Shown here: one piece after another, positions 1 through 64,000 of the stretch
Layout of the letters: each line of letters starts with the position of its first letter
Numbering within the stretch: position 1 is the first letter of the stretch
Assembly: GCF_000786695.1 (NCBI RefSeq)
Contig: NZ_CP009962.1
Location: 4,526,001-4,590,000 of the forward strand
Reading direction: 5' to 3'
Length of the DNA stretch: 64,000 nucleotides
From: Collimonas arenae
GTDB lineage: Bacteria > Pseudomonadota > Gammaproteobacteria > Burkholderiales > Burkholderiaceae_D
The notes under the pieces: generated by a model
Told to the model about the DNA's origin: nothing
The model's database searches: none
Seen by the model: the letters and a program-made list of their open reading frames with translations, nothing else
Position numbers and translations under genes: made by a program

Positions 1-147
1 CTGGCCGGTTTTGTCAGTCCTTTCCTGGTTGGCTGGCTGAAGGATACGACGCATAGCAACGAGACCGGCATGTTCATGCTGGCTGGCATGCTGGTGGTCG
101 GCGCCATTGCGATCTTGCGGACGCCGCCTAAAATGGTTAATCGCTGA
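1..147 (+). CDS. MFS transporter, C-terminal end (partial)
   Basis: The window opens inside a reading frame that runs 48 codons to a TGA. The residues (segment GFVSPFLVGWLKD, then a hydrophobic helix FMLAGMLVVGAIAIL) look like the last transmembrane helices of an anion:cation symporter (ACS) type major facilitator. Family assignment is inferred from this short tail. It lies 45 bp upstream of otnI and denD on the same strand, so it is probably the uptake permease for the sugar acid (erythronate or a similar tetronate) that those enzymes degrade. The N-terminal part lies outside the window. Confidence 0.6.
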   Translation: MAGFVSPFLVGWLKDTTHSNETGMFMLAGMLVVGAIAILRTPPKMVNR

Positions 148-192
148 CAGCGCGTTTCCAAGACAATTTCAAGATTTTTACAGGAGTTTGCA

Positions 193-981
193 ATGCCGCG
201 TTTTGCCGCCAATCTGACCATGATGTATAACGAACACGCTTTCCTTGAGCGCTTTGCTGCCGCGGCCAAGGATGGTTTCAAGGGCGTGGAATTCCTGTTC
301 CCGTATGAGCACGCCGCCGCCGAGCTGCATACACGGTTGCAGGACAACGGCTTGACGCAAGCATTGTTCAACGCACCGCCGGGCGACTGGGCTGGCGGAG
401 AGCGCGGTATTGCCTCCTTGCCGGGACGCGAAGATGAATTCAAGCGCAGTGTCGCCACCGGCCTGGAATACGCGCAAGTTCTTGGTAACCGCAAGTTGCA
501 TGTCATGGCGGGCCTGATCCAGCCGCAACAGGATCGTGCCCGTCATCGCGCGGTGTATCTGGACAACCTGGCTTACGCGGCTGCGCAAGCGGCCGCGCAC
601 GGCATCACGATTGTGATCGAACCGATCAATACGCGAGACATTCCCGGCTTCTTCCTGAATCGCCAGGATGAAGCGCAAGCGATTTGCGCCGAGGTCGGCT
701 GCGACAACCTGCAGGTGCAGTTCGACCTGTATCACTGCCAGATCGTCGAGGGCGACCTGGCAGTCAAACTCAAGCGCGACATGCTGCGTCCGCAAGCCGG
801 CATCGGCCACATCCAGATTGCCGGCGTGCCGGAGCGGCATGAACCGGATATCGGTGAGATCAATTATCCCTACCTGTTCGAACTGATCGACACACTCGGT
901 TACCAGGGCTGGGTCGGCTGCGAATACCGGCCGCGCGCAGACACTTCTGCAGGGCTGGGCTGGCTCAAGCCCTGGCTCTAA
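193..981 (+). CDS. otnI: 2-oxo-tetronate isomerase (hydroxypyruvate isomerase family)
   Basis: 262 residues, the usual length of the Hyi/OtnI TIM-barrel family. The N-terminus [14 protein letters not shown], the segment [11 protein letters not shown] and the later [15 protein letters not shown] and GWVGCEYRP are typical of the family; the His and Glu residues in these strands form the metal site. OtnI interconverts 2-oxo-tetronate and 3-oxo-tetronate in the cytosol during D-threonate/D-erythronate breakdown. An AGGAG ribosome site precedes the ATG. The next gene, 21 bp downstream, is a DenD-like dehydrogenase, which favours OtnI over glyoxylate-pathway Hyi. The kinase and aldolase of the pathway (OtnK, OtnC) are not in the window. 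Confidence 0.8.
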
Positions 982-1002
982 AAATTTTCAAAAGGAATTC
1001 AC

Positions 1003-1980
1003 ATGCAAGTAGTCATCACCGGCGGCGCCGGATTTCTGGGGCAACGCCTGGCGCACAGTCTGCTCAAGCAAGGAAGCTTGCCAGACCGTAGCGGCCAGTT
1101 GCAAACCATCGACAAGATCATCCTGGTGGACGTGGTCGCCGCCAGCGGCTTCGACGATGCGCGGATTGAACAAATCACGGGCGACATCACCGACAGCGCC
1201 TTGCTGGAACGCGTGATCACAACGCAGACTGCGGCAATCTTTCACTTGGCGGCGATTGTCAGCGGCCAGGCGGAAGCCGATTTCGATCTCGGCATGCGCA
1301 TCAACCTGGACGCTTCGCGCCTGCTGCTGGAACGCTGCCGCGCTTGCGGCCATGCGCCACGCGTGATTTTCACCAGTTCGGTGGCGGTATTCGGCGGCGT
1401 GCTGCCAGCGGTGGTACAGGATCACACCGCACTCAATCCACAATCGTCCTACGGCACGCAAAAGGCGATCGCCGAGCTGCTGCTCAACGATTTCAGCCGC
1501 AAAGGCTTTGTCGACGGCCGCGTGCTGCGCCTGCCGACCATCAGCGTGCGCCCCGGCAAACCAAACCTGGCCGCCTCCTCCTTCGCCAGCGGCATCATCC
1601 GCGAACCGCTCAACGGCCAGCCTGCCGTCTGTCCTGTTGCGCCGGATGTGCGGCTATGGCTGCTGTCGCCGCGTAAGGTGATCGCCTGCCTGATCCATGG
1701 CTATACGCTGCCTGCCGACATCCTGGGTAAAAGCCGGACCATCAATTTGCCGGGGATATCAGTCACCGTGGCAGAAATGGTCGCGGCGCTGGAGCGCGTT
1801 GCGGGCAAGGAAGTCGCGGCACGGATCGAATGGGCGCATGACCCCGCCATCGACCGGATTATTTCGAGCTGGCCTGGCGCCTGGGACGCCAAACGCGCCG
1901 TCGACCTGGGCTTCGTTGGTGAAACCAGTTTCGATGAAGTTGTACGCGCTTATATCGAGGATGATTTACCGGCGGCATAA
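1003..1980 (+). CDS. denD: D-erythronate dehydrogenase (NAD-dependent epimerase family)
   Basis: 325 residues, an extended short-chain dehydrogenase. It shows the nucleotide motif GGAGFLGQRLA near the N-terminus, a Ser at SSVAVFG and the catalytic YGTQKAIAE (YxxxK) near residues 150-160. DenD oxidises D-erythronate at C2 or C3 with NAD to give 2-oxo-tetronate, the substrate of OtnI. AAAAGGAATTC precedes the start. It follows otnI by 21 bp and is in one operon with it. The substrate is inferred from the pairing with otnI; a sequence alone cannot exclude another sugar acid. Confidence 0.78.
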   Translation: MQVVITGGAGFLGQRLAHSLLKQGSLPDRSGQLQTIDKIILVDVVAASGFDDARIEQITGDITDSALLERVITTQTAAIFHLAAIVSGQAEADFDLGMRINLDASRLLLERCRACGHAPRVIFTSSVAVFGGVLPAVVQDHTALNPQSSYGTQKAIAELLLNDFSRKGFVDGRVLRLPTISVRPGKPNLAASSFASGIIREPLNGQPAVCPVAPDVRLWLLSPRKVIACLIHGYTLPADILGKSRTINLPGISVTVAEMVAALERVAGKEVAARIEWAHDPAIDRIISSWPGAWDAKRAVDLGFVGETSFDEVVRAYIEDDLPAA

Positions 1981-2102
1981 GCTCACGGTGGCCATATCAT
2001 GTCTTTTTGATATGCACCAATTCCGCCCGGTCTTGCGATCCTTGCGATTCATAAGGCAGCGGTACGGTAAGATTGTCACTTTATGACTTTTACCCAGCCG
2101 AC

Positions 2103-4346
2103 ATGAAGACCAGCTCTTTCCAGCACTTAGTCCGCTTGCTCAGGGGCGCGCTGTTGCTGTTTTGCTTGCTGCTGGCAAACGGCGTCCCCGCCCAGGCAGC
2201 CACGGCTGCCGCCAGCGCAGCCAGCACGCCGCCGCCCGCCGCCGCGCCATCGCCGCTAGACTCGTTGTCCAAGGCACTACAAAGCAACCCCGCCACCGGC
2301 AGCCTGGTGGCGACGCTGATCCAGGCGGAAAAGCAAAACAGCGAAACCTCGCCGAATCAAAAGGGCTTCATGGGGCTGATTTCCAACAGTCTCGACGCTT
2401 TCCAGGCACACCTGCACCAAGTGGTCACGCCGGAAAAATACTGGGCCACGCAATTCTCCCTGGCCTGGCAGGACCTGTCGACCATCCTCCAGCGCCAGGA
2501 GCATGAAACCGGCTGGCAGGTATTGACCAACTTCCTGGAAATGATGGCGCTGTTTGGCGTAGTGGCCTTTAGCATTTTTTACACCAGCAAGCGCTTGCAC
2601 CAGTATTTCAAAGTCGACACGACGCTGCCGGCCGATCCCAGTCTCAAGGAATTGCTGCTGTATATCGTGCGCCACATCGCGCCGATTCTGCTAGCGCTGG
2701 TGGCTGTAATCATCGCGGTGATCATCCTTAAGTCTTCGCAGGGACCGTCGCTGGGACGAACGCTGGCGACCGTCCTGCTATACACGCTGGTCGGCGCACG
2801 GCTGTTCCAGGCGGTATGCGCAATCATCATGACGCTGTCGCATGGCGGCCACCGCCTGGTGGCGGTGCATATCCTGTTCAGGCGCGGCTGGAAGCTGCTG
2901 TACGTGATCGGCTGCGCCGGCTGGCTGGGCGACGCGCTCAACAATCCGCAAGTCAATCAAATCATCGGCGTGCACCTGGCTGACGTCGTCTCTACCCTGT
3001 CCAGCCTGGTGGCCGCCATATTGGGCGGGCTGTTCGCCTTGCTGTTCCGGCGTCCGGTGGCGCACATCATCCGCAACCGGCCCCTGGCGGTGCGGCGCGA
3101 CCATCCGGCGCGCATGGAAACGCTGGAAGTGATCGCAGCGCTATGGTACGTGCCGATCCTGCTGCTGAGCGTCACCGTCAGCATCGCCACCGTGCTCGAC
3201 CTGGCCAGCAGCAATTCCGCCCTCAATCACGCCTTGAGCAGCGCCGCACTGCTGATCGCCATGTTCTTTTTCAGCGCGCTATTGCAGCGTACCCGCAGCC
3301 GCAAGCTGGCGTCTGCGCCTCTGCGTCGGCAGTCGCCTTATATCCGGCGCCTGAGCAACGTTGGATTCAGCATACTGCAGCTGGTGTTGTGGATCGGCTT
3401 CTTCGAGTTGTTAACCAGGATCTGGGAACATTCGCTGCTGGATTTTGCCAACGCCACCCTGATCGGCCAGATGATCATGGCCACCCTCGGCAAGATCGGC
3501 GTCACCCTGGTGGTCGCCTGGCTGGTCTGGATCATCCTCGACACTTTTATCCAGGAAGCCATTACTCCCAGCCGCAACAGCCGTTATGCGCGCAAGAACC
3601 CCAGCACGCGCATGCGCACCATCTTGCCCTTGCTGCGCAATGCACTGATGTTGCTGATCCTGACCATCACCGTGATAACTACGCTGGCCAATCTCGGTAT
3701 CAACGTGACGCCGTTGCTGGCCTCGGCCGGGGTGGTCGGGCTGGCGTTCGGCTTCGGTTCGCAATCGCTGGTCAAAGACCTGATCACCGGCGTCTTCATC
3801 CTGATGGAAGATTCAATGTCGGTCGGCGACTGGGTCGATGTCGGTAACGGCCACGCCGGCACCGTCGAGAGCCTGACGATACGTACGGTAAAGCTGCGCG
3901 ATGGCAACGGCTCGGTGCACAGTGTGCCGTTTTCGCAAATCACGGCGATCAAGAACGACTCGCGCGAATACACATACGCCACGCTGAAGCTCAATGTGAC
4001 GCACGATTCCGACGTCGACCAGGCGCTGCGCCTGATGCGGGAAACCGGCGCCGAGATGCTGGAAGACCGCCGCCTGCGCCGCCTGCTGCTGCAACCGATC
4101 GAGATCTACGGCGTCAATGGTTTCGATTTGAACGGGGTGGCGCTGCTGGCAGGTATCCGCACCAAGCCGCAAACCCAGAACGAAGTGATGCGCGGCTTTA
4201 ATCTGCGCATCAAGAAGAAGGTGGATGACGAACCGAAGGTGCATTTCTCCAGCGAATGGGCCAGCTTCCCGCTGGCTGCGGTGGAACCCTCGGCAACATC
4301 GGGTAAGACCGCAACCGATACGCCTGCGGCCAGCGTAAAACCATAA
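2103..4346 (+). CDS. MscS-family mechanosensitive channel, YbiO-like
   Basis: 747 residues from the ATG chosen here; a TTG 30 bp upstream is in frame, but the ATG begins a good signal peptide (hydrophobic LLLFCLLLANGVPAQA). A long periplasmic segment is followed by about ten membrane helices. The C-terminal MscS core has the pore helix and beta-domain entry: LLASAGVVGLAFGFGSQ, LVKDLITGVFILMEDSM and the beta-domain sequence VGDWVDV around residues 560-610. The size matches E. coli YbiO/MscK-like large MscS proteins rather than MscS itself (about 286). Such channels gate open on membrane tension to release solutes on hypo-osmotic shock. It appears monocistronic. Confidence 0.85.
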   Translation: MKTSSFQHLVRLLRGALLLFCLLLANGVPAQAATAAASAASTPPPAAAPSPLDSLSKALQSNPATGSLVATLIQAEKQNSETSPNQKGFMGLISNSLDAFQAHLHQVVTPEKYWATQFSLAWQDLSTILQRQEHETGWQVLTNFLEMMALFGVVAFSIFYTSKRLHQYFKVDTTLPADPSLKELLLYIVRHIAPILLALVAVIIAVIILKSSQGPSLGRTLATVLLYTLVGARLFQAVCAIIMTLSHGGHRLVAVHILFRRGWKLLYVIGCAGWLGDALNNPQVNQIIGVHLADVVSTLSSLVAAILGGLFALLFRRPVAHIIRNRPLAVRRDHPARMETLEVIAALWYVPILLLSVTVSIATVLDLASSNSALNHALSSAALLIAMFFFSALLQRTRSRKLASAPLRRQSPYIRRLSNVGFSILQLVLWIGFFELLTRIWEHSLLDFANATLIGQMIMATLGKIGVTLVVAWLVWIILDTFIQEAITPSRNSRYARKNPSTRMRTILPLLRNALMLLILTITVITTLANLGINVTPLLASAGVVGLAFGFGSQSLVKDLITGVFILMEDSMSVGDWVDVGNGHAGTVESLTIRTVKLRDGNGSVHSVPFSQITAIKNDSREYTYATLKLNVTHDSDVDQALRLMRETGAEMLEDRRLRRLLLQPIEIYGVNGFDLNGVALLAGIRTKPQTQNEVMRGFNLRIKKKVDDEPKVHFSSEWASFPLAAVEPSATSGKTATDTPAASVKP

Positions 4347-4381
4347 CCCGCCATAATCCACAACAACCCGCAACAACCCGA

Positions 4382-5029
4382 TTATTTGATGCGGCAGCTC
4401 AGCAGCCAGTAATATTCCAGGCGCAAGATGCGTAGTTCGCGCGTAATCGGCGCAAGTTTCTTGCGCAAGCCGCTATCGGTCGGGAAGTTTTTCATGACTT
4501 CATAACGCTCGCCGTCAGGCAGGGTGCGGAACTGATAGGTATTGCCGTCGGCATCGGTACGGGCGATCGGCGTGCTCTGCTCTTCGACGTAGCCGTTGTC
4601 GATCATCACCAGTACGATATCCTTACCGAGTTTCTCGCGCAGCTGGGCAATGAATCGGACCTGGTCCTGGCGTCCTACGTGCGACCACCAGAAACCCAGG
4701 AAACAGGCAGTGAACTGCCGGTCCGGCTGGAAAGTGTTGATGTCTTGCAGTGCGAAAGTTGCTATGTCGGCGGGCAAATTCTTGGCCTTTGCCAGGGCAA
4801 TCATTTCCGGATTGATATCGGTCGCCAGCACTGATTTCGCCGTGGCGGCGATCTGTTCGGTCCAGAAGCCGGTGCCGCATGCCAGCTCCAGCACGTCATG
4901 GCCTTCCATCAATTCCTGCACCCGTACCTGCAGGGTCAGCAACTCGTCCTGGCGCTCCGGGCGCTGGTAAATCTCTTCGTAGGTCGCAGCACGTTTGGCG
5001 TAATAAGCCGCCATATCAGTATTAATCAT
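4382..5029 (-). CDS. Class I SAM-dependent methyltransferase
   Basis: 215 residues. Motif I for S-adenosylmethionine binding is visible as DVLELACGTGFWTEQIA around residues 60-75, followed by an acidic motif (VLATDINPEMI) and FALQDINTF. The fold is therefore a Rossmann-like class I methyltransferase; the substrate cannot be read from the sequence. The start overlaps the stop of the ClC gene by 4 bp (ATGA), so the two are translationally coupled. It is convergent with the upstream mechanosensitive channel gene, with only 35 bp between the stops. Confidence 0.8.
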   Translation of the reverse strand: MINTDMAAYYAKRAATYEEIYQRPERQDELLTLQVRVQELMEGHDVLELACGTGFWTEQIAATAKSVLATDINPEMIALAKAKNLPADIATFALQDINTFQPDRQFTACFLGFWWSHVGRQDQVRFIAQLREKLGKDIVLVMIDNGYVEEQSTPIARTDADGNTYQFRTLPDGERYEVMKNFPTDSGLRKKLAPITRELRILRLEYYWLLSCRIK

Positions 5030-6474
5030 TTTTCCATTCCGTTTCGCTGCTCGTTTTGCAATTCATTGTCTGACGCATTCTTCACTTCCTTCATTTCCTT
5101 CACTTCTGTTTTTTCTGAATCCATCTGCCCGGCATTCGGTGGCATGGCTCCCGCACAGGCTACCCGGTACCGTTCCGACAGCGCGTCATACAGCGGCGGC
5201 GCAAAGAAGCGCGAGACGCGGCTGGCAATCAGAGCGGTGGCCATCAGCGAGATCACCAGCGCATGGCCGTTGATCATTTCCATGACAATCACGAACGCGG
5301 TAATCGGCGATTGCGTGACCGCTGCCAGATAACCTACCATCGCCAATGCGATCAGCATCGGCAACGACGTGTTGCTGAATACCTGATGCAGCAAATTACC
5401 AAAACCGGCGCCGATCGACAGCGACGGTGCGAATATCCCGCCTGGAATACCGGGCAGGTACGATGACACCATCGACGCCATTTTCAAAAATGGATAAAAC
5501 ACCGACAGATGCTGGTGTCCTTCCAGCACGCCTTTAGCCTCGACATAGCCGCTGCCGAAAGTGGCGCCGCCGGCGATGACGCCGATTACCGCCACGGCCA
5601 GGCCGCACAGCGCGCCGAAAGCAATCGGCCGGTTGCTGCGCAGATCCTGCAGCTTGACGGGAATCCAGCGCTTGGTATTAAGCAGCAACCAGCAAAACAT
5701 ACCGCCTGCTACGCCGGTCAGGATTCCGGTCACCAGTACCGCCAGCGCCAGCATGTCGGTCAACGCGCTGTCGATTTGGATGGTGCCGAAGTAAGTATAG
5801 TTACCGTTCAGGCCCAGCGCTACCGCACCGGCAAAGATGATCACGGTAATCACCACGCCGCTGGCGCGATGTTCAAAGCTGCGCGTCAGCTCCTCAATCG
5901 CAAACACGATCCCGGCTAGCGGCGTGTTGAATGCGGCCGACAAACCGGCGGCAGCGCCAGCCAGTATCAAACGTCGCTCGAGAGCGGCGCTGGCGCGCGG
6001 ATACAGGCGTCGCAAATTAAACATCAAGGCAGCGCCAACCTGTACCGTAGGGCCTTCGCGGCCGATAGTGAAGCCGCCCAGGATACCGATGAAGGAAACA
6101 CCGATCTTCCCCAGCAGCAGTTTCACCGACAGCAGCGATTGGCCGCGCCGGGTAGTGTCTTCTTCCAGCGTCGCAATCACTTGCGGAATCCCGCTCCCCT
6201 CGGAGCCGGGAAAATAGCGCCGCGTGATCCAGACGCACAAGGCGCCGACCGCTGGCGTGAGAAACAACGGTAGCCAGAAATGCGATTGCTGCATGGAGCG
6301 GAACATGCCAAAGCCGACATCCATCAGCCATGCGTACAGCACAGCGACCAGGCCTACCAGTACCGCCCCCATCCATAAAATGCCGTATTTACGCCAGGCG
6401 CGCCGCACCTGACGCAGCGTCTGATCGGAAAAACTGGGGGGAAGCGGATTCATGGGATTTGGGCGCAAAGACAT
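5026..6474 (-). CDS. ClC-family chloride channel / Cl-/H+ antiporter
   Basis: 482 residues, multi-helix membrane protein. The three chloride-selectivity signatures are present in order: GSGIPQV, GREGPTVQ (with the gating Glu) and GIPGGIFAPSL. A second Glu in FAIEELTRSF corresponds to the internal proton Glu of E. coli ClcA, and a conserved Tyr occurs in PPLYDALSER. Together these indicate a proton-coupled antiporter rather than a passive channel. Length resembles ClcB/ClcA. The ATG at 6474 is used; an in-frame ATG at 6453 is equally possible since neither has a clear ribosome site. It is co-transcribed with the downstream methyltransferase gene (4 bp overlap). Confidence 0.88.
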   Translation of the reverse strand: MSLRPNPMNPLPPSFSDQTLRQVRRAWRKYGILWMGAVLVGLVAVLYAWLMDVGFGMFRSMQQSHFWLPLFLTPAVGALCVWITRRYFPGSEGSGIPQVIATLEEDTTRRGQSLLSVKLLLGKIGVSFIGILGGFTIGREGPTVQVGAALMFNLRRLYPRASAALERRLILAGAAAGLSAAFNTPLAGIVFAIEELTRSFEHRASGVVITVIIFAGAVALGLNGNYTYFGTIQIDSALTDMLALAVLVTGILTGVAGGMFCWLLLNTKRWIPVKLQDLRSNRPIAFGALCGLAVAVIGVIAGGATFGSGYVEAKGVLEGHQHLSVFYPFLKMASMVSSYLPGIPGGIFAPSLSIGAGFGNLLHQVFSNTSLPMLIALAMVGYLAAVTQSPITAFVIVMEMINGHALVISLMATALIASRVSRFFAPPLYDALSERYRVACAGAMPPNAGQMDSEKTEVKEMKEVKNASDNELQNEQRNGMEK

Positions 6475-6637
6475 GATTATAAATTATCCCCGCGTGTTTC
6501 CCTCCTACATGCTGTCGGCATATCAACGGAATCGGCTCAAAACGGGGATAAAGTCTGCAATTACATATTGCCAAAAACCAACCTAATCACTGTACAGCCA
6601 TCTGGGACCATAGAACGAGATTTACTTAGATGCTTAT

Positions 6638-7699
6638 TTAGATGCGATAGTTTTTCAGCCAGATCCTGATGTTTTTGACATCATCAAATGCCAGTAATTC
6701 GCCTTTGAGTGCGTTGATATGCTGCTGCATCTCCCTGATATCGTTTTTCAGATAACGCATCGCCAGCGCGGGAGACAGCGCCTCTTTCGCGCTGAAATGG
6801 AAGCGCATCCTGAAATCGGCCTCGACGCCGGCAATTTCCTCTCGCAATTCAGTCAATTGTTCGGTGAGAACCTTGTTGTAATGCTTCAGGCGCTCCTCGC
6901 TGAGAGAGTTGATTTTTCGCTGGTCGATTTGCTCGATTTCCAGTTGCAGCTCCAGCAATCCGAGTAAGTCCTTCTTGTCGTAGGCGATATTCACTCTTTG
7001 CATCAGCACCGTCTTGCGCTCTCGCTCCAAGGTATCCGGCTCGCGATCGGGATGCAAGGCGCTGGCCAGTTTTCGGTAGACTTCGCGTATCGACTGGCTG
7101 ACATTCTTTTTCTCTTCTTCCTGCGCGGCTTCCCTGGCGGCGGCCTTCGCCGACTTTTTGCGCTTGGCGGAGCGCGCGTCGGCATGCCTCGCATTTTCCT
7201 CTGACGCACCAGAACCAACAGCACTAGACTCCTGTTCCGGCGCGGCATCCACCACATCTCTCTCTTCGTCGTCGAAGTCGCTATGGCTATGGCTATGGCT
7301 ATGGCTATGGCTATGGCTATGGCTATGGCTATGGCTATGCATGTTGTAGATCTGCTTCAAATCCGCAGCCTCACCGCCTGCGATCAGCGCAGCGCTGACT
7401 GTGCAGATCACATGGCTGATTTTTTCCTGGTCGCTCTTGCTCAAACCCTTGGCAGAATAAACGGCGTCAAGGGTGCGCACCAGTTTTGCCCGCAATCCGT
7501 TGTAGCTGCGAATCAGCGGTTGAAACTGGCTGACATACTGTTTTTGGTGCTGCAGAATCATCTCCTGCCATGCCGTCAGCTGTTGGCGCTCGGTCTCTAT
7601 TTTCCTGATCAGGTCGTTGAATATTTTCTGGCCTTGCGACAGACTGGCTCGTCCAACCTGTTCGACAACATTGAGCGCCTTGGTGTCTGTTTTTTTCAT
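6638..7699 (-). CDS. J-motif protein with a His-Ser repeat
   Basis: 353 residues from the ATG at 7699; the open frame extends upstream only through a TTG start and the extra 49 residues look non-coding. Order: an N-terminal helical region rich in charged residues, a central tract of ten His-Ser repeats, an acidic and a basic low-complexity stretch, then REVYRKLASALHPDRE, which carries the HPD tripeptide of DnaJ domains, and a C-terminal helical region with LKHYNKVLTEQLTEL. J-domain proteins stimulate Hsp70; here the domain sits mid-protein and without a zinc or substrate-binding domain, so partner and role are unknown. The gene stands alone, divergent from the MFS gene to its right. Confidence 0.7.
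   Translation of the reverse strand: MKKTDTKALNVVEQVGRASLSQGQKIFNDLIRKIETERQQLTAWQEMILQHQKQYVSQFQPLIRSYNGLRAKLVRTLDAVYSAKGLSKSDQEKISHVICTVSAALIAGGEAADLKQIYNMHSHSHSHSHSHSHSHSHSHSDFDDEERDVVDAAPEQESSAVGSGASEENARHADARSAKRKKSAKAAAREAAQEEEKKNVSQSIREVYRKLASALHPDREPDTLERERKTVLMQRVNIAYDKKDLLGLLELQLEIEQIDQRKINSLSEERLKHYNKVLTEQLTELREEIAGVEADFRMRFHFSAKEALSPALAMRYLKNDIREMQQHINALKGELLAFDDVKNIRIWLKNYRI
7281..7340. repeat. Hexanucleotide tandem repeat (CTATGG, ten units)
   Basis: Nine perfect CTATGG units plus one CTATGC variant run without interruption. They lie inside the J-motif gene and encode ten His-Ser dipeptides on the minus strand. Because the unit is six bases, copy changes would alter the His-Ser number without a frameshift. 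Confidence 0.95.
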
Positions 7700-7926
7700 T
7701 GCTTGATGTTTTTTGTCGTGTGATTTTTCAAATGAAAAAATGGCGTATGGGGTGATTATAAATTGCCGTTGGCCGACGCCGTCCAATACGATACCGGCCG
7801 GCCGCAGCAGAAACCGGTCAAGGAGCGTATGATCTTGTGTTCGCAATAAGCATTTGCCTCGTACCCCCGATTCTCGTTTCCAATGCCCCGTTCCACCAAC
7901 CGGCGACTCCGCCGATAAACAACAAT

Positions 7927-9522
7927 ATGGCTATCCATTCCGCCTCCGCGCATTCGAGCGACCAGGTCTTACCCTTCCGTGAATCATTACTTGCCATGCT
8001 CGGTATTGCTTTCGTGGTGATGCTGGTGGCGCTCGATTCCACCGTGGTCGGCACCGCGCTCCCAACGATCGTTGCCGAACTAAAAGGTTTCGAATTGTAC
8101 GCCTGGGTCGCAACTTCTTATTTGCTCACCTCGGTGATCACAGTGCCGATTTTCGGCCGGCTGGGCGACTTCTACGGCCGCAAGCCATTCGTACTTGTTT
8201 CAATCATCCTGTTCACCGGCGCTTCCATCCTGTGCGGCATGGCCGACAGCATGCTGTGGCTGGTGATCGCCCGCGGCTTGCAGGGTATCGGCGGTGGCAT
8301 GCTGGTCGGCACCGCCTTTGCCTGTATCCCGGACCTGTTCCCCGGCGCCCACGTGCGCCTGCGCTGGCAGGTCATGATGAGCACCGCGTTCGGCATCGCC
8401 ACCGCGGTCGGACCTTCCCTGGGCGGATTCCTGACGCAATACTGGGGCTGGCGCTGGGTGTTCTATGTCAATCTGCCGGTCGGCGTGCTTTCCTTGTTCT
8501 TCGTCTATAAATATCTTCCGCATCTGCGCCACACGCATCCGGACACCAAGATCCGTCTTGACTGGCCAGGTGCGTTGCTGATTACGGCTTCGCTGGGATG
8601 CCTGCAACTGTTTGTTGAAATGTTGCCTAAGCATGGCTTGTCGCTTGGCATGCTGGGTTTGCTGGCGGCCAGCATCGTCAGCTTCGTCGCGCTGTGGAAA
8701 TGGGAACATCACACACCGCAGCCGATCCTGCCTTTCGACCTGCTGCTCGATCCAAAATTGTCGACCTTGTTCCTGCTCTCGGTGCTGAGCGGATTCTCGA
8801 TGTTTTCGCTGATGTTTTATGCGCCTCTGTTGTATCAGGGCGGTTTCGGCCTGTCGCCGCAGGAAGCCGGCCTGCTGATCACGCCGCTGGTGGCTTGCAT
8901 CATGATCGGCAGCATTTCCAATGGCCGCATCATCCCCAGACTCAAGAATCCGAATGTGATGCTGTATATCGGCTTCACCCTGCTTGCGCTGTCCTGTCTT
9001 GGCGTAGTGATTTCGAATCGCTGGACTTCGCATGGCGTGATTGCCGGCTTCATGCTGATCGGTGGCCTGGGGCTCGGCTTCATCCTGCCTAACCTGACCA
9101 TCTTCATTCAGCAGGAAGCTGGCCGCGAACATCTCGGCATCGCAACGGCGCTGATGCAATCCTTGCGCATGATCGGCAGCATGCTAGGCACCGCCATTAT
9201 CGGCACCCTGATCAATCATCTGTATGCAGGCAGCGTGCGGCAAGCGCTGGCTGAACAGAAAGCCGATAGCTGGTATTCCAGTTTTTCCGACCCGCAAATC
9301 CTCATCAGCCACGAGACCCAGACTACCGTGCTGGCGCAGCTGGCCAGCGCCGGCCATCAAGGCCAGCTGTTGCTGGAAGCTGCGCGTGAAGCGTTGATAG
9401 GTTCGATCCACATGGGTGTGGGACTGGCAGTTGTGGTTACCGGGATTGCATTGTGGCTGGTCAGCAAAGTGCCGCTCATTACCCTGCGCATCAAACCAGA
9501 ACCCGGTGTAGTCGCCGAATAG
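7927..9522 (+). CDS. DHA2-family MFS multidrug transporter (EmrB/QacA type)
   Basis: 531 residues from ATG 7927; a GTG at 7837 with an AGGAG 12 bp upstream would add 30 residues. The first helix carries the DHA2 signature LDSTVVGTALPTI, followed by loop motif GRLGDFYGRKP and helix-5 motif WRWVFYVNLPVG, all typical of 14-helix drug:H+ antiporters. It would export amphipathic or cationic compounds across the inner membrane. There is no adjacent membrane-fusion protein or regulator gene, so the substrate is not predictable. Confidence 0.85.
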   Translation: MAIHSASAHSSDQVLPFRESLLAMLGIAFVVMLVALDSTVVGTALPTIVAELKGFELYAWVATSYLLTSVITVPIFGRLGDFYGRKPFVLVSIILFTGASILCGMADSMLWLVIARGLQGIGGGMLVGTAFACIPDLFPGAHVRLRWQVMMSTAFGIATAVGPSLGGFLTQYWGWRWVFYVNLPVGVLSLFFVYKYLPHLRHTHPDTKIRLDWPGALLITASLGCLQLFVEMLPKHGLSLGMLGLLAASIVSFVALWKWEHHTPQPILPFDLLLDPKLSTLFLLSVLSGFSMFSLMFYAPLLYQGGFGLSPQEAGLLITPLVACIMIGSISNGRIIPRLKNPNVMLYIGFTLLALSCLGVVISNRWTSHGVIAGFMLIGGLGLGFILPNLTIFIQQEAGREHLGIATALMQSLRMIGSMLGTAIIGTLINHLYAGSVRQALAEQKADSWYSSFSDPQILISHETQTTVLAQLASAGHQGQLLLEAAREALIGSIHMGVGLAVVVTGIALWLVSKVPLITLRIKPEPGVVAE

Positions 9523-9693
9523 ACAAACGCTATTGTCATCACAGATGCGGTCCGGACGTAGCCAGCCCGGCCTGAAATTCCACTCGAAAAGTACCTAACA
9601 AAGCGTTACATCTCACACGATCTGGAAGCACCTGTATCTGCTTTCCGGTGGCATTCTGAAGTCCTGGCAACTCACTCTGCAAGGACGGACAAA

Positions 9694-9822
9694 ATGAAAA
9701 AGCTCATTACCACGCTGGTGCTCGGCACCATCCTCAGCACCATGCTCAGCGGCTGTATCGTGGCGCCTATCGGCCCCGGTTATTACCACCCGCACTACTA
9801 CCATCCGTATGACCGTTATTAA
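9694..9822 (+). CDS. Small lipoprotein, 42 residues
   Basis: ATG preceded by AAGGAC at 9681. The product begins MKKLITTLVLG, has the lipobox LSGC with the lipidated Cys at residue 21, and ends in a Tyr/His/Pro-rich tail (YYHPHYYHPYDRY). The signal peptide and lipobox are convincing despite the short length. The mature peptide would be only about 22 residues, anchored in a membrane, with a possible metal-binding His/Tyr tail. Function is unknown. Confidence 0.7.
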   Translation: MKKLITTLVLGTILSTMLSGCIVAPIGPGYYHPHYYHPYDRY

Positions 9823-9965
9823 GTCGTGATGGATTTAACCGGTCAGTGCAACGCTTAGCCAATACGAGTGCATCGATATAATTGCCTAACGGAAAATCTA
9901 CAAACTAGCCAGATGTAGATTTTCGTTCGAATACGTTGCCACACGAAAATAAGCATGAAGCCCTT

Positions 9966-10424
9966 ATGAAATTAATCCACAAACTCGTGCTTTCGCTGCT
10001 GCTGGTTCCCGCAGTGCTGCCGCTTGCCGCGCAAGCTGACGAACCTGGCCATCACGGCGCCTATTTGCACGCGCTGGCCGATTTGCATGCGGCGCGCTGG
10101 TTGATTGACCATCGTCCTGGCGACAACTGGGTCATGGGCCGCAACGAACAGATAGCCTTGTCGGAAATCGATGCCGCCACGCGTGAAATCAGGCAACTGG
10201 GCGTGGATGTCGGCAAGGATGTTTATCAGCAAGAGCGGCCGGATGCGCGCCTGGATCGCGGTGGCCGCCTGCATGATGCGATCGCTGCGCTGGAACGCGC
10301 ACGCAGCGACGTTGCACAACGTGAAGACGACCCGCGTGTATTCGGCTTGCAACAGCATGCCATGCATCGGATCGAAGCAGCTAAGCATGCCACCGAAGAC
10401 GCGATACGCGACGCTGGTTATTGA
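9966..10424 (+). CDS. Secreted hypothetical protein
   Basis: 152 residues starting at MKLIHKLVLSLLLVPAVLP, with a signal peptide ending near AQA-DE. The mature part is highly charged and mainly helical, with repeated His and Arg/Asp residues (LHALADLHAARWLIDHRPG). I do not recognise a named family with confidence. It is followed by a strong shared terminator and is convergent with cysB. Confidence 0.65.
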   Translation: MKLIHKLVLSLLLVPAVLPLAAQADEPGHHGAYLHALADLHAARWLIDHRPGDNWVMGRNEQIALSEIDAATREIRQLGVDVGKDVYQQERPDARLDRGGRLHDAIAALERARSDVAQREDDPRVFGLQQHAMHRIEAAKHATEDAIRDAGY

Positions 10425-10445
10425 GCCCGGAACAACGCGCGGAAT

Positions 10446-10480
10446 AAAAAAGGGGCAACGGTCGACGTTGCCCCTTTTTA
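10446..10480. terminator. Bidirectional intrinsic terminator
   Basis: Perfect stem AGGGGCAACG / CGTTGCCCCT around loop GTCGA, flanked by A and T runs on both sides. It serves both the secreted-protein gene and the convergent cysB. Confidence 0.9.
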
Positions 10481-10495
10481 TTTTTACCGGTTGTC

Positions 10496-11437
10496 TTACA
10501 GCTCGTACATATCCTTCTCGCCATTCATCACCTGCTCGATCAGCTTGCGGTTCATGGTCGGCGCCAGCAGTTCGATGAAGGTATACACATAGCTGCGCAG
10601 ATAGGCGCCCTGCTTGACTGCGGCGCGCGATATATTGGTGCCGAACAAATGACCGACAGGTATCGAACGCAAACCGCTATCCCGTTCAGCATCGAACGCC
10701 ATGCCGGCAATGATACCCACGCCCATGCCAAGCTCGACATAGGTCTTGATGACATCGGCATCGATCGCTTCCAGCAACACATCCGGCTTCAGGTTACGCA
10801 GCGAGAACGCGTGGTCGATCTTGGTACGGCCGGTGAAGGCGCTATCGTAGGTAATCAAAGGGAAAGCGGCTATTTCTTCCAGCGTGATCGCTTTCGATTG
10901 CAGCAAGGGGTGATCCGGCGGCACCACCACCACATGCTCCCATTGATAACATGGCAAGGTCACCAGGCCATCGGCATTGACGATGGCCTCGGTCGCCAGC
11001 GCCAGATCGGCCTGGTCGTTGCGCACCATGTCGGCTACCTGCCTGGGATTTCCCTGTAGCAACGACAAGCGCACCTTGGGAAATTTCAGCGTGAAAGCTT
11101 GCACCACTTTCGGCAAGGCATAACGCGCCTGCGTATGTGTCGTGGCAATCGTAAAGCTTCCACTATCATGTGCGGCGTATTCGTTACCGATACGCTTGAG
11201 GCCATCGATTTCCTGCATGATCAGCTCAACCGACTTCAGTACTGCCCGTCCCGGCTCGGTCAGGCCGCGTATCCGTTTTCCATGGCGTGTAAAAATATCA
11301 ACGCCAAGTTCTTCCTCCAGCTCGATAATCGCCTTGGAAACGCCCGGCTGCGAGGTATACAACGCCTTGGCCGCCTCAGTCAGGTTGTAATTCTGGCGCA
11401 CCGCCTCACGGACGAAGCGGAACTGATGGAGATTCAT
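10496..11437 (-). CDS. cysB: CysB-type LysR transcriptional regulator
   Basis: 313 residues with an N-terminal winged HTH (MNLHQFRFVREAVRQNYNLT, then LYTSQPGVSKAIIELEEELG) and a C-terminal effector domain with TTHTQARYALP, the characteristic CysB/Cbl start of the inducer pocket. CysB proteins activate sulfate assimilation genes with N-acetylserine as inducer. Its position 246 bp from a divergent sulfite exporter and the cysI operon supports this role. CysB and Cbl cannot be separated with certainty by eye. Confidence 0.9.
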   Translation of the reverse strand: MNLHQFRFVREAVRQNYNLTEAAKALYTSQPGVSKAIIELEEELGVDIFTRHGKRIRGLTEPGRAVLKSVELIMQEIDGLKRIGNEYAAHDSGSFTIATTHTQARYALPKVVQAFTLKFPKVRLSLLQGNPRQVADMVRNDQADLALATEAIVNADGLVTLPCYQWEHVVVVPPDHPLLQSKAITLEEIAAFPLITYDSAFTGRTKIDHAFSLRNLKPDVLLEAIDADVIKTYVELGMGVGIIAGMAFDAERDSGLRSIPVGHLFGTNISRAAVKQGAYLRSYVYTFIELLAPTMNRKLIEQVMNGEKDMYEL

Positions 11438-11683
11438 AAGTTTCCTTAGTTTTTCTTTGTATAAGAATCAGTCCAGCACAGTCGGATGATGTTATTAAAA
11501 ACACATCCAAACCTGGCCGCTACCCACCCCAAACTGCTTGATACCACATGCAAAGTCCCCACCGACAGCTAGCGCGTTTGCTGTATTTACATATATCAAA
11601 TACGCATATAAGCAAATAAATAGTCTGTAGTTGGAGATATATGTGAAGTTTATTACGATTCGAGGTGTTTAGTACGAGGTGAT

Positions 11684-12457
11684 ATGACTGTTTCTTATGT
11701 AGTGAGCGGTTTTGCCGTCGGATTGTTGGTGGGATTGACTGGTGTCGGCGGCGGCTCGCTGATGACGCCTTTGCTCACTCTGCTGTTTGGCATCCATCCA
11801 AGTGTGGCCGTAGGCACCGACCTGGCGTTTGCATCAGTGACCAAGGTCGCCGGTACGGTTGCGCACCGCTCCAAGGGAACAGTACGCTGGGACATCGTCA
11901 AATTGCTGTCGCTGGGCGCTTTGCCTGCAGCGATCGCCACAGCATTGACCCTCAAATATTTAGGCGGAATCAGCGCAGAAATCGGGCAGATCATCCGTTA
12001 CTCGATCGCGATTTCCGTGCTGCTGACTGTGATTGCGCTGCTATTCAAGGGTAAGCTCCAATTGTGGCTGAACGCCCATCCGGAAAAGCAGCTGCAAGGC
12101 AAGAACCTGACTATCGCCACGGTTGTTGCGGGAATCGTGCTCGGCGCGCTGGTAACCATGTCGTCGATCGGCGCCGGCGCGGTCGGCGCCACCATTCTGG
12201 TCCTGTTGTATCCGCGCCTGTCGCCGGCTGAAGTTGCGGGAACCGATATTGCCTATGCAGTGCCGCTGACCGCCATCGCCGCGCTCGGCCACTGGTGGCT
12301 GGGATCGATCGACTGGAGCCTGTTGGGCTCGCTGCTGCTCGGCTCGGTGCCGGGGATCACGCTGGGCTCGCTGGCCGCGCGCGCAGTGCCTGAAAAATTC
12401 TTGCGCGGCCTGCTGGCGATAACGCTGACCAGCGTCGCAGTAAAACTGATTTACTAA
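11684..12457 (+). CDS. TauE/SafE-family sulfite/organosulfonate exporter
   Basis: 257 residues, about eight helices in two halves. The repeated TauE/SafE motif appears as GLTGVGGGSLMTPLL near the N-terminus and as TMSSIGAGAVGATIL in the second half. Members export sulfite, sulfoacetate or related anions, or import sulfate. Placed directly between cysB and cysI, it most likely limits sulfite toxicity while the sulfate reduction operon is on. The region between it and cysB is the likely CysB-controlled regulatory region. Confidence 0.82.
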   Translation: MTVSYVVSGFAVGLLVGLTGVGGGSLMTPLLTLLFGIHPSVAVGTDLAFASVTKVAGTVAHRSKGTVRWDIVKLLSLGALPAAIATALTLKYLGGISAEIGQIIRYSIAISVLLTVIALLFKGKLQLWLNAHPEKQLQGKNLTIATVVAGIVLGALVTMSSIGAGAVGATILVLLYPRLSPAEVAGTDIAYAVPLTAIAALGHWWLGSIDWSLLGSLLLGSVPGITLGSLAARAVPEKFLRGLLAITLTSVAVKLIY

Positions 12458-12510
12458 ATGTATCGAAGGAGTTGCTTCGGCAGCTCCCGCACCTGTTTTT
12501 AACGTGTATT

Positions 12511-12611
12511 AGGACTTACGCAAAATTTCGTCAACAAGGCATGCCGACGAAGATAGTACGAAGGTACAGCCAGGAGGCATAACGCCGCTGGCGGAATTTT
12601 GCGTAAATCCT
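12511..12611 (+). repeat. Nested-hairpin element R1 (core family I)
   Basis: Outer arms 12511-12530 and 12592-12611 pair at 18 of 20 positions plus one G-T. The core contains CCGACGAAGATAGTACG, an inner hairpin GTAC-GAAG-GTAC (12556-12567) and CAGGAGGCATAACGCC. It lies 53 nt after the TauE/SafE stop and 49 nt before cysI. Confidence 0.85.
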
Positions 12612-12660
12612 ACGTATAAAGGCGTGGCGCCGTTAGCCACAACCCATAAGGAAGACAAAG

Positions 12661-14355
12661 ATGTATCGTTACGATCAATACGATCACCAGATAGTCAAGG
12701 AACGGGTCGCCCAGTACCGCGACCAGGTACGCCGCCGTTTGGCGGATGAATTGACGGAAGAAGAATTCCTGCCGCTGCGCTTGCAGAACGGCCTGTACAT
12801 GCAGCGTCACGCTTACATGCTGCGCGTCGCCGTGCCTTACGGCATGCTGTCGTCGGCGCAAGTGCGCATGTTCGGGCATATTGCCCGCACCTATGATCGC
12901 GGCTACGGCCACTTCACCACGCGCCAGAACATCCAGTTCAACTGGATCAACCTGGAGCAGTCGCCGGACATCCTGGCAGAACTGGCGACGGTGGAAATGC
13001 ATGCGATCCAGACCTCCGGCAATTGCATCCGCAATACGACTTCCGACGAGCTGGCCGGCGTTGCCGCTGACGAAATAATCGATCCGCGTCCCTACGCTGA
13101 AATCATCCGCGAATGGAGCACTTTCCACCCCGAGTTCGCCTATCTGCCACGTAAATTCAAGATCGCTATCAGCGGTTCGGAACAAGACCGCGCCGCTACT
13201 GCGGTACATGACATCGGCCTGCATGTGGTAAAGAATGCGCAAGGCGAAGTCGGCTTCCGTTTCCTGGTTGGCGGCGGCATGGGTCGTACGCCCATCATCG
13301 GCAGCGTGATCCGTGAATTCCTGCCTTGGCAACATGCCCTGACATATCTCGAAGCGATCCTGCGCGTCTATAACCAATACGGCCGCCGCGACAACAAGTA
13401 CAAGGCCCGCATCAAGATCCTGGTGAAAGCGCTCGGCGCGGAAGAGTTCGGCCGCCAGGTCGAAGCCGAATGGGCGGAGATCAAGGATGGTCCGGCGACA
13501 TTGACCGTGGAAGAATTGCAGCGGATTGCGCAATACTTCGTGCCGCCGCCTTACGCAACGCTGCCAGCAAGCGATGCCGGATTCGAAGCGCATAAAGCGG
13601 ACAACAAGGCGTTCGCCAACTGGCTCCTGCGCAATGTCAAAGCGCACAAAGTAAGCGGCTATGCTGCGGTTATTTTGTCGGTCAAGAAAACCGGTGTCCC
13701 GCCTGGAGACATTACCGCCGCACAATTGGATTTCGTCGCCGACCTGGCTGACCAGTACAGTTTCGGCGAAGTGCGCATCACCCATGAACAAAACCTGGTG
13801 CTGGCCGACGTCAAGCTAAGTGACTTGTTCACGGTGTGGCAGGCGGTCAAGGCGCAAGGCCTGGCGACGCCGAACATCGGCCTGCTGACCGATATCATCT
13901 GCTGCCCCGGCGGCGATTTCTGCTCCCTGGCAAATGCCAAGTCGATCCCGATCGCACAAGCCATTGCCGAAAAATTCGACAACCTCGATTTCCAGCATGA
14001 CATTGGTGAAATCGAACTGAATATCTCCGGTTGCATCAACGCCTGCGGTCACCATCATGTCGGCAATATCGGCATTCTCGGCGTCGACAAGGACGGTTCT
14101 GAGTGGTATCAGGTATCCATCGGCGGCGCACAAGGCAACAACACCAGCATCGGCAAGATCATCGGCCCGTCGTTTTCGTCGCAGCAGATGCCTGTCGTAA
14201 TCGAACGCCTGCTGGATGTCTACGTGAAGCAACGCACCGAGGAAGAGCTGTTTATCGATACCGTACAGCGCCTTGGGATTGCACCGTTCAAGGAATATGT
14301 TTACGCCAGCCCGATTCCGACCGGCCACACCCATGGGGAGGACGCCTGTGTCTAA
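12661..14355 (+). CDS. cysI: Sulfite reductase hemoprotein (nitrite/sulfite reductase)
   Basis: 564 residues. The siroheme-[4Fe-4S] ligands are visible as CCPGGDFC and GCINACGHH around residues 418-424 and 459-463. Both ferredoxin-like half domains are present (FTTRQNIQFNWI in the first, RITHEQNLVLADV in the second). It reduces sulfite to sulfide with six electrons in the cytosol. It heads a six-gene operon with DUF934, cysH, cysD, cysN and cobA. The single-subunit beta-proteobacterial form lacks an adjacent cysJ flavoprotein, so the electron donor is probably another ferredoxin or flavodoxin reductase. Confidence 0.92.
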   Translation: MYRYDQYDHQIVKERVAQYRDQVRRRLADELTEEEFLPLRLQNGLYMQRHAYMLRVAVPYGMLSSAQVRMFGHIARTYDRGYGHFTTRQNIQFNWINLEQSPDILAELATVEMHAIQTSGNCIRNTTSDELAGVAADEIIDPRPYAEIIREWSTFHPEFAYLPRKFKIAISGSEQDRAATAVHDIGLHVVKNAQGEVGFRFLVGGGMGRTPIIGSVIREFLPWQHALTYLEAILRVYNQYGRRDNKYKARIKILVKALGAEEFGRQVEAEWAEIKDGPATLTVEELQRIAQYFVPPPYATLPASDAGFEAHKADNKAFANWLLRNVKAHKVSGYAAVILSVKKTGVPPGDITAAQLDFVADLADQYSFGEVRITHEQNLVLADVKLSDLFTVWQAVKAQGLATPNIGLLTDIICCPGGDFCSLANAKSIPIAQAIAEKFDNLDFQHDIGEIELNISGCINACGHHHVGNIGILGVDKDGSEWYQVSIGGAQGNNTSIGKIIGPSFSSQQMPVVIERLLDVYVKQRTEEELFIDTVQRLGIAPFKEYVYASPIPTGHTHGEDACV

Positions 14356-14878
14356 CGTTGAAATTATCAAGAACCGCACGGTCGTCGCTGACGACTGGAG
14401 CGTACTGCGCCTGAGCGACGGTGAAACACCTGAAAGCGTCAGCATCCCGGCCGGGAAGGTCATCGTGCCGTTCAGCGTCTGGCAAGCCCAGCGTACGCTG
14501 TTGCAAGATCGTGCGCCTTTGGGAGTCTGGCTCGCCAGCGATGCACAAGCCGATGTGTTGAAAGACGACCTCGCGCATTTCGCTGTCATCGCCGTCGATT
14601 TCCCGAAATTTACGGATGGCCGCGGCTATTCGATCGCTTACACCTTGCGCACGCGTTTTGCCTATAGCGGTGAATTGCGCGCCATAGGCGACGTGTTGCG
14701 CGACCAGCTGTTCTACATGCAGCGAGTCGGCTTCGACGCCTTTGCAGTGCGCGCGGACAAGAACATTCACGACGCTCTCAAGGGCCTGACCGATTTCTCG
14801 GAAAAATACCAGACTTCGTGGGATGAGAAAACGCCGCTGTTCCGCCGTGTGAACCGCCAAGCCGTGAGCCAGGGTTAA
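14348..14878 (+). CDS. DUF934 protein of the sulfate reduction operon
   Basis: 176 residues from GTG 14348, chosen because GGGGAGG at 14334-14340 is well spaced; an ATG at 14333 is in frame. It overlaps the cysI stop by 8 bp. The C-terminal part has the DUF934 pattern: DFPKFTDGRGYSIAYTLRTR, then GVLRDQLFYMQRVGFDAF-like sequence. DUF934 genes nearly always follow cysI in beta- and alpha-proteobacteria and are presumed to assist sulfite reductase, possibly in electron delivery; this is not proven. Confidence 0.85.
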   Translation: MSNVEIIKNRTVVADDWSVLRLSDGETPESVSIPAGKVIVPFSVWQAQRTLLQDRAPLGVWLASDAQADVLKDDLAHFAVIAVDFPKFTDGRGYSIAYTLRTRFAYSGELRAIGDVLRDQLFYMQRVGFDAFAVRADKNIHDALKGLTDFSEKYQTSWDEKTPLFRRVNRQAVSQG

Positions 14879-14879
14879 T

Positions 14880-15623
14880 ATGAACAGCCCGATCCTGTCG
14901 CTTCCCGAACTGGTTGCCGCCACCAAGGCGACCCTGGAAAAAATCGCCGCGGAATATACGCCGGCGGTATTTGCCTCCAGCCTGGCGGCTGAAGACATGG
15001 TGCTGACCGATCTGATCCTGCGCAATCAGTTGCAGGACCGGATTGCCATATTCACCCTGGAAACCGGTCGTCTGCACACCGAAACACTGGGCATGCTGGA
15101 CCGCATCAAGGAGACCTACGACTACGACGTCACGCCTTACCGGCCGCAGCCGGAAGCGGTTGCCGCCTACGTCGAAAAAAACGGCTTGAACGCGTTCTAC
15201 GACAGCATCGAGATGCGCAAGGAATGCTGCCGCATCCGCAAGATCGAACCGCTGAACCGCGCCCTGGCCGGCAACAAGGCCTGGATCACCGGCCAGCGCC
15301 GTGCGCAGTCGCAGACGCGGGCCGAGCTGCATGTTCAGGAACAGGATGATGCACATGGCATGAGCAAATTCAATCCACTGGCCGACTGGTCAGAGGACGA
15401 TGTCTGGCAATACATCCGTAGCAACAATGTGCCGTACAACCCGCTGCACGACAAAGGCTATCCGTCGATCGGTTGCGAGCCTTGCACCCGCGCCATCCAG
15501 CCAGGCGAAGATGTACGCGCCGGCCGCTGGTGGTGGGAGAATCCAGAATCGAAAGAATGCGGTTTGCACGTAGTCGATGGGAAATTGATACGTATCAAAT
15601 CCGCCGCTCCGAAAAACGCCTGA
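14880..15623 (+). CDS. cysH: Adenylylsulfate (APS) reductase, thioredoxin type
   Basis: 247 residues. The PAPS-reductase fold shows FASSLAAEDMVL near the N-terminus. Two Cys pairs that ligate a [4Fe-4S] cluster are present: KECCRIRK around residue 115 and GCEPCTRA around residue 200. The catalytic C-terminal Cys is in ESKECGLH. Enzymes with both Cys pairs act on APS directly, so no APS kinase (cysC) is needed, and none is in this operon. It starts 1 bp after the DUF934 stop. Confidence 0.92.
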   Translation: MNSPILSLPELVAATKATLEKIAAEYTPAVFASSLAAEDMVLTDLILRNQLQDRIAIFTLETGRLHTETLGMLDRIKETYDYDVTPYRPQPEAVAAYVEKNGLNAFYDSIEMRKECCRIRKIEPLNRALAGNKAWITGQRRAQSQTRAELHVQEQDDAHGMSKFNPLADWSEDDVWQYIRSNNVPYNPLHDKGYPSIGCEPCTRAIQPGEDVRAGRWWWENPESKECGLHVVDGKLIRIKSAAPKNA

Positions 15624-15654
15624 ATCATCGCTTCACTAAGAGACAAGAACCGCT

Positions 15655-16590
15655 ATGAACACAGTTGTCGAAAAATTTTTCCTGGACAAAGCCGCCAACC
15701 GCCACCTCGACTGGCTGGAATCGGAAGCCATCCACATCATGCGTGAAGTGGCTGCGGAATGCAGCAATCCTGCCCTGCTGTTTTCCGGCGGCAAAGATTC
15801 GGTGGTGATGCTGCGCCTGGCGGAAAAAGCTTTCCGTCCCGGTAAATTTCCTTTCCCGCTGGTACATATCGATACCGGTCACAACTTTGAAGAAGTGATC
15901 ACCTTCCGCGACAAGCGTGTGGCGGAGCTGGGCGAGCGTCTGATCGTCGGCTCGGTCGAAGATTCGATCAAGCGCGGTACGGTGCGCCTGCGCAATCCGA
16001 AGACCGATTCGCGCAATGCGGCGCAAGCGGTGACCTTGCTGGAAACCATCGCCGAGCACAAATTCGACGCCTGCATCGGCGGCGCCCGCCGCGATGAGGA
16101 AAAGGCTCGCGCCAAAGAACGGATTTTTTCCTTCCGCGATGAGTTCGGCCAATGGAATCCGAAAGCGCAACGCCCGGAACTCTGGGACCTGTACAACACT
16201 CGGGTTCATCCGGGTGAAAACATGCGGGTATTCCCGATCTCCAACTGGACCGAACTCGACGTCTGGCAATACATTGCCCGCGAAAAACTCGAACTGCCGC
16301 CGATTTACTTCGCCCATCAACGCCAGGTGATTCCGCGTAACGGCCTGCTGGTGCCGCTGACCGACCTGACGCCGGCGAAAGAAGGCGAAGTCGTGGAAAC
16401 CCGCGAAGTGCGATTCCGCACCGTCGGCGACATTTCCTGCACCTGCCCGGTGGCGTCTGATGCAGCTACCGTTGAAGCCATCATTGCCGAAACGGCCGTG
16501 ACGCAAATCACCGAACGCGGCGCCACCCGGATGGACGACCAAACCTCGGAAGCATCGATGGAAAAACGCAAAAAAGAAGGATATTTCTAA
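15655..16590 (+). CDS. cysD: Sulfate adenylyltransferase small subunit
   Basis: 311 residues, the usual CysD length. The PP-loop is LLFSGGKDSVVMLRLAEKAF near residue 42, and the family motifs GGARRDEEKARAKERI, FPISNWTELDVWQYI and RFRTVGDISCTCPV follow. CysD adenylates sulfate to APS, driven by GTP hydrolysis in CysN. Its stop codon shares a base with the cysN start (TAATG), giving translational coupling of the two subunits. Confidence 0.95.
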   Translation: MNTVVEKFFLDKAANRHLDWLESEAIHIMREVAAECSNPALLFSGGKDSVVMLRLAEKAFRPGKFPFPLVHIDTGHNFEEVITFRDKRVAELGERLIVGSVEDSIKRGTVRLRNPKTDSRNAAQAVTLLETIAEHKFDACIGGARRDEEKARAKERIFSFRDEFGQWNPKAQRPELWDLYNTRVHPGENMRVFPISNWTELDVWQYIAREKLELPPIYFAHQRQVIPRNGLLVPLTDLTPAKEGEVVETREVRFRTVGDISCTCPVASDAATVEAIIAETAVTQITERGATRMDDQTSEASMEKRKKEGYF

Positions 16591-17918
16591 TGAACGCCGT
16601 TGTTAAGACCTTGAACACCGACACCAGCAACGCGCCGCTGGAGCGCGGCTTGTTGCGCTTCATTACTGCCGGTTCCGTAGATGACGGCAAGAGCACCCTG
16701 ATCGGCCGCCTGCTGTTCGACAGCAAGGGCATTTTCGCCGACCAGCTGGACGCCATGTCGCGCGCCAAGCACAAGCGTACGGTCGGCGATACGATCGACC
16801 TGTCCCTGCTGACTGACGGCCTGGAAGCAGAACGCGAACAAGGCATCACCATTGACGTCGCCTACCGTTATTTCGCCACGCCGAAACGCAAGTTCATCAT
16901 CGCCGATACGCCAGGCCACGAGCAATATACGCGCAACATGGTGACCGGCGCCTCCACTGCGGACGCCGTCATCATCCTGATCGACGTCTCCAAGGTAAAA
17001 TTCGGCGACGACGGCAGCGTTGAGTTGCTGACCCAGACCAAGCGTCACTCTACCATTGCGCATCTGCTGCAGATCGAACACGTGGTGGTGGCGGTCAACA
17101 AGATGGATCTGGTCGATTACGACCAGACCGTGTATGACCGCATCGTCGCGGCGTATCTGGAATTCGCCAAACAACTCGGTTTGCGCGATGTGCGCCCGAT
17201 TCCGTTGTCGGCCCTGGCTGGCGACAACGTGGTGGTAGCCGGCGACAAGATGCCTTGGCATAAAGGCCCTACGCTGATCGAACTGTTGGAGTCCCTGAGC
17301 GTCTACGACGAATCGCATGACGAGCCGTTCCGTTTTCCGGTGCAACTGGTGGCGCGCCACAACGGCCATGAAGCCAATGATTTCCGCGGCTATATGGGAC
17401 GTATCGAAGCAGGCAAGGTCAGCAAAGGCGACAAGCTGGTGGTTCAACCCAGCGGCCAGGCCGCGACCGTCAAGGACATCCTGGTGCTAGAAGGCTCGCT
17501 GCAGTCGGCTGTGGTCGGCCAGTCAGTGACCTTGCTGCTGGATGAGTATCTGGACATTTCGCGCGGCGACATGCTGACTTCGGTCGACCGCCCTCCTGCC
17601 CTGCTGAAAACCGTCAGCGCCGATCTGTGCTGGCTGTCGGAAGATGCACTGGACCTGCGCCGTAAATACTGGCTGAAGCACAGCACCAAGCAAACTGCCG
17701 CGCGCATTACCAAGATCGATACCCTGCTTGATATCAACACCCAGGAACGGCGTACGGCAGAGTCGCTCAAGCTGAACGACATTGCTCGCGTTTCATTGAA
17801 CCTGCAGCAAGCGATCGCGGCCGACTCCTACGATGAAATCCGCGCCACCGGCGCCTTCATTCTGATCGACGAAGTCACGCACCAGACCGTCGCCGCAGGT
17901 ATGATTCGCCTCGACTGA
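16590..17918 (+). CDS. cysN: Sulfate adenylyltransferase GTPase subunit
   Basis: 442 residues. GTPase motifs are clear: G1 GSVDDGKSTLIGRLLFDSK near residue 29, G3 DTPGHEQYTRNM near 108 and G4 NKMDL near 165, followed by EF-Tu-like beta-barrel domains. It stops without a C-terminal APS-kinase domain, so this is CysN and not the CysNC fusion, in line with the direct APS reductase encoded upstream. Confidence 0.95.
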   Translation: MNAVVKTLNTDTSNAPLERGLLRFITAGSVDDGKSTLIGRLLFDSKGIFADQLDAMSRAKHKRTVGDTIDLSLLTDGLEAEREQGITIDVAYRYFATPKRKFIIADTPGHEQYTRNMVTGASTADAVIILIDVSKVKFGDDGSVELLTQTKRHSTIAHLLQIEHVVVAVNKMDLVDYDQTVYDRIVAAYLEFAKQLGLRDVRPIPLSALAGDNVVVAGDKMPWHKGPTLIELLESLSVYDESHDEPFRFPVQLVARHNGHEANDFRGYMGRIEAGKVSKGDKLVVQPSGQAATVKDILVLEGSLQSAVVGQSVTLLLDEYLDISRGDMLTSVDRPPALLKTVSADLCWLSEDALDLRRKYWLKHSTKQTAARITKIDTLLDINTQERRTAESLKLNDIARVSLNLQQAIAADSYDEIRATGAFILIDEVTHQTVAAGMIRLD

Positions 17919-17949
17919 CCAGAAACAATTACCAACCGGACCAGCAGCC

Positions 17950-18750
17950 ATGCAAGCCACTCACTCAGCCAGCGATCAAACCCACTCTCCTTACGGTAAG
18001 GTCTATCTGATCGGCGCAGGCCCTGGCGCCGCCGATCTGATTACGGTGCGTGGCGCCCGCCTGCTGGCGCAGGCCGACGTGGTGTTGCACGATGCCTTGG
18101 TGACCGAGGATATGCTGGCGCTCTGCCCGCAAGCCGTGAAAATTGCCGTAGGAAAACGTTGCGGAAAGCTCTCCACGGCCCAGCAGTTCATTAACAAGCA
18201 GCTGGTCGACAATGCACGCAAATATGCATTGGTAGTGCGCTTGAAAGGCGGCGACCCCATGTTGTTCGGCCGTGCCGATGAAGAATTGCGCGCGCTTGAA
18301 AAGCATGGCATCGCAGTGGAAGTAGTACCAGGCATCAGCGCAGCGCTGGCTGCCGCTGCGACTTCGCAACAGCCTCTGACCAAACGCGGCGTCGCACGCA
18401 GCGTGGCGTTCTTTACTTCCAGCACCGCACCCGGCGAATCGAATCAGGTCAACATGCCGAACTGCGACACGCTGGTGCAATACATGGGTGGACGCGAAGC
18501 GGCCGCAACAGCGCAACGCCTGCTTGCGCAAGGCCGCTCTGCTGCAACGCCGGTGGTTGTGGTGGAAAACTGCAGCCGTGATAACCAGCGTATCCTGCGC
18601 TTGCAGTTGGACCAACTGGAACAAGGCCTGCAGCTATGCGATGGGCCTGTGCTGGTGATGATAGGCGAAGCTTTGGCCAGCCGTGCTGAACAGCCGCTGG
18701 AAATTGGTCAGACAGGTGAAAATCAGGCCAAGACCAGGAACGCTGCCTGA
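17950..18750 (+). CDS. cobA: Uroporphyrinogen-III C-methyltransferase (SUMT)
   Basis: 266 residues. SUMT signatures are present: VYLIGAGPGAADLITVRGAR near the start, VVRLKGGDPMLFGR near residue 95 and VEVVPGISAALAAA near residue 125. It methylates uroporphyrinogen III twice with SAM to give precorrin-2, the precursor of siroheme for the sulfite reductase encoded at the head of the operon. It lacks the N-terminal CysG dehydrogenase/ferrochelatase domain; a CbiX-like chelatase is encoded at 21003-21398. Confidence 0.92.
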   Translation: MQATHSASDQTHSPYGKVYLIGAGPGAADLITVRGARLLAQADVVLHDALVTEDMLALCPQAVKIAVGKRCGKLSTAQQFINKQLVDNARKYALVVRLKGGDPMLFGRADEELRALEKHGIAVEVVPGISAALAAAATSQQPLTKRGVARSVAFFTSSTAPGESNQVNMPNCDTLVQYMGGREAAATAQRLLAQGRSAATPVVVVENCSRDNQRILRLQLDQLEQGLQLCDGPVLVMIGEALASRAEQPLEIGQTGENQAKTRNAA

Positions 18751-18755
18751 GCAGC

Positions 18756-18772
18756 GCTGGCCTTGCGCCAGC
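18756..18772. terminator. Possible hairpin between convergent genes
   Basis: GCTGGC-CTTGC-GCCAGC six base-pair stem between the stops of cobA and the convergent 58-residue ORF. No U-tract follows, so termination activity is doubtful. Confidence 0.35.
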
Positions 18773-18777
18773 ACTAT

Positions 18778-18954
18778 TTAACGGGCAATCGACTTGACGT
18801 GCGACTCCGGCGCCAGCGCTTTTTGCAAGACATGGCCCGATTGCTCCAGGCGATCTTCAGGTGACAAAACATTGATCCAGCTAACCAGGCCAACGGCCAC
18901 TCCTGTCAATACCAGGAATACTGCAATTCTTTTATTCAAAAATTCCCATTTCAT
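18778..18954 (-). CDS. Small membrane protein, 58 residues
   Basis: ATG at 18954 with a perfect AAGGAG ribosome site five bases upstream. The product starts MKWEFLNKRIAVFLVL, has a single transmembrane helix to about residue 27 and a polar C-terminal half (SPEDRLEQSGHVLQKAL). Coding is supported by the ribosome site and the helix; no family recognised. It is convergent with cobA, only 27 bp between the stops, and is not evidently part of the sulfur operon. Confidence 0.6.
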   Translation of the reverse strand: MKWEFLNKRIAVFLVLTGVAVGLVSWINVLSPEDRLEQSGHVLQKALAPESHVKSIAR

Positions 18955-19120
18955 TTCTTACTCCTTATTTGCGGTCTTTCCTGCAATTCCAGCTATTGCC
19001 TGCATCCGCTAAATTCCACCGATGCCGCACCAGCAGGAAACTGCCGCATTTAAATAACAACTGTCCCGCCGCCACATGAGATGGCGGCAAAGACCAGTTC
19101 TACATCTTTGTTACCCGGTC

Positions 19121-19339
19121 TTAACGGCCGTTGAAACCACGCGTCGCCAGGACGCCGTACATGCCAACCGCGCGATCGCTCTGGCTGGTGTCACGCTTAA
19201 GATTCTTTGGTTTGGCCTTCGCAGAAAGCGCCGACGCCTGGCTAGGCGACCAGCCGAAAGTCCAGTTGCTGCCGCCACCGTTATTTGCATTGTTACGATT
19301 GCCGGGCGCCATGCCCAGTAGTGTTTTAATGGTCATCAT
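19121..19339 (-). CDS. Hypothetical small protein, 72 residues
   Basis: ATG with AGAGGTG just upstream. Product begins MMTIKTLLGMAPGN, has an Asn/Gly-rich stretch and a basic middle (AKAKPKNLKRD). No domain recognised. The ribosome site is the main support; it could be spurious. A seven base-pair hairpin (19068-19088) lies downstream of its stop. Confidence 0.35.
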   Translation of the reverse strand: MMTIKTLLGMAPGNRNNANNGGGSNWTFGWSPSQASALSAKAKPKNLKRDTSQSDRAVGMYGVLATRGFNGR

Positions 19340-19574
19340 TTCACCTCTTCATGCTTGCTTCGCCAGCGTCGACCATGCGACTGCCTTTGCAAAGCTGATT
19401 CATCATGGAAAGCAATTGTGCAACGCGCCGTTTGGGGCACGTACGACAGCGACGGTAAAAGAGAGATTCGCCAGTCGATTGCAAGCTGGGCAGCTTGGCT
19501 ATCGACACGGGAAAAGTGAGGATAGCTAGGCTGGATCAGACCACTGCAAGCAAACAATTGCTTTACGGTTCTTA

Positions 19575-19693
19575 AGAGGCGATTTCAAAATTAACCTGGC
19601 GTTGTTACATCGGGGCTGCGATCCGCTCCTAGCCGTGCTACTCGCACTGTCTTCGTCGGCGCGCCTAGCCAGCTTAATTTTGAAACCGCCTCT
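19575..19693 (-). repeat. Nested-hairpin element R2 (core family I)
   Basis: Arms 19575-19594 and 19674-19693 pair at 19 of 20 positions. Read on the minus strand the core gives GGCGCGCCGACGAAGACAG, inner hairpin GTGC-GAGTA-GCAC and GGCTAGGAG, then an extra piece before AACAACGCC. The inner stem differs from R7 (GTAC/GTAC) by paired changes. It occupies the 450 bp gap 19340-19790, where no convincing gene is seen. Confidence 0.85.
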
Positions 19694-19718
19694 AAGTATC
19701 TGTGTTACTAAATTTTTG

Positions 19719-19734
19719 GTCCGCAATTGCGGAC
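19719..19734. promoter_or_regulatory. Perfect 16-bp palindrome
   Basis: GTCCGCAATTGCGGAC is fully self-complementary. It lies 57 bp downstream of the ACT-like gene (minus strand) and next to element R2. There is no U-tract, so it is either a weak 3' hairpin or a protein-binding site. Confidence 0.4.
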
Positions 19735-19790
19735 AACTGGAACAGTCCATTTCAAGAGCTCCTGATTCAAAAAGACCTGCTCAAGACGGA

Positions 19791-20195
19791 TCAAGCCGGT
19801 TGTGCCGTTGGAGTACCACTGCGCCCGGAAGGTTCATAGGCAATCTGTGCAGCGCGTGCTGAACGCTTGGGAATACTTTCCCAACGCACGCTGCGAACAC
19901 TGGCTTCCTGCGCCAGACGCGTGACCAGTTGCACCAACCCGGCACGCTCACGCACCGAACACATCACCTCTACTGTAATGGCAGTCAGGTGCGACTGCAC
20001 TGCTGGCTCGTTGGCCTGATAAGTGACGTCGTAGGTAGACAACAGACGTTGCATCAATTCTTCAAGGTGGGCAACTTCCAAACCACGGCAGGTGGTCACG
20101 ATACGATAAGGCAAGGCCGAATCGTGATCCGCCTGCGAGGCGACGAATGAAGAACGATGTTTTTTAAAAAATGCATGCAGTTTATTGAATGGCAT
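19791..20195 (-). CDS. Stand-alone ACT-like domain protein (MgtC C-domain-like)
   Basis: 134 residues; AAGGAA precedes the ATG. After a short basic N-terminus the chain reads YRIVTTCRGLEVAHLEELMQ, ITVEVMCSVRERAGLVQLV and ends the fold with SVRSVRWE-like sequence. This strand-helix order and the closing Val-x-x-Trp resemble the C-terminal ACT-like domain of MgtC/SapB proteins, but the membrane domain is absent and no such sequence precedes the start. This is an inference by eye. Neighbouring DNA is sparse in genes. Confidence 0.5.
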   Translation of the reverse strand: MPFNKLHAFFKKHRSSFVASQADHDSALPYRIVTTCRGLEVAHLEELMQRLLSTYDVTYQANEPAVQSHLTAITVEVMCSVRERAGLVQLVTRLAQEASVRSVRWESIPKRSARAAQIAYEPSGRSGTPTAQPA

Positions 20196-21002
20196 GGCGA
20201 TTTCCTTCCCGCTTCCGTTCCCCGCGAATGCCGGACGACGCTATACGACCGGGTCGCACGCTATAGATGCCTGTTTGGCACGTCATAGCCGAACCCGCGC
20301 ATTCCCGTCTGGGCCGTCATCGAACCATTGCGCCTCGCCCGCAGGATGCGCAGGCTAAAAGCAACAAAGCTGAAAACAGTCCAGAACCGGAAATACACAG
20401 CCGTACGCAATCCGCCAGATGGCAGCGCGAACAATCGGTATTACAAAATTCGGATGGGAGTATCGCTGCGGCGCTTATCTGCTTGGATTCTGCCAAGAAA
20501 TATTTGCCAGGATATTGACGACACTACAGCTCGCATAGACGCAAGCTGTAGCTGACGGAGGTCTGCTAAAGGCTATGCGTAAAGTGCTGGGCTGAGGACC
20601 CATCCACCGCTACTACTAGAACAACTGTCCAAAATATGGACCTCCATGTGATGCAATGCCAAAGATTATATTTCCAACTGGCCATTCTGTCAAGTAAAGA
20701 GCTTTACATTCCATAAAATTTATGCGTTATCAAGATATCTTCCTGACATGAGCTACTGTTTTAGTAAGAAGCAATTTTCATTACGTGTAACGTGCGCAAC
20801 ACCGAACCGTTGGGGGGCAGCACTTGCATGCGCCGCTCTAGGTCCTGATGGTCCGCGACTGCCGCTATTTCCGGATTTACTGTCGGGGGCAAGGGATTTC
20901 ATTTGCTGCACTGCGCGAGTAGTCAAGACTCTACATTGACCAGCTTCATTTGCCGCCTTCAGCGAGAAGGGGAGCTGGCACCCTGCCATATCAACCCGGA
21001 AC
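20196..21002. other. Gene-poor interval of about 800 bp
   Basis: No ORF here has a convincing start or family features. The visible structure is a perfect eight base-pair hairpin CTACAGCT/AGCTGTAG at 20524-20551, and an A/T-rich stretch near 20640-20740. A 97-codon minus-strand frame at 20753-21046 overlaps the end of cbiX and looks non-coding. Confidence 0.6.
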
Positions 21003-21398
21003 TTATGGCCCGCCAGGAGCAATCGTAGAACTGCAGTAGCTGGCAATTGTCTGCAACACGTCCGGCTGTTCGCCTACTGCTTGCGCCACTGTGATGCTCA
21101 ATTGCGGATGTTGCTGCTGAGCCTGTGCAATCAAGGCAGGCAAATCGCGTCGCACGTGACCGCCCTGTCCCAGGAACACCGGTACCACGCTTACCTTGCC
21201 GATACCGTCAGCAACCAGTTGCTGAAGCAGGTCCGGCAAATTCGGCTGCATCAATTCGAGGAAAGCCAGATCGACCCGCAATGCAGGTTGCTGTTGCTTT
21301 ATCAGCTGCTGCAAAGCTTCAAACGGCGCGGCCCACGCCGGATCGCGTGCGCCGTGAGCGAACAGGATAAGTGCTTGGCGCGGGGCTGGCTGTGACAT
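21003..21398 (-). CDS. cbiX: CbiX-type sirohydrochlorin chelatase
   Basis: 131 residues, the size of short single-domain CbiX proteins. It starts with ALILFAHGARDPAWAAPFEA, where the His is the metal/catalytic residue, and has VVPVFLGQGGHVRRDLP with a second conserved His. CbiX inserts cobalt, or Fe in SirB-like use, into sirohydrochlorin. Since the cys operon provides only SUMT, this enzyme is a candidate for the ferrochelatase step of siroheme synthesis; that is inference. It follows lptG by 41 bp on the same strand. Confidence 0.82.
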   Translation of the reverse strand: MSQPAPRQALILFAHGARDPAWAAPFEALQQLIKQQQPALRVDLAFLELMQPNLPDLLQQLVADGIGKVSVVPVFLGQGGHVRRDLPALIAQAQQQHPQLSITVAQAVGEQPDVLQTIASYCSSTIAPGGP

Positions 21399-21439
21399 TT
21401 GGGTTCAATCCGATCTTAAGACGGTGCGCAGGAGCGTCG

Positions 21440-22573
21440 CTATTGCCGCTCGATCTTCCACAACGCGCCGATGGCAATCAGCAGGAACAAGGTACTCGGC
21501 AAGGCCGCGGTAAAAAACGGTGGCCAGGTATTGAGCAGGCCCAGGTGCGAAAACAGCGTGTTGACCAGCTGGAAGCTGACGCCGATCATGATGCCGGTAA
21601 AGATCTTCAGACTGACGCCGCCGGTGCGGAAATGCAAATAAGCAAATGGCAAAGCCATCGCCATCATCACGAATACCGACAGCGGATAGACCAGTTTCTT
21701 CCAGAATGCGATGTCATAACGCTCGCTATGCTGGTTGTTTTCTGCCAGATGCTTGGAATAGGCCCACAGGTTGTAGGCCGACATATGGTCCGGGTCGGCG
21801 AACAGGACCGACAAGATCTCCGGCGTGATTTCGGACACTAGGTCCTTGCTCGGAAATTTCTTGGTGGCGATCGCGGTGGTGATGTCTTCCGTCGAGTTGC
21901 CGTTGACGAAATCGGTCTGCACCACATCGTCCAGGCGCCAGACATGGCTGCCCTGATAATCGGCGTGACTGGCCTGGATCAGCCCGGTCATATGCAGGTT
22001 GCGGTCGAACTCATAGAGTTTGACGCCAACCAGTTGGCCATCCGGACGGATCTCGTTGATATTGATAAAGCGCGAACCGATGATGTCGCCGCTGGCGCCG
22101 TCGGCACGGATCACGTCCTTGCTCCACAAGCCAGTCTTGAATCTCTGCGAAATCGAAGAGCCCTTGGCCTGCAGCTTGATTTTCTCGGCAAATTCGGCGC
22201 TTTTCGGCGCAACGAACTCGCCGATCAATACTGTCGCCACCACAAACAGCAAGCCGATCTTGATCAGGATCTTGGCTGTCATCATGGTCGACATGCTGGA
22301 GACTCGCATGATGGTGAATTCTGAGCGCGCGGCCATTTGCGACAAGGTGTAGATCGTGCCAATCAGCGCCGCAATCGGCATCAGCTCATAGGCGTAGCTC
22401 GGCAAACCAAGCATCACGAACAGGAACGCATGCTGCAACTTGTAGCCGGCATGGCCGACCGATTTCAGTTCGGTGGTCAGGTCAAAGAATGCAAACAGCG
22501 CCAGGAACGCCGCCAGGGTAAACAAGACCGAGCGCACAATCTCGGAAGTAAAATAACGTTGCAGTACCTTCAT
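21440..22573 (-). CDS. lptG: LPS export ABC transporter permease LptG
   Basis: 377 residues: N-terminal helices (MKVLQRYFTSEIVRSVLFTL), a periplasmic beta-jellyroll domain in the middle (IIGSRFININEIRPDG) and C-terminal helices with LSVFVMMAMALPFAYLHFRT. With LptF and LptB it extracts lipopolysaccharide from the inner membrane and passes it to LptC/LptA. The start overlaps the lptF stop by 4 bp, the usual lptFG arrangement. Confidence 0.93.
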   Translation of the reverse strand: MKVLQRYFTSEIVRSVLFTLAAFLALFAFFDLTTELKSVGHAGYKLQHAFLFVMLGLPSYAYELMPIAALIGTIYTLSQMAARSEFTIMRVSSMSTMMTAKILIKIGLLFVVATVLIGEFVAPKSAEFAEKIKLQAKGSSISQRFKTGLWSKDVIRADGASGDIIGSRFININEIRPDGQLVGVKLYEFDRNLHMTGLIQASHADYQGSHVWRLDDVVQTDFVNGNSTEDITTAIATKKFPSKDLVSEITPEILSVLFADPDHMSAYNLWAYSKHLAENNQHSERYDIAFWKKLVYPLSVFVMMAMALPFAYLHFRTGGVSLKIFTGIMIGVSFQLVNTLFSHLGLLNTWPPFFTAALPSTLFLLIAIGALWKIERQ

Positions 22574-23709
22574 GTCGCCGCCGGTTTTTTAGTTTTTATC
22601 AGACGCGCATGCTTCACGGCAGACCACATCACCAAGGGATGGAAGCGACTATTCACATTGAGCCGCCATAGGAACAGCAAGCCGACAATGATCAATACGA
22701 CCAAATGCATGGGCCACCAGGCGATACCAAAAGACAGACGCGCCTGAACCACCGCAGCCTGGAAAATACTGGTGATATTGCTATAGGAAACATACAGTAA
22801 AAGAGCAATCAGCAAGCTGGCCGAACGCCCTACCCGCGGATTGACGAAACTGAGCGGTATCGCCAGCAGCATCAGGCACAACGCCATCAGCGGCAACGAC
22901 AGGCGCCATAGCAGCTCGCCCATATTGAAGCCGTTGCGATTCTTCAGCAAATCCACTGTCGGCAAGGCCTGCGCGGACCGGTCGCCATTTTCGGCTTGCG
23001 AACTGCTGGCTACCAGCACGCCATAACGCTCAAATTCCATCTGGCGGAATTCGTTCTGTGCAGCCAGGACGTCATAGCGCCGCCCCTTCGACAACACTAG
23101 AAATTTATCGCCGTTCTTGTCGATTTCAACATTGCCTTCCTTCGCCACCACGATGCTGTTCTTGCCATCCTGCTGGGTATTCACAAAAACATTCTTGACC
23201 TTGGTGCTGTCGCCGGAAATACCTTCAACGAAAAAAATCCGGTTAGCCGCCGCCGATTCCTGGAACTTGCCGGGTGAAACCCGGGAAATATCTTCGCGCT
23301 TTTCAAAGCGTTCGCGGTACTGCGCACTCTGGTTGTTGGCCCAGGGCGTCGCCACGAAACTGAGTAGGGCGGTCAGGATAATGATCGGCAAGCCGAACTC
23401 AAGCACCGGCCGGATCCAGCGCACCAGGCTCTGGCCTGAGGCAAACCAGACTACCATTTCGGAGTCCTGATAACTGCGCGTGACCACCAGCAGCACCGAT
23501 ATGTAACCCGTCAGGATCAGCAGAATCGGCATGTAGTTGAGGGACTGGAAGCCGATCAGGGCGACCACGTCCTGCGACGCGATCTGTCCTCCGGCGGCCT
23601 GTCCCAGAATCTTGATCAGCATTACCGTGACGATAATTGTGAAGAGCGTAGTAAATACGGCACCGGCGGTGCTAATTAATTCGCGACGTAGTGCGCGCTG
23701 AAAGATCAT
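22570..23709 (-). CDS. lptF: LPS export ABC transporter permease LptF
   Basis: 379 residues from MIFQRALRRELISTAGAVFT; an upstream in-frame ATG would run into the divergent pepA start and is rejected. Topology matches LptF: two or three N-terminal helices, a periplasmic domain (FVEGISGDSTKVKNVFVN) and three C-terminal helices with PLMALCLMLLAIPLSFVNPR. The N-terminal coupling helix contacts LptB. It is divergent from pepA with only 37 bp between starts, a conserved arrangement in proteobacteria. Confidence 0.93.
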   Translation of the reverse strand: MIFQRALRRELISTAGAVFTTLFTIIVTVMLIKILGQAAGGQIASQDVVALIGFQSLNYMPILLILTGYISVLLVVTRSYQDSEMVVWFASGQSLVRWIRPVLEFGLPIIILTALLSFVATPWANNQSAQYRERFEKREDISRVSPGKFQESAAANRIFFVEGISGDSTKVKNVFVNTQQDGKNSIVVAKEGNVEIDKNGDKFLVLSKGRRYDVLAAQNEFRQMEFERYGVLVASSSQAENGDRSAQALPTVDLLKNRNGFNMGELLWRLSLPLMALCLMLLAIPLSFVNPRVGRSASLLIALLLYVSYSNITSIFQAAVVQARLSFGIAWWPMHLVVLIIVGLLFLWRLNVNSRFHPLVMWSAVKHARLIKTKKPAAT

Positions 23710-23746
23710 TGGGGAATATAATTGCGGATCAAAAAAGGAGTAAGTG

Positions 23747-25267
23747 ATGGACTTTAGCATAAAAACCAACGACGCAAAAACCTCAATTGCCTCTCTGAAA
23801 GCCGGCTGTATCGCAGTCGGGATCTATGAAAACAAGAAACTGTCGCCACAAGCGTTAGCTCTTGACAAAACTGGTGAAATCACTGCCGCACTAAAGTCCG
23901 GAGATATTTCCGGTAAACCAGGTTCCACCTTGTTGTTGCGCAAAGTCGCCGGCGTCGCCGCCGAGCGCGTCCTCCTGATCGGCCTCGGCCCTGACGGCGA
24001 ACTGAGCGACAAGGTCATGTCGATGGCTGCGCTGTGCATAGCTCGTGTTTTGGCCACTTTGGGCGGCAATGACGCTCTGCTGGCCCTGCCATTCGACGGC
24101 ATCGCCAAACAAACCCCGGAACGCGACCTGGCATGGGCCATTCGTTCCTCCATCATGGTACTGCGCGATAACAACTATCGCTCCGACACCCTGAAAAGTA
24201 AAAAAGAAACAACATCCGGCGTCAAGAAGATCGCTTTTCTGGTCCCTGCCGCCAAAGCTGCCGATGCCAAGGACGCCCTGACGCAAGGCCTGGCGCTCGC
24301 CAACGGCATCGACCTGACCAAGGAACTGGGTAACCTGCCTGGCAACGTCTGCACCCCGACTTACCTGGCCAACACCGCCAAGAAGCTGGCCAAGGAATAC
24401 AAGCTGTCGGTAGAAGTGCTGGACCGCAAACAGCTGGAAGCGCTGAAAATGGGCAGCTTCCTGTCTGTTGCGCGCGGCGGCGGCGAAGCACCGAAATTCA
24501 TCATCATCAAGCACCTCGGCGGCAAAGCCAAGGATGCACCGACTGTACTGGTTGGCAAGGGCATCACCTTTGACACCGGCGGCATCTCGCTCAAGGGCGG
24601 CGCCGGCATGGATGAAATGAAGTACGACATGTGCGGTGCCGGCTCGGTGCTGGGCACCATGCGCGCCATCGCCGAACTGAAGCTGAAGCTGAACGTCATC
24701 GGCGTGATCCCAGCTACAGAAAACATGCCTTCCGGCACCGCTACCAAACCTGGCGATATCGTTACCTCGATGTCTGGCCAAACCATCGAAATCCTGAACA
24801 CCGATGCGGAAGGCCGCCTGGTGCTATGCGATGCGCTGACCTATGTGGAACGCTTCAAGCCAGCAGCCGTGGTGGATATTGCAACGCTGACCGGCGCTTG
24901 CGTGACATCGCTCGGCCATCACAATTCCGGCTTGTTCACCCGTCACGACAGCGCGCATGATGCGTTGGCCAACGAATTGCTCAGCGCCGGCAAGGCGACT
25001 GGCGACACCGCATGGCGCATGCCGATCGAAGATAGCTACCAGGAACAGCTGAAGTCGAACTTTGCCGACATGGCCAACATCGGCGGCCCGGCCGGCGGCA
25101 GCATTACCGCAGCCTGCTTCCTAGAACGCTATACCAAGAAATATACCTGGGCCCACCTGGATATCGCTGGTACGGCATGGAAGAGCGGCGCAGCCAAAGG
25201 CGCCACCGGACGGCCAGTGGCGTTGCTGACCACTTTCCTGATGAATCGCGCTGCTGCAGCCAAGTAA
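23747..25267 (+). CDS. pepA: Leucyl aminopeptidase (cytosol aminopeptidase, M17)
   Basis: 506 residues. ATG 23747 is preferred to GTG 23744 because it is better spaced from AAGGAG at 23735-23740. The metal-binding C-terminal domain has [16 protein letters not shown], the catalytic Lys in that segment, and the family signature NTDAEGRL near residue 345. It removes N-terminal residues from peptides and in some bacteria binds DNA in Xer site recombination. The gene is followed by a strong terminator. Confidence 0.95.
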
Positions 25268-25292
25268 TCGGTTTAATCGGTCATTGGATGTG

Positions 25293-25330
25293 AAACGGGG
25301 TGTTGGCTTTGTCGCCAACACCCCGTTTTT
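25293..25330. terminator. Strong intrinsic terminator after pepA
   Basis: Perfect stem ACGGGGTGTTGGC/GCCAACACCCCGT around TTTGTC, with T-run 25326-25330. The A-run on the left makes it usable in both directions, for pepA and for the convergent exonuclease gene. Confidence 0.92.
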
Positions 25331-25358
25331 ATTTCCGTATCCGTAATTATTTAGCTAA

Positions 25359-26123
25359 TTAAGCAAGTGTGGCGACCACCGGCGCGTGGTCCGACGGCTG
25401 CTCCCATTTACGCGGAACGCGGTCGATTACGCAGGCGGTGCATTGTGCTGCCAGCGGCGGCGACAACAGGATGTGGTCGATCCGCATGCCGCGGTTCAGG
25501 CGGAAACCCATCTGCCGGTAATCCCACCAGCTGAACAATTTTTCCGGCTGCTCGAACATACGGAAAGCATCGGTCAGCTGCAACCCCTGCAAGCGCACGA
25601 ACGCCGCCCGTTCCGCCGGCGACACCAGGTTCTGCCCTACCCACGCCGCCGGATCATGGACATCGCGGTCTTCCGGCGCAATGTTGTAGTCGCCCAGCAG
25701 CACCAGCTTCTCGTGTTGCTGCCGCTCGCTCTGCAGCCAGTCATGCAAAGCATCCAGCCACTTCAGTTTGTACTGGTATTTGTCCGAATCGAGCGACTGG
25801 CCGTTGGGAATATAGGCGCAGACCACCCGTATCCCTTCGATGGTCGCGGCGATGATCCGTTGCTGCAGATCTTCATAGAGCGGATTGTTCTTGACCACAT
25901 CGGTGATCGGATGGCGCGACAAAATCGCCACGCCGTTATAGGTTTTCTGGCCGCTGAACACCACGTGGTAACCGGCGGCCTCGATTTCAGCCGCGGGAAA
26001 TTTATCGTCGGTCAGTTTGGTTTCCTGCAGCGCCAAAATGTCTACCGGGTTATCGGTCAGCCATTGCAGCACCTGCGGCAGGCGCACCTTGAGGGAGTTA
26101 ACGTTCCAGGTTGCTATTTTCAT
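25359..26123 (-). CDS. xthA: Exodeoxyribonuclease III
   Basis: 254 residues from MKIATWNVNSLKVRLPQVL; the 11 codons before it are not family-like. EEP nuclease motifs: ALQETKLTD (metal Glu), VVCAYIPNGQS, LLGDYNIAPEDRDVHD (catalytic Asp/Asn) and WEQPSDHAPVVATL (catalytic His). It repairs AP sites and removes 3' blocks. The gene stands alone between convergent pepA and divergent marR. Confidence 0.93.
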   Translation of the reverse strand: MKIATWNVNSLKVRLPQVLQWLTDNPVDILALQETKLTDDKFPAAEIEAAGYHVVFSGQKTYNGVAILSRHPITDVVKNNPLYEDLQQRIIAATIEGIRVVCAYIPNGQSLDSDKYQYKLKWLDALHDWLQSERQQHEKLVLLGDYNIAPEDRDVHDPAAWVGQNLVSPAERAAFVRLQGLQLTDAFRMFEQPEKLFSWWDYRQMGFRLNRGMRIDHILLSPPLAAQCTACVIDRVPRKWEQPSDHAPVVATLA

Positions 26124-26262
26124 CAAATTCGAATTCTTCAATATTTTAAAAGACACAGTCCATTGCTAAATAGCCTTGGGATCTGCCACGCCTGCACTTT
26201 ACACCAAATATCCTTCGGTCAAATTACAACAAGTATGTTGACAAGTCATGTCCCCACCCATA

Positions 26263-26292
26263 ATATGTATATACATCGATGCATATACATAT
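26263..26292. promoter_or_regulatory. MarR-type operator (30-bp near-perfect palindrome)
   Basis: Arms ATATGTATA (26263-26271) and TATACATAT (26284-26292) are perfect inverted repeats, and the middle is palindromic except for one pair. It ends 11 bp before the regulator ATG, overlapping the ribosome-site region and probable promoter, so the MarR-type protein probably represses itself and the overlapping MFS gene. Confidence 0.8.
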
Positions 26293-26303
26293 TAAGGTAA
26301 AGC

Positions 26304-26753
26304 ATGCAAAGCCAATGCAGTTGTTCAACCCTGCGGCAACTCACCCGCAAAATGACCAATATCTACGATCACTATCTGGCGGCCGATGAACTGACCATCA
26401 GCCAGTACTCCCTGTTGGCCAGGATCGGCAAATACGGTCCGATCGGCGTTATCCCGCTGGCGGCCAATATGGGCATGGACCGTAGCACCATGAGCCGTAC
26501 TCTCAAGCCTTTGATCGCGCTGGGCTGGATCCAGACTGTCGACATGCCGCTGGAAATGCTGACCGATAAACGTTCATTCGGCGTCAGCCTGACCAGCGCT
26601 GGCCAGCACAAGTGGAAAGAATCCATGCCCAACTGGCGCAAGGCGCAAAACGAAATCGACGCAATACTGGGCGAAGAAACCCATTATGCCCTGAAGACCC
26701 TGGTCGATAACGCCAACCTGAAGTTCGAACAATACGAGCACACTCTCCCATGA
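26304..26753 (+). CDS. MarR-family transcriptional regulator
   Basis: 149 residues. N-terminal helix with a Cys cluster (MQSQCSCSTLRQL), then YSLLARIGKYGPIGVIPLAA, the recognition helix MDRSTMSRTLKPLIALGW and a wing, typical of MarR dimers. An AAGGTAAAGC ribosome site precedes the ATG. The N-terminal Cys-x-Cys could sense oxidants, which is speculation. It overlaps the MFS start by 4 bp and a strong palindrome lies just upstream, so it is a local repressor of an efflux or uptake gene. Confidence 0.88.
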   Translation: MQSQCSCSTLRQLTRKMTNIYDHYLAADELTISQYSLLARIGKYGPIGVIPLAANMGMDRSTMSRTLKPLIALGWIQTVDMPLEMLTDKRSFGVSLTSAGQHKWKESMPNWRKAQNEIDAILGEETHYALKTLVDNANLKFEQYEHTLP

Positions 26754-28057
26754 ACCACACCATACAAGCCATCATGGCGCGCCTGCGTTTCAATTACGTT
26801 TGGATAGTCGTCGGCATTATCTTCCTGGTCTTGCTTTCCGCGGCCGGTATCCGCGCTACGCCATCGGTGATGATACTGCCGCTGGAACACGAATTCGGCT
26901 GGACCGTCACCACCATTTCATTCGTCATTTCAGTCAATATTGCGCTCTATGGGCTGATCGGACCGTTTTCAGCGGCGGCTATGCAGCGCTATGGCATCCG
27001 CCCCATCGTCCTTGGCGCGCTGGTATTGCTCGCGATAGGGACTTTCGCCAGCACCTTCATGACGCTGCCATGGCACATGGTGCTGGCCTGGGGCATCCTG
27101 GTGGGAGCCGGCAGCGGCGTCGCCGCCAACACGCTGGCTGCGACGATCGTCAGCCGCTGGTTCGAGACGCGCCGCGGCTTGGCGATGGGCTTGCTGACAG
27201 CCAGTTCTGCCACCGGCCAGATGGTATTCCTGCCGCTGATGGCTTACATGGTCGAGCATTTCGGCTGGCGTTCGGTGGCGATCCTGGTCGCCAGCGTGGC
27301 GGCGCTAGCAATTCCTCTGGTGGCGATCTTCTTGCCTGAACGCCCACAGGATATCGGCTTGAAGCGCTATGGCCAACACGATGAATTGCCCCCGGAAGCG
27401 CTCGGCAAGGGTAAAAACCCACTGTCCATTGCGTTCGGCGCCTTGGGCAAGGCTGTCAAGATCCGCGATTTCTGGCTGCTGTTTTTCAGCTTCTTCATCT
27501 GCGGCATGAGCACCAATGGCTACATCGGCTCGCATTTCATCGCCATGTGCGGCGACTACGGCATTACTGCGGTTGGCGGCGCCAGCATCCTGGCGACCAT
27601 GGGTATGCTGGATCTTGTCGGCACCACGATGTCGGGCTGGCTGTCGGACCGCTTCAATCCGCGCGTGCTGCTATTCTGGTATTACGGGCTGCGTGGAATC
27701 GCGCTGATTTTCTTGCCGCACGCTTTCGGCCTGAGTTATTTCGGCCTGCCGGTGTTCGCCTTGTTTTATGGACTGGACTGGATCGCCACCGTACCGCCGA
27801 CCGTGCGCCTGGCCAACGACGTATTTGGCCGGCTGGCCGCGCCTATCGTGTTCGGCTGGATCGTCGCAGGCCATCAGCTGGGCGCTGCCAGCGCCACCCT
27901 GTTGGCTGGTTCGCTGCGTAACAGCCTGGGTAGCTACACCTTGTCGTCAATATTGATGGGTGCGGCTTGCATCGTCGCTTCTGTGCTGGTGCTGCGGATC
28001 AAAGGCCATCATGCGGGCGGCGATTTGATTCCAGCGGTTCCCGTGCCGGCGCGATAA
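26750..28057 (+). CDS. MFS transporter controlled by the MarR gene
   Basis: 435 residues and about 12 helices. It has MFS motifs such as GAGSGVAANTLAATIVSRWFE and the central-loop sequence VGTTMSGWLSDRFNPR with the conserved Asp-Arg. The overall look is of the oxalate/formate or monocarboxylate type (OFA/MCT-like) rather than drug export, but the substrate is not evident. The ATG overlaps the marR stop (ATGA), so both are in one operon under the 26263-26292 palindrome. Confidence 0.82.
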   Translation: MNHTIQAIMARLRFNYVWIVVGIIFLVLLSAAGIRATPSVMILPLEHEFGWTVTTISFVISVNIALYGLIGPFSAAAMQRYGIRPIVLGALVLLAIGTFASTFMTLPWHMVLAWGILVGAGSGVAANTLAATIVSRWFETRRGLAMGLLTASSATGQMVFLPLMAYMVEHFGWRSVAILVASVAALAIPLVAIFLPERPQDIGLKRYGQHDELPPEALGKGKNPLSIAFGALGKAVKIRDFWLLFFSFFICGMSTNGYIGSHFIAMCGDYGITAVGGASILATMGMLDLVGTTMSGWLSDRFNPRVLLFWYYGLRGIALIFLPHAFGLSYFGLPVFALFYGLDWIATVPPTVRLANDVFGRLAAPIVFGWIVAGHQLGAASATLLAGSLRNSLGSYTLSSILMGAACIVASVLVLRIKGHHAGGDLIPAVPVPAR

Positions 28058-28062
28058 TCAAT

Positions 28063-28698
28063 TTACGAAGACTTGACGGTGGCCACGATATCGCGGGCCA
28101 CCTGGCGCGAGTTCATGATGATAGTGTGGATGGTCGGCAGCAAGTGCAGAGGCAGCGATCCCAGCTGCACTTCGCCGACCGACAGGATGCCGTCGTTAGG
28201 CTCGTCTCCAAACGGCATCCAGTTGCCGCGCGGGCCTTTGATGCCGGCATAGATGTGCAACGGAATCTCCGGCGCAGGCAAGCTATCCATGAATTCCTGG
28301 CGCCCCAGCAACTGTCCCATTTCGCCAGTCAGCAAACGGAACAGGCGCCACCGCGATAATTTGATGGCATAGCTGGATGCGCGGGTCGGCGGCGCCAATA
28401 GGAAAGCCATCTCTGGCTTGTGGCTTAACAACGGTTGCACGCCACGGGTCAGCACGCAGCCCAGCGAATGACCGACCATGATGAAACGCTCATCGCCGAC
28501 ACGGACCGCGATGAATTTGCACAGGCGCTCAAGACAAGGCTGCCAGCGCTCGAACGCCGCCGAATAGGCAAACAGATGGGTGGTGATGCCTGCTCTTCGC
28601 AGGCGTCTGGCCAGCAACAGCATAGAGGCCGGGGTGCGCCCCATGCCGTGCACCAGAACAGCATGCATCTTGATATCGGCGGATGAATGATCGCCCAT
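28063..28698 (-). CDS. Alpha/beta hydrolase (lipase/esterase-like)
   Basis: 211 residues. The strand-nucleophile elbow is FIMVGHSLGCVLTRG, with Ser in G-x-S-x-G, and an oxyanion HGMGR segment lies near the start (VLVHGMGRTPASML). A late Asp (GDEPNDGILSVGE) and His (LPTIHTIIM) can complete the triad. The length is short for the family but includes all elements. Substrate unknown. It ends 5 bp from the convergent MFS gene. Confidence 0.75.
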   Translation of the reverse strand: MGDHSSADIKMHAVLVHGMGRTPASMLLLARRLRRAGITTHLFAYSAAFERWQPCLERLCKFIAVRVGDERFIMVGHSLGCVLTRGVQPLLSHKPEMAFLLAPPTRASSYAIKLSRWRLFRLLTGEMGQLLGRQEFMDSLPAPEIPLHIYAGIKGPRGNWMPFGDEPNDGILSVGEVQLGSLPLHLLPTIHTIIMNSRQVARDIVATVKSS

Positions 28699-28704
28699 GG
28701 CGCA

Positions 28705-28962
28705 CTAGTATTTTTTCTTCAGCTGCTTTTCGAAAGCGACGTCGAGCTTGCTGACGCGCTTGGGTTTTTGCGGACCGTAGGCGTTGACAAAGCGGACGAA
28801 ATCATCCAGCTCCAGGGCTTCGCTGAGTTTGACCGGTGCGTCAAAACCGGCGTTCTGCGTCAGGTAAAACAACTCTCCCGCAGTTCGCACCATCGAATAG
28901 CGCACTTCGGTGCTACGGGCATTGAGACGTTCGACCGCAGCTGTCGCTCGGGTTGATCTCAT
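28705..28962 (-). CDS. Conserved hypothetical protein, 85 residues
   Basis: ATG at 28962 with AGGAG in good position. The product begins MRSTRATAAVERLNARSTEV, is basic and ends in a Lys-rich tail (FEKQLKKKY). It contains FYLTQNAGFDAPVKL. I do not recognise a domain. It is 6 bp upstream of the hydrolase gene on the same strand, so the two are probably in one operon. Confidence 0.6.
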   Translation of the reverse strand: MRSTRATAAVERLNARSTEVRYSMVRTAGELFYLTQNAGFDAPVKLSEALELDDFVRFVNAYGPQKPKRVSKLDVAFEKQLKKKY

Positions 28963-29010
28963 GACGCTCTCCTGATATGTTTCATTTGCTTCCAACACTG
29001 TAGTTTGATT

Positions 29011-29907
29011 TCAAAGTTCGCGCTGACTGGCAAAATGCCGTCGCCGGCCATCCAGGGGATCGGTGAAAGAAATCTCCCTCGCCAGCAGTTTCAGCGGCGC
29101 CGACCAGTCGTCGCCTTTACAGGGATACACTTCCGGATAAAAGGTATCGTTGATGATCGGTATCCCCAATGCCGCCAAATGTACACGCAGTTGGTGCTTC
29201 TTGCCGGTCAGCGGGTGCATATGGTACAGGCTACATGTTTCCCGCTGTTCTATCAGCTCAATCCGGGTCTCCGAGTTCGGCTCCCCGGCAACTTCCTGCA
29301 TCCGGAAAAACGGAACGCCATCCACCATGCGGCTACGATGCACCAGCGGCAAGGCAAGTTCCGGCCTGGTCGGCGCCAGCGCTTCATAGGTCTTATCGAC
29401 CAGCCGTTGCTGGAACAAGGACTGGTAAGCGCCGCGGCTGGCGACGTCATGGGAGAAAATCACCACGCCGGCGGTTTCGCGGTCGAGCCGGTGGATCGGC
29501 GTCAGATGCGCCAGTCCGGTCCTTTTTTTCAGACGCACCAGCAAGGTCTCGTGCAGGAAACGGCCGGTAGGGATCACCGGCAGAAAGTGCGGCTTGTCGG
29601 CCACCAGTATGCGCTCGTCCTGATAAAGAATGATTTCTTCGAATGGGATCGGCGTCTCGGCGTCCAGTTCACGGTAATAAAAAATGCACATGCCGCGCCG
29701 ATACGGACTGTCCGGCGTCAGCCGGACGCCATCGCCATCGACCACTTCGCCACGCGCCATCCGCGCTATCCAGGTTGCACGATCAATCGCACGAAAACGC
29801 TGCTCCAGGAATACCAGCAGGTTGGGCCAGCTACCAGCGGGCAGCCACAGATAGCTAGGCGCAACGCCATCTACAATCGGTAGCGGCGGTGCGGGCACCT
29901 GCGTCAT
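29011..29907 (-). CDS. RluA-family pseudouridine synthase
   Basis: 298 residues. An S4-like N-terminus (WIARMARGEVVDGDG) is followed by the catalytic domain with the RluA signature HRLDRETAGVVIFS, whose Asp is the catalytic residue, near residue 145. The C-terminal part has MHPLTGKKHQLRVHLAALG. It would isomerise uridines in rRNA or tRNA; the target site cannot be told. ATG 29907 shares one base with the stop of the upstream acetyltransferase, so they are coupled. Confidence 0.85.
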   Translation of the reverse strand: MTQVPAPPLPIVDGVAPSYLWLPAGSWPNLLVFLEQRFRAIDRATWIARMARGEVVDGDGVRLTPDSPYRRGMCIFYYRELDAETPIPFEEIILYQDERILVADKPHFLPVIPTGRFLHETLLVRLKKRTGLAHLTPIHRLDRETAGVVIFSHDVASRGAYQSLFQQRLVDKTYEALAPTRPELALPLVHRSRMVDGVPFFRMQEVAGEPNSETRIELIEQRETCSLYHMHPLTGKKHQLRVHLAALGIPIINDTFYPEVYPCKGDDWSAPLKLLAREISFTDPLDGRRRHFASQREL

Positions 29908-30398
29908 CACAACACCCGTTGCCAATAACCGACGTCGATCCAGCGATCAAATTTCTTGCCGACCTGGGCAAAATGCGCGACTTTTACATAACCCATTTTT
30001 TCATGCAAGCCGACGCTGGCCGCGTTCGGCAAGGCGATGCCGCCGATCACGGTATGTACCGGCAATTTTTCCAGTTCAGCAATCAAGGCGTTATACAACG
30101 CGGTCCCCAAACCCTTGCCCGCTGCCAGCGGCGACATATACACAGAGCTTTCCACCGCATGCTGATAGGCGGCGCGCGCGCGCCATTTGGTGGCATAGGC
30201 ATAGCCTAGAATCTGTTCTCCGTCGACGCATACCAGCCACGGCAGGTTCGCCGTGATATCAAGGATGCGCTGCCCCATCTGCTCGGGCGTCACCGGCTCG
30301 GTTTCAAAACTGATGACTGTGTCGAGTATGTAGGGATTGTAGATATGGCAAATGGCTGCTGCATCGGCGATATCGGCCGGGCGAATGATGTGGGTCAT
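29907..30398 (-). CDS. GNAT acetyltransferase (phosphinothricin/methionine sulfoximine type)
   Basis: 163 residues. The PAT/Bar-like features are FETEPVTPEQMGQRI, the ACoA segment SPLAAGKGLGTALYNALI (Q/R-x-x-G-x-G/A type) and the C-terminal GKKFDRWIDVGYWQR typical of the family. It likely N-acetylates an amino acid analogue such as phosphinothricin or methionine sulfoximine and so detoxifies it. It is upstream of the pseudouridine synthase with a 1-base overlap. Confidence 0.85.
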   Translation of the reverse strand: MTHIIRPADIADAAAICHIYNPYILDTVISFETEPVTPEQMGQRILDITANLPWLVCVDGEQILGYAYATKWRARAAYQHAVESSVYMSPLAAGKGLGTALYNALIAELEKLPVHTVIGGIALPNAASVGLHEKMGYVKVAHFAQVGKKFDRWIDVGYWQRVL

Positions 30399-30485
30399 GG
30401 CGGAAATGGATCAGGGAAGCAGGTTGCACAAACGAATACACAATCATACCCCCATTCCCTTCGCCATGACTTTGATATAGCGGGC

Positions 30486-32378
30486 TCAGCCGCGTAACGC
30501 ATCCTTGATCTGTTGCAGCGAAGCCGGATCTTCAATCGTCGTCAGATCGCCCGGATCGCGTCCTTCACAGATCGCCTGTATGGAACGGCGCAACAGCTTG
30601 CCGGAACGGGTTTTCGGCAACAGATTAACGACATAGACGTGCGCAGGCCGGCCGACGCTGCCGATCTGTTTATCGACGACGCGCATGATTTCCTCCTCCA
30701 GCGCGGCCCGCCCTTCTGCCGTGCTTTCTGCAACTTTAGGAATCACGAAAGCCACCGCCACCTGGCCTTTCAACTTGTCTTCCACGCCGACCACCGCTAC
30801 CTCGGACACGTTCGGATGGCTGGAAATGCTCTCTTCGATTTCACGCGTGCCAAGCCGGTGGCCGGCGACATTGATCACATCATCAGTGCGGCCGAGTATG
30901 AAATAGTAGCCATCTTCATCGCGGATGCCCCAGTCGAAAGTGGAATATGCCGGCCGGCCTGTCTGCGGGATAGGCGTGGCCCAATAGGTGTCGACGCAGC
31001 GCTGATCGTCGCCATAGATGGTTTGCATGCAACCGGGCGGTAACGGCCATTCGATCACTACCACGCCCTTTTCATTGGCGCCACACAGCTCGCCGGTGGC
31101 TTCATTCAGGAGCTGCACCTTATAGCCATACATTGGCACGCCCGGGCTACCCAGTTTGCTCGGCTTGTTCTCAATATTCTTGGCAATCGTCATGATCGGC
31201 CAGCCGGATTCAGTCTGCCAATAATTATCGATGATGGGTACGCCAAGCGCTTCGGAAATCCATCTGGAAGTAGTTTCGTCCAGCGGTTCGCCGGCCAGGT
31301 ACAACGCCTGCAAGGAAGACAGGTTGTACTTCTGCATGAGCTCGGGCGGCTGCTTTTTCAGTACGCGGATTGCTGTCGGCGCGGAGAACATCCGCGTGAC
31401 CTTGTATTTCTCGACGATGCTCCACCAGACACCGCCATCGGGACGGATCGGCAACCCTTCATACAGGATGGTAGCCATGCCCGCTATCAGCGGGCCGTAG
31501 ACGATGTAGGAATGGCCGACTACCCAGCCGATATCAGACGTACAGAAGAAAGTACCGCCGCCCTTGCTGCAAAAGATAGTATCCATCGACGTGGCCAATG
31601 CCACCGCATAACCGCCGACATCGCGCTGCACGCCCTTGGGCTTGCCAGTGGTGCCTGAGGTGTACAGGATATACGACACCTCATTCGATTCGAGCCAGAC
31701 TACAGGCACCTTGGCGTCGATGTGCAAGCGACGCTGCTCGGTGTAATCGACATCGCGGCCAGCCATCGTTTCCATCGCCGCCAGACCGCGGTTGACCATC
31801 AGCACATGTGCCGGCTTATGCTGCGCAAGCTTGATCGCATCGTCCAGCAAACCTTTGTAAGCCACCACTTTTCCACCGCGTGAACCGGCATCGGCCGAGA
31901 CAATCAGCTTGGGCGTGGCGTCGTCGATCCGGCTTGCGAGACTGTTGGAAGCAAAGCCGCCGAACACCACCGAATGAATAGCGCCGATACGCGCGCAAGC
32001 CAGCATGGCGAAGGTTGCCTCGGCGATCATCGGCATATAGATCAGCACGCGGTCGCCGCGGCCAACGCCGAGCGACTGCATGATGGCGGCAGTACGATTA
32101 ACCTCCGCATGCAGTTCACGGAAGGTATAGGTCTTCTCGGTATCGGTTTCGGTCGAAATCGCGATCAGCGCAGGCTGGTCGCCGCGCGTCGCTACCCAGC
32201 GGTCTACCGCGTTGTGGCAGAGATTGGTGGTGCCATCGACAAACCAGCGGGCAAACGGCGGCCGGCTATCGTCGAGCACTTGCGAAAACGGGTGATGCCA
32301 GTCGATCCTGCGCGCCTGCTCAGCCCAAAATGTGGACGGTTCATCGATCGATCGTTGATAAAAGCTGGCGAAACTCAT
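30486..32378 (-). CDS. prpE: Propionyl-CoA synthetase
   Basis: 630 residues from MSFASFYQRS with CAAGGAGAC in front of the ATG. AMP-binding enzyme motifs: YTSGTTGKPKGVQRDVGGY, the gate segment WQTESGWP and the C-terminal catalytic Lys in KTRSGKLLRR. Length and motifs match PrpE rather than Acs (about 650). It activates propionate to propionyl-CoA, the entry step of the methylcitrate cycle. It lies downstream of prpD, separated by element R3; prpB and prpC are not in the window. Confidence 0.93.
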   Translation of the reverse strand: MSFASFYQRSIDEPSTFWAEQARRIDWHHPFSQVLDDSRPPFARWFVDGTTNLCHNAVDRWVATRGDQPALIAISTETDTEKTYTFRELHAEVNRTAAIMQSLGVGRGDRVLIYMPMIAEATFAMLACARIGAIHSVVFGGFASNSLASRIDDATPKLIVSADAGSRGGKVVAYKGLLDDAIKLAQHKPAHVLMVNRGLAAMETMAGRDVDYTEQRRLHIDAKVPVVWLESNEVSYILYTSGTTGKPKGVQRDVGGYAVALATSMDTIFCSKGGGTFFCTSDIGWVVGHSYIVYGPLIAGMATILYEGLPIRPDGGVWWSIVEKYKVTRMFSAPTAIRVLKKQPPELMQKYNLSSLQALYLAGEPLDETTSRWISEALGVPIIDNYWQTESGWPIMTIAKNIENKPSKLGSPGVPMYGYKVQLLNEATGELCGANEKGVVVIEWPLPPGCMQTIYGDDQRCVDTYWATPIPQTGRPAYSTFDWGIRDEDGYYFILGRTDDVINVAGHRLGTREIEESISSHPNVSEVAVVGVEDKLKGQVAVAFVIPKVAESTAEGRAALEEEIMRVVDKQIGSVGRPAHVYVVNLLPKTRSGKLLRRSIQAICEGRDPGDLTTIEDPASLQQIKDALRG

Positions 32379-32531
32379 GCTGTCTCCTTGTTTCCTGAAA
32401 AGAATCGTAGGGTTGGAAGACTCCCAGCACAGGGCGAGCATTCCGACCATGCATGCTTCTGCGGCATGTTTTCCGCGACTACATCAACGCCAATAACAAA
32501 GCGCCCCGTCAAAGCGAGACGCAAGTCATTT

Positions 32532-32712
32532 AGAGGCTGTTGCAAACACAGATCGCCAGGCGCTCCGACGAAGACAGTACGAACAGTACGGCTAGGAGGG
32601 TGCAGCAGGGGTTTCAGACGACACTGTCGTCTGCCTGCGGAACGACCCGGGCTTGCAAGTCCGGGCGCGCCCTGCAAGGGCAACAACGCCAGGTGTGTTT
32701 GCAACAACCTCT
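32532..32712 (+). repeat. Nested-hairpin element R3 (core family I, long form)
   Basis: Arms 32532-32550 and 32694-32712 pair at 18 of 19 positions. The arm is nearly identical to that of R7. The core is CCGACGAAGACAGTACG, inner hairpin GTAC-GAACA-GTAC and GGCTAGGAGGG, then an extra 78 bp with its own hairpins (for example CAGACGACA/TGTCGTCTG at 32615-32633). The right edge meets the prpD stop codon. Confidence 0.85.
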
Positions 32713-34163
32713 TAGATCACATAGAGGTCAACATACTCGTTGACTGCCATGTCTTCCAGCTTTTTCTGATCCAGCGAGACTTCCAGGATCTTCTGTTGCT
32801 GTTTGACCGACAGCTGGCGCGCCAGGTTGATCTTGAACTTGGCTTCCAGCAGCGGAATGCCATCCTTGCGCCGCCGCGCATGGCCGATCGGGTATTCGAC
32901 CACGATTTCCTTGAGCTTCTTGCCGTCTTTGAATTCGATTGTCATTGCATTGGCAATCGAACGCTTCTCAGGATCATGGTAATCCTTGGTGAAAACCGGG
33001 TCTTCGATGCAAACGATCTTGTCGCGCAGGACGTCAATACGTTTGTCCGCAGCGACCTTGTCTTCATAGTCGCCGGCAGTCAGGCGGCCGAAAATCAGCG
33101 GCACCGCCACCATGTACTGGATGCAGTGATCGCGGTCGGCTGGATTATTCAGCGGCCCTTTTTTGTCGATGATACGGATGCAGGCTTCGTGGGTGCGGAT
33201 GGTGATCTTCTTGATGTCCTCGACCGACTTGCCTGCCTTGGCCAACTGGCCGTGCGTGGTCATGGCGGCTTCCACCGCGGTTTGCGCGTGGAATTCGGCA
33301 GGGAAGGAAATCTTGAACAGCACGTTTTCCATCACATACGATGCGTATTTACGCTGGAACTTGAATGGCTGGCCTTTGAACAATACATCGTAGAAACCCC
33401 AGGTCTTGGCGGTCAGCACGGACGGATAGCCCATTTCACCGCTCTTGGCGATCAGCGCCAGGCGCACTGCGCGCGAAGTCGCGTCGCCCGCAGCCCAGGA
33501 TTTACGCGAACCGGTATTCGGTGCATGGCGATAAGTGCGCAGCGACTGGCCATCAACCCATGCCAGCGATACCGCATTCAGGATTTCTTCACGCGCCAGG
33601 CCCATCATTTCCGCCACGACGGCGGTCGACGCAACCTTGACCAACACCACATGATCCAGGCCGACTTTATTGAAAGAGTTTTCGAGAGCGATACAGCCTT
33701 GGATTTCGTGCGCCTTGATCATGGCGGTCAGCACGTCTTTCATCTTCAGCGGCTTCTTGCCAGCGGCGATCGCATTGCGCGCGAGCCAGTCGGCGGTCGC
33801 CAGGATGCCGCCCAGGTTGTCGGACGGATGGCCCCATTCCGCCGCCAGCCAGGTGTCGTTGAAATCCAGCCAGCGGATCATGGCGCCGATATTAAAGGCT
33901 GCCTGGATCGGATCAAGCTGGAATTGCGTGCCTGGTACTTTGGCGCCGTTGGGTACGACAGTACCGGGGACAATCGGCCCCATCAGTTTCTTGCAGGCTG
34001 GATATTCCAGCGCTTCCAGACCACAACCCAAGGTATCGATCAGGCAGTTGCGCGCCGTGTCGTAGGCAACCTTGGATGTGATCTTGTATTTGGTCACATA
34101 GTCGACGATATCGACCAGCACCTTGTCGTATTTTGGGCGGACGTTGGAGATGTGAGCAGACAT
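32712..34163 (-). CDS. prpD: 2-methylcitrate dehydratase
   Basis: 483 residues, MmgE/PrpD family. Features: LIDTLGCGLEALEYPAC near the start, WLDFNDTWLAAEWGHPSDNL with the catalytic His/Asp region, and IKAHEIQGCIALENSFNK. It dehydrates 2-methylcitrate to 2-methyl-cis-aconitate in propionate breakdown. It lies upstream of prpE in the same direction; the pair is only part of the methylcitrate pathway. Confidence 0.92.
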   Translation of the reverse strand: MSAHISNVRPKYDKVLVDIVDYVTKYKITSKVAYDTARNCLIDTLGCGLEALEYPACKKLMGPIVPGTVVPNGAKVPGTQFQLDPIQAAFNIGAMIRWLDFNDTWLAAEWGHPSDNLGGILATADWLARNAIAAGKKPLKMKDVLTAMIKAHEIQGCIALENSFNKVGLDHVVLVKVASTAVVAEMMGLAREEILNAVSLAWVDGQSLRTYRHAPNTGSRKSWAAGDATSRAVRLALIAKSGEMGYPSVLTAKTWGFYDVLFKGQPFKFQRKYASYVMENVLFKISFPAEFHAQTAVEAAMTTHGQLAKAGKSVEDIKKITIRTHEACIRIIDKKGPLNNPADRDHCIQYMVAVPLIFGRLTAGDYEDKVAADKRIDVLRDKIVCIEDPVFTKDYHDPEKRSIANAMTIEFKDGKKLKEIVVEYPIGHARRRKDGIPLLEAKFKINLARQLSVKQQQKILEVSLDQKKLEDMAVNEYVDLYVI

Positions 34164-34286
34164 TATTTCCCTTGAAGGTGAAAATGAAAGCGAAATATCA
34201 AAACCAAAGCGAAAAAATTAAAGCAACATTCATCATGCCATCGCGAACATCACCAACGTCGTCCCAATCAAGATATCAGCAAAACA

Positions 34287-34682
34287 TCAGCGCAACTTGC
34301 ATTCGTTAGCCAGCTGCTGCCCCAGTTTCGAGTTGAGCAGCATCGACTTGGCAGGAATTTGAATCCATACCAGTCCGCTAGCCTTGTCTTCCAGGCGCAC
34401 AGCACCGGTCGTAGTGCTGACCGCCGTCATTGGGTAGCTGCGGCCCTTCCAGCTTAGGCTGACAGCGCCGTCCGTGCCACTGGCGAGGCTGACCTTGTTG
34501 CCCAGCTCGCAGAAAAAATTACCAGTCAGCAAATTCGCTGCAGGCGTCGGTTCAAGTTTCAGCAGGTTCGGCAAGGTTGGTTCCGGCTTGGTGTCGACCA
34601 ATGGAACGCTGGAGCCGCAGGCGGCCAGCAAGGCGGTGAGCGTCAACGCAGAAGCGATATGGAGGTAGTTACGAGCGATCAT
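34287..34682 (-). CDS. Lipoprotein, MliC-like (lysozyme inhibitor fold) candidate
   Basis: 131 residues; signal peptide with lipobox LLAAC, Cys near residue 22. The mature part starts after a Pro-rich linker and has FFCELGNKVSLASG ... SLSWKGRSYPM ... LANECK, a Cys at each end as in the MliC/PliC lysozyme inhibitor family. This resemblance is by eye and moderate. It would sit in the outer membrane. It is isolated and starts 207 bp from a possible small ORF on the other strand. Confidence 0.65.
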   Translation of the reverse strand: MIARNYLHIASALTLTALLAACGSSVPLVDTKPEPTLPNLLKLEPTPAANLLTGNFFCELGNKVSLASGTDGAVSLSWKGRSYPMTAVSTTTGAVRLEDKASGLVWIQIPAKSMLLNSKLGQQLANECKLR

Positions 34683-34888
34683 GTAGTCCCGGCCCTTAGG
34701 CAGTAAGTAAGCATTCGGATAGACAGCATCGCATAAAAAGCGACACGGCCTTCTCTCGGCTCATGCATATGCCTGTATTGCCATTTTGCATACAAGCACT
34801 ATTTGCGTTTGCCAATCGGGACAAATTTTAAATCTTCTAGGCCTGCATAATTCGCCAATGGACGAATAATATTGTTATCGATGCGTCA

Positions 34889-35113
34889 ATGGCGACAACT
34901 TCAGCCATACCGGACGGCTCGGGCACTTGCAGTGCTAGCGAATTCACCGCGGATGAAGCGGTCGAATACATGGGCGTATCGATAGCGGCTTTTCGCTGCG
35001 ATCGTAATTATCGTAAGCAAGGCAAAATCAGCGCCTCGTCGATCCTCGACACCTCGCGGCGGCATCCTCTGGCTATGCTGCACGATCTGAAGCAGGCGCT
35101 GCGCATCGTGTAA
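34889..35113 (+). CDS. Possible small DNA-binding protein, 74 residues
   Basis: The segment FTADEAVEYMGVSIAAF then RKQGKI recalls excisionase/MerR-like helix-turn-helix proteins. No ribosome site is visible and the surrounding 460 bp (34683-35149) hold no other gene. This is a weak call. Confidence 0.3.
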   Translation: MATTSAIPDGSGTCSASEFTADEAVEYMGVSIAAFRCDRNYRKQGKISASSILDTSRRHPLAMLHDLKQALRIV

Positions 35114-35149
35114 TAACAACGTCATTGCACGCTGGCAACGCCTATCGTA

Positions 35150-36679
35150 TCAATCGTCTTTGGCGCCATCGATCCCCAATTCCTGGATCTTGCGTGTAAT
35201 GGTGTTGCGGCCGATGCCAAGCCGTACCGCAGCATCGTTCTTGCGGCCATGCGTATGCCGCAAGGCGATCTTGATCAGGGCCGATTCAAATTGACGGCCC
35301 AGCACATCCATCACATCCGCGTCGCCGTTGCTGAGCATGCTCGCCGCTTCGGTTTCCAGCAGCGTGACCCAGCTTTGCCTGTCAACGCTGGCTGCAGCGG
35401 GTGCGGCAGCAACGGCAGGCTCTGCATATTGCACAGCCATGCCGACGCCGGAAGACGCTACGGAAAGATGCGGATCAAACGCTACCGGCCGGTGCGCCGG
35501 GCTTTCCAGCTGTGTGCTTTGATCGCGTCCGCTCACCAGGTCCTGCGGCAAATCCTTGATCTCCACAGTCTGGCCGGGCGCCATCACGGTGATCCAGTTG
35601 CACAGGTTTTCCAATTGCCGCACGTTACCGGGCAATTCGAGGCCGCTCATGAAGCGCATGGCGTTATCCGATACGCGCTTGCTTTCCACTCCCAGCTGTT
35701 TGGCGCTCTGGCTGAGGAAATAACGTGTCAGGATCGGGATGTCTTCGCGTCGCTCGCGCAAGCTCGGCAAGCGCAGCCGGATCACGTTCAAGCGGTGATA
35801 CAAATCTTCGCGAAACAGGCCTTCGCGCACCCGGGTCTCCAGATTCTGGTGGGTGGCGGCGATTACCCGGACATTGGCTTTCAGGGATTGATGTCCACCG
35901 ACCCGGTAAAAATGGCCGTCGGACAAGACCCGCAGCAAGCGCGTCTGCAAATCGAAAGGCATGTCGCCGATTTCGTCGAGGAACAAGGTGCCGCCTTCGG
36001 CTTGCTCAAAGCGCCCGCGGCGTGAGGCCTGTGCGCCGGTAAACGCTCCGCGCTCGTGGCCGAACAATTCGGACTCCAGCAAATCCTTCGGAATCGCAGC
36101 GGTGTTAAGCGCGATAAATGGCTGCGCAGCGCGCGGACTATGCTTGTGCAGCGCCCGCGCCACTAATTCCTTCCCGGTACCGGACTCACCGGTAATAAGC
36201 ACCGTCACGTTCGATTGCGACAGACGGCCGATGGCGCGAAACACGTCTTGCATCGCCGGCGCCTGCCCCAGGATTTCAGGCGTCTCGCTGGACGCTTGTT
36301 CGACATTCGCTTCGCGCAGGCTTTCTTCCAGTGCGCGGCGGATCAGTTCGACCGCCTTGTCGACGTCGAACGGCTTGGCAAGATACTCAAAGGCGCCGCC
36401 CTGGAACGCCGCAACGGCCGAATCAAGATCGGAAAATGCGGTGATGATAATCACCGGCACGCCGGGAAACTTGGCCTTGACTGTTTGCAGCAACTCCAGG
36501 CCGGAGGCGCCCGGCATACGAATATCGGATACCAGTACTTGGGGGGTATTGGTTTGCAGCGCCTCGATTGCATCGCGCGCATTGGAAAAACTTTTTGTGG
36601 TCAGGTTCTCGCGAGCCAATGCTTTTTCAAGCACCCATCGTATCGATTCGTCGTCGTCAACAATCCAGATTGGTTTCAT
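35150..36679 (-). CDS. ntrC: Nitrogen regulation response regulator NtrC
   Basis: 509 residues. Receiver domain with phospho-acceptor Asp52 in LVSDIRMPG, AAA+ sigma-54 activator domain with Walker A GESGTGKE around residue 168 and GAFTGAQAS around 217, and a Fis-type HTH at the C-terminus (AAVRLGIGRNTITRKIQELG). Phosphorylated by NtrB under nitrogen limitation, it activates sigma-54 promoters such as glnA. It follows ntrB after an unusually long 317 bp gap that contains element R4. Confidence 0.95.
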   Translation of the reverse strand: MKPIWIVDDDESIRWVLEKALARENLTTKSFSNARDAIEALQTNTPQVLVSDIRMPGASGLELLQTVKAKFPGVPVIIITAFSDLDSAVAAFQGGAFEYLAKPFDVDKAVELIRRALEESLREANVEQASSETPEILGQAPAMQDVFRAIGRLSQSNVTVLITGESGTGKELVARALHKHSPRAAQPFIALNTAAIPKDLLESELFGHERGAFTGAQASRRGRFEQAEGGTLFLDEIGDMPFDLQTRLLRVLSDGHFYRVGGHQSLKANVRVIAATHQNLETRVREGLFREDLYHRLNVIRLRLPSLRERREDIPILTRYFLSQSAKQLGVESKRVSDNAMRFMSGLELPGNVRQLENLCNWITVMAPGQTVEIKDLPQDLVSGRDQSTQLESPAHRPVAFDPHLSVASSGVGMAVQYAEPAVAAAPAAASVDRQSWVTLLETEAASMLSNGDADVMDVLGRQFESALIKIALRHTHGRKNDAAVRLGIGRNTITRKIQELGIDGAKDD

Positions 36680-36710
36680 ATGTTTTCTCTAACCTAGGAA
36701 CGGTAGTAGA

Positions 36711-36828
36711 ACGCGCCCGAGTGTGCTTTTATCGGGGTGCATGGCAAGGCGCGACGACGCTGCAGGGTATTCCCTGCAAGGAGAAGCAACGCGGCCAGGC
36801 GCCTCGATAAAAGTGCAATCGGGTGCGT
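36711..36828 (+). repeat. Nested-hairpin element R4 (core family I)
   Basis: Arms 36711-36734 and 36805-36828 pair at 20 of 24 positions. The core has AAGGCGCGACGACG, inner hairpin TGCAGGG-TATT-CCCTGCA (36761-36778) and AAGGAGAAGCAACGCGGCC. It lies in the ntrB-ntrC gap, a junction that is normally tight. Confidence 0.85.
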
Positions 36829-36996
36829 AACGCTTTTACTCTTTAGAGGAACGACTAGATTTCTCATATTCTCAATGTCCACATGGCTTTCCAGATTCAG
36901 GCAAGTGGTCTGCTGCCGTTTCCAGGTTCAAGCAACGCTAAGCACTTACCGAACAAGCAACTGGTTCTCGTAATCAATGCGATAACAAGACAGGCT

Positions 36997-38079
36997 TCAA
37001 GGCAGTGGTATAAGAATTCTGAAATCCGTACATCCCGGCCGGCTTTCGCATTCGATGACACCCATGTGCTGCTGCACAAAGGTTTGCGCCAGCGTTAAAC
37101 CCAAACCGCTGCCGCCATCGCGTCCCGATACCAGCGGATAGAAAATGCGTTCCTGGATCTCGACCGGAATGCCGGGTCCATTGTCGATGATATGCAAGTC
37201 TAGTGCCAGCCGGTAGCGTACCTTGGCCAGCGTCACCTGGCGTACTACCCGGGTCTGGAAAACCAGTTCGGCGTCGCCGGCCTTGATACGCTCGCTCAAG
37301 GCTTGCGCCGCGTTGTGGGCGATATTGAGAATCGCCTGTATCAGTTGTTCCTTGTCGCCACGGAATTCCGGTATCGACAAGTCGTAATCGCGCTTGATCG
37401 AAAGACCGCTGGGGAACTCGGCGACAATCAGGCTGCGCACCCGTTCGCAGACTTCGTGGATATCGACATCGCCGACGATCTGCGCTAGCCTGTGCGGCGC
37501 CAGCAAGCGGTCCACCAGCGTCTGCAAGCGGTCCGCTTCCTTGATGATAACTTGCGTGTATTCGCGCAATTCCTTGACGTGACGCTCCGGCAACTCAAGC
37601 TCCAGCAGCTGTGCCGCGCCGCGAATGCCGCCCAGGGGATTCTTGATTTCATGCGCCAGGTTGCGCACCAGTTCCTTGTTGACCTGACTCTGGTCGATCA
37701 GGCGCTCTTCCCGCTCCAGCTTCAGCTGCTGCACGTTTTCACGCAACTCAATCAGCACTGGCATCTCGGGATTGTCGAGCGCCGTAACGATCGTATCGAC
37801 CCACAAAGGCTCGCGCCCAACGCGCTCCAGGATCAGGTCCTGGCGGGAGTCATCGAACTGGTGCTCCAGCGCCTGCTGGAAAATCGCCAGCAGCTGTTCT
37901 GGATTGAGGAACAGGTCGGACAGCGTTTGCTGCTTCAGCAAACGGCAGGAACTCTCCAGCATGTTTTCTGCGGCGGCATTGGCAAACACCAGGCGCGCAT
38001 GCTGATCAAGCACCAGCACTGAAGACGCCAGCAGATCAAGGCTGGCAAGCGCATTTCGTTCGGTGGGTTTTATTGGCAT
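36997..38079 (-). CDS. ntrB: Nitrogen regulation sensor histidine kinase NtrB
   Basis: 360 residues from MPIKPTERNALASL. A PAS domain (VLVLDQHARLVFANAAAE) is followed by the H-box RNLAHEIKNPLGG, with the phosphorylated His at about residue 143, then N-box IAHNAAQALSE and G-boxes DNGPGIP and GGSGLGLTLAQ. There are no membrane helices, so it is the cytosolic kinase controlled by PII. It sits between the DUF4124 gene and ntrC. Confidence 0.95.
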   Translation of the reverse strand: MPIKPTERNALASLDLLASSVLVLDQHARLVFANAAAENMLESSCRLLKQQTLSDLFLNPEQLLAIFQQALEHQFDDSRQDLILERVGREPLWVDTIVTALDNPEMPVLIELRENVQQLKLEREERLIDQSQVNKELVRNLAHEIKNPLGGIRGAAQLLELELPERHVKELREYTQVIIKEADRLQTLVDRLLAPHRLAQIVGDVDIHEVCERVRSLIVAEFPSGLSIKRDYDLSIPEFRGDKEQLIQAILNIAHNAAQALSERIKAGDAELVFQTRVVRQVTLAKVRYRLALDLHIIDNGPGIPVEIQERIFYPLVSGRDGGSGLGLTLAQTFVQQHMGVIECESRPGCTDFRILIPLP

Positions 38080-38288
38080 CCGGGCATCCTCATGAAAAGA
38101 CCTGATTCCGACTGGCACCGCCTGCAACGGATGAGGTTGCACGCGGCAAGGCACGATGCGCCGCTGTCATGGGAAGTATCTTGGTGATTGAAATGGTGCA
38201 TTTTCCGAGCATAACAAGCTTTGTAAGCGATGTCGGTGGGTAAAACGCCGGATTGCAACAAATTGGTGCATCCGGTACTTCCTTATCC

Positions 38289-38451
38289 GGGAGTCAGTCG
38301 GACTTAGGAGATCGAAGCGAAAAAATAACTGAGCGAGGACAGATTTTGCCGGATTCGAAGTGTCAATAGCAAGCTATTGACCAAGAAGCTGGTGAAATAT
38401 GGAGCGCTCAGGTATTTTTGCAGCCGATCATCCTAAGTCCGACTGACTCCC
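38289..38451. repeat. Nested-hairpin element R5 (core family II)
   Basis: Arms 38289-38309 and 38431-38451 are a perfect 21-bp inverted repeat. Inside are a second stem CTGAGCG/CGCTCAG (38329-38335, 38405-38411) and an inner hairpin GTCAATAGC/GCTATTGAC (38362-38381). Its flank ATCGAAGCGAAAA and TGCAGCCGAT is shared with R6. It lies 209 bp upstream of the ntrB start, next to the DUF4124 terminator. Confidence 0.85.
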
Positions 38452-38462
38452 AATACCGGATA

Positions 38463-38492
38463 GGCAAAAATAAAGGCCGCGATTGCGGCCTT
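38463..38492 (-). terminator. Intrinsic terminator after the DUF4124 gene
   Basis: Perfect stem AAGGCCGC-GATT-GCGGCCTT; on the minus strand it is followed by a T-rich tract (complement of 38463-38472). It separates the DUF4124 transcript from ntrB. Confidence 0.85.
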
Positions 38493-38526
38493 ATGCATTA
38501 AGCAAGGTTGATACCATGCTGCAGGA

Positions 38527-39036
38527 TTACTTCAGATTCGACAGTTCCCGGTTGAGCGCGTCGATATTTTTCTCGCTGCGCGAGATATCTTCTTTCATCG
38601 ATGCCACGCGGTCCTGGTACTTGGCGTAGTTTTTCTCATTGCCTTGCCGTTCCGGCGTACCGTCGTTGTAGTCTTTCTTGAGGTCGGCGAGGCGCTGTTG
38701 CTCCTTGCTCAATTCATCTTGCAGGATCTGGCGACGATCGTTGTCGCGGGTTTTTTGCGTGCCGTTATCGACTTTCGGGAAATCGCTCGGGGTCGACGCC
38801 GCCGGTTTGCTGACAGAACCGCCTTCGCGCACCGGCTTGCTCGACGAAGTCACGGTCAACGGCGGCAGGCTGACGCGCTTGCAGCCTTTGGTGTCACCGG
38901 TATTCTTGTATTCCTTGACGCCATTCTGGTCAACGCAAAGAAAAACTTCGCTTTCGGCATGGGCAACGTTGGCAAGCATGCTGACTGCCGCCAACAGCAG
39001 AAATCCCGGGGAAAAACGCAACATGAGACGCTTCAT
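38527..39036 (-). CDS. DUF4124-domain exported protein
   Basis: 169 residues from MKRLMLRFSPGF, with a signal peptide ending near AHA-ES. Right after it is the DUF4124 motif VFLCVDQNGVKEYKNTG, with paired Cys (FLC ... KGCKRV). The C-terminal half is a long charged coiled coil (LQDELSKEQQRLADLKKDYN). Genes of this kind often lie between glnA and ntrB in beta-proteobacteria; the function is unknown. It has its own downstream terminator. Confidence 0.85.
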   Translation of the reverse strand: MKRLMLRFSPGFLLLAAVSMLANVAHAESEVFLCVDQNGVKEYKNTGDTKGCKRVSLPPLTVTSSSKPVREGGSVSKPAASTPSDFPKVDNGTQKTRDNDRRQILQDELSKEQQRLADLKKDYNDGTPERQGNEKNYAKYQDRVASMKEDISRSEKNIDALNRELSNLK

Positions 39037-39149
39037 AGATTTTCTTCGCAATTCAATGGAGTCGCTAGTTTATGTCAAGAAACTTCCAATGACAAACCAT
39101 CCCGCACAATATAATTTATGACAGCCGCACAGAGAAAACAAGCGTGCCA

Positions 39150-39186
39150 AAAAAACAAAAGGACAGGAAAAATTCCCTGTCCTTTT
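39150..39186 (-). terminator. Intrinsic terminator after glnA
   Basis: AAAAGGACAGG (39157-39167) pairs with CCTGTCCTTTT (39176-39186); on the minus strand the stem is followed by GTTTTTTTGG. It ends the glnA transcript before the DUF4124 gene. Confidence 0.88.
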
Positions 39187-39244
39187 TATCTTGCCGGCCA
39201 ATCTTGCGCTGTGCAAGAACGGCCGTCAAAACTTGCGCAATAAC

Positions 39245-40660
39245 TTACACCGAATAGTACATATCGAATTCGATCGGGTGCGTCGTCATGCGGAAGCGTT
39301 GCACTTCCTGCATCTTCAAGTCAAGGTAAGCATCGATCATGCTGTCGCTGAAGACGCCACCACGGGTCAGGAACTCGCGATCCTTGTCCAGCGCTTCCAG
39401 TGCTTCTTCCAGCGAAGCGCAAACGGTAGGAATCAGTTTGTCTTCTTCTGGCGGCAAATGGTACAGGTCCTTCGATGCTGCTTCGCCCGGATGGATCTTG
39501 TTTTGCACGCCATCCAGACCTGCCATCAGCAATGCTGCAAAGCACAGGTACGGGTTAGCCAGCGGATCTGGGAAGCGGGTTTCGATACGGCGGCCTTTTG
39601 GATTCGCCACGTGAGGAATACGGATCGAAGCCGAACGGTTACGCGCCGAGTACGCCAGCTTGACCGGTGCTTCGTAACCTGGAACCAGACGCTTGTACGA
39701 GTTGGTGCCTGGATTCGTGATCGCGTTCAGCGCCTTGGCGTGCTTGATGATGCCGCCGATGTAGAACAGCGCGAATTCGGACAGGCCTGCATAGCCGTCG
39801 CCAGCGAACAGGTTCTTGCCGTCTTTCCAAACCGATTGGTGCACGTGCATGCCGGAACCGTTGTCGCCAACGATAGGCTTTGGCATGAAAGTCGCTGTCT
39901 TGCCATAGGTGTGTGCAACGTTCCAGATCACGTATTTCATGTTCTGGGTCCAGTCGGCGCGCTCAACCAGGGTCGAGAACTTGGTGCCGATTTCATTCTG
40001 GCCGGCGCCAGCCACTTCGTGGTGATGCACTTCAACCGGGATGCCCAGCGATTCCAGGATCAGGCACATTTCCGAACGCATGTCCTGGAAGCTGTCGACT
40101 GGCGGAACTGGGAAATAGCCGCCCTTGACGGTAGGACGGTGGCCGGTGTTACCGCCTTCGAGCTTGGCGCCGGTGCTCCACGATGCTTCTTCGGAACCGA
40201 TCTTGACGAAGCAGCCCGACATGTCGGCACCCCAGCGGACGTCGTCGAAAATGAAGAATTCTGGTTCTGGACCGAAATAGGCGGTGTCGCCCAGGCCGGA
40301 TGATTTCAGGTAGGCTTCTGCGCGCTTGGCGATCGAACGCGGGTCGCGGTCATAGCCCTTGCCGTCAGATGGTTCGATCACGTCACATTGCATGAACAAT
40401 GTGGTTTCTTCCATGAACGGGTCGATGTTTGCAGTACTTGGATCCGGCATCAGCAACATGTCGGAAGCTTCAATACCCTTCCAGCCAGCAATAGAAGAGC
40501 CGTCGAATGCATGACCCGATTCGAATTTGTCGATATCGAAATGAGAGACAGGGACAGTTACGTGCTGTTCCTTGCCCTTGGTGTCAGCGAAGCGAAAATC
40601 AACGAATTTGACTTCGTTGTCTTTTGCCATTTTCAAGACTTCTGCGGCTGTCATTGCCAT
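39245..40660 (-). CDS. glnA: Glutamine synthetase, type I
   Basis: 471 residues, the usual GSI length. Motifs: [17 protein letters not shown] near residue 50, the ATP-binding and metal site region [20 protein letters not shown] near 265 and the adenylylation Tyr in [12 protein letters not shown] near 398. It makes glutamine from glutamate and ammonia. The enzyme is tuned by adenylylation and the gene by NtrBC. It heads glnA-DUF4124-ntrB-ntrC, with a terminator after glnA. Its 516 bp 5' region holds NtrC-like boxes, a sigma-70 promoter and element R6. Confidence 0.96.
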
Positions 40661-40775
40661 GTGAATCTCCTAAGGAATATGAAAATACTGCTAGTGAATT
40701 GTGCGCACCAGTCCAGGATCTGTTGCGCGCAAAATTCAGCATCGCAGTAACATCGTGGACAGGAAGTGAGAAGAT

Positions 40776-40840
40776 GGAGACTCTCGGATTTAGGGAATCG
40801 AGGCGAAAATGCAGCCGATTGCTTAAATCCGAGAACCTCC
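40776..40840. repeat. Nested-hairpin element R6 (core family II, short form)
   Basis: Arms 40776-40792 and 40824-40840 pair at 15 of 17 positions, with an 11-bp perfect part TCTCGGATTTA. Inside, AATCGAGGCGAAAA and TGCAGCCGATT match the flanks of R5; the R5 inner stem region is missing. It lies in the glnA leader, downstream of the predicted promoter. Confidence 0.8.
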
Positions 40841-40935
40841 CAGACCGAACAGCAACTTTCAGTACGACCAGAACTCAGGCAGGATGATAGCAGAATCCAT
40901 GCCACCATCCGTCCGTGTAACTGTTCATAGTCGGT

Positions 40936-40964
40936 ATTGTAATTAGCTAGTTTAAAAGGCTCAA
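40936..40964 (-). promoter_or_regulatory. Predicted sigma-70 promoter of glnA
   Basis: On the minus strand TTGAGC and TACAAT are separated by 17 bp (complement of 40959-40964 and 40936-40941). Transcription would start near 40929, giving a leader of about 270 nt that includes R6. Confidence 0.5.
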
Positions 40965-41050
40965 TTCAGGCTGAATTTGGGCTTTTCCTTTCGATCAGCC
41001 TAGGTATTGGGAAAATCATAAGTCACCACATCGGTGCAAGCACTTTCGAT

Positions 41051-41107
41051 GGCACCGTTTTCGTGCAATCGATTGGATAAAATGATGTTTTGCGCAATTT
41101 TGGTGCA
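41051..41107. promoter_or_regulatory. Two NtrC-like boxes upstream of glnA
   Basis: 41051-41067 (GGCACC-N5-CGTGCA) and 41091-41107 (TGCGCA-N5-GGTGCA) each match the NtrC consensus TGCACC-N5-GGTGCA at 10 of 12 positions, with centres 40 bp apart, like tandem enhancer sites. No clear sigma-54 promoter (GG-N10-GC) was found below them. Confidence 0.6.
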
Positions 41108-41176
41108 CAAGACAATAAATTAAGACCATTTAAGACCATTATTTGATAAACCAGCAACTCCTCCAGGAGAAATAGC

Positions 41177-41638
41177 ATGACCAGCAGCGAACTCTTCACC
41201 ATAGCGAAACAACGCGGTCAAAACGATCAGCTTCCGTATGCCGGCGCCGTTACCCCCGGCGAGGCATTCGCCCTGCTGGAAGCGGACGCCGCCACTATTC
41301 TTGTCGATGTCCGCACCAATGCCGAGCGCGACTGGGTTGGCCGGGTTTCGATTGCCGGAGCGCAGCACGCGGCGGCGCAATGGTCGCAATATCCGGGTGG
41401 CGTGCAGAACCCGGATTTCCTGGCGCAATTGGCGCAGATCGCGGAAAAAGGCACGCCCCTATTGTTCCTTTGCCGTTCCGGCGTCCGTTCGCAGCACGCA
41501 GCCAAACTGGCGACCGAACATGGCTATGTCAACTGCTTCAATATTCTGGAAGGTTTCGAGGGCGACAAGGACAATAACGGCCACCGCAAGAACGTCAACG
41601 GCTGGTGCAAAGCGGGCTTGCCTTGGATGGGCGCCTAG
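41177..41638 (+). CDS. Rhodanese-like sulfurtransferase
   Basis: 153 residues, one rhodanese domain with DVRTNAERDWVG near residue 40 and the active-site loop LFLCRSGVRS near residue 96, where Cys carries the persulfide. The six-residue loop after Cys fits a sulfur-transferring rhodanese. AGGAG precedes the start. It runs divergently from glnA, and its promoter shares the NtrC-box region. Confidence 0.85.
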   Translation: MTSSELFTIAKQRGQNDQLPYAGAVTPGEAFALLEADAATILVDVRTNAERDWVGRVSIAGAQHAAAQWSQYPGGVQNPDFLAQLAQIAEKGTPLLFLCRSGVRSQHAAKLATEHGYVNCFNILEGFEGDKDNNGHRKNVNGWCKAGLPWMGA

Positions 41639-41658
41639 AACTTCTCAGTTCTGGATTT

Positions 41659-42153
41659 TTATGACTTCTGATAGGCCAGGATACGGTTCTCGTATTTCTG
41701 GTCGTCAATCACGTGCCAGGCCATCCCGATGTCGGTGAACCCGTAGGCCTTGTAAAAGGCGAGCGCACGAGTGTTGCCGGCCCAAGCCTTAAGCCAGAGC
41801 AGCTTGCCGGCGTGTTTCATTGCATGGTCCAACAGTGCGCGGCCGATGCCGCGGCCATGAAAATGTTCCTGCACGTACAAGGTGTCGACTTCGACGCCGC
41901 CGTAGTTTTGTTCCTCGCATGGCGAGTCGAGATCCAGCAGGATATAGCCAAGCAGGTTGGCGCCATCCACTTCCACTAACAGGCGGTAATCAGTATCGGC
42001 AATTACCTCTTGAAAATATGCAGGCGTGAAGATGGTGAGGACTTCGCGTGCAAGGTCATCGCTGACGCCTTCGGTGGCGTAAGTATGTAGCCAGACCTGT
42101 ATCGACAAAGCGGTCAGGTTCATGCAATCGGCTGCTACTGCGTCGCGGATCAA
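41659..42153 (-). CDS. GNAT N-acetyltransferase
   Basis: 164 residues. It has the acetyl-CoA motif VQEHFHGRGIGRALLDHAMK and the later LWLKAWAGNTRALAFYKAYG, both characteristic of GNAT. The acceptor is unknown. It is convergent with the rhodanese gene and follows the Pyr2C reductase gene by 33 bp on the same strand, so it may be in the same operon. Confidence 0.8.
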   Translation of the reverse strand: MIRDAVAADCMNLTALSIQVWLHTYATEGVSDDLAREVLTIFTPAYFQEVIADTDYRLLVEVDGANLLGYILLDLDSPCEEQNYGGVEVDTLYVQEHFHGRGIGRALLDHAMKHAGKLLWLKAWAGNTRALAFYKAYGFTDIGMAWHVIDDQKYENRILAYQKS

Positions 42154-42186
42154 ATTCCACTCCTTGCTTAATCTTAATAATGGATT

Positions 42187-43110
42187 TCAGCTGGCAAGCG
42201 AGGCAATCGCCACCCGCGCGGCGGCCAGGTCCCAGGCTGCCTGGCCAACGGTTTTGTATACCGGCAGCGCCGCTTGCTGCACAAAACCGTGGGCCAGCAC
42301 ATCGGGCAATTCACGCACCTTGCTCCAGTCGATCTGCGCTTGCAACAAGTCCCCCGCTTCGTGTTTGGCGCCTGCCAGGCAGTCCACCACCACAGTACGG
42401 CTATGCAAAAGCTCGGCCGGAAATTCCACCATGTCGGGCTTGAACGCGCCGACGCCGATCGCCAGCGTGTCGGCCGCGATATTAACCGGTATCACCGCAG
42501 TACGCGAGGTGGTCAAGGCTATCACCAAGTCGGTATGCGGTAATTCAGTAGCTAATTTATCCGCAGCCACGGGCTTGACCGTGATGTGCGGATGACGCAA
42601 CTGCAATGCATCGCAAAAGGCTTTCGTCTTCGGCAAATCACGGGCGGAGATCCAGAATTCGCTGACGCCGAAATAATCAACCAGGCCATCGGCATGCGCG
42701 ATGGCCTGGACGCCGGTACCGATCAGCAAGGCCGATTTCGGCTTGAACGGCAGCAAAGCCTCGATGCCGAGCAAGCTGACCGCAGCGGTGCGGCGCGCGG
42801 TAACGGTTGGTCCGTGCAACAGCGCCAGGCGGTGGCCGCTGGCGGCATCGAATACCACCACTTCGCCCTGGATCGCCGGTAACTGATGCTGCGCATTATT
42901 GGCGTGCACCGTGATCAGCTTGGTCATGCCGATATCGGCGGCGACCGCCGGCATGCATAGCAGCACGCTAGCCTTGTCGATCTCCACCACCATGCGTTCG
43001 GGGGCGTTGATCTTGCCTTCGCGCAGTTGCTGCGCAACTTTTACCAGCGCAGGCACCAGCGCAGAATACGGTAGCGCGGCGGCGGTCTGTTGAGCGTCGA
43101 GAATTTGCAT
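42187..43110 (-). CDS. Ornithine cyclodeaminase/mu-crystallin family; probable pyrroline-2-carboxylate reductase
   Basis: 307 residues from ATG 43110 (MQILDAQQTAAALPY); the longer frame starts inside element R7 and its first 38 codons are the repeat. Family features: the Rossmann motif KSALLIGTGVQAIAHADGLV and NDAQHQ-like entry VHANNAQHQLPA. Next to a trans-3-hydroxy-L-proline dehydratase, the best fit is the NAD(P)H reductase LhpI, which turns delta1-pyrroline-2-carboxylate into L-proline. It is 11 codons from R7, which separates the two genes. Confidence 0.75.
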   Translation of the reverse strand: MQILDAQQTAAALPYSALVPALVKVAQQLREGKINAPERMVVEIDKASVLLCMPAVAADIGMTKLITVHANNAQHQLPAIQGEVVVFDAASGHRLALLHGPTVTARRTAAVSLLGIEALLPFKPKSALLIGTGVQAIAHADGLVDYFGVSEFWISARDLPKTKAFCDALQLRHPHITVKPVAADKLATELPHTDLVIALTTSRTAVIPVNIAADTLAIGVGAFKPDMVEFPAELLHSRTVVVDCLAGAKHEAGDLLQAQIDWSKVRELPDVLAHGFVQQAALPVYKTVGQAAWDLAAARVAIASLAS

Positions 43111-43130
43111 TTGTCTGCGAACCATTCCTA

Positions 43131-43232
43131 AGAGGCTGTTGCAAACACAGCTGGCTAGGCGCGCCGACGAAGACAGTACGAGTAGTACGGCTAGGAGGGG
43201 CAACAACGCCAGATGTGTTTGCAACAGCCTCT
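43131..43232 (+). repeat. Nested-hairpin element R7 (core family I, reference copy)
   Basis: Arms 43131-43149 and 43214-43232 are a perfect 19-bp inverted repeat. Core: GGCGCGCCGACGAAGACAG, inner hairpin GTAC-GAGTA-GTAC, GGCTAGGAGG, GCAACAACGCC. It lies between the two hydroxyproline genes, 9 nt after the dehydratase stop and 20 bp from the reductase ATG. Confidence 0.9.
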
Positions 43233-43240
43233 AAATCACA

Positions 43241-44251
43241 TTAGCGCAAGAAGAAACCTTGCGGGAAAGGGTCGCTGTCTTCCAGCACCCATTGATTAAA
43301 GCCCATGATATGCGCGTTGCCGGTCACCTCAGTGATGGCGGCGTCGAATTCGCCGACCTTGGCGGTCTCGGTGACGCGCACCCGGAAACAGCTGCCTACA
43401 ATGCTTTCATTAACCAAGGTCTGGTTCAATGCCAGCTTCTGGCGCAAGAATAATTGCGCGGCGCGGCCCGAGGTGCCGGTGCCAGTCGGTGAACGGTCCA
43501 CTTCGCGGTCCGCAAAGATGCAGACATTGGCCTGGTCCGCAGCTGGATTGTTCGGGGCGCCGTCGATGATGGTGCCGTACAGGCTATCCAGCCCCGGTTC
43601 CAGCGGATGCTGGATCTTTACCTGGTCCTTGACGGCCTGCTTGGTTTCGGCGCCCAGCTGGATCAGTTGCCGCACCTGCTCCGGCTTGATCCGGACTCCA
43701 GCCTGGTCGCCGTTCATGTAGTAATAAAACGCGCCGCCGAACACGATATCGCCAGTCACCTTGCCAAAGCTCGGCGTCTCGACTTCAACATCGCGCCGAT
43801 AGATAAATGCTGGTACGTTGCGAAACGTCACCGCGCCTGCACGCTGGCCGTCCCACTCGACCTGGGCTTCGATAAATCCGGCTGGCGTGTCAAACCCTAT
43901 CCGCGTCAGCGGCACAGTGCGTTCGACATGGTTCAGCTCGACCAGCACCTTGCCCAGCGCGATGATGCCATGGCCGCACATGTCGCTATAACCTTCGTTA
44001 TGGATGAAGATCACGCCGAAATCGGCGGCCGGCGTGACCGGCGGCAGCAAGTAGGCGCCGTACATGTCGGCATGGCCGCGCGGCTCGTTCATCAGGAACT
44101 GGCGCAAGTCGTCGCGTTGCGCCTTGAGCCAGCTGCGGCGTTCAAGAATGGTCTTGCCTGGGACTGGCGGCAAGCCGGAAATCACGATGCGCAGCGGTTC
44201 ACCGCCGGTGTGTGCATCGACCGTGTGGATGGTGCGTGTGTAACTCAGCAT
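43241..44251 (-). CDS. Trans-3-hydroxy-L-proline dehydratase (proline racemase family)
   Basis: 336 residues. The first catalytic Cys is in YSDMCGHGIIALGK; in the second active site motif, DRSPTGTGTSG, the usual Cys of proline racemase and 4-hydroxyproline epimerase is Thr. This Cys/Thr pair is the mark of trans-3-hydroxy-L-proline dehydratases, which make delta1-pyrroline-2-carboxylate. The substrate then goes to the reductase gene downstream. The binding protein gene 110 bp upstream (44362-45489) may supply an amino acid substrate. Confidence 0.82.
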   Translation of the reverse strand: MLSYTRTIHTVDAHTGGEPLRIVISGLPPVPGKTILERRSWLKAQRDDLRQFLMNEPRGHADMYGAYLLPPVTPAADFGVIFIHNEGYSDMCGHGIIALGKVLVELNHVERTVPLTRIGFDTPAGFIEAQVEWDGQRAGAVTFRNVPAFIYRRDVEVETPSFGKVTGDIVFGGAFYYYMNGDQAGVRIKPEQVRQLIQLGAETKQAVKDQVKIQHPLEPGLDSLYGTIIDGAPNNPAADQANVCIFADREVDRSPTGTGTSGRAAQLFLRQKLALNQTLVNESIVGSCFRVRVTETAKVGEFDAAITEVTGNAHIMGFNQWVLEDSDPFPQGFFLR

Positions 44252-44314
44252 GGGATTTTCTTGAGAAAACGGAAAAGAATTGCATGAACCACTGCAAGGT
44301 GGAGCGAAGGCAGC

Positions 44315-44352
44315 AAAAAAACAGGCCGGGTACGCGTAGCGCAGCCCGGCCT
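44315..44352 (-). terminator. Intrinsic terminator after the LivK-like gene
   Basis: AGGCCGGG (44323-44330) pairs with CCCGGCCT (44345-44352); on the minus strand it is followed by GTTTTTTTG. Confidence 0.85.
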
Positions 44353-44361
44353 CGATGGTGC

Positions 44362-45489
44362 TTAGTAGCTGGTCAGCGGTACTGGTGCGCCACCCTTGAA
44401 GTTGTACACCGTCACTGGCGACTGCTTCAGGTCGTGGTTGGTGTCGAATTCATACTCGCCGGCGACGCCCTTGTAGTGGATCTTTTCGAGTGCCGACACG
44501 TATTGCTTAGGATCGACCGAGTTGGCTTCTTTCATCGCCTGGGCGATCACCATCATGCCGTCGTAGAACGAAGCTGCATAAGTCTCTGCAGGACGGCTGT
44601 AACGCTTCTGGTAATCAGCTGCGAAGGTCTTGCCGGAAGCCAGTTTGTCCAGCATGGCGCCACCCTGAGTGCAATACACCTGGTCGGTAATCGCATCGCC
44701 GCCCAGACGGCCCATTTCCGGTGCGCAGATACCATCGCCGCCCAGGAACTTGGCGCTCACGCCCAGCTGTTTCATCTGGCGCATCATAGGACCGCCCTGT
44801 GGCGAGTAGCCGCCGTAGAAAATCGCGTCCGGTTTCTTGGACTTGATGGAGGTCAGGATAGCGGTGAAATCGGTTGCCTTGTCGTTGGTGAAGTCATTGC
44901 CGAGCACTTTGATGCCGTTGGCTTTGGCGACTTTGGAAAATTCTTCCGCCAGGCCCTGGCCGTAAGCGGTACGGTCGTCGATGATCGATACGGTCTTGAC
45001 CTTCAGTTCCTTGGCTGCATACAGCGCCATCTTGCCGCCCAGCTGGCTGTCGCTGGCCGCTACCCGGAATACCGAGTGGAAGCCTTGCAACGTAACCTTC
45101 GGATTGGAAGCCACGGTGCCCATGACGATGCCGGCATCGTTATACACGCGCGAAGCAGGAATCGTCACGCCCGAGTTGTAAGGACCTACCACCGCCTTGA
45201 CGCCCTGGTCAACCAGCTTTTGCGCAACGCTGACGCCAGCGCGCGGATCGGCCTGGTCATCTTCCATCATCGCTTCAAACTTGATTTTCTTGCCGCCGAT
45301 AACCAATCCCTGGCTATTCAGCTTGTCGATCGCCATGGCCAGACCGCCTTGGTTGTCGCGGCCTGCCGATGCCTGTGGGCCGGTCAGCGGGCTGCTAAAG
45401 CCGATCTTTACAACTTGTGTCTCCTGCGCCATTGCGAGCGCTGGGAATGCTGCCAACATAACCATCATCAATTTGGTCCGTGCGTACAT
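44362..45489 (-). CDS. Branched-chain amino acid ABC substrate-binding protein (LivK-like)
   Basis: 375 residues with a signal peptide ending near AMA-QE. Type I periplasmic binding protein features: KIGFSSPLTGPQASAGRDNQ, VVGPYNSGVTIPASRVY and ASFYDGMMVIAQAMKEANS. AAGGAA precedes the ATG. No permease or ATPase is adjacent, so it may serve a transporter encoded elsewhere. Position 110 bp upstream of the hydroxyproline gene suggests an amino acid or imino acid ligand, but a terminator lies between. Confidence 0.85.
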   Translation of the reverse strand: MYARTKLMMVMLAAFPALAMAQETQVVKIGFSSPLTGPQASAGRDNQGGLAMAIDKLNSQGLVIGGKKIKFEAMMEDDQADPRAGVSVAQKLVDQGVKAVVGPYNSGVTIPASRVYNDAGIVMGTVASNPKVTLQGFHSVFRVAASDSQLGGKMALYAAKELKVKTVSIIDDRTAYGQGLAEEFSKVAKANGIKVLGNDFTNDKATDFTAILTSIKSKKPDAIFYGGYSPQGGPMMRQMKQLGVSAKFLGGDGICAPEMGRLGGDAITDQVYCTQGGAMLDKLASGKTFAADYQKRYSRPAETYAASFYDGMMVIAQAMKEANSVDPKQYVSALEKIHYKGVAGEYEFDTNHDLKQSPVTVYNFKGGAPVPLTSY

Positions 45490-45741
45490 GGCTTTTCCTT
45501 TCGTCTGTCTTTAATATAATGTTTTTTTAATAACGGCACCCATCGTTAGGCGTGGGAGTCCGGGGGACGGCTCTTGCAGATCGAATCCTAGCAGGGACAC
45601 CGCCACATTAAATTCTTTTATGCGGCGGCTTCTCCGTAGATTCGATGGAAAAAAAGCGTGATTTAACCCGGATTTTAGTTGCTATCCGTCAGATTGGGAA
45701 ACAAAACGTCCGAGCGCAGAGGCCGGTGGAGAGAATAATAT

Positions 45742-46566
45742 TCAGTGGCAGTCGGGCACGTTCTGATCCAGATAGACTTCAAACGCGACATCGTTGATCC
45801 ATGTTTTTTGATTGTCGGCCCAATAGCTGCCGCGACTCCACTCCTGGTTCAATCGCTGCAGATAGCTAGCTAGCTCGCCGTCTTTCGGCCGCAAGACGAA
45901 AGTCAGCCTGGCAGCACTGGCGCTGAGCGGCAGGCTGGCTGAGAATTTTTTCCACTCGGGTAAAGCGAGCATGCCGTTCAGCACTGCATCGTCATGCATG
46001 GCGGCGTCGCAACCTCCCGTCCTGAGCGCCAGTAAAGCGTCGGCCGGGGCCTTGTATATTTTTTCTACGGCGGCGTAATTTTTCCCCATGGCGCCGATAT
46101 AGCGACTGCCTTGCGCCATGCAGATGCTGCGGCCCTTGAGCTGCGCCAGACGCTTGATATCGGTGTCGTTACGCATGATCAGCTTGGGGCTGGCTTGATA
46201 GGCAGTAGGAAGCAGGCTGGCATTGACGCGCAAGATATCTGCATCGGCTTCGGTCAGATCCAGCAAAAGCAAATCAACCTTTCCTTGCGCCAGCATTTGC
46301 AGACGATTTTGCGCCGTCACTTTCACCGTCACCAGATGCACGCCCAATTGCTTGGCCAGATCCTCGGCTACCGTGTGATCGAAACTCTCGGGCGTCCGGT
46401 ACTTGGCCCCTGCGACGTACTGCGGAACGACATAACTGACGCCAACCACCAGTTTTCCACGCTGCATGATTTTCTGCACGGTCGCGGCCGAAGCGCTAAT
46501 TTGCAAAGTACAGGCCAGCAGCAGGAGCGTAACTGCATGATGGAAAAATTGCGAAGGCGCACTCAT
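45742..46566 (-). CDS. Family-3 solute-binding protein
   Basis: 274 residues from MSAPSQFFHHAVTLLLL; the longer frame starts with TTG. Signal peptide, then VQKIMQRGKLVVGVSYVVPQ, VTAQNRLQMLAQGKVDLLLL and GRSICMAQGSRYIGAM, all typical of amino acid binding proteins (SBP_bac_3). It lacks its own permease but begins 10 bp after the stop of a sulfonate-type permease gene, so one operon has two binding proteins of different classes. Confidence 0.78.
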   Translation of the reverse strand: MSAPSQFFHHAVTLLLLACTLQISASAATVQKIMQRGKLVVGVSYVVPQYVAGAKYRTPESFDHTVAEDLAKQLGVHLVTVKVTAQNRLQMLAQGKVDLLLLDLTEADADILRVNASLLPTAYQASPKLIMRNDTDIKRLAQLKGRSICMAQGSRYIGAMGKNYAAVEKIYKAPADALLALRTGGCDAAMHDDAVLNGMLALPEWKKFSASLPLSASAARLTFVLRPKDGELASYLQRLNQEWSRGSYWADNQKTWINDVAFEVYLDQNVPDCH

Positions 46567-46575
46567 GGAAATCAA

Positions 46576-47349
46576 TCAGACGTACTGATAGCGCAATACC
46601 CGATGCTTCAGGTTTTCCAGAATGAACTGGTCGATCAACGCCGCCAGGATCGCGATCGCCAGGATGTTGGTCATCACGCCGGTCATGTCGGCGGTTTCAC
46701 CGGCGTAGGCCAAAGTACGGCCCAGCCCTTTACCGAAACCGATCAGCATCTCCGCCGATATCAGCGCACGCCAGGCATTGCCGAACGCCAGCTGGGCGCC
46801 GGTGATCAGTTCCGGCATGACTGCCGGCAGATATACCCGCTTCAACATATCCCAGCGCGTAGCGCCCATCACCCGCGCCGCCGAGACATGCACTTGCTGC
46901 ACGCTTTCGGTCGCGTTCATGACGCTCAATGCCGCCGGGAAAAAAGCCGCCAGCGCCACGACCACCATGATCGGCAGGTTGCCGAAGCCCATCAGTATCA
47001 GGAACAGTGGCACCCAGGCAATCGAGGGAATCGACTGCAAGATGATGATGGCCGATTTCAATACTTCGCGGAAGAAAAACAGCACTGCGCCGATCAGGCC
47101 GAAACCAACGCCGAACAGCATCGCCGCCGCATAACCGCCGCCCAGCCTGGTCAGGCTGCCCCATAGGGCGGTACGGAACTCCGGCGTCAGCGCTTCCTGC
47201 CACAAACGTCCCAGCACCGGCAGCACGCCCGGCATCAGGAAATCCGGCAATGACCACGCGGCAATCTGCCATAGCAGGAAGATAAACAGGATGGCCAGCA
47301 ACATGGCTAGTTTCTTGCGGTAACCGACCAACCGGCTTTGAGTACTCAT
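46576..47349 (-). CDS. ABC transporter permease (SsuC/TauC type)
   Basis: 257 residues, about six helices, with the permease EAA-like loop SAARVMGATRWDMLKRVYLP and AFGNAWRALISAEMLI. It belongs to the nitrate/sulfonate/taurine (NitT/TauT) group. Binding protein and ATPase genes lie upstream in the same direction. The ligand could be a sulfonate, nitrate or a thiamine precursor; the sequence does not settle it. Confidence 0.85.
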   Translation of the reverse strand: MSTQSRLVGYRKKLAMLLAILFIFLLWQIAAWSLPDFLMPGVLPVLGRLWQEALTPEFRTALWGSLTRLGGGYAAAMLFGVGFGLIGAVLFFFREVLKSAIIILQSIPSIAWVPLFLILMGFGNLPIMVVVALAAFFPAALSVMNATESVQQVHVSAARVMGATRWDMLKRVYLPAVMPELITGAQLAFGNAWRALISAEMLIGFGKGLGRTLAYAGETADMTGVMTNILAIAILAALIDQFILENLKHRVLRYQYV

Positions 47350-47403
47350 AGATGAACCAGAACAATACGTCGTTGTTGAAAAATAGCTGCAGGCAAGGCC
47401 GGA

Positions 47404-48411
47404 TCAGAGCTTGCGGTCTTTTTGCCAATCGAGATCGATGATGGCGTTGACGTTGAACGGCTTGCCGTCACGCGTTTTCAAAGACCCCTGTTCCTGCAGG
47501 ATATTCGCCAGCTCCTGCATACGCGCCAGTTCCTTGGCTGTCAGCACGGCGCTGAACGTCTGGCTCTTGATGGCGTCGCTGATCACCGTTTCACGCGGCA
47601 GGTCGCCGTGTTTCAGGGTTTTCAGGGTGGGATCGGCGATGAAATAACCGGCGATCAGTTTCGATGCCGCAGCGGGATCTTTTTGCAGCAGATTAATGGC
47701 TTCGCGCTGCGCGTCCAGCGATTTCCAGACAGCTTCGCGCCGTTTCGCCAACGTCTCGCCGGAAGTGATTACGACCATGCAAGGGAAAGGCCAGACTTCG
47801 CCGACTTCATATATCTGCTTAACTGGCGCCACCAGCTTTGCAATGCTGGCTTGCGGCTCAAACAGGAAGGCGGCATCGACGCGCTTGCCGACCAGCGACT
47901 GCACTGCCACCTGCGGGCTGACGCCGAGAATATTCACATCGTCGGCTTTCAGGCCGGCGTTCTTGAGCGTCACACCTTTGAGCACCGTATCGGCGGTGCT
48001 GCCTTCGGCCTGTGACGCCAGCGTATGTCCTTTGAGTCCGGCGACATCCTTGATGCCGCTATCTTCGCGCACCACGATGGCGTGATAGCCATGCTGCGCG
48101 CCGGCCACCACTTTCAGGTCGGCGCCTTTGGAGGCCCAGGCCGCAGCGTTGGTAAATCCCAGCACGCCGCTATCGAGCTGGCCGCCGACGATGGCCTTGA
48201 TCAGGTCAGTACCAGATTTGAATTCGATCAGTTCGACATCCAAGCCATGTTTCTTATAAAAGCCGCCCTCGAATGCGGCAATCGCTTGCGCATCGTCCAT
48301 TACGCGCAGATAACCGATCTTGAATTTTTCTGCAGCCGAAACCTGGCCCGCCAGCGCTAGCAAAAGTGCAGGAAGCAGCAAGAACGGCTTAAATCTCATA
48401 TTGAATTTCAT
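47404..48411 (-). CDS. ABC substrate-binding protein (NitT/TauT type)
   Basis: 335 residues; signal peptide LLLPALLLALAGQVSA, then KIGYLRVMDDAQAIAAFEGG, FKSGTDLIKAIVGGQLDSGV and GAQHGYHAIVVREDSG. This is the SsuA/TauA/NMT1 type of periplasmic protein. It overlaps the stop of the ATPase gene by 4 bp and precedes the permease gene by 54 bp. Confidence 0.85.
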   Translation of the reverse strand: MKFNMRFKPFLLLPALLLALAGQVSAAEKFKIGYLRVMDDAQAIAAFEGGFYKKHGLDVELIEFKSGTDLIKAIVGGQLDSGVLGFTNAAAWASKGADLKVVAGAQHGYHAIVVREDSGIKDVAGLKGHTLASQAEGSTADTVLKGVTLKNAGLKADDVNILGVSPQVAVQSLVGKRVDAAFLFEPQASIAKLVAPVKQIYEVGEVWPFPCMVVITSGETLAKRREAVWKSLDAQREAINLLQKDPAAASKLIAGYFIADPTLKTLKHGDLPRETVISDAIKSQTFSAVLTAKELARMQELANILQEQGSLKTRDGKPFNVNAIIDLDWQKDRKL

Positions 48412-49181
48412 GCTGCAATATCCTCAAGTTTTTTGGCGAATGCGTCTTGCTCTGCGTGTATCCCGAGCAGGCAAAGAATTTCCCGCCGGGTGGCGGAAAA
48501 TTCGGAAAGATCGTGGGTTTTCTCGTGTCGGTTCAACTGGAACTCGCGCAGCACCTTAGCCGGACGCGGACTGAATACCAGAATGCGGTCAGCCAGGAAC
48601 AAGGCTTCGTCGACATCGTGCGTCACCAGCAACACCGTCGGACGCTCTTCCCGGATCAGCTGGCGCAAAGAATCCTGCAAAGTCATGCGCGTCAAGGCAT
48701 CCAGCGCGCCGAACGGCTCATCCAGCAGCAGCACTTTTGGCTTGGTGATGAAAGCGCGCGCCAACGCCGCGCGTTGCCGCATGCCGCCGGAAACCTGATG
48801 CGGATAGTAGGCTTCAAAACCCTGCAGACTGACTTTGGCAAGCCAGTCGCGCGCTTGCTGGCGGGCACTAGCTTTGCTCACTTTTTGCAGCTCCAGCGCC
48901 AAGGCCACATTGGCTTCCAGGGTCAGCCACGGATAAAGTGCATTCTCTTGAAACATCAGCATGCGCTCGGGATGCGGACCCTTGATGTCCTTGCCATCGG
49001 CCAGTACTGCGCCTCTGCTTGGAACGCCAAGGCCCGCCGCCAGATGCAAGAGCGTCGATTTGCCGCAGCCGGACGGACCGACCAGCGCGACCAGTTCGCC
49101 TTCTTCGATTTCACGGCTGAAATCGTCGATGACCGGCAAGCCGGAAAATTGCTTGTTGACGTGCTTGAAAGATAACTTCAT
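48408..49181 (-). CDS. ABC transporter ATPase (SsuB/TauB type)
   Basis: 257 residues. Walker A GPSGCGKSTLL near residue 36, signature VSGGMRQRAALARAF near 129 and Walker B VLLLDEPFGALDALTRM near 148. FQENALYPWLTLEANV is the Q-loop. It is the first gene of a four-gene operon: ATPase, binding protein, permease and family-3 binding protein. The 177 bp in front hold no visible CysB-like site that I can support. Confidence 0.88.
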   Translation of the reverse strand: MKLSFKHVNKQFSGLPVIDDFSREIEEGELVALVGPSGCGKSTLLHLAAGLGVPSRGAVLADGKDIKGPHPERMLMFQENALYPWLTLEANVALALELQKVSKASARQQARDWLAKVSLQGFEAYYPHQVSGGMRQRAALARAFITKPKVLLLDEPFGALDALTRMTLQDSLRQLIREERPTVLLVTHDVDEALFLADRILVFSPRPAKVLREFQLNRHEKTHDLSEFSATRREILCLLGIHAEQDAFAKKLEDIAA

Positions 49182-49358
49182 GGGGAAATGGCGGCTTTCG
49201 CGTCGAATTGCAGCGCCGCTTCTTAGTTGGCAAGCGCATATAAAGTGGATTTTTTATTTGCTTTTCACTTTATCGGTCAACTTTCCGCCTTACAACAACT
49301 TATAACTTCTATGCTTATGCGAAAAACAAATATAGAAATCATTCCATAGAAATAACTC

Positions 49359-50282
49359 TCACTCTCGCTGCTCCACATTTTCCCCCGTCGCGATCATGGC
49401 CCGCAATGCCGTTTGCACATCGGGATAATGCAAACGAACGCCCAACTCTTGCTTGATCCGCTGGTTTTGCAAACGGCGCGATTCCGACATGAACGACAGC
49501 AGCATCGGCGACACTACTTTTTCCAGTTCGGCCCGCGGAAGCCGGGGCGGCGGCGGGAAGTCGAAAGCCTTGGCCACCAGGTCGAAGTACTCCGCCATCT
49601 TCAGTTGAGAATCGTCGCTGGCATGGTAGACCCGCAAAGGCGCTGCCTTGAACAGCGCTGCAGCGATAACCCGCGCCAGGTCGTCGGCATGAATGTGGTT
49701 GGTATACACATCATCCTCGGCAACCAGGGCCGGCGTCCCCTTGCGCAAGCGCTCCAGCGGCAAGCGGTTTGCCGCATAAATGCCCGGCACCCGCAGGATC
49801 GCCAGGCGCCCTGAACGGCGTCGCGCCCATCCGCGCAAAACCTGCTCGGCATCGACGCGGCGCCTGGCACGACCATTGTGCGGCTGCAGGGTCTGGGTTT
49901 CGGTAATCAACGCTCCGTCGCAATCGCCATAGACGCCAGTGGTACTGATGTAAACAAGAGTGGCGCGCTCGGGTAAAATGGCGGCCAGATTGCGGGTACG
50001 CTGGTCCTTTTCTCCCGCCGAATGCGGCGGCGCCAGATGCACAACGATCTGCGCCAGACGCGCAAGGCGCGCCAATGTTGCCGGTTGATCAAGATCGGCT
50101 ACCAGCGGAATCGCCCCGGCAGCACGCAGTTCAGCGCAACGGCTTGGCTGGCTGGTCACCGCCAACACGCGAAACCGGTGTTGCAATAGTTCTAACAAAC
50201 GCAGTCCCACGTCGCCGCAACCGAGGATTAGAAGGCGCGGCTTTCCAAGCTTATCGCCATGGTGTTGTTTTATATTTTTCAT
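49359..50282 (-). CDS. NAD-dependent epimerase-like protein (YeeZ type)
   Basis: 307 residues of an extended SDR. Nucleotide motif LLILGCGDVGLRLLELL near residue 20; YISTTGVYGDC near 115 holds the Tyr/Ser region, but the canonical YxxxK is not evident (HNGRARRRVDAEQVLRG occupies the place), as in YeeZ-like atypical SDRs. Catalytic activity is unproven. It is divergent from the AscD-like gene with 11 bp between the starts. Confidence 0.75.
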   Translation of the reverse strand: MKNIKQHHGDKLGKPRLLILGCGDVGLRLLELLQHRFRVLAVTSQPSRCAELRAAGAIPLVADLDQPATLARLARLAQIVVHLAPPHSAGEKDQRTRNLAAILPERATLVYISTTGVYGDCDGALITETQTLQPHNGRARRRVDAEQVLRGWARRRSGRLAILRVPGIYAANRLPLERLRKGTPALVAEDDVYTNHIHADDLARVIAAALFKAAPLRVYHASDDSQLKMAEYFDLVAKAFDFPPPPRLPRAELEKVVSPMLLSFMSESRRLQNQRIKQELGVRLHYPDVQTALRAMIATGENVEQRE

Positions 50283-50293
50283 TACAGGATTGT

Positions 50294-51319
50294 ATGAGTT
50301 TTCAGATAACCGTTCAGCCTAGCGGCCGACAATTTACTTGCGACGAAGGCGAGACCATTCTCAACGCCGCAATACGCGCCGGCGTCGGCCTGCCTTACGG
50401 CTGCAAGAACGGGGCTTGCAGTTCTTGCAAGGGTAAATTACTGGACGGTGAGATCACGCACGGCCCGCATCAGGAAAAAGCACTGCCGGTGAAGGAAGAA
50501 CAACTGGGATTTTCCCTGTTCTGCTGCGCCACGCCGCATTCCGACGTCACCATCGAAGCACGCGAGGTCGCCGGCATCGGCGAATTCCCGGTGCGCAAAA
50601 TGCCGACCCGCATCGCCAAGATCGACAAGGTGGCGGATGACGTGGTGATATTGTCGCTCCAGCTACCGGCCAACGAACGCCTGCAATATCTGGCCGGCCA
50701 GTACATCGAATTCATTCTGCGCGACGGCAAGCGCCGTAGTTACAGCATGGCCAACGCACCTTACAAGGACGAACACCTGACGCTGCATATTCGCCATATG
50801 CCCGGCGGCGTATTTACCGACCAGGTATTCACCACGATGAAAGAACGCGACATCCTGCGCCTGGAAGGGCCGATGGGTACCTTCTTCCTGCGCGAGGATT
50901 CGGACAAGCCGATGGTGCTGCTGGCCTCGGGCACCGGTTTTGCGCCGATCAAAGCCTTGATCGAACAATGTGTTCATACAGGCTCGCAACGACCGATCAT
51001 CTTGTACTGGGGCGGCCGCCGTCCGCAAGACTTGTACATGATGGCGCTGTGCGAGGAATGGGCGGCCACACTGCCCAACTTCAAGTTCGTGCCGGTGATC
51101 TCGAATGCGCAGTCGGAAGATCAATGGACTGGCCGCAGCGGTTTCGTGCACCAGGCCGTGATCGACGATTTGCCCGACTTGTCAGCCTATCAGGTGTATG
51201 CCTGCGGCGCGCCGATCGTGGTCGAATCGGCGCAGCGCGACTTTGTCGCCTTGTGCAAACTGCCGGCGGAAGAGTTTTATGCGGATTCGTTTACTTCGGA
51301 AGCGGATCTGGCGCACTAA
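50294..51319 (+). CDS. 2Fe-2S/FAD oxidoreductase (CDP-6-deoxy-glucoseen reductase-like)
   Basis: 341 residues from MSFQITVQPSGRQF; the longer frame upstream covers the divergent gene. N-terminal plant-type ferredoxin ligands: YGCKNGACSSCKGKL and LFCCATP; then FAD-binding RRSYSMANAPYKD and NADH-binding LLASGTGFAPIKALIEQ. The set is typical of AscD/E3-like reductases and of Burkholderiales genes called CDP-6-deoxy-delta-3,4-glucoseen reductase. No deoxysugar genes are nearby, so the true partner is likely another oxygenase or reductase. Confidence 0.82.
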   Translation: MSFQITVQPSGRQFTCDEGETILNAAIRAGVGLPYGCKNGACSSCKGKLLDGEITHGPHQEKALPVKEEQLGFSLFCCATPHSDVTIEAREVAGIGEFPVRKMPTRIAKIDKVADDVVILSLQLPANERLQYLAGQYIEFILRDGKRRSYSMANAPYKDEHLTLHIRHMPGGVFTDQVFTTMKERDILRLEGPMGTFFLREDSDKPMVLLASGTGFAPIKALIEQCVHTGSQRPIILYWGGRRPQDLYMMALCEEWAATLPNFKFVPVISNAQSEDQWTGRSGFVHQAVIDDLPDLSAYQVYACGAPIVVESAQRDFVALCKLPAEEFYADSFTSEADLAH

Positions 51320-51415
51320 ACGCTGAACCTGTACTGAACGTGCACTGAGGACTGTCGACAACAGCGGCGCAAATATTTTTTGACGCACCACACAAAACGT
51401 CCTAATATTTGCGTC

Positions 51416-51484
51416 ATGAACATGATCAAGACCTTGTTGCGACGCCATAACTCATTACCTTTGCCAGGTAAGCCGTGCGCGTGA
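51416..51484 (+). CDS. Possible 22-residue leader peptide
   Basis: ATG...TGA frame, starting MNMIKTLLRRH and ending GKPCA. It precedes a terminator hairpin and the aminotransferase gene. No clear ribosome site and no run of one amino acid, so attenuation is only a possibility. Confidence 0.25.
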   Translation: MNMIKTLLRRHNSLPLPGKPCA

Positions 51485-51503
51485 CCGCTGCCTGATCACG
51501 AAG

Positions 51504-51531
51504 CCACAGGCGATGCCTGTGGTTTTTTTTT
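51504..51531 (+). terminator. Intrinsic terminator ahead of the aminotransferase
   Basis: CCACAGGC-GAT-GCCTGTGG followed by nine T. It lies 23 bp before the aminotransferase ATG and 185 bp after the reductase stop. Confidence 0.8.
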
Positions 51532-51553
51532 GCCCTTTTTCTAGGAGCTTGCA

Positions 51554-52756
51554 ATGGAATTCAATCAGTACCCCGTCAACGACCTGATGTATATCACTAA
51601 CCGCCCGCCCCTGGTGTTTACCGAGGGCGACGGCATGTGGATGACGGATCATACCGGCAAGCGCTACCTGGATTATTTGCAGGGCTGGGCGGTCAATGCG
51701 CTGGGCCACTCGCCGCAATGCATTCAGGACGCCTTGCTTGTCCAATCGAAGAAAATCCTGAACCCTTCGCCGGCTTTCTACAATGCGCCATCGATCGAAC
51801 TGGCCAACCTGTTGACCGCCAATTCCTGCTTCGACCGCGTGTTTTTCACCAACAGCGGCGCGGAAGCCAACGAAGGCGCGATCAAGCTGGCGCGCAAGTG
51901 GGGCAAGAAGAACCCGAACCAGGCCGGCCAGAATCGCTTTGAAATCATCACTTTCAACCACAGCTTCCACGGCCGCACGCTGGCAACCATGTCGGCCAGC
52001 GGCAAACCCGGCTGGGATACCATTTTCGCGCCGCAGGTGCCTGGTTTCCCGAAAGCGGAACTGAATGACCTGGCCAGCGTCGAACAGCTCATCAACGATA
52101 AGACGGTCGCGGTGATGCTGGAGCCGGTGCAAGGCGAAAGTGGCGTGATTCCGGCGACGCGCGAATTCATGCAAGGCTTGCGCGAACTGACCAAGAAGCG
52201 CGGCATCTTGCTGATCGTCGACGAAGTACAATCCGGCATGGGCCGCACCGGCGAATTGTTTGCCTATCAGTTATCGGGAGTCGAACCGGATATCATGACG
52301 TTGGGTAAAGGCATCGGCGGCGGCGTGCCGCTGGCAGCCTTGCTGGCGCGTGAAGAAATCGCCTGCTTCGAAGCCGGCGACCAGGGCGGCACTTATAACG
52401 GCAATCCGCTGATGACGGCAGTTGGCGTGGCGGTGATCAAGACCCTGCTGGCGCCGGGCTTCATGCAATCGGTAAAAGACAAAGGCGCTTACCTTCGCGG
52501 CGAGTTGTTGAAACTGACCGAGAAACACGGACTCGAAGGCGAACGCGGCGAAGGCTTGTTGCGGGCGCTGAAGCTAGGCAGCGACATTGGCCCGCAAATC
52601 GTCGATATCGCGCGTGACCTGAATCCGGTCGGCCTGTTGTTGAATTCGCCGCGCCCGAATCTGTTGCGTTTCATGCCTTCGCTGAACGTAACAGTTGCCG
52701 AGATTGATCAGATGATCACCATGCTGTCGGATGTAATCGGCCAGATCAAGAAGTAA
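51554..52756 (+). CDS. Class-III aminotransferase (acetylornithine transaminase type)
   Basis: 400 residues with AGGAG upstream. PLP motifs: [20 protein letters not shown] near residue 95, [19 protein letters not shown] near 215, and the PLP Lys in [16 protein letters not shown] near 250. It looks like ArgD (acetylornithine to N-acetylglutamate semialdehyde) but similar enzymes act on succinylornithine or GABA. It is preceded by a terminator hairpin, so expression may depend on read-through or a promoter inside the gap. Confidence 0.85.
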
Positions 52757-52779
52757 AACTCTCAAAAAATGGGCTATAG

Positions 52780-53262
52780 ATGACGATAAAAAATTTCCTT
52801 GTTTGTTGCCTGGTATTGTTATTGGCAGCTTGCGGCGGCACCGGCTCGGTCCGTCCCGGCTCCGCCGACAACACACCGATCAGCGATAAGGGTAACGATA
52901 TCGTCATCTACTCGCTGGGCCTGATCGACACCAACTACCGCTTCGGCGGCAAAAACCCAGAAGCCGGACTCGACTGCAGCGGCATGGTCAGTTATGTCTA
53001 CCGGCAGGCGGCGGGCCTCAAGGTGACCGGCAGCGCGGCAGATATCGCGCGCCAGGGCCGCCCCATCACCAAAGCCGAATTGCGGCCTGGCGACCTGGTG
53101 TTCTTCAATACCATGCATCGCGCGTTTTCACATGTCGGCATCTATATCGGCGACGGCCGCTTTATCAACGCACCGTCGACCAACGGCAAGGTGCGCATAG
53201 ACCGTCTCGACAACAATTATTATGCAGCGCGATTTGAAGCCGTGCGCAGATACTTCGATTGA
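52780..53262 (+). CDS. NlpC/P60 peptidase lipoprotein
   Basis: 160 residues; signal peptide with lipobox LLAAC, Cys near residue 17. NlpC/P60 domain: catalytic Cys in AGLDCSGMVSYVYRQ near residue 66, His in HRAFSHVGIYIGDGRF near 113 and a third polar residue in FINAPSTNG. It would cleave peptide cross-links in peptidoglycan at the periplasmic face of a membrane. It follows the aminotransferase gene by 23 bp. Confidence 0.88.
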   Translation: MTIKNFLVCCLVLLLAACGGTGSVRPGSADNTPISDKGNDIVIYSLGLIDTNYRFGGKNPEAGLDCSGMVSYVYRQAAGLKVTGSAADIARQGRPITKAELRPGDLVFFNTMHRAFSHVGIYIGDGRFINAPSTNGKVRIDRLDNNYYAARFEAVRRYFD

Positions 53263-53300
53263 TTGCCGCTAGTATCCAGTTCCTAAATAGTTTGAAATAA

Positions 53301-53336
53301 AAAACGCCGTTCCGGCTTATACCGGAACGGCGTTTT
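53301..53336. terminator. Bidirectional intrinsic terminator
   Basis: Perfect stem ACGCCGTTCCGG/CCGGAACGGCGT around CTTATA with A and T runs at the two ends. It serves the NlpC gene and the convergent lpdA. Confidence 0.95.
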
Positions 53337-53386
53337 TATGCCTTGCCTGTTGACGCTGCACTTCCGGGAAAGTGCAGCGCCGGCTC

Positions 53387-55486
53387 TTATTTCTTCTTTG
53401 GAATGAACAGGTCGGTAATCGTCCCCAAACCCATTTCGGCCGCAAACATCGGCGTTTCCGACAGGGTCGGATGGGCATGAATAGTCAGCGCCAGGTCTTC
53501 CAGGTCGGCGCCCATTTCCATCGCCAGCACGGTTTCCGCCAGCAGCTCGCCGGCATTCACGCCAACAATTCCCGCACCGATAATACGCTTGGTGCTTGGG
53601 TCCCACAGCAGCTTGGTCATGCCGTCGTCGCGCCCCATTGCCAGCGCTCGGCCGCTGGCCGCCCACGGGAAATTGGCTTTTTCGAAAGGAATGCCCTTGG
53701 CCTTGGCTTCGGTTTCGGTCAAACCCATCCACGCGATTTCGGGATCGGTGTAAGCCACCGAAGGAATCGTCATGGCGTCGAACTCGACCTTGTGGCCGGC
53801 GATGACTTCAGCGGCAACCTTGGCTTCGTTAGTCGCTTTATGCGCCAGCATCGGATCGCCGCAGATATCGCCGATGGCAAAGATGTGGCTGACGTTAGTG
53901 CGTTGCTGTTTGTTGGCAGGGATGAAGCCACGTTCATTGACGATGACGCCAGCCTTTTCCGCAGCGATTTCCTTGCCGTTAGGACGGCGGCCGACGGCCA
54001 CCAGCACCATGTCGTACAGTTGCGGTTCCGGTGCTGCCGGCGAGCTGCTGTCGGCACCCTCAAAGGTTGCGCGCAGACCTTCTTTCAAGGCTTCCAGCTT
54101 GGTGACCTTGGTCTTCAGGTAAATCGCTTCGTAGCGCTTTTCGATACGTTTTTGCAATGGCTTGACGACATCTCGGTCAGCCGCCGGGATAAGGCCGTCG
54201 GCAAACTCGACCACGGTAACCTTGGAACCGAGAGCGTCATACACGCAAGCCATTTCAAGGCCAATGATGCCACCGCCGATGACCAGCAGTTTCTTTGGAA
54301 TCTGGCGCAGTTCGAGTGCCCCGGTGGAATCGATCAGACGTGGATCGTCGTAGGGGAAGCCTGGAATCCGGGCAACCGAAGAACCAGCGGCGATAATCGC
54401 GTTCTTGAAGCCGACGACCTTCGGACCATCCGCAGTTTCCACGGTAATCGTGTTGGCCGAGCTGAATGCGCCCTTGCCAGTCACGACTTGCACCTTGCGT
54501 GCCTTGGCCAGGCCCGACAAGCCGCCCGTCAGCTTCTTGATGACGCTTTCTTTCCAACCGCGCAGTGCATCGATATCGATTTCAGGAGCCGACATCTTGA
54601 CGCCGAAATGCGCCATTTCTTCTGCTTCAGTGATAACCTTGGCGGCATGCAGCAGCGCTTTTGACGGAATACAGCCAACGTTCAGGCAAACCCCGCCGAG
54701 GCTGGGATAGCGCTCGATCATGACCACGCTCTGGCCGAGGTCGGCAGCGCGGAAAGCCGCTGTATAGCCGCCAGGACCTGCGCCCAGCACCACGGTATCG
54801 CATTCAATATCGACTTTGCCAGCGAAACTGGAAGCGGCAGGAGCTGCAACTACAGGCGCCGCAACCGGCGCGACGGCGGCTGCCGTAGCTGGAGCAGGCG
54901 CTGCGCCACTGGTGGTTTCAAGCAGCACAACCACGGAACCTTCGCCGACCTTGTCGCCGACCTTGACTTTGATTTCCTTGATGACGCCGGCCTGGCTCGA
55001 TGGAATTTCCATGCTTGCCTTGTCGGATTCGACAGTGATCAGCGATTGCTCGACCTTGACCACATCGCCCACCTTGACCATCACCTCGATGACATCGACT
55101 TCCTTGACGTCGCCGATATCCGGCACCTTGATTTCGATAGTGCTTGCAACACCGGCAGCAACAGGCGCCGGCACAGCCAAAGCCGCAGCTGCTGCGGCAG
55201 GTGCCGGAGCGGCCGCAGCAGCAGGCGCTGCAGCTACTGCGGCTGCCGTTGCTGCTTCCAGCACCAGAACCAATGAACCCTCGCTGACTTTATCGCCGAC
55301 CTTGACCTTGATTTCCTTGATGACGCCGGCCTGGTTCGATGGAATCTCCATGCTGGCTTTGTCGGATTCAACGGTGATCAGCGACTGGTCGACCTTGACG
55401 GTATCGCCCACTTTGACCATCAGCTCAATGACTTCCACTTCTTTGACGTCGCCGATATCCGGGACCTTGACTTCAACCATGCTCAT
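53387..55486 (-). CDS. lpdA: Dihydrolipoyl dehydrogenase (E3) with two N-terminal lipoyl domains
   Basis: 699 residues. Two lipoyl domains, residues about 3-77 and 116-190, each with ESDKASM (lysines at 43 and 156), separated by Ala/Pro linkers. E3 core: [20 protein letters not shown] for FAD, the redox disulfide [13 protein letters not shown] (Cys 267 and 272), NAD motif [19 protein letters not shown] and C-terminal HAHPTLSE with the active His. It reoxidises lipoyl groups of E2. E3 with one lipoyl domain is common here; two are less usual. It is the last gene of the pdh cluster. Confidence 0.94.
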
Positions 55487-55548
55487 AGCGTTTGCTCCAT
55501 GCTTGCTCTTCCTGCCGGAAGAAGAAATTATTTATGATGTGACGTTGC

Positions 55549-56130
55549 TTAAAGCTCCGCCTGGGATTTCATTTCAAAACTGTGAATGCGCAACGGCGTG
55601 GCTGAGCTTTTGTCGAATTCGACACCGGCATGTATGCCTATCTCGGCAATCCGCTGAGCGCTGAGATCCTGGTCGTAGACCGCATACATCGCGCCCAGTG
55701 CAAAATTGCGACCGCTGCCGATACCCCAGAAACGATCGAAGCTGAATACTTCGCGATACGAATACACGCCGAAAATACCGTAGGGATTGGCGATCAGCGC
55801 GGTGATCTGCGATGACTCGTAAGGGTCGTCCTCGTCCTCTTTGGTGTTCAGGAAATACTGATCCTTGAGAATGCTGTGCACCTTGGAAAAAGTCTCGAAC
55901 ACATCTTCGCGATTAGTCAGCTTGCAGTCCTCACCCATGCCGGTCAGCAGCTTGCGCATCACCGGAAAATGAGCGGCGGTGCCGGCCAGCGTAATATACG
56001 ACTCGCCAATCTGGAATATCTTGTTGTTGACCTCGTAGGCGTGCGACAAACGGGTATCGCCGAATGTCACCAGCGAATCAGATGCTATCGCGATCTGTCC
56101 ATTTTTTTTGACGACAACACAGGTAGTCAT
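55549..56130 (-). CDS. Proteasome-like Ntn hydrolase (BPH/HslV type)
   Basis: 193 residues from MTTCVVVKKNGQIAIASDS; GGAGAG precedes this ATG, so the 15 extra residues upstream are dropped. After Met removal Thr1 would be the nucleophile; Asp17 is in ASDSLVTFG, a Lys near 36 in NNKIF, and GIGSGRNFALGAMYA matches the HslV/proteasome GSG segment. These show a proteasome-type fold. The closest known type I can name is the beta-proteobacterial proteasome homologue (BPH); that is from memory. It lies between aceF and lpdA with no HslU or other ATPase next to it. Confidence 0.8.
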   Translation of the reverse strand: MTTCVVVKKNGQIAIASDSLVTFGDTRLSHAYEVNNKIFQIGESYITLAGTAAHFPVMRKLLTGMGEDCKLTNREDVFETFSKVHSILKDQYFLNTKEDEDDPYESSQITALIANPYGIFGVYSYREVFSFDRFWGIGSGRNFALGAMYAVYDQDLSAQRIAEIGIHAGVEFDKSSATPLRIHSFEMKSQAEL

Positions 56131-56226
56131 AGTTGCTCTCCATCGGTATGCCAAATGACCGCAAGTGACGTACAAGATCGATCTGCGATGCTTTTCCGCC
56201 AGCTAGTGTGATGATTCGTTCTTTGG

Positions 56227-56343
56227 CAGAACAAGAAAAGCGAAGGATTTTTGTCCCAGACTAGGCGCGTACCGGAGTGATAGTGAACTATCACGAGGAT
56301 GCGCAACGACGTATGGGGCAAAAAGACGAGCTTTTATGTTCTG
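56227..56343 (+). repeat. Nested-hairpin element R8 (core family I)
   Basis: Outer arms start CAGAACA (56227-56233) and end TGTTCTG (56337-56343), with further pairing AAAAGC/GCTTTT and TTTTTG-x-CCCA. Core: TAGGCGCG, inner hairpin GTGATAGT-GA-ACTATCAC (56277-56294), then GAGGATGCGCAACGACG. It is 25 nt after the aceF stop and in front of the proteasome-like gene. Confidence 0.8.
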
Positions 56344-56368
56344 ACAAAAACGAAGCACCACGCCAGTA

Positions 56369-57697
56369 TTACAACAATGTCTTCCGCATGTCGGCCAATA
56401 CGTCAGCCAGATAGACGCTGAAACGCGCCCCCATGGCGCCGTCGACCACGCGGTGGTCGTAGGACAGCGACGTCGGCATCATCAGGCGCGGCACGAACTG
56501 TTTGCCGTCCCAGACCGGTTTCATCGATGCTTTCGACAAGCCCAGGATCGCCACTTCAGGTGCGTTGATGATCGGCGTGAATGCTGTACCACCGATACCA
56601 CCCAGGGACGAAATCGTGAAGGTCGCACCCTGCATGTCGGCCGGCTTCAGTTTGCCGTCGCGAGCCTGGGCAGACAATTCGCCCATTTCCTGCGCGATCT
56701 GGCTGATGCCCTTTTTGTCGGCATCTTTGATCACCGGCACGACCAGGCCATTCGGCGTATCGGCGGCAAAGCCGATGTTGTAGTACTGCTTGAGGATCAG
56801 GTTTTCACCCTTGCCGTCCAGCGAGGCGTTGAACGCCGGGAATTTCTTCAGCGCCGCAACGCTGGCCTTGATCACGAACGCCAGCATGGTCAACTTGACC
56901 GGCGATTTGGCCTTGGCGAAAGCATCATTGGCTTGTTTGCGGAATTCTTCCAGCTCGGTGATATCGGCTTCGTCGAATTGCGTAACGTGCGGGATCATGA
57001 CCCAGTTGCGGTGCAGGTTCGGACCGCTGAGCTTTTTGATGCGCGACAATGGCAGCAACTCGGTCGGACCTTGCTTGCTGAAATCCAGCGATGGCCATGC
57101 CAGCAGATCAAGACCGACGCCGCTGCCACCCTTGCTTGCCGCAGTGCCATTGGTGCTGGCAGTACCTGCAATCACGCTCTTGACATAGTTCTGCACATCT
57201 TCGTGCGTAATGCGAGCCTTGATGCCGGTGCCGGCGACGCGGCTCAGGTCAACGCCCAGTTCACGCGCGAATTTGCGCACCGATGGCGACGCATGCGGGA
57301 TGCTGCCGCTAGCGGCGGCCGGAGCCGCTGCTGCTACCGGAGCAGGAGCAGGCGCCGGTTTGTTTTCTGCGACGGGCGCAGGTGCGGGGGCCGCAGCGGC
57401 GGCTGCCGGCGCCGGTGCTGCAGCAGCTGCCGGGGCGCTGGCTGGCGCCGCCGCGGCCGCATCGGCTTCCAGTACCAGCACTAGTGTGCCTTCCTTGACC
57501 TTGTCGCCCAGCTTGATTTTCAATTCTTTGATCACGCCCGCGTGGCTGGACGGGATTTCCATACTGGCCTTGTCGGATTCGACAGTGATCAGCGACTGAT
57601 CGACTTTTACCGTGTCACCGACTTTCACCATCAATTCAATGACTTCAACTTCACTGACGTCGCCGATGTCCGGGACTTTGACTTCCACCATACTCAT
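56369..57697 (-). CDS. aceF: Pyruvate dehydrogenase E2 (dihydrolipoamide acetyltransferase)
   Basis: 442 residues: one lipoyl domain with ESDKASM (Lys 43), a long Ala/Pro linker, a peripheral subunit-binding domain (SPSVRKFARELGVDLSRVAG, near 138-157), and the acyltransferase domain ending with the catalytic YDHRVVDGAMGARF. It transfers acetyl from E1 to CoA and scaffolds the complex. It is the second gene of the pdh cluster, between aceE and the proteasome-like gene; the gaps on both sides contain nested-hairpin elements. Confidence 0.95.
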   Translation of the reverse strand: MSMVEVKVPDIGDVSEVEVIELMVKVGDTVKVDQSLITVESDKASMEIPSSHAGVIKELKIKLGDKVKEGTLVLVLEADAAAAAPASAPAAAAAPAPAAAAAAPAPAPVAENKPAPAPAPVAAAAPAAASGSIPHASPSVRKFARELGVDLSRVAGTGIKARITHEDVQNYVKSVIAGTASTNGTAASKGGSGVGLDLLAWPSLDFSKQGPTELLPLSRIKKLSGPNLHRNWVMIPHVTQFDEADITELEEFRKQANDAFAKAKSPVKLTMLAFVIKASVAALKKFPAFNASLDGKGENLILKQYYNIGFAADTPNGLVVPVIKDADKKGISQIAQEMGELSAQARDGKLKPADMQGATFTISSLGGIGGTAFTPIINAPEVAILGLSKASMKPVWDGKQFVPRLMMPTSLSYDHRVVDGAMGARFSVYLADVLADMRKTLL

Positions 57698-57805
57698 CGC
57701 TTAGCTCCATTCATTCTGCCCGCTGCGAAGCGCTGGCTTGAGTTTCCCTCTAGAAACATCAAGCCAGCGCGTCCCAACCGTGGAAATTTAAGTACTGCTT
57801 GTTAC

Positions 57806-57922
57806 GGAAGCCCGAAAAACCTACTGCGCGGCGTTATCTCGGCACTGCGATGCTCACCGTACCTCCGTACGGCTGCGCTTCTCCTGCCGAGATTACACCG
57901 CTCGCTACGGTTTTTCGACTCT
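57806..57922 (-). repeat. Nested-hairpin element R9 (core family I)
   Basis: Outer pairing is CGAAAAACC (57813-57821) with GGTTTTTCG (57909-57917), then ATCTCGGCA with TGCCGAGAT. Inner hairpin CCGTAC-CTCC-GTACGG (57857-57872) is perfect. On the minus strand ATAACGCCGC matches R1. It is 20 nt after the aceE stop. Confidence 0.75.
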
Positions 57923-57942
57923 CCCTATCCAGTTACTACGAC

Positions 57943-60639
57943 TTATTGCGTGACCGGGTTCGGCTTGTCCGGATTGATACCATACTTGGTAATTGCGGCG
58001 GCGACAACCGAGGCTTCGATCTTGCCTTCGTCGGCCAACGCCTTCAATGCCGCAACGGCAACATAATGGCGGTCGACTTCGAAGAATTCACGCAGCTTGG
58101 CGCGGGTATCCGAACGACCGAAACCATCGGTGCCCAAGACCTTGAACGTGCGGCCGGCCGGAATGAATGCCCGGGTCTGTTCGGCAAACGTGCGCATGTA
58201 ATCGGTCGAGACGATGATCGGGCCCTGGGTATCCTTCACGCATTGGGTGATGTGCGCCACGCGTGGAGTGTCCGTCGGGTGCAGCATGTTCCAGCGCTCC
58301 ACGTCCTGGCCGTCGCGGGCCAGCAGGGTGAACGATGGCGCCGACCAGACATCGGCATCCACACCCCAGTCGTTGGCGAGCAGGGCTGCGCCTTCGATGA
58401 CTTCGCGCAGAATGGTGCCAGAGCCCATCAGTTGCACGCGCAGCTTGTTCTTCTTGCCACTTTCCTGCAACAGGTACAGACCCTTGATGATGCCCTCTTC
58501 CTGGCCTTCCTTCAGACCAGGGTGGCTGTAGTTCTCGTTCATCAGCGTCAGGTAGTAGAACACGTCTTCCTGGTTGGTGACCATGCGGCGCAGACCGTCG
58601 TGCATGATGACCGCGACTTCGTGCGAGAAGGTCGGATCGTAAGGTACGCAGTTAGGGATGGTCGACGCCAGTACATGGCTGTGGCCGTCTTCATGCTGCA
58701 AGCCTTCGCCATTCAATGTCGTACGGCCGGCAGTACCGCCCAGCAGGAAGCCGCGGGCGCGCATGTCGCCGGCAGCCCAGGCCAGATCGCCGATACGTTG
58801 CAGGCCGAACATCGAGTAATAGGTGTAGAACGGAATCATGACCCGGTTGTTGGTCGAGTACGACGTTGCCGCAGCAATCCACGAACTCATGCCGCCGGCT
58901 TCATTGATGCCTTCCTGCAGAATCTGGCCGGCCTTGTCTTCACGGTAGTACATCACCTGGTCTTTATCGACTGGCTCATACAGCTGACCGACCTGGCTGA
59001 AAATACCGATCTGGCGGAACAGACCTTCCATACCGAAGGTACGCGATTCGTCGACCATGATCGGCACCACGCGCTGGCCCAGGCTCGGGTCGCGCAGCAA
59101 TGTATTCAGGATACGGACGTAAGCCTGGGTAGTGGAAATTTCACGGCCTTCGGCGGTCGCTTCCAACGCGCCCTTGAATGCAGACAGTTCCGGCACGATC
59201 AGCTCTTCGTCGGCCTTCTGGCGACGTTGCGGCAGGTAGCCGCCCAGCTCTTTGCGGCGGGCATGCAGATATTGCATTTCCGGCGTGTCGTCGGATGGCT
59301 TGAAGAATGGCACTTCAGCCAGCTTGTCGTCCGGGATCGGCAACTGGAAGCGGTCACGCATGGCCTTGATCGCCTCGTCGTCCAGCTTCTTGGTGTTGTG
59401 TGCGGTGTTGCGCGCTTCGCCCGATTTGCCGAAGCCATAACCCTTGATACTCTTGACCAGCAATACGGTCGGCTGGCCCTTGTGTTCTTGCGCCACTTTG
59501 AAGGCAGCGTAAATCTTGTGCGGATCATGGCCGCCGCGGGTCAGATGCCAGATGTCGTCGTCGGACATCTTGCTGACCAGTTCCAGCAATTTCGGATGCT
59601 TGCCGAAGAAATGCTTGCGCACGAAAGCGCCGTCCTTGGCCTTGTAGTTCTGGTATTCGCCGTCGACGGTTTCCATCATCACGCGTTGCAGGATACCTTC
59701 CTTGTCGCGCGCCAGCAGATCGTCCCAGCCTGCACCCCAGATGACTTTGACCACATTCCAGCCGGCACCGCGGAAATCGCTCTCCAGTTCCTGGATGATC
59801 TTACCGTTGCCGCGCACCGGACCGTCCAGGCGCTGCAGGTTACAGTTGACCACGATGACCAGGTTGTCGAGACGCTCGCGACCGGCCATGCCGATGGCGC
59901 CCATCGATTCCGGCTCATCCATTTCACCATCGCCGCAGAAAGCCCAGACCTTGCGGTTGGCGGTATCGGCGATGCTGCGTGCGTGCAGGTATTTGAGGAA
60001 ACGCGCCTGGTAGATCGCCATCAGCGGGCCCAGGCCCATCGACACAGTCGGGAATTGCCAGAAGTCAGGCATCAGCTTCGGATGCGGGTAAGACGACAGG
60101 CCTTTGCCGTCGACTTCGCGGCGGAAATGCAGCAGTTGGTCTTCAGTCAGGCGGCCTTCGAGGAAAGCGCGGGCGTAGATGCCTGGCGACGAGTGGCCTT
60201 GGATGTACAGCAGATCGCCACCGTGGTTTTCGGAAGGCGCGTGCCAGAAATGGTTGAAGCCGATGCCCAGCATGTTGGCCAGCGATGCAAAGCTGGACAG
60301 GTGGCCACCGAGGTCGCCATCGAGGCGGTTGGCCTTGACCACCATCGCCATAGCATTCCAGCGCATCCACGAGCGCAGGCGCTCTTCGATTTCCAGGTTG
60401 CCAGGACAAGGCTCGCCCATGTGGGCCGGAATAGTGTTGACGTAAGCGGTATTGCTGGAAAACGGGATCTGGGCGCCGCGACGACGCGCCAGGTCAACCA
60501 TTCTTTCCATCAGATAATGCGCGCGTTCAGGGCCTTCGGTTTCAATAACAGCTTCGAGCGCGTCAAGCCACTCTTGGGTTTCTATGACATCTGGATCGTT
60601 GGCGGCTTGGGCCAAAACCTGGTCGAGCTGGGCTGACAT
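57943..60639 (-). CDS. aceE: Pyruvate dehydrogenase E1 component (homodimeric)
   Basis: 898 residues from MSAQLDQVLAQAANDPD; the 23 codons before it look non-coding. Thiamine diphosphate motif: WAFCGDGEMDEPESMGAIG near residue 230. Other landmarks are GFNHFWHAPSENHGGDLLYI with active His and STAYVNTIPAHM-like sequence. Length matches E. coli AceE (887) and not the two-subunit E1. It decarboxylates pyruvate and acetylates the E2 lipoyl. It heads aceE-aceF-BPH-lpdA. Confidence 0.96.
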   Translation of the reverse strand: MSAQLDQVLAQAANDPDVIETQEWLDALEAVIETEGPERAHYLMERMVDLARRRGAQIPFSSNTAYVNTIPAHMGEPCPGNLEIEERLRSWMRWNAMAMVVKANRLDGDLGGHLSSFASLANMLGIGFNHFWHAPSENHGGDLLYIQGHSSPGIYARAFLEGRLTEDQLLHFRREVDGKGLSSYPHPKLMPDFWQFPTVSMGLGPLMAIYQARFLKYLHARSIADTANRKVWAFCGDGEMDEPESMGAIGMAGRERLDNLVIVVNCNLQRLDGPVRGNGKIIQELESDFRGAGWNVVKVIWGAGWDDLLARDKEGILQRVMMETVDGEYQNYKAKDGAFVRKHFFGKHPKLLELVSKMSDDDIWHLTRGGHDPHKIYAAFKVAQEHKGQPTVLLVKSIKGYGFGKSGEARNTAHNTKKLDDEAIKAMRDRFQLPIPDDKLAEVPFFKPSDDTPEMQYLHARRKELGGYLPQRRQKADEELIVPELSAFKGALEATAEGREISTTQAYVRILNTLLRDPSLGQRVVPIMVDESRTFGMEGLFRQIGIFSQVGQLYEPVDKDQVMYYREDKAGQILQEGINEAGGMSSWIAAATSYSTNNRVMIPFYTYYSMFGLQRIGDLAWAAGDMRARGFLLGGTAGRTTLNGEGLQHEDGHSHVLASTIPNCVPYDPTFSHEVAVIMHDGLRRMVTNQEDVFYYLTLMNENYSHPGLKEGQEEGIIKGLYLLQESGKKNKLRVQLMGSGTILREVIEGAALLANDWGVDADVWSAPSFTLLARDGQDVERWNMLHPTDTPRVAHITQCVKDTQGPIIVSTDYMRTFAEQTRAFIPAGRTFKVLGTDGFGRSDTRAKLREFFEVDRHYVAVAALKALADEGKIEASVVAAAITKYGINPDKPNPVTQ

Positions 60640-60778
60640 GCTGAGTCTCCTGAATTTGTGCGCCTGTCCAATTTTGTGTATCGGATTAGCGGGTTGGGTC
60701 GCAAGCATCTACGTCACTTTGTAGACGGACGCCAAATTCTAACAGGAGTTTTTTCCATTTCCAAATAGCGATATGACG

Positions 60779-60793
60779 TTTCATATTATGAAA
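60779..60793. promoter_or_regulatory. Perfect palindrome upstream of aceE
   Basis: TTTCATA-T-TATGAAA, 139 bp before the aceE ATG, in the 333 bp gap 60640-60972. It is a candidate operator. It does not resemble the PdhR site ATTGGT-N3-ACCAAT, and no PdhR-like gene is nearby. Confidence 0.45.
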
Positions 60794-60972
60794 ATATGCT
60801 GCATAGCAAGGCAAATGGCTGTAAAAAACATCATCTCAAAAGTAATGTCATTGACTCAAAAGCAAAATATACATCGCCATTTTTATGGCGCGACGCAACA
60901 ATAGTTACACATAGACATCATGAAATTGCGACTTATAGCTGATTCAATATAACAACAGCGATAAATCCAAAT

Positions 60973-61009
60973 AAAAAAGCGCTGGACCAGAGATGGTCAG
61001 CGCTTTTTT
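60973..61009 (-). terminator. Intrinsic terminator after the secreted-protein gene
   Basis: AAAAAAGCGCTG (60973-60984) pairs with CAGCGCTTTTTT (60998-61009), plus ACCA/TGGT inside. On the minus strand the stem is followed by T-runs. It terminates the gene at 61109-61555. Confidence 0.88.
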
Positions 61010-61108
61010 ATTTTTGGACAAACGACTTTCGCCTGATGCAATGCCGTATTCCATGGTTTGCAGCAACTGTCTTGTGCCAGATGAGCAGGTCCGTCAGGTA
61101 CTTATGCG

Positions 61109-61555
61109 TTACTTGGCAACTTTGACAAAATCGCCCTTCAAGGCGACGCCAGCCATAATGGCTCCCGCATGGCATTCGAATTCCGTTGCGCTTGCATGCT
61201 CGACATTATTGTAGTTGCTCACAATATTGGTGACCGCGTTAGCGCCCAGGCTCTGTGCATGCTTTTGCAAACTCAGCATTGCAGACAGGAACGCCCAGTT
61301 ACAGGCTTTTTCGTCAGACTTGCCAAAGGCATTGGTCTTCTGGCTGGTTTTGTTGCTACCCAGTTTTTCCTGCACTGCCGGTGTTGGCTGATTGCCGAAA
61401 TAAAAATGCACGCTATCGCCCAGGCGGCTTTGCGCATCATTATCTGCCATCGCTGCAGCCAACGGCAACATCACGACTCTGTCGGCGGCTTGTGCAGGCA
61501 CGGCGCTCAGCAGGATTCCTGCAGCGACGGCCATCATCAGCATCAGATTTTTCAT
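61109..61555 (-). CDS. Secreted hypothetical protein
   Basis: 148 residues; signal peptide MKNLMLMMAVAAGILLSA with cleavage near AQA-AD. The mature chain has VHFYFGNQPTPAVQEKLG and, near the end, NAVTNIVSNYNNVEHASATE followed by FECHAGAIMAGVALKGDFV. Two Cys (ACNWAF and FECHAG) could form a disulfide. Similar proteins carry the misleading name excinuclease ATPase subunit in databases; no ATPase motif is present. Periplasmic, function unknown. Confidence 0.7.
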   Translation of the reverse strand: MKNLMLMMAVAAGILLSAVPAQAADRVVMLPLAAAMADNDAQSRLGDSVHFYFGNQPTPAVQEKLGSNKTSQKTNAFGKSDEKACNWAFLSAMLSLQKHAQSLGANAVTNIVSNYNNVEHASATEFECHAGAIMAGVALKGDFVKVAK

Positions 61556-61607
61556 TTTTCCCCTTGTGTTTAATAGTTAACGTTAGAAATTCCCTTCCCC
61601 GCAACGG

Positions 61608-62228
61608 CTATGCCGCCTTGCCGCCATTTTTCTTGGAACCGATACGGCTTTCTTTGCCAGCCAGCAGGTTGCCGATGTTTTTGGCATGGCGATATATCAG
61701 CAAGGCGCTCATCACTACAATCGCCAGCAAGATCATGTCAGGCCCTTCCATCAAAGTGTAGAAGAAAGGTGCGAACACACTTGCAATCAACGCCGCCAGC
61801 GAGGAATAACGGAAAGCGTAAGCCACGATCAGCCAAGTGCCGATAGTGGCCAGGCCCAGCAATGGATTGATGCCTATCAAAATACCCAGCAAGGTCGCCA
61901 CGCCTTTGCCGCCGGCGAAACGAAAAAATATCGGCCACAGATGTCCCAAAAAAACGGCTACTGCGATCAGCGCCACAGCACCGTCGCCAAGGCCGAATTG
62001 CGGTCCGTATTTTTGCGTCAGCCACACCGCCAGCCAGCCCTTGAAGCCATCGCCCAGCAAGGTCAGTGCAGCCGCCGATTTATTACCGCTGCGCAGTACG
62101 TTGGTGGCGCCAGGATTATTGGAGCCATAAGTGCGCGGGTCTCCCAATCCGAACAGCTTGCTGGTGACGATGCCGAACGAAATCGAACCCAGCAGGTAGG
62201 CGGCAATCACGAATAACAGTGTGTACAT
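61608..62228 (-). CDS. plsY: Glycerol-3-phosphate acyltransferase PlsY
   Basis: 206 residues, five to six helices. PlsY motifs: [44 protein letters not shown] and [16 protein letters not shown]. It acylates glycerol-3-phosphate with acyl-phosphate, the first step of phospholipid synthesis, at the inner membrane. Its neighbours do not form an operon with a related function, as is usual. Confidence 0.94.
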
Positions 62229-62271
62229 GCGTGTCTCTTTCTTTTTGTCTTAATCGATTTAAAGTTGATGC

Positions 62272-62757
62272 TTATTCTTCCAGCGCACATTGGACTGCTT
62301 TTGCCTGCAGCAGATCGACCACGATGTGCGGCGCCACCCCGATCAGGTAACCACGCCGGCCACCGTTAATATATATCTTCGGCAAGCTCAGGATGCTCTC
62401 TTCTATATAGACGGGCAACTGCTTGCGCGTGGCAAAAGGCGAAGTCCCGCCGATCAGGTAGCCGGAATGACGGTTCGCCACCTCCGGTTTGCACGGCTCG
62501 ACAGATTTATGGCCGGTTTGCCGCGCCAGATTCTTGGTCGACACTTTGCGGTCGCCGTGCATCAGGATGATCAGCGGCTTGGCCGCCTCATCCTGCATGA
62601 CCAGCGTCTTCACCACATGATGCTCATCCACCCCCAGCGCACGCGCCGATACCGTGGTGCCGCCGTGTTCCTCATAGGGGTAGGGATGTTCGGAAAAGAG
62701 CGCACCGTGCTTGCGCAGGAATTGCGTGGCCGGAGTCTCTGAAATATGTTTTGTCAT
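62272..62757 (-). CDS. ybaK: YbaK/EbsC aminoacyl-tRNA deacylase (Cys-tRNA(Pro) type)
   Basis: 161 residues from MTKHISETPATQFL; the 43 upstream codons in the frame are not coding. YbaK features: FSEHPYPYEEHGGTTVSARA, HHVVKTLVMQDEAAKPLIIL, ARQTGHKSVEPCKPEVANR and YLIGGTSPFATRKQLPVYIE. It hydrolyses mischarged Cys-tRNA(Pro). It lies 43 bp upstream of plsY. Confidence 0.9.
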   Translation of the reverse strand: MTKHISETPATQFLRKHGALFSEHPYPYEEHGGTTVSARALGVDEHHVVKTLVMQDEAAKPLIILMHGDRKVSTKNLARQTGHKSVEPCKPEVANRHSGYLIGGTSPFATRKQLPVYIEESILSLPKIYINGGRRGYLIGVAPHIVVDLLQAKAVQCALEE

Positions 62758-62902
62758 ACAGGAGATTTGAATGCAGCGCCTTTTATATAGAGGCGTCTGC
62801 TTGCAAATGGTCTTTCGTAAAGCTGATACAGCGGCATCACGGATCGCGGCAGTGACTTGGTTCTGATCCGCTATCCCGAGGGTCAAGCCGCCATCGTCTC
62901 GC

Positions 62903-63133
62903 TTAAGGCTGCTTCGGTTCGTCGCTCGCAGGTTCCCCTGCCGCAGGTTCGCCCGGCACAGGCTCTACACTTTCGTCCGCGCCTTCTTCAGCTTCGGCTT
63001 CAGTTTCGGAAGAAGAACCTTTCTCCAGCTTGCGCTTCAGCTTTTCTTCCTTCTTTTTTTTCTTTTCTAATTCCTTTTGCCGTTTTTCGTACTGAAAATT
63101 CGTTTTTGCCAATTGCGCCCCCTTAATAGACAT
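62903..63133 (-). CDS. Highly charged small protein, 76 residues
   Basis: Begins MSIKGAQLAKTNFQYEKRQK, then a Lys/Glu-rich coiled-coil region, then an acidic Glu/Ala tail ending in Pro-rich repeats (PVPGEPAAGEPASDEPKQ). The first 20 residues look like a conserved short domain found in small beta-proteobacterial proteins; the rest is low complexity. No ribosome site is clear. Function unknown. Confidence 0.6.
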   Translation of the reverse strand: MSIKGAQLAKTNFQYEKRQKELEKKKKKEEKLKRKLEKGSSSETEAEAEEGADESVEPVPGEPAAGEPASDEPKQP

Positions 63134-63251
63134 CTTGAATGATGTAGTACAGGATACAGGAGAATAATTGGAAAGACGCAGAATTCAATGGCTCGGCACA
63201 TTAACAAATCGCTCATTTTTCATTACTTAAAAGCAATTTTTTGAGTACATT

Positions 63252-64000
63252 CTAGCCGCGCGGATGATGTGCCGCATGCAAGGCTTTCAGACGCTCCCGC
63301 GCCACATGCGTATAAATCTGCGTGGTCGATATATCGGCATGTCCCAGCAATAGCTGCACAACGCGCAAGTCCGCGCCGTGATTCAACAGATGGGTGGCGA
63401 ATGCGTGGCGCAGGGTATGCGGCGACAACGGGGCGTTGATCACCGCCTTGGCAGCGTATTTCTTGATCAGGGTCCAGAACATCTGCCGCGTCATGGCGCC
63501 TCCGCGCGCCGTCACAAACAGGGCGTCATCCATCTGCCCATCCAGGATCTGGCCACGCGCGTCTTTCAGATAACGCACGATCCAGTTGCGCGCTTCTTCG
63601 CCAAATGGAAGCAAACGGGTTTTATTGCCCTTGCCGGTAATTCGCAAGACGCCTTCGTTCATGCCGACTTCCAGCGATTTCAACAGCACCAGCTCGGATA
63701 CGCGCAAACCGCTGGCGTACATCAGCTCCAGCATGGTGCGGTCACGCAGGCCGAGCGGCGTACTGACGTCAGGCGCCGCCAGCAGCGCCTCTACCTGCGC
63801 TTCCGACAATACCTTGGGAAAGCGCGGCGCCTGCTTGGCCGAACGCAGATGCAGGCAGGGATCGGTACTGATGCGATTTTGCCGCAGCGCCAGCAGATAG
63901 AATCGCTTCAGCACCGCCAGGCGGCGATTCGACGAAGTCGCCTTGCTGCTGTCGTGCTTGGCCAGGAAATAGGCGTTCAGATCGCCGGCCTGGACCGCAA
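63252..64000 (-). CDS. xerD: Tyrosine recombinase XerD, 5' end missing
   Basis: The frame is open to the window edge; about 249 residues are visible and the N-terminus lies outside. All catalytic residues are present: Arg in ASGLRVSELVLL, Lys in ITGKGNKTRLLPFG, HxxR in LSPHTLRHAFATHLLNHG, His in LLGHADISTTQ and Tyr in QIYTHVARERL. It resolves chromosome dimers at dif together with XerC. XerD is preferred to XerC from the overall match by eye. Confidence 0.88.
   Translation of the reverse strand, partial: AVQAGDLNAYFLAKHDSSKATSSNRRLAVLKRFYLLALRQNRISTDPCLHLRSAKQAPRFPKVLSEAQVEALLAAPDVSTPLGLRDRTMLELMYASGLRVSELVLLKSLEVGMNEGVLRITGKGNKTRLLPFGEEARNWIVRYLKDARGQILDGQMDDALFVTARGGAMTRQMFWTLIKKYAAKAVINAPLSPHTLRHAFATHLLNHGADLRVVQLLLGHADISTTQIYTHVARERLKALHAAHHPRG

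Follow-up and report, generated by a model that had tools for sequence, protein, structure and literature searches.

Several kinds of dispersed hairpin are described from bacterial genomes. The YPAL/RU-2 elements of Yersinia and Erwinia are intergenic palindromes of ~170 bp, which target sites at or beside dyad symmetries and are missing in some strains (PMC2229807, PMC2759123), and REPs with GTAG or CGTC tags are dispersed hairpins located chiefly downstream of genes (PMC3733652). IS1272 is described to transpose by replacement of inverted repeats, in which a hairpin in a gap is exchanged for another (PMC5678879). Here we analyse seven hairpins in a window of 64,000 nucleotides of the Collimonas arenae genome, which an earlier note, written from the sequence alone, had described as a single family with a conserved core and swapped outer arms. 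We observe two core families, one of which resides in two types of miniature transposon (MITE) with differing ends and target duplications. That the elements spread as DNA and are preserved as folded, non-coding single strands is our tentative reading, to which we give somewhat less than an even chance.

Seven hairpins, two core families

All seven hairpins are present where the note had placed them and each folds stably, with energies between -55 and -93 kcal/mol when 20 nt of flank are included (Table 1). The common core that it ascribed to all of them holds for R1, R2, R3, R4, R7 and R8, which make up family A, while R9 belongs to a family of its own, B, with its own model. A covariance model for family A, as the note had proposed, could be built from 14 training copies, including R4, R7 and R8 and excluding R1, R2 and R3; it recovers the six copies in the window (R2 in reverse orientation), and R9 is absent among its matches there at E up to 0.01. 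The B model was trained on seven copies, R9 itself among them. Both models show covariation above shuffled and slid controls (see below) and find matches in related genomes.

Table 1. Hairpin elements in the window, with positions counted from its first nucleotide.
Feature	Position	Strand	Description
R1	12510..12612	+	MITE type A1 with family A core; ends TAGGACTTACGC / GCGTAAATCCTA; model match 12527-12597 +
R1 target repeats	12505..12509 (left), 12613-12617 (right)		TGTAT left, CGTAT right; 4/5 bases alike
R2	19576..19692	-	MITE type A2, arm variant; model match 19590-19676 -; TAA on both flanks
R3	32533..32711	+	MITE type A2; model match 32552-32614 +; TTA on both flanks
R4	36711..36828	+	Family A core, long hairpin without MITE ends (R4-type); match 36737-36804 +
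R7	43132..43231	+	MITE type A2, short form; model match 43147-43218 +; TAA on both flanks
R8	56227..56343	+	Family A core, long hairpin without MITE ends; match 56253-56321 +
R9	57806..57922	-	Family B; model match 57812-57917 -

The copies differ in form and setting. R3 is the long form of A2, into which an additional hairpin is inserted, and its right-hand TTA is the stop codon of an MmgE/PrpD gene (32712-34163, minus strand); the reversed core of R2 also carries an additional insert, and R7 lies 9 bp past the point where a proline racemase gene ends. R4 lies between the genes for a histidine kinase and a sigma-54 response regulator, antisense to both. The pyruvate dehydrogenase genes for E1 and E2 flank R9, and R8 follows on the far side of E2; the pairing of R8 continues some bases past both limits given in the table.

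Family A is ordered as an outer helix, a loop, a short helix that varies in sequence, a second loop and an apical helix. Its first loop has NAG with GC or AC on one side (NAGGC) and AAC opposite, and its second sets GACGA against AGGAG. In family B, loop 1 combines GTAGCGAGC (in a longer form, CGTAGCGAGC) with GCGCAGYAG(G), loop 2 combines GAGAAGCGCAGC with GTGAGCATCGCAG, and 58 columns are invariant among the seven copies, the longest block having 12. In both families, the purine-rich and nearly fixed internal loops are the most constant part of the element.

Within its own genome, the A model has at least 102 matches (E up to 0.001, with part of the first-look candidates scored) and the B model 19 matches at 14 places (E up to 0.001), five of the 19 being the opposite strand of the same copy. 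At the DNA level, R1 has 29 matches in this genome and R9 has 13, itself included, and the recurrence of a core motif held up as well, with GGCGCGNCGACGA occurring 31 times in the genome vs 3 times for a reversed control pattern. Family A is found in 24 of 40 relatives, representing 11 of 26 genera, and, under stricter filters, in 31 of 274 genomes across the class, its own included, reaching distant families; family B is found in 19 of the 40 relatives (5 of 26 genera). An exact B pattern occurs in at least 120 stretches, among them at least 33 from Janthinobacterium and at least 30 from Massilia, and the matches listed also include Herbaspirillum, Zoogloea, Ralstonia, Chromobacterium and others, as well as one Solimonas.

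Outer arms and target duplications

The kinship of the outer arms is as previously noted: R3 and R7 share an arm, of which R2 has a variant, R1 is distinct, and R4, R8 and R9 are unrelated, with neither A1- or A2-like ends nor any arm in common. A single family with freely swapped arms does not follow from this, as the cores fall into two families and, in R1, R2, R3 and R7, the arm is the fixed terminal inverted repeat of a MITE. Type A1 (R1) ends in YAGGACTTACGC and is flanked by 5-bp direct repeats, and type A2 (R2, R3, R7) ends in GAGGCTGTTGC, with a variant in R2 (GAGGC being the end of copies like these three), and duplicates TTA/TAA; in both, the ends pair across the entire arm. Likewise, the idea that the arms preserve pairing and not sequence fits R4, R8 and R9 only, and R9-like copies elsewhere retain much of the arm sequence.

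Target duplications of constant length accompany both types. Next to A1 copies, 5-mers are identical in 13 of 28 cases and have at most one mismatch in 22 of 28, against a shuffled mean of 0.58, although both the length (5) and the shift (2) were picked from an offset scan, which makes the comparison with shuffles flattering; directly adjacent 2-mers give no duplication signal for A1 (9/25, with 71 of 1000 shuffles as high). For A2, 25 of 28 copies have identical 3-mers (shuffled mean 12.6). No such signal was found in 105 copies of B. Among the extracted loci, there is no autonomous element with A1 or A2 ends, and the sole spacing of ~1.5 kb within a locus (L042) corresponds to two A matches.

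One family A core thus resides in two transposon types with differing ends and duplications, and it is because the core was taken up inside both that the arms of R1 and of R2, R3 and R7 look swapped. The arm differences of R4, R8 and R9 have other causes, drift under pairing among them.

Covarying helices, strand asymmetry and genomic setting

Pairing in place of sequence is indeed kept in the helices, where A, B and R4-type hairpins covary beyond controls or with kept double changes, as expected of a structured RNA. Of the 16 pairs of the A core, aligned from 14 sequences, 12 change on both sides, compared to 8.8 in shuffles (4 of 500 shuffles being as high), with a covariation score of 0.650 vs 0.263 in shuffled and at most 0.186 in slid controls. 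In B (7 sequences), 18 of 39 pairs do so, compared to 9.0 in shuffles, and the score is 0.453 vs 0.188 in shuffled and at most 0.092 in slid controls. For the R4-type hairpin (17 sequences, 10 of them from other orders of the class), a double change is kept in 34 of 42 predicted pairs, the structure having been predicted on the same alignment as was scored. At one locus shared by Massilia and Herbaspirillum, both partners differ in 17 of the 41 pairs around the same loops (slid controls, 1 to 6). The other shared-locus sets comprise close relatives and have few or no two-sided changes (6/47, 1/43, 1/44, 4/44, 0/44 and 3/74, a seventh set being a single sequence); four same-genus B sets retained 2/5, 4/5, 1/3 and 2/3 of their members, the motif pattern having missed the remainder.

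The strand on which the fold matters was read from isolated mismatches in a Watson-Crick-only fold, scored on the loop-bearing strand, with the fold made on either strand in turn; here, as in the gene-context, stop-codon and fork counts below, copies at a site shared by different genomes were counted separately and are hence not independent. The ratio of G.T to A.C is 97:8 and 94:11 for A outside MITEs (36 copies), 19:2 and 20:1 for the R4-type (9 copies), 80:30 and 74:27 for B (62 copies) and 45:16 and 36:14 for A1 (42 copies), with scarcely any strand asymmetry in A2 (22:17 and 21:13, 39 copies). A first wobble test, which included all diagonals and was swamped by background, gave GT:AC ratios of 176:98 (A0, the copies of A sorted as lying outside the MITEs), 71:54 (A1), 40:46 (A2) and 152:126 (B). 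In fixed columns of the R4-type, wobble pairs occur as UG in 12 of 17 sequences and as GU in 13 of 17. As G.T is tolerated on one strand, selection acts on that folded strand, as RNA or as single-stranded DNA. The near balance in A2 fits a young MITE that carries the core as cargo.

Copies sit in intergenic gaps, in either direction relative to the genes. The two neighbours are both on the same strand as the element vs both opposite in 23 vs 25 cases for B and 11 vs 12 for A outside MITEs, and R4-type copies with co-directional neighbours are antisense to both in 6 of 6 cases (none on the same strand); in a wider R4-type set, where both neighbours could be called at 9 of 19 loci, they are again antisense. 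At 16 of 18 measurable B loci, ~11 of them distinct, the outer helix ends at the stop codon of an opposing gene, 14-18 nt away from the inner motif; both motifs were obtained at 36 of 59 loci. The origin was taken at dnaA, with which five complete genomes of the genus begin. On this basis, the loop strand is oriented against the replication fork in 95 of 143 A copies and in 33 of 44 B copies, the latter count omitting antisense double hits and four weak matches (G012 2594368, G009 4005245, G005 641131 and 2364955), which when included give 34/48; in the own genome alone, the counts are 66/102 and 8/14. For the 103 of 187 elements with loci, the lean is seen in both gene settings, at 24/39 where both neighbours are on the same strand and 30/37 where both are opposite. 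This lean may have arisen because copies with the more stable hairpin on the lagging-strand template were lost.

In the comparison of orthologous gaps that the earlier note had suggested, 13 congeners lack R8 at its site and 14 lack R9 at its own. The R8 gap of all 13 has some other hairpin, with z between -2.8 and -10.2, and in four this is a GTAG...CTAC pair. Such a pair is also found in the R9 gap of 4 of the 14, one of them degenerate, and in the remaining ten the native fold has z of -1.0 to -3.5, with about half no better than shuffles (overall range in the 14, -1.0 to -8.5). For dyad symmetry at targets, the R8 and R9 gaps are the two sites covered. In one case, inspected by eye, R9 reads as an insertion at TA in a loop of native sequence. 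Homologues of R8 occupy one shared locus in seven congeners, within a hairpin of ~200 nt and elsewhere than the R8 gap. R9-like copies, 83-91% identical across much of their length and including part of the arms, are found at several loci of congeners, and family B therefore also moves.

Explanations and comparison with described elements

The reading that we tentatively prefer, DNA spread followed by preservation of a folded non-coding strand, would comprise conserved, purine-rich internal loops set between helices that are free to change in sequence while pairing. The A core would have been adopted inside two MITE types with ends recognised by different transposases, the selected strand would act as RNA, with its loops presumably bound by a host factor, and copies may persist in gaps by gene ends since such gaps tolerate hairpins. 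Of the two forms that the strand may take, we consider RNA more likely than single-stranded DNA. The loop strand is not the gene strand, which speaks against an RNA that is part of the neighbours' mRNA, and the lean against the fork is not something that an RNA role predicts. The scarcity of two-sided changes in six of the other shared-locus sets and the weak strand asymmetry of A2 also count against our reading. At the loci analysed, we found neither a partner protein for the loops nor an autonomous transposon.

The loop strand could instead be single-stranded DNA that serves as substrate for a transposase of the HUH/Y1 type, as REPs do for RAYTs. We regard this as rather unlikely, even if it would account at once for selection on one strand, indifference to gene direction, an orientation that is linked to the fork whichever way the genes run and the missing duplication signal of family B, and even if Y1_Tnp genes occur in 31 of the 40 relatives. 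Around 30 Y1_Tnp loci taken from these genomes, no A or B element is present to a distance of 1.5 kb, A1 and A2 have duplications of the DDE-transposase kind and, while HUH/Y1-type enzymes are known to use the lagging-strand template, the loop strand mostly is not that template. Alternatively, the hairpins may be elements of mRNA 3' ends, acting as ordinary terminators, RNase barriers or stabilisers within the transcripts of adjacent genes, a role that has been suggested for REP and YPAL. Their location by gene ends, the stop-codon spacing at the outer-helix end of B and the presence of a hairpin of some kind in the R8 gap of every congener all speak for such a role, but the selected strand is antisense to the neighbours as often or oftener, and no regular T run is seen 3' of the hairpins (by eye, unscored), so that we consider it improbable.

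Finally, there may be no selection at all, with palindromes kept perfect by arm-to-arm copying during replication and spreading as plain MITEs or REPs. The mobility of A1 and A2, evident from their duplications, and the near strand symmetry of A2 would agree with this; however, arm copying would erase internal loops, in which the elements vary least, and would not prefer G.T over A.C on one strand, and we consider this explanation very unlikely. The earlier observation is partly confirmed and its interpretation partly supported, and our preferred reading of a preserved folded strand could be extended, although we think this doubtful, to a class of mobile elements defined by the folded strand and not by their ends: a free-stem, conserved-loop hairpin RNA or single-stranded DNA of Beta- and Gammaproteobacteria, which would hitch-hike in unrelated transposons and otherwise settle in gene-end gaps, its loops being recognised by a protein of the host or of the element.

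If right, this would be a widespread structured element, with ~100 copies in this genome, that was previously overlooked, since sequence searches fail on stems that change. The count of G.T vs A.C provides a simple test for the relevant strand of a genomic hairpin, and the old question of whether bacterial palindromes matter as RNA or as DNA becomes directly testable. A core common to two MITE types also raises the question of what benefit a cargo hairpin has for the transposon.

The note knew of no name for these elements, and nor do we: Rfam has no match in the window at the gathering threshold, a search of 11 loci at E 0.5 returned three weak, unrelated matches, none of them plausible, and the A and B motifs were not found among the open papers searched. 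A homology to YPAL/RU-2 was considered and rejected, as the published RU-2 sequence folds into a hairpin with a branched top and is missing the A and B motifs, with each of eight motif blocks at 2 to 5 mismatches at best; an origin from RAYTs and REPs was set aside too, as the A and B models match nowhere within 1.5 kb of the 30 Y1_Tnp loci, even at E up to 1.

Among described systems, YPAL of Yersinia is the closest by lifestyle, without kinship in sequence to A or B. REPs are hairpins of 20-40 bp with a terminal unpaired tag, while A and B elements measure ~100-200 nt and, in B, GTAG lies in an inner loop. The R8 gap resembles the exchange of hairpins by IS1272, but no transposase gene is present and exact replacement is only putative. 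As in Rfam RNA families, covarying helices surround conserved loops in A and B, though without an Rfam match. As in MITEs, A1 and A2 are short, non-coding and present in many near-identical copies, with terminal inverted repeats and a target duplication of constant length; unlike in usual MITEs, they hold the same inner core despite different ends and duplications, and the families other than A1 and A2 are without such ends. It is this sharing of one core by two MITE types, together with the plan of fixed loops and free stems under selection on one strand, that is unusual here.

Gaps of R8 and R9 in congeners

The gaps that are occupied in the window by R8, beyond the E2 gene of pyruvate dehydrogenase, and by R9, between the E1 and E2 genes, hold GTAGGGTGGGCAC ... 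GTGCCCACCCTAC pairs in congeners, which resemble REP pairs of the GTAG kind and are possible partners of the Y1_Tnp gene of the genus.

At a separate locus, L159, a hairpin of perfect appearance with arms TCTGACCCC adjoins the Y1_Tnp gene of one relative, G009. Within the window, a further hairpin, GCGCTGGCTTGAG ... CATCAAGCCAGCGC, is located between R9 and the E2 gene; in congeners, either its inner part (TGAGTTTC ... TTCAG or similar) is retained while the outer stems differ, or a short stem is found in its place.

Locations of the features in the window and in the compared genomes
Feature	Location	Loci
GTAGGGTGGGCAC ... GTGCCCACCCTAC pairs, R8 gap	congeners	L262, L263, L265, L269
GTAGGGTGGGCAC ... 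GTGCCCACCCTAC pairs, R9 gap	congeners	L275, L278, L283
Hairpin near R9	window 57730-57770
A2 MITE, long form	window 32533-32711 (R3)	L035, L037, L043, L046, L055, L056, L058
Family A inverted pairs	G005 155005/155108 and 1653346/1653449; G003 1368051/1368154; G000 1854730/1854834	L095, L096

Forms and surroundings of family A elements

The long form of the A2 MITE, the type to which R2, R3 and R7 belong, carries an additional stretch of about 80 nt with hairpins of its own. At four loci of the R4 type (L032, L060, L423 and L429), where the family A core sits in a long hairpin without MITE ends, exactly 123 nt separate the core match from the upstream gene's stop codon, and a conserved CCAGGAT-like stretch, similar to a ribosome-binding site, is found at the far end, ahead of the next gene.

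Paired and serial copies

In G019, a genome from the same family, there are 55 matches to the family A core, four of them consecutive on contig C69 at a spacing of 116 bp, and at least 98 to the core of family B (that of R9), a count that comprises all candidates scored and that the real number may exceed. Family A copies also occur as inverted pairs about 103 bp apart, an arrangement like that of REP dimers.
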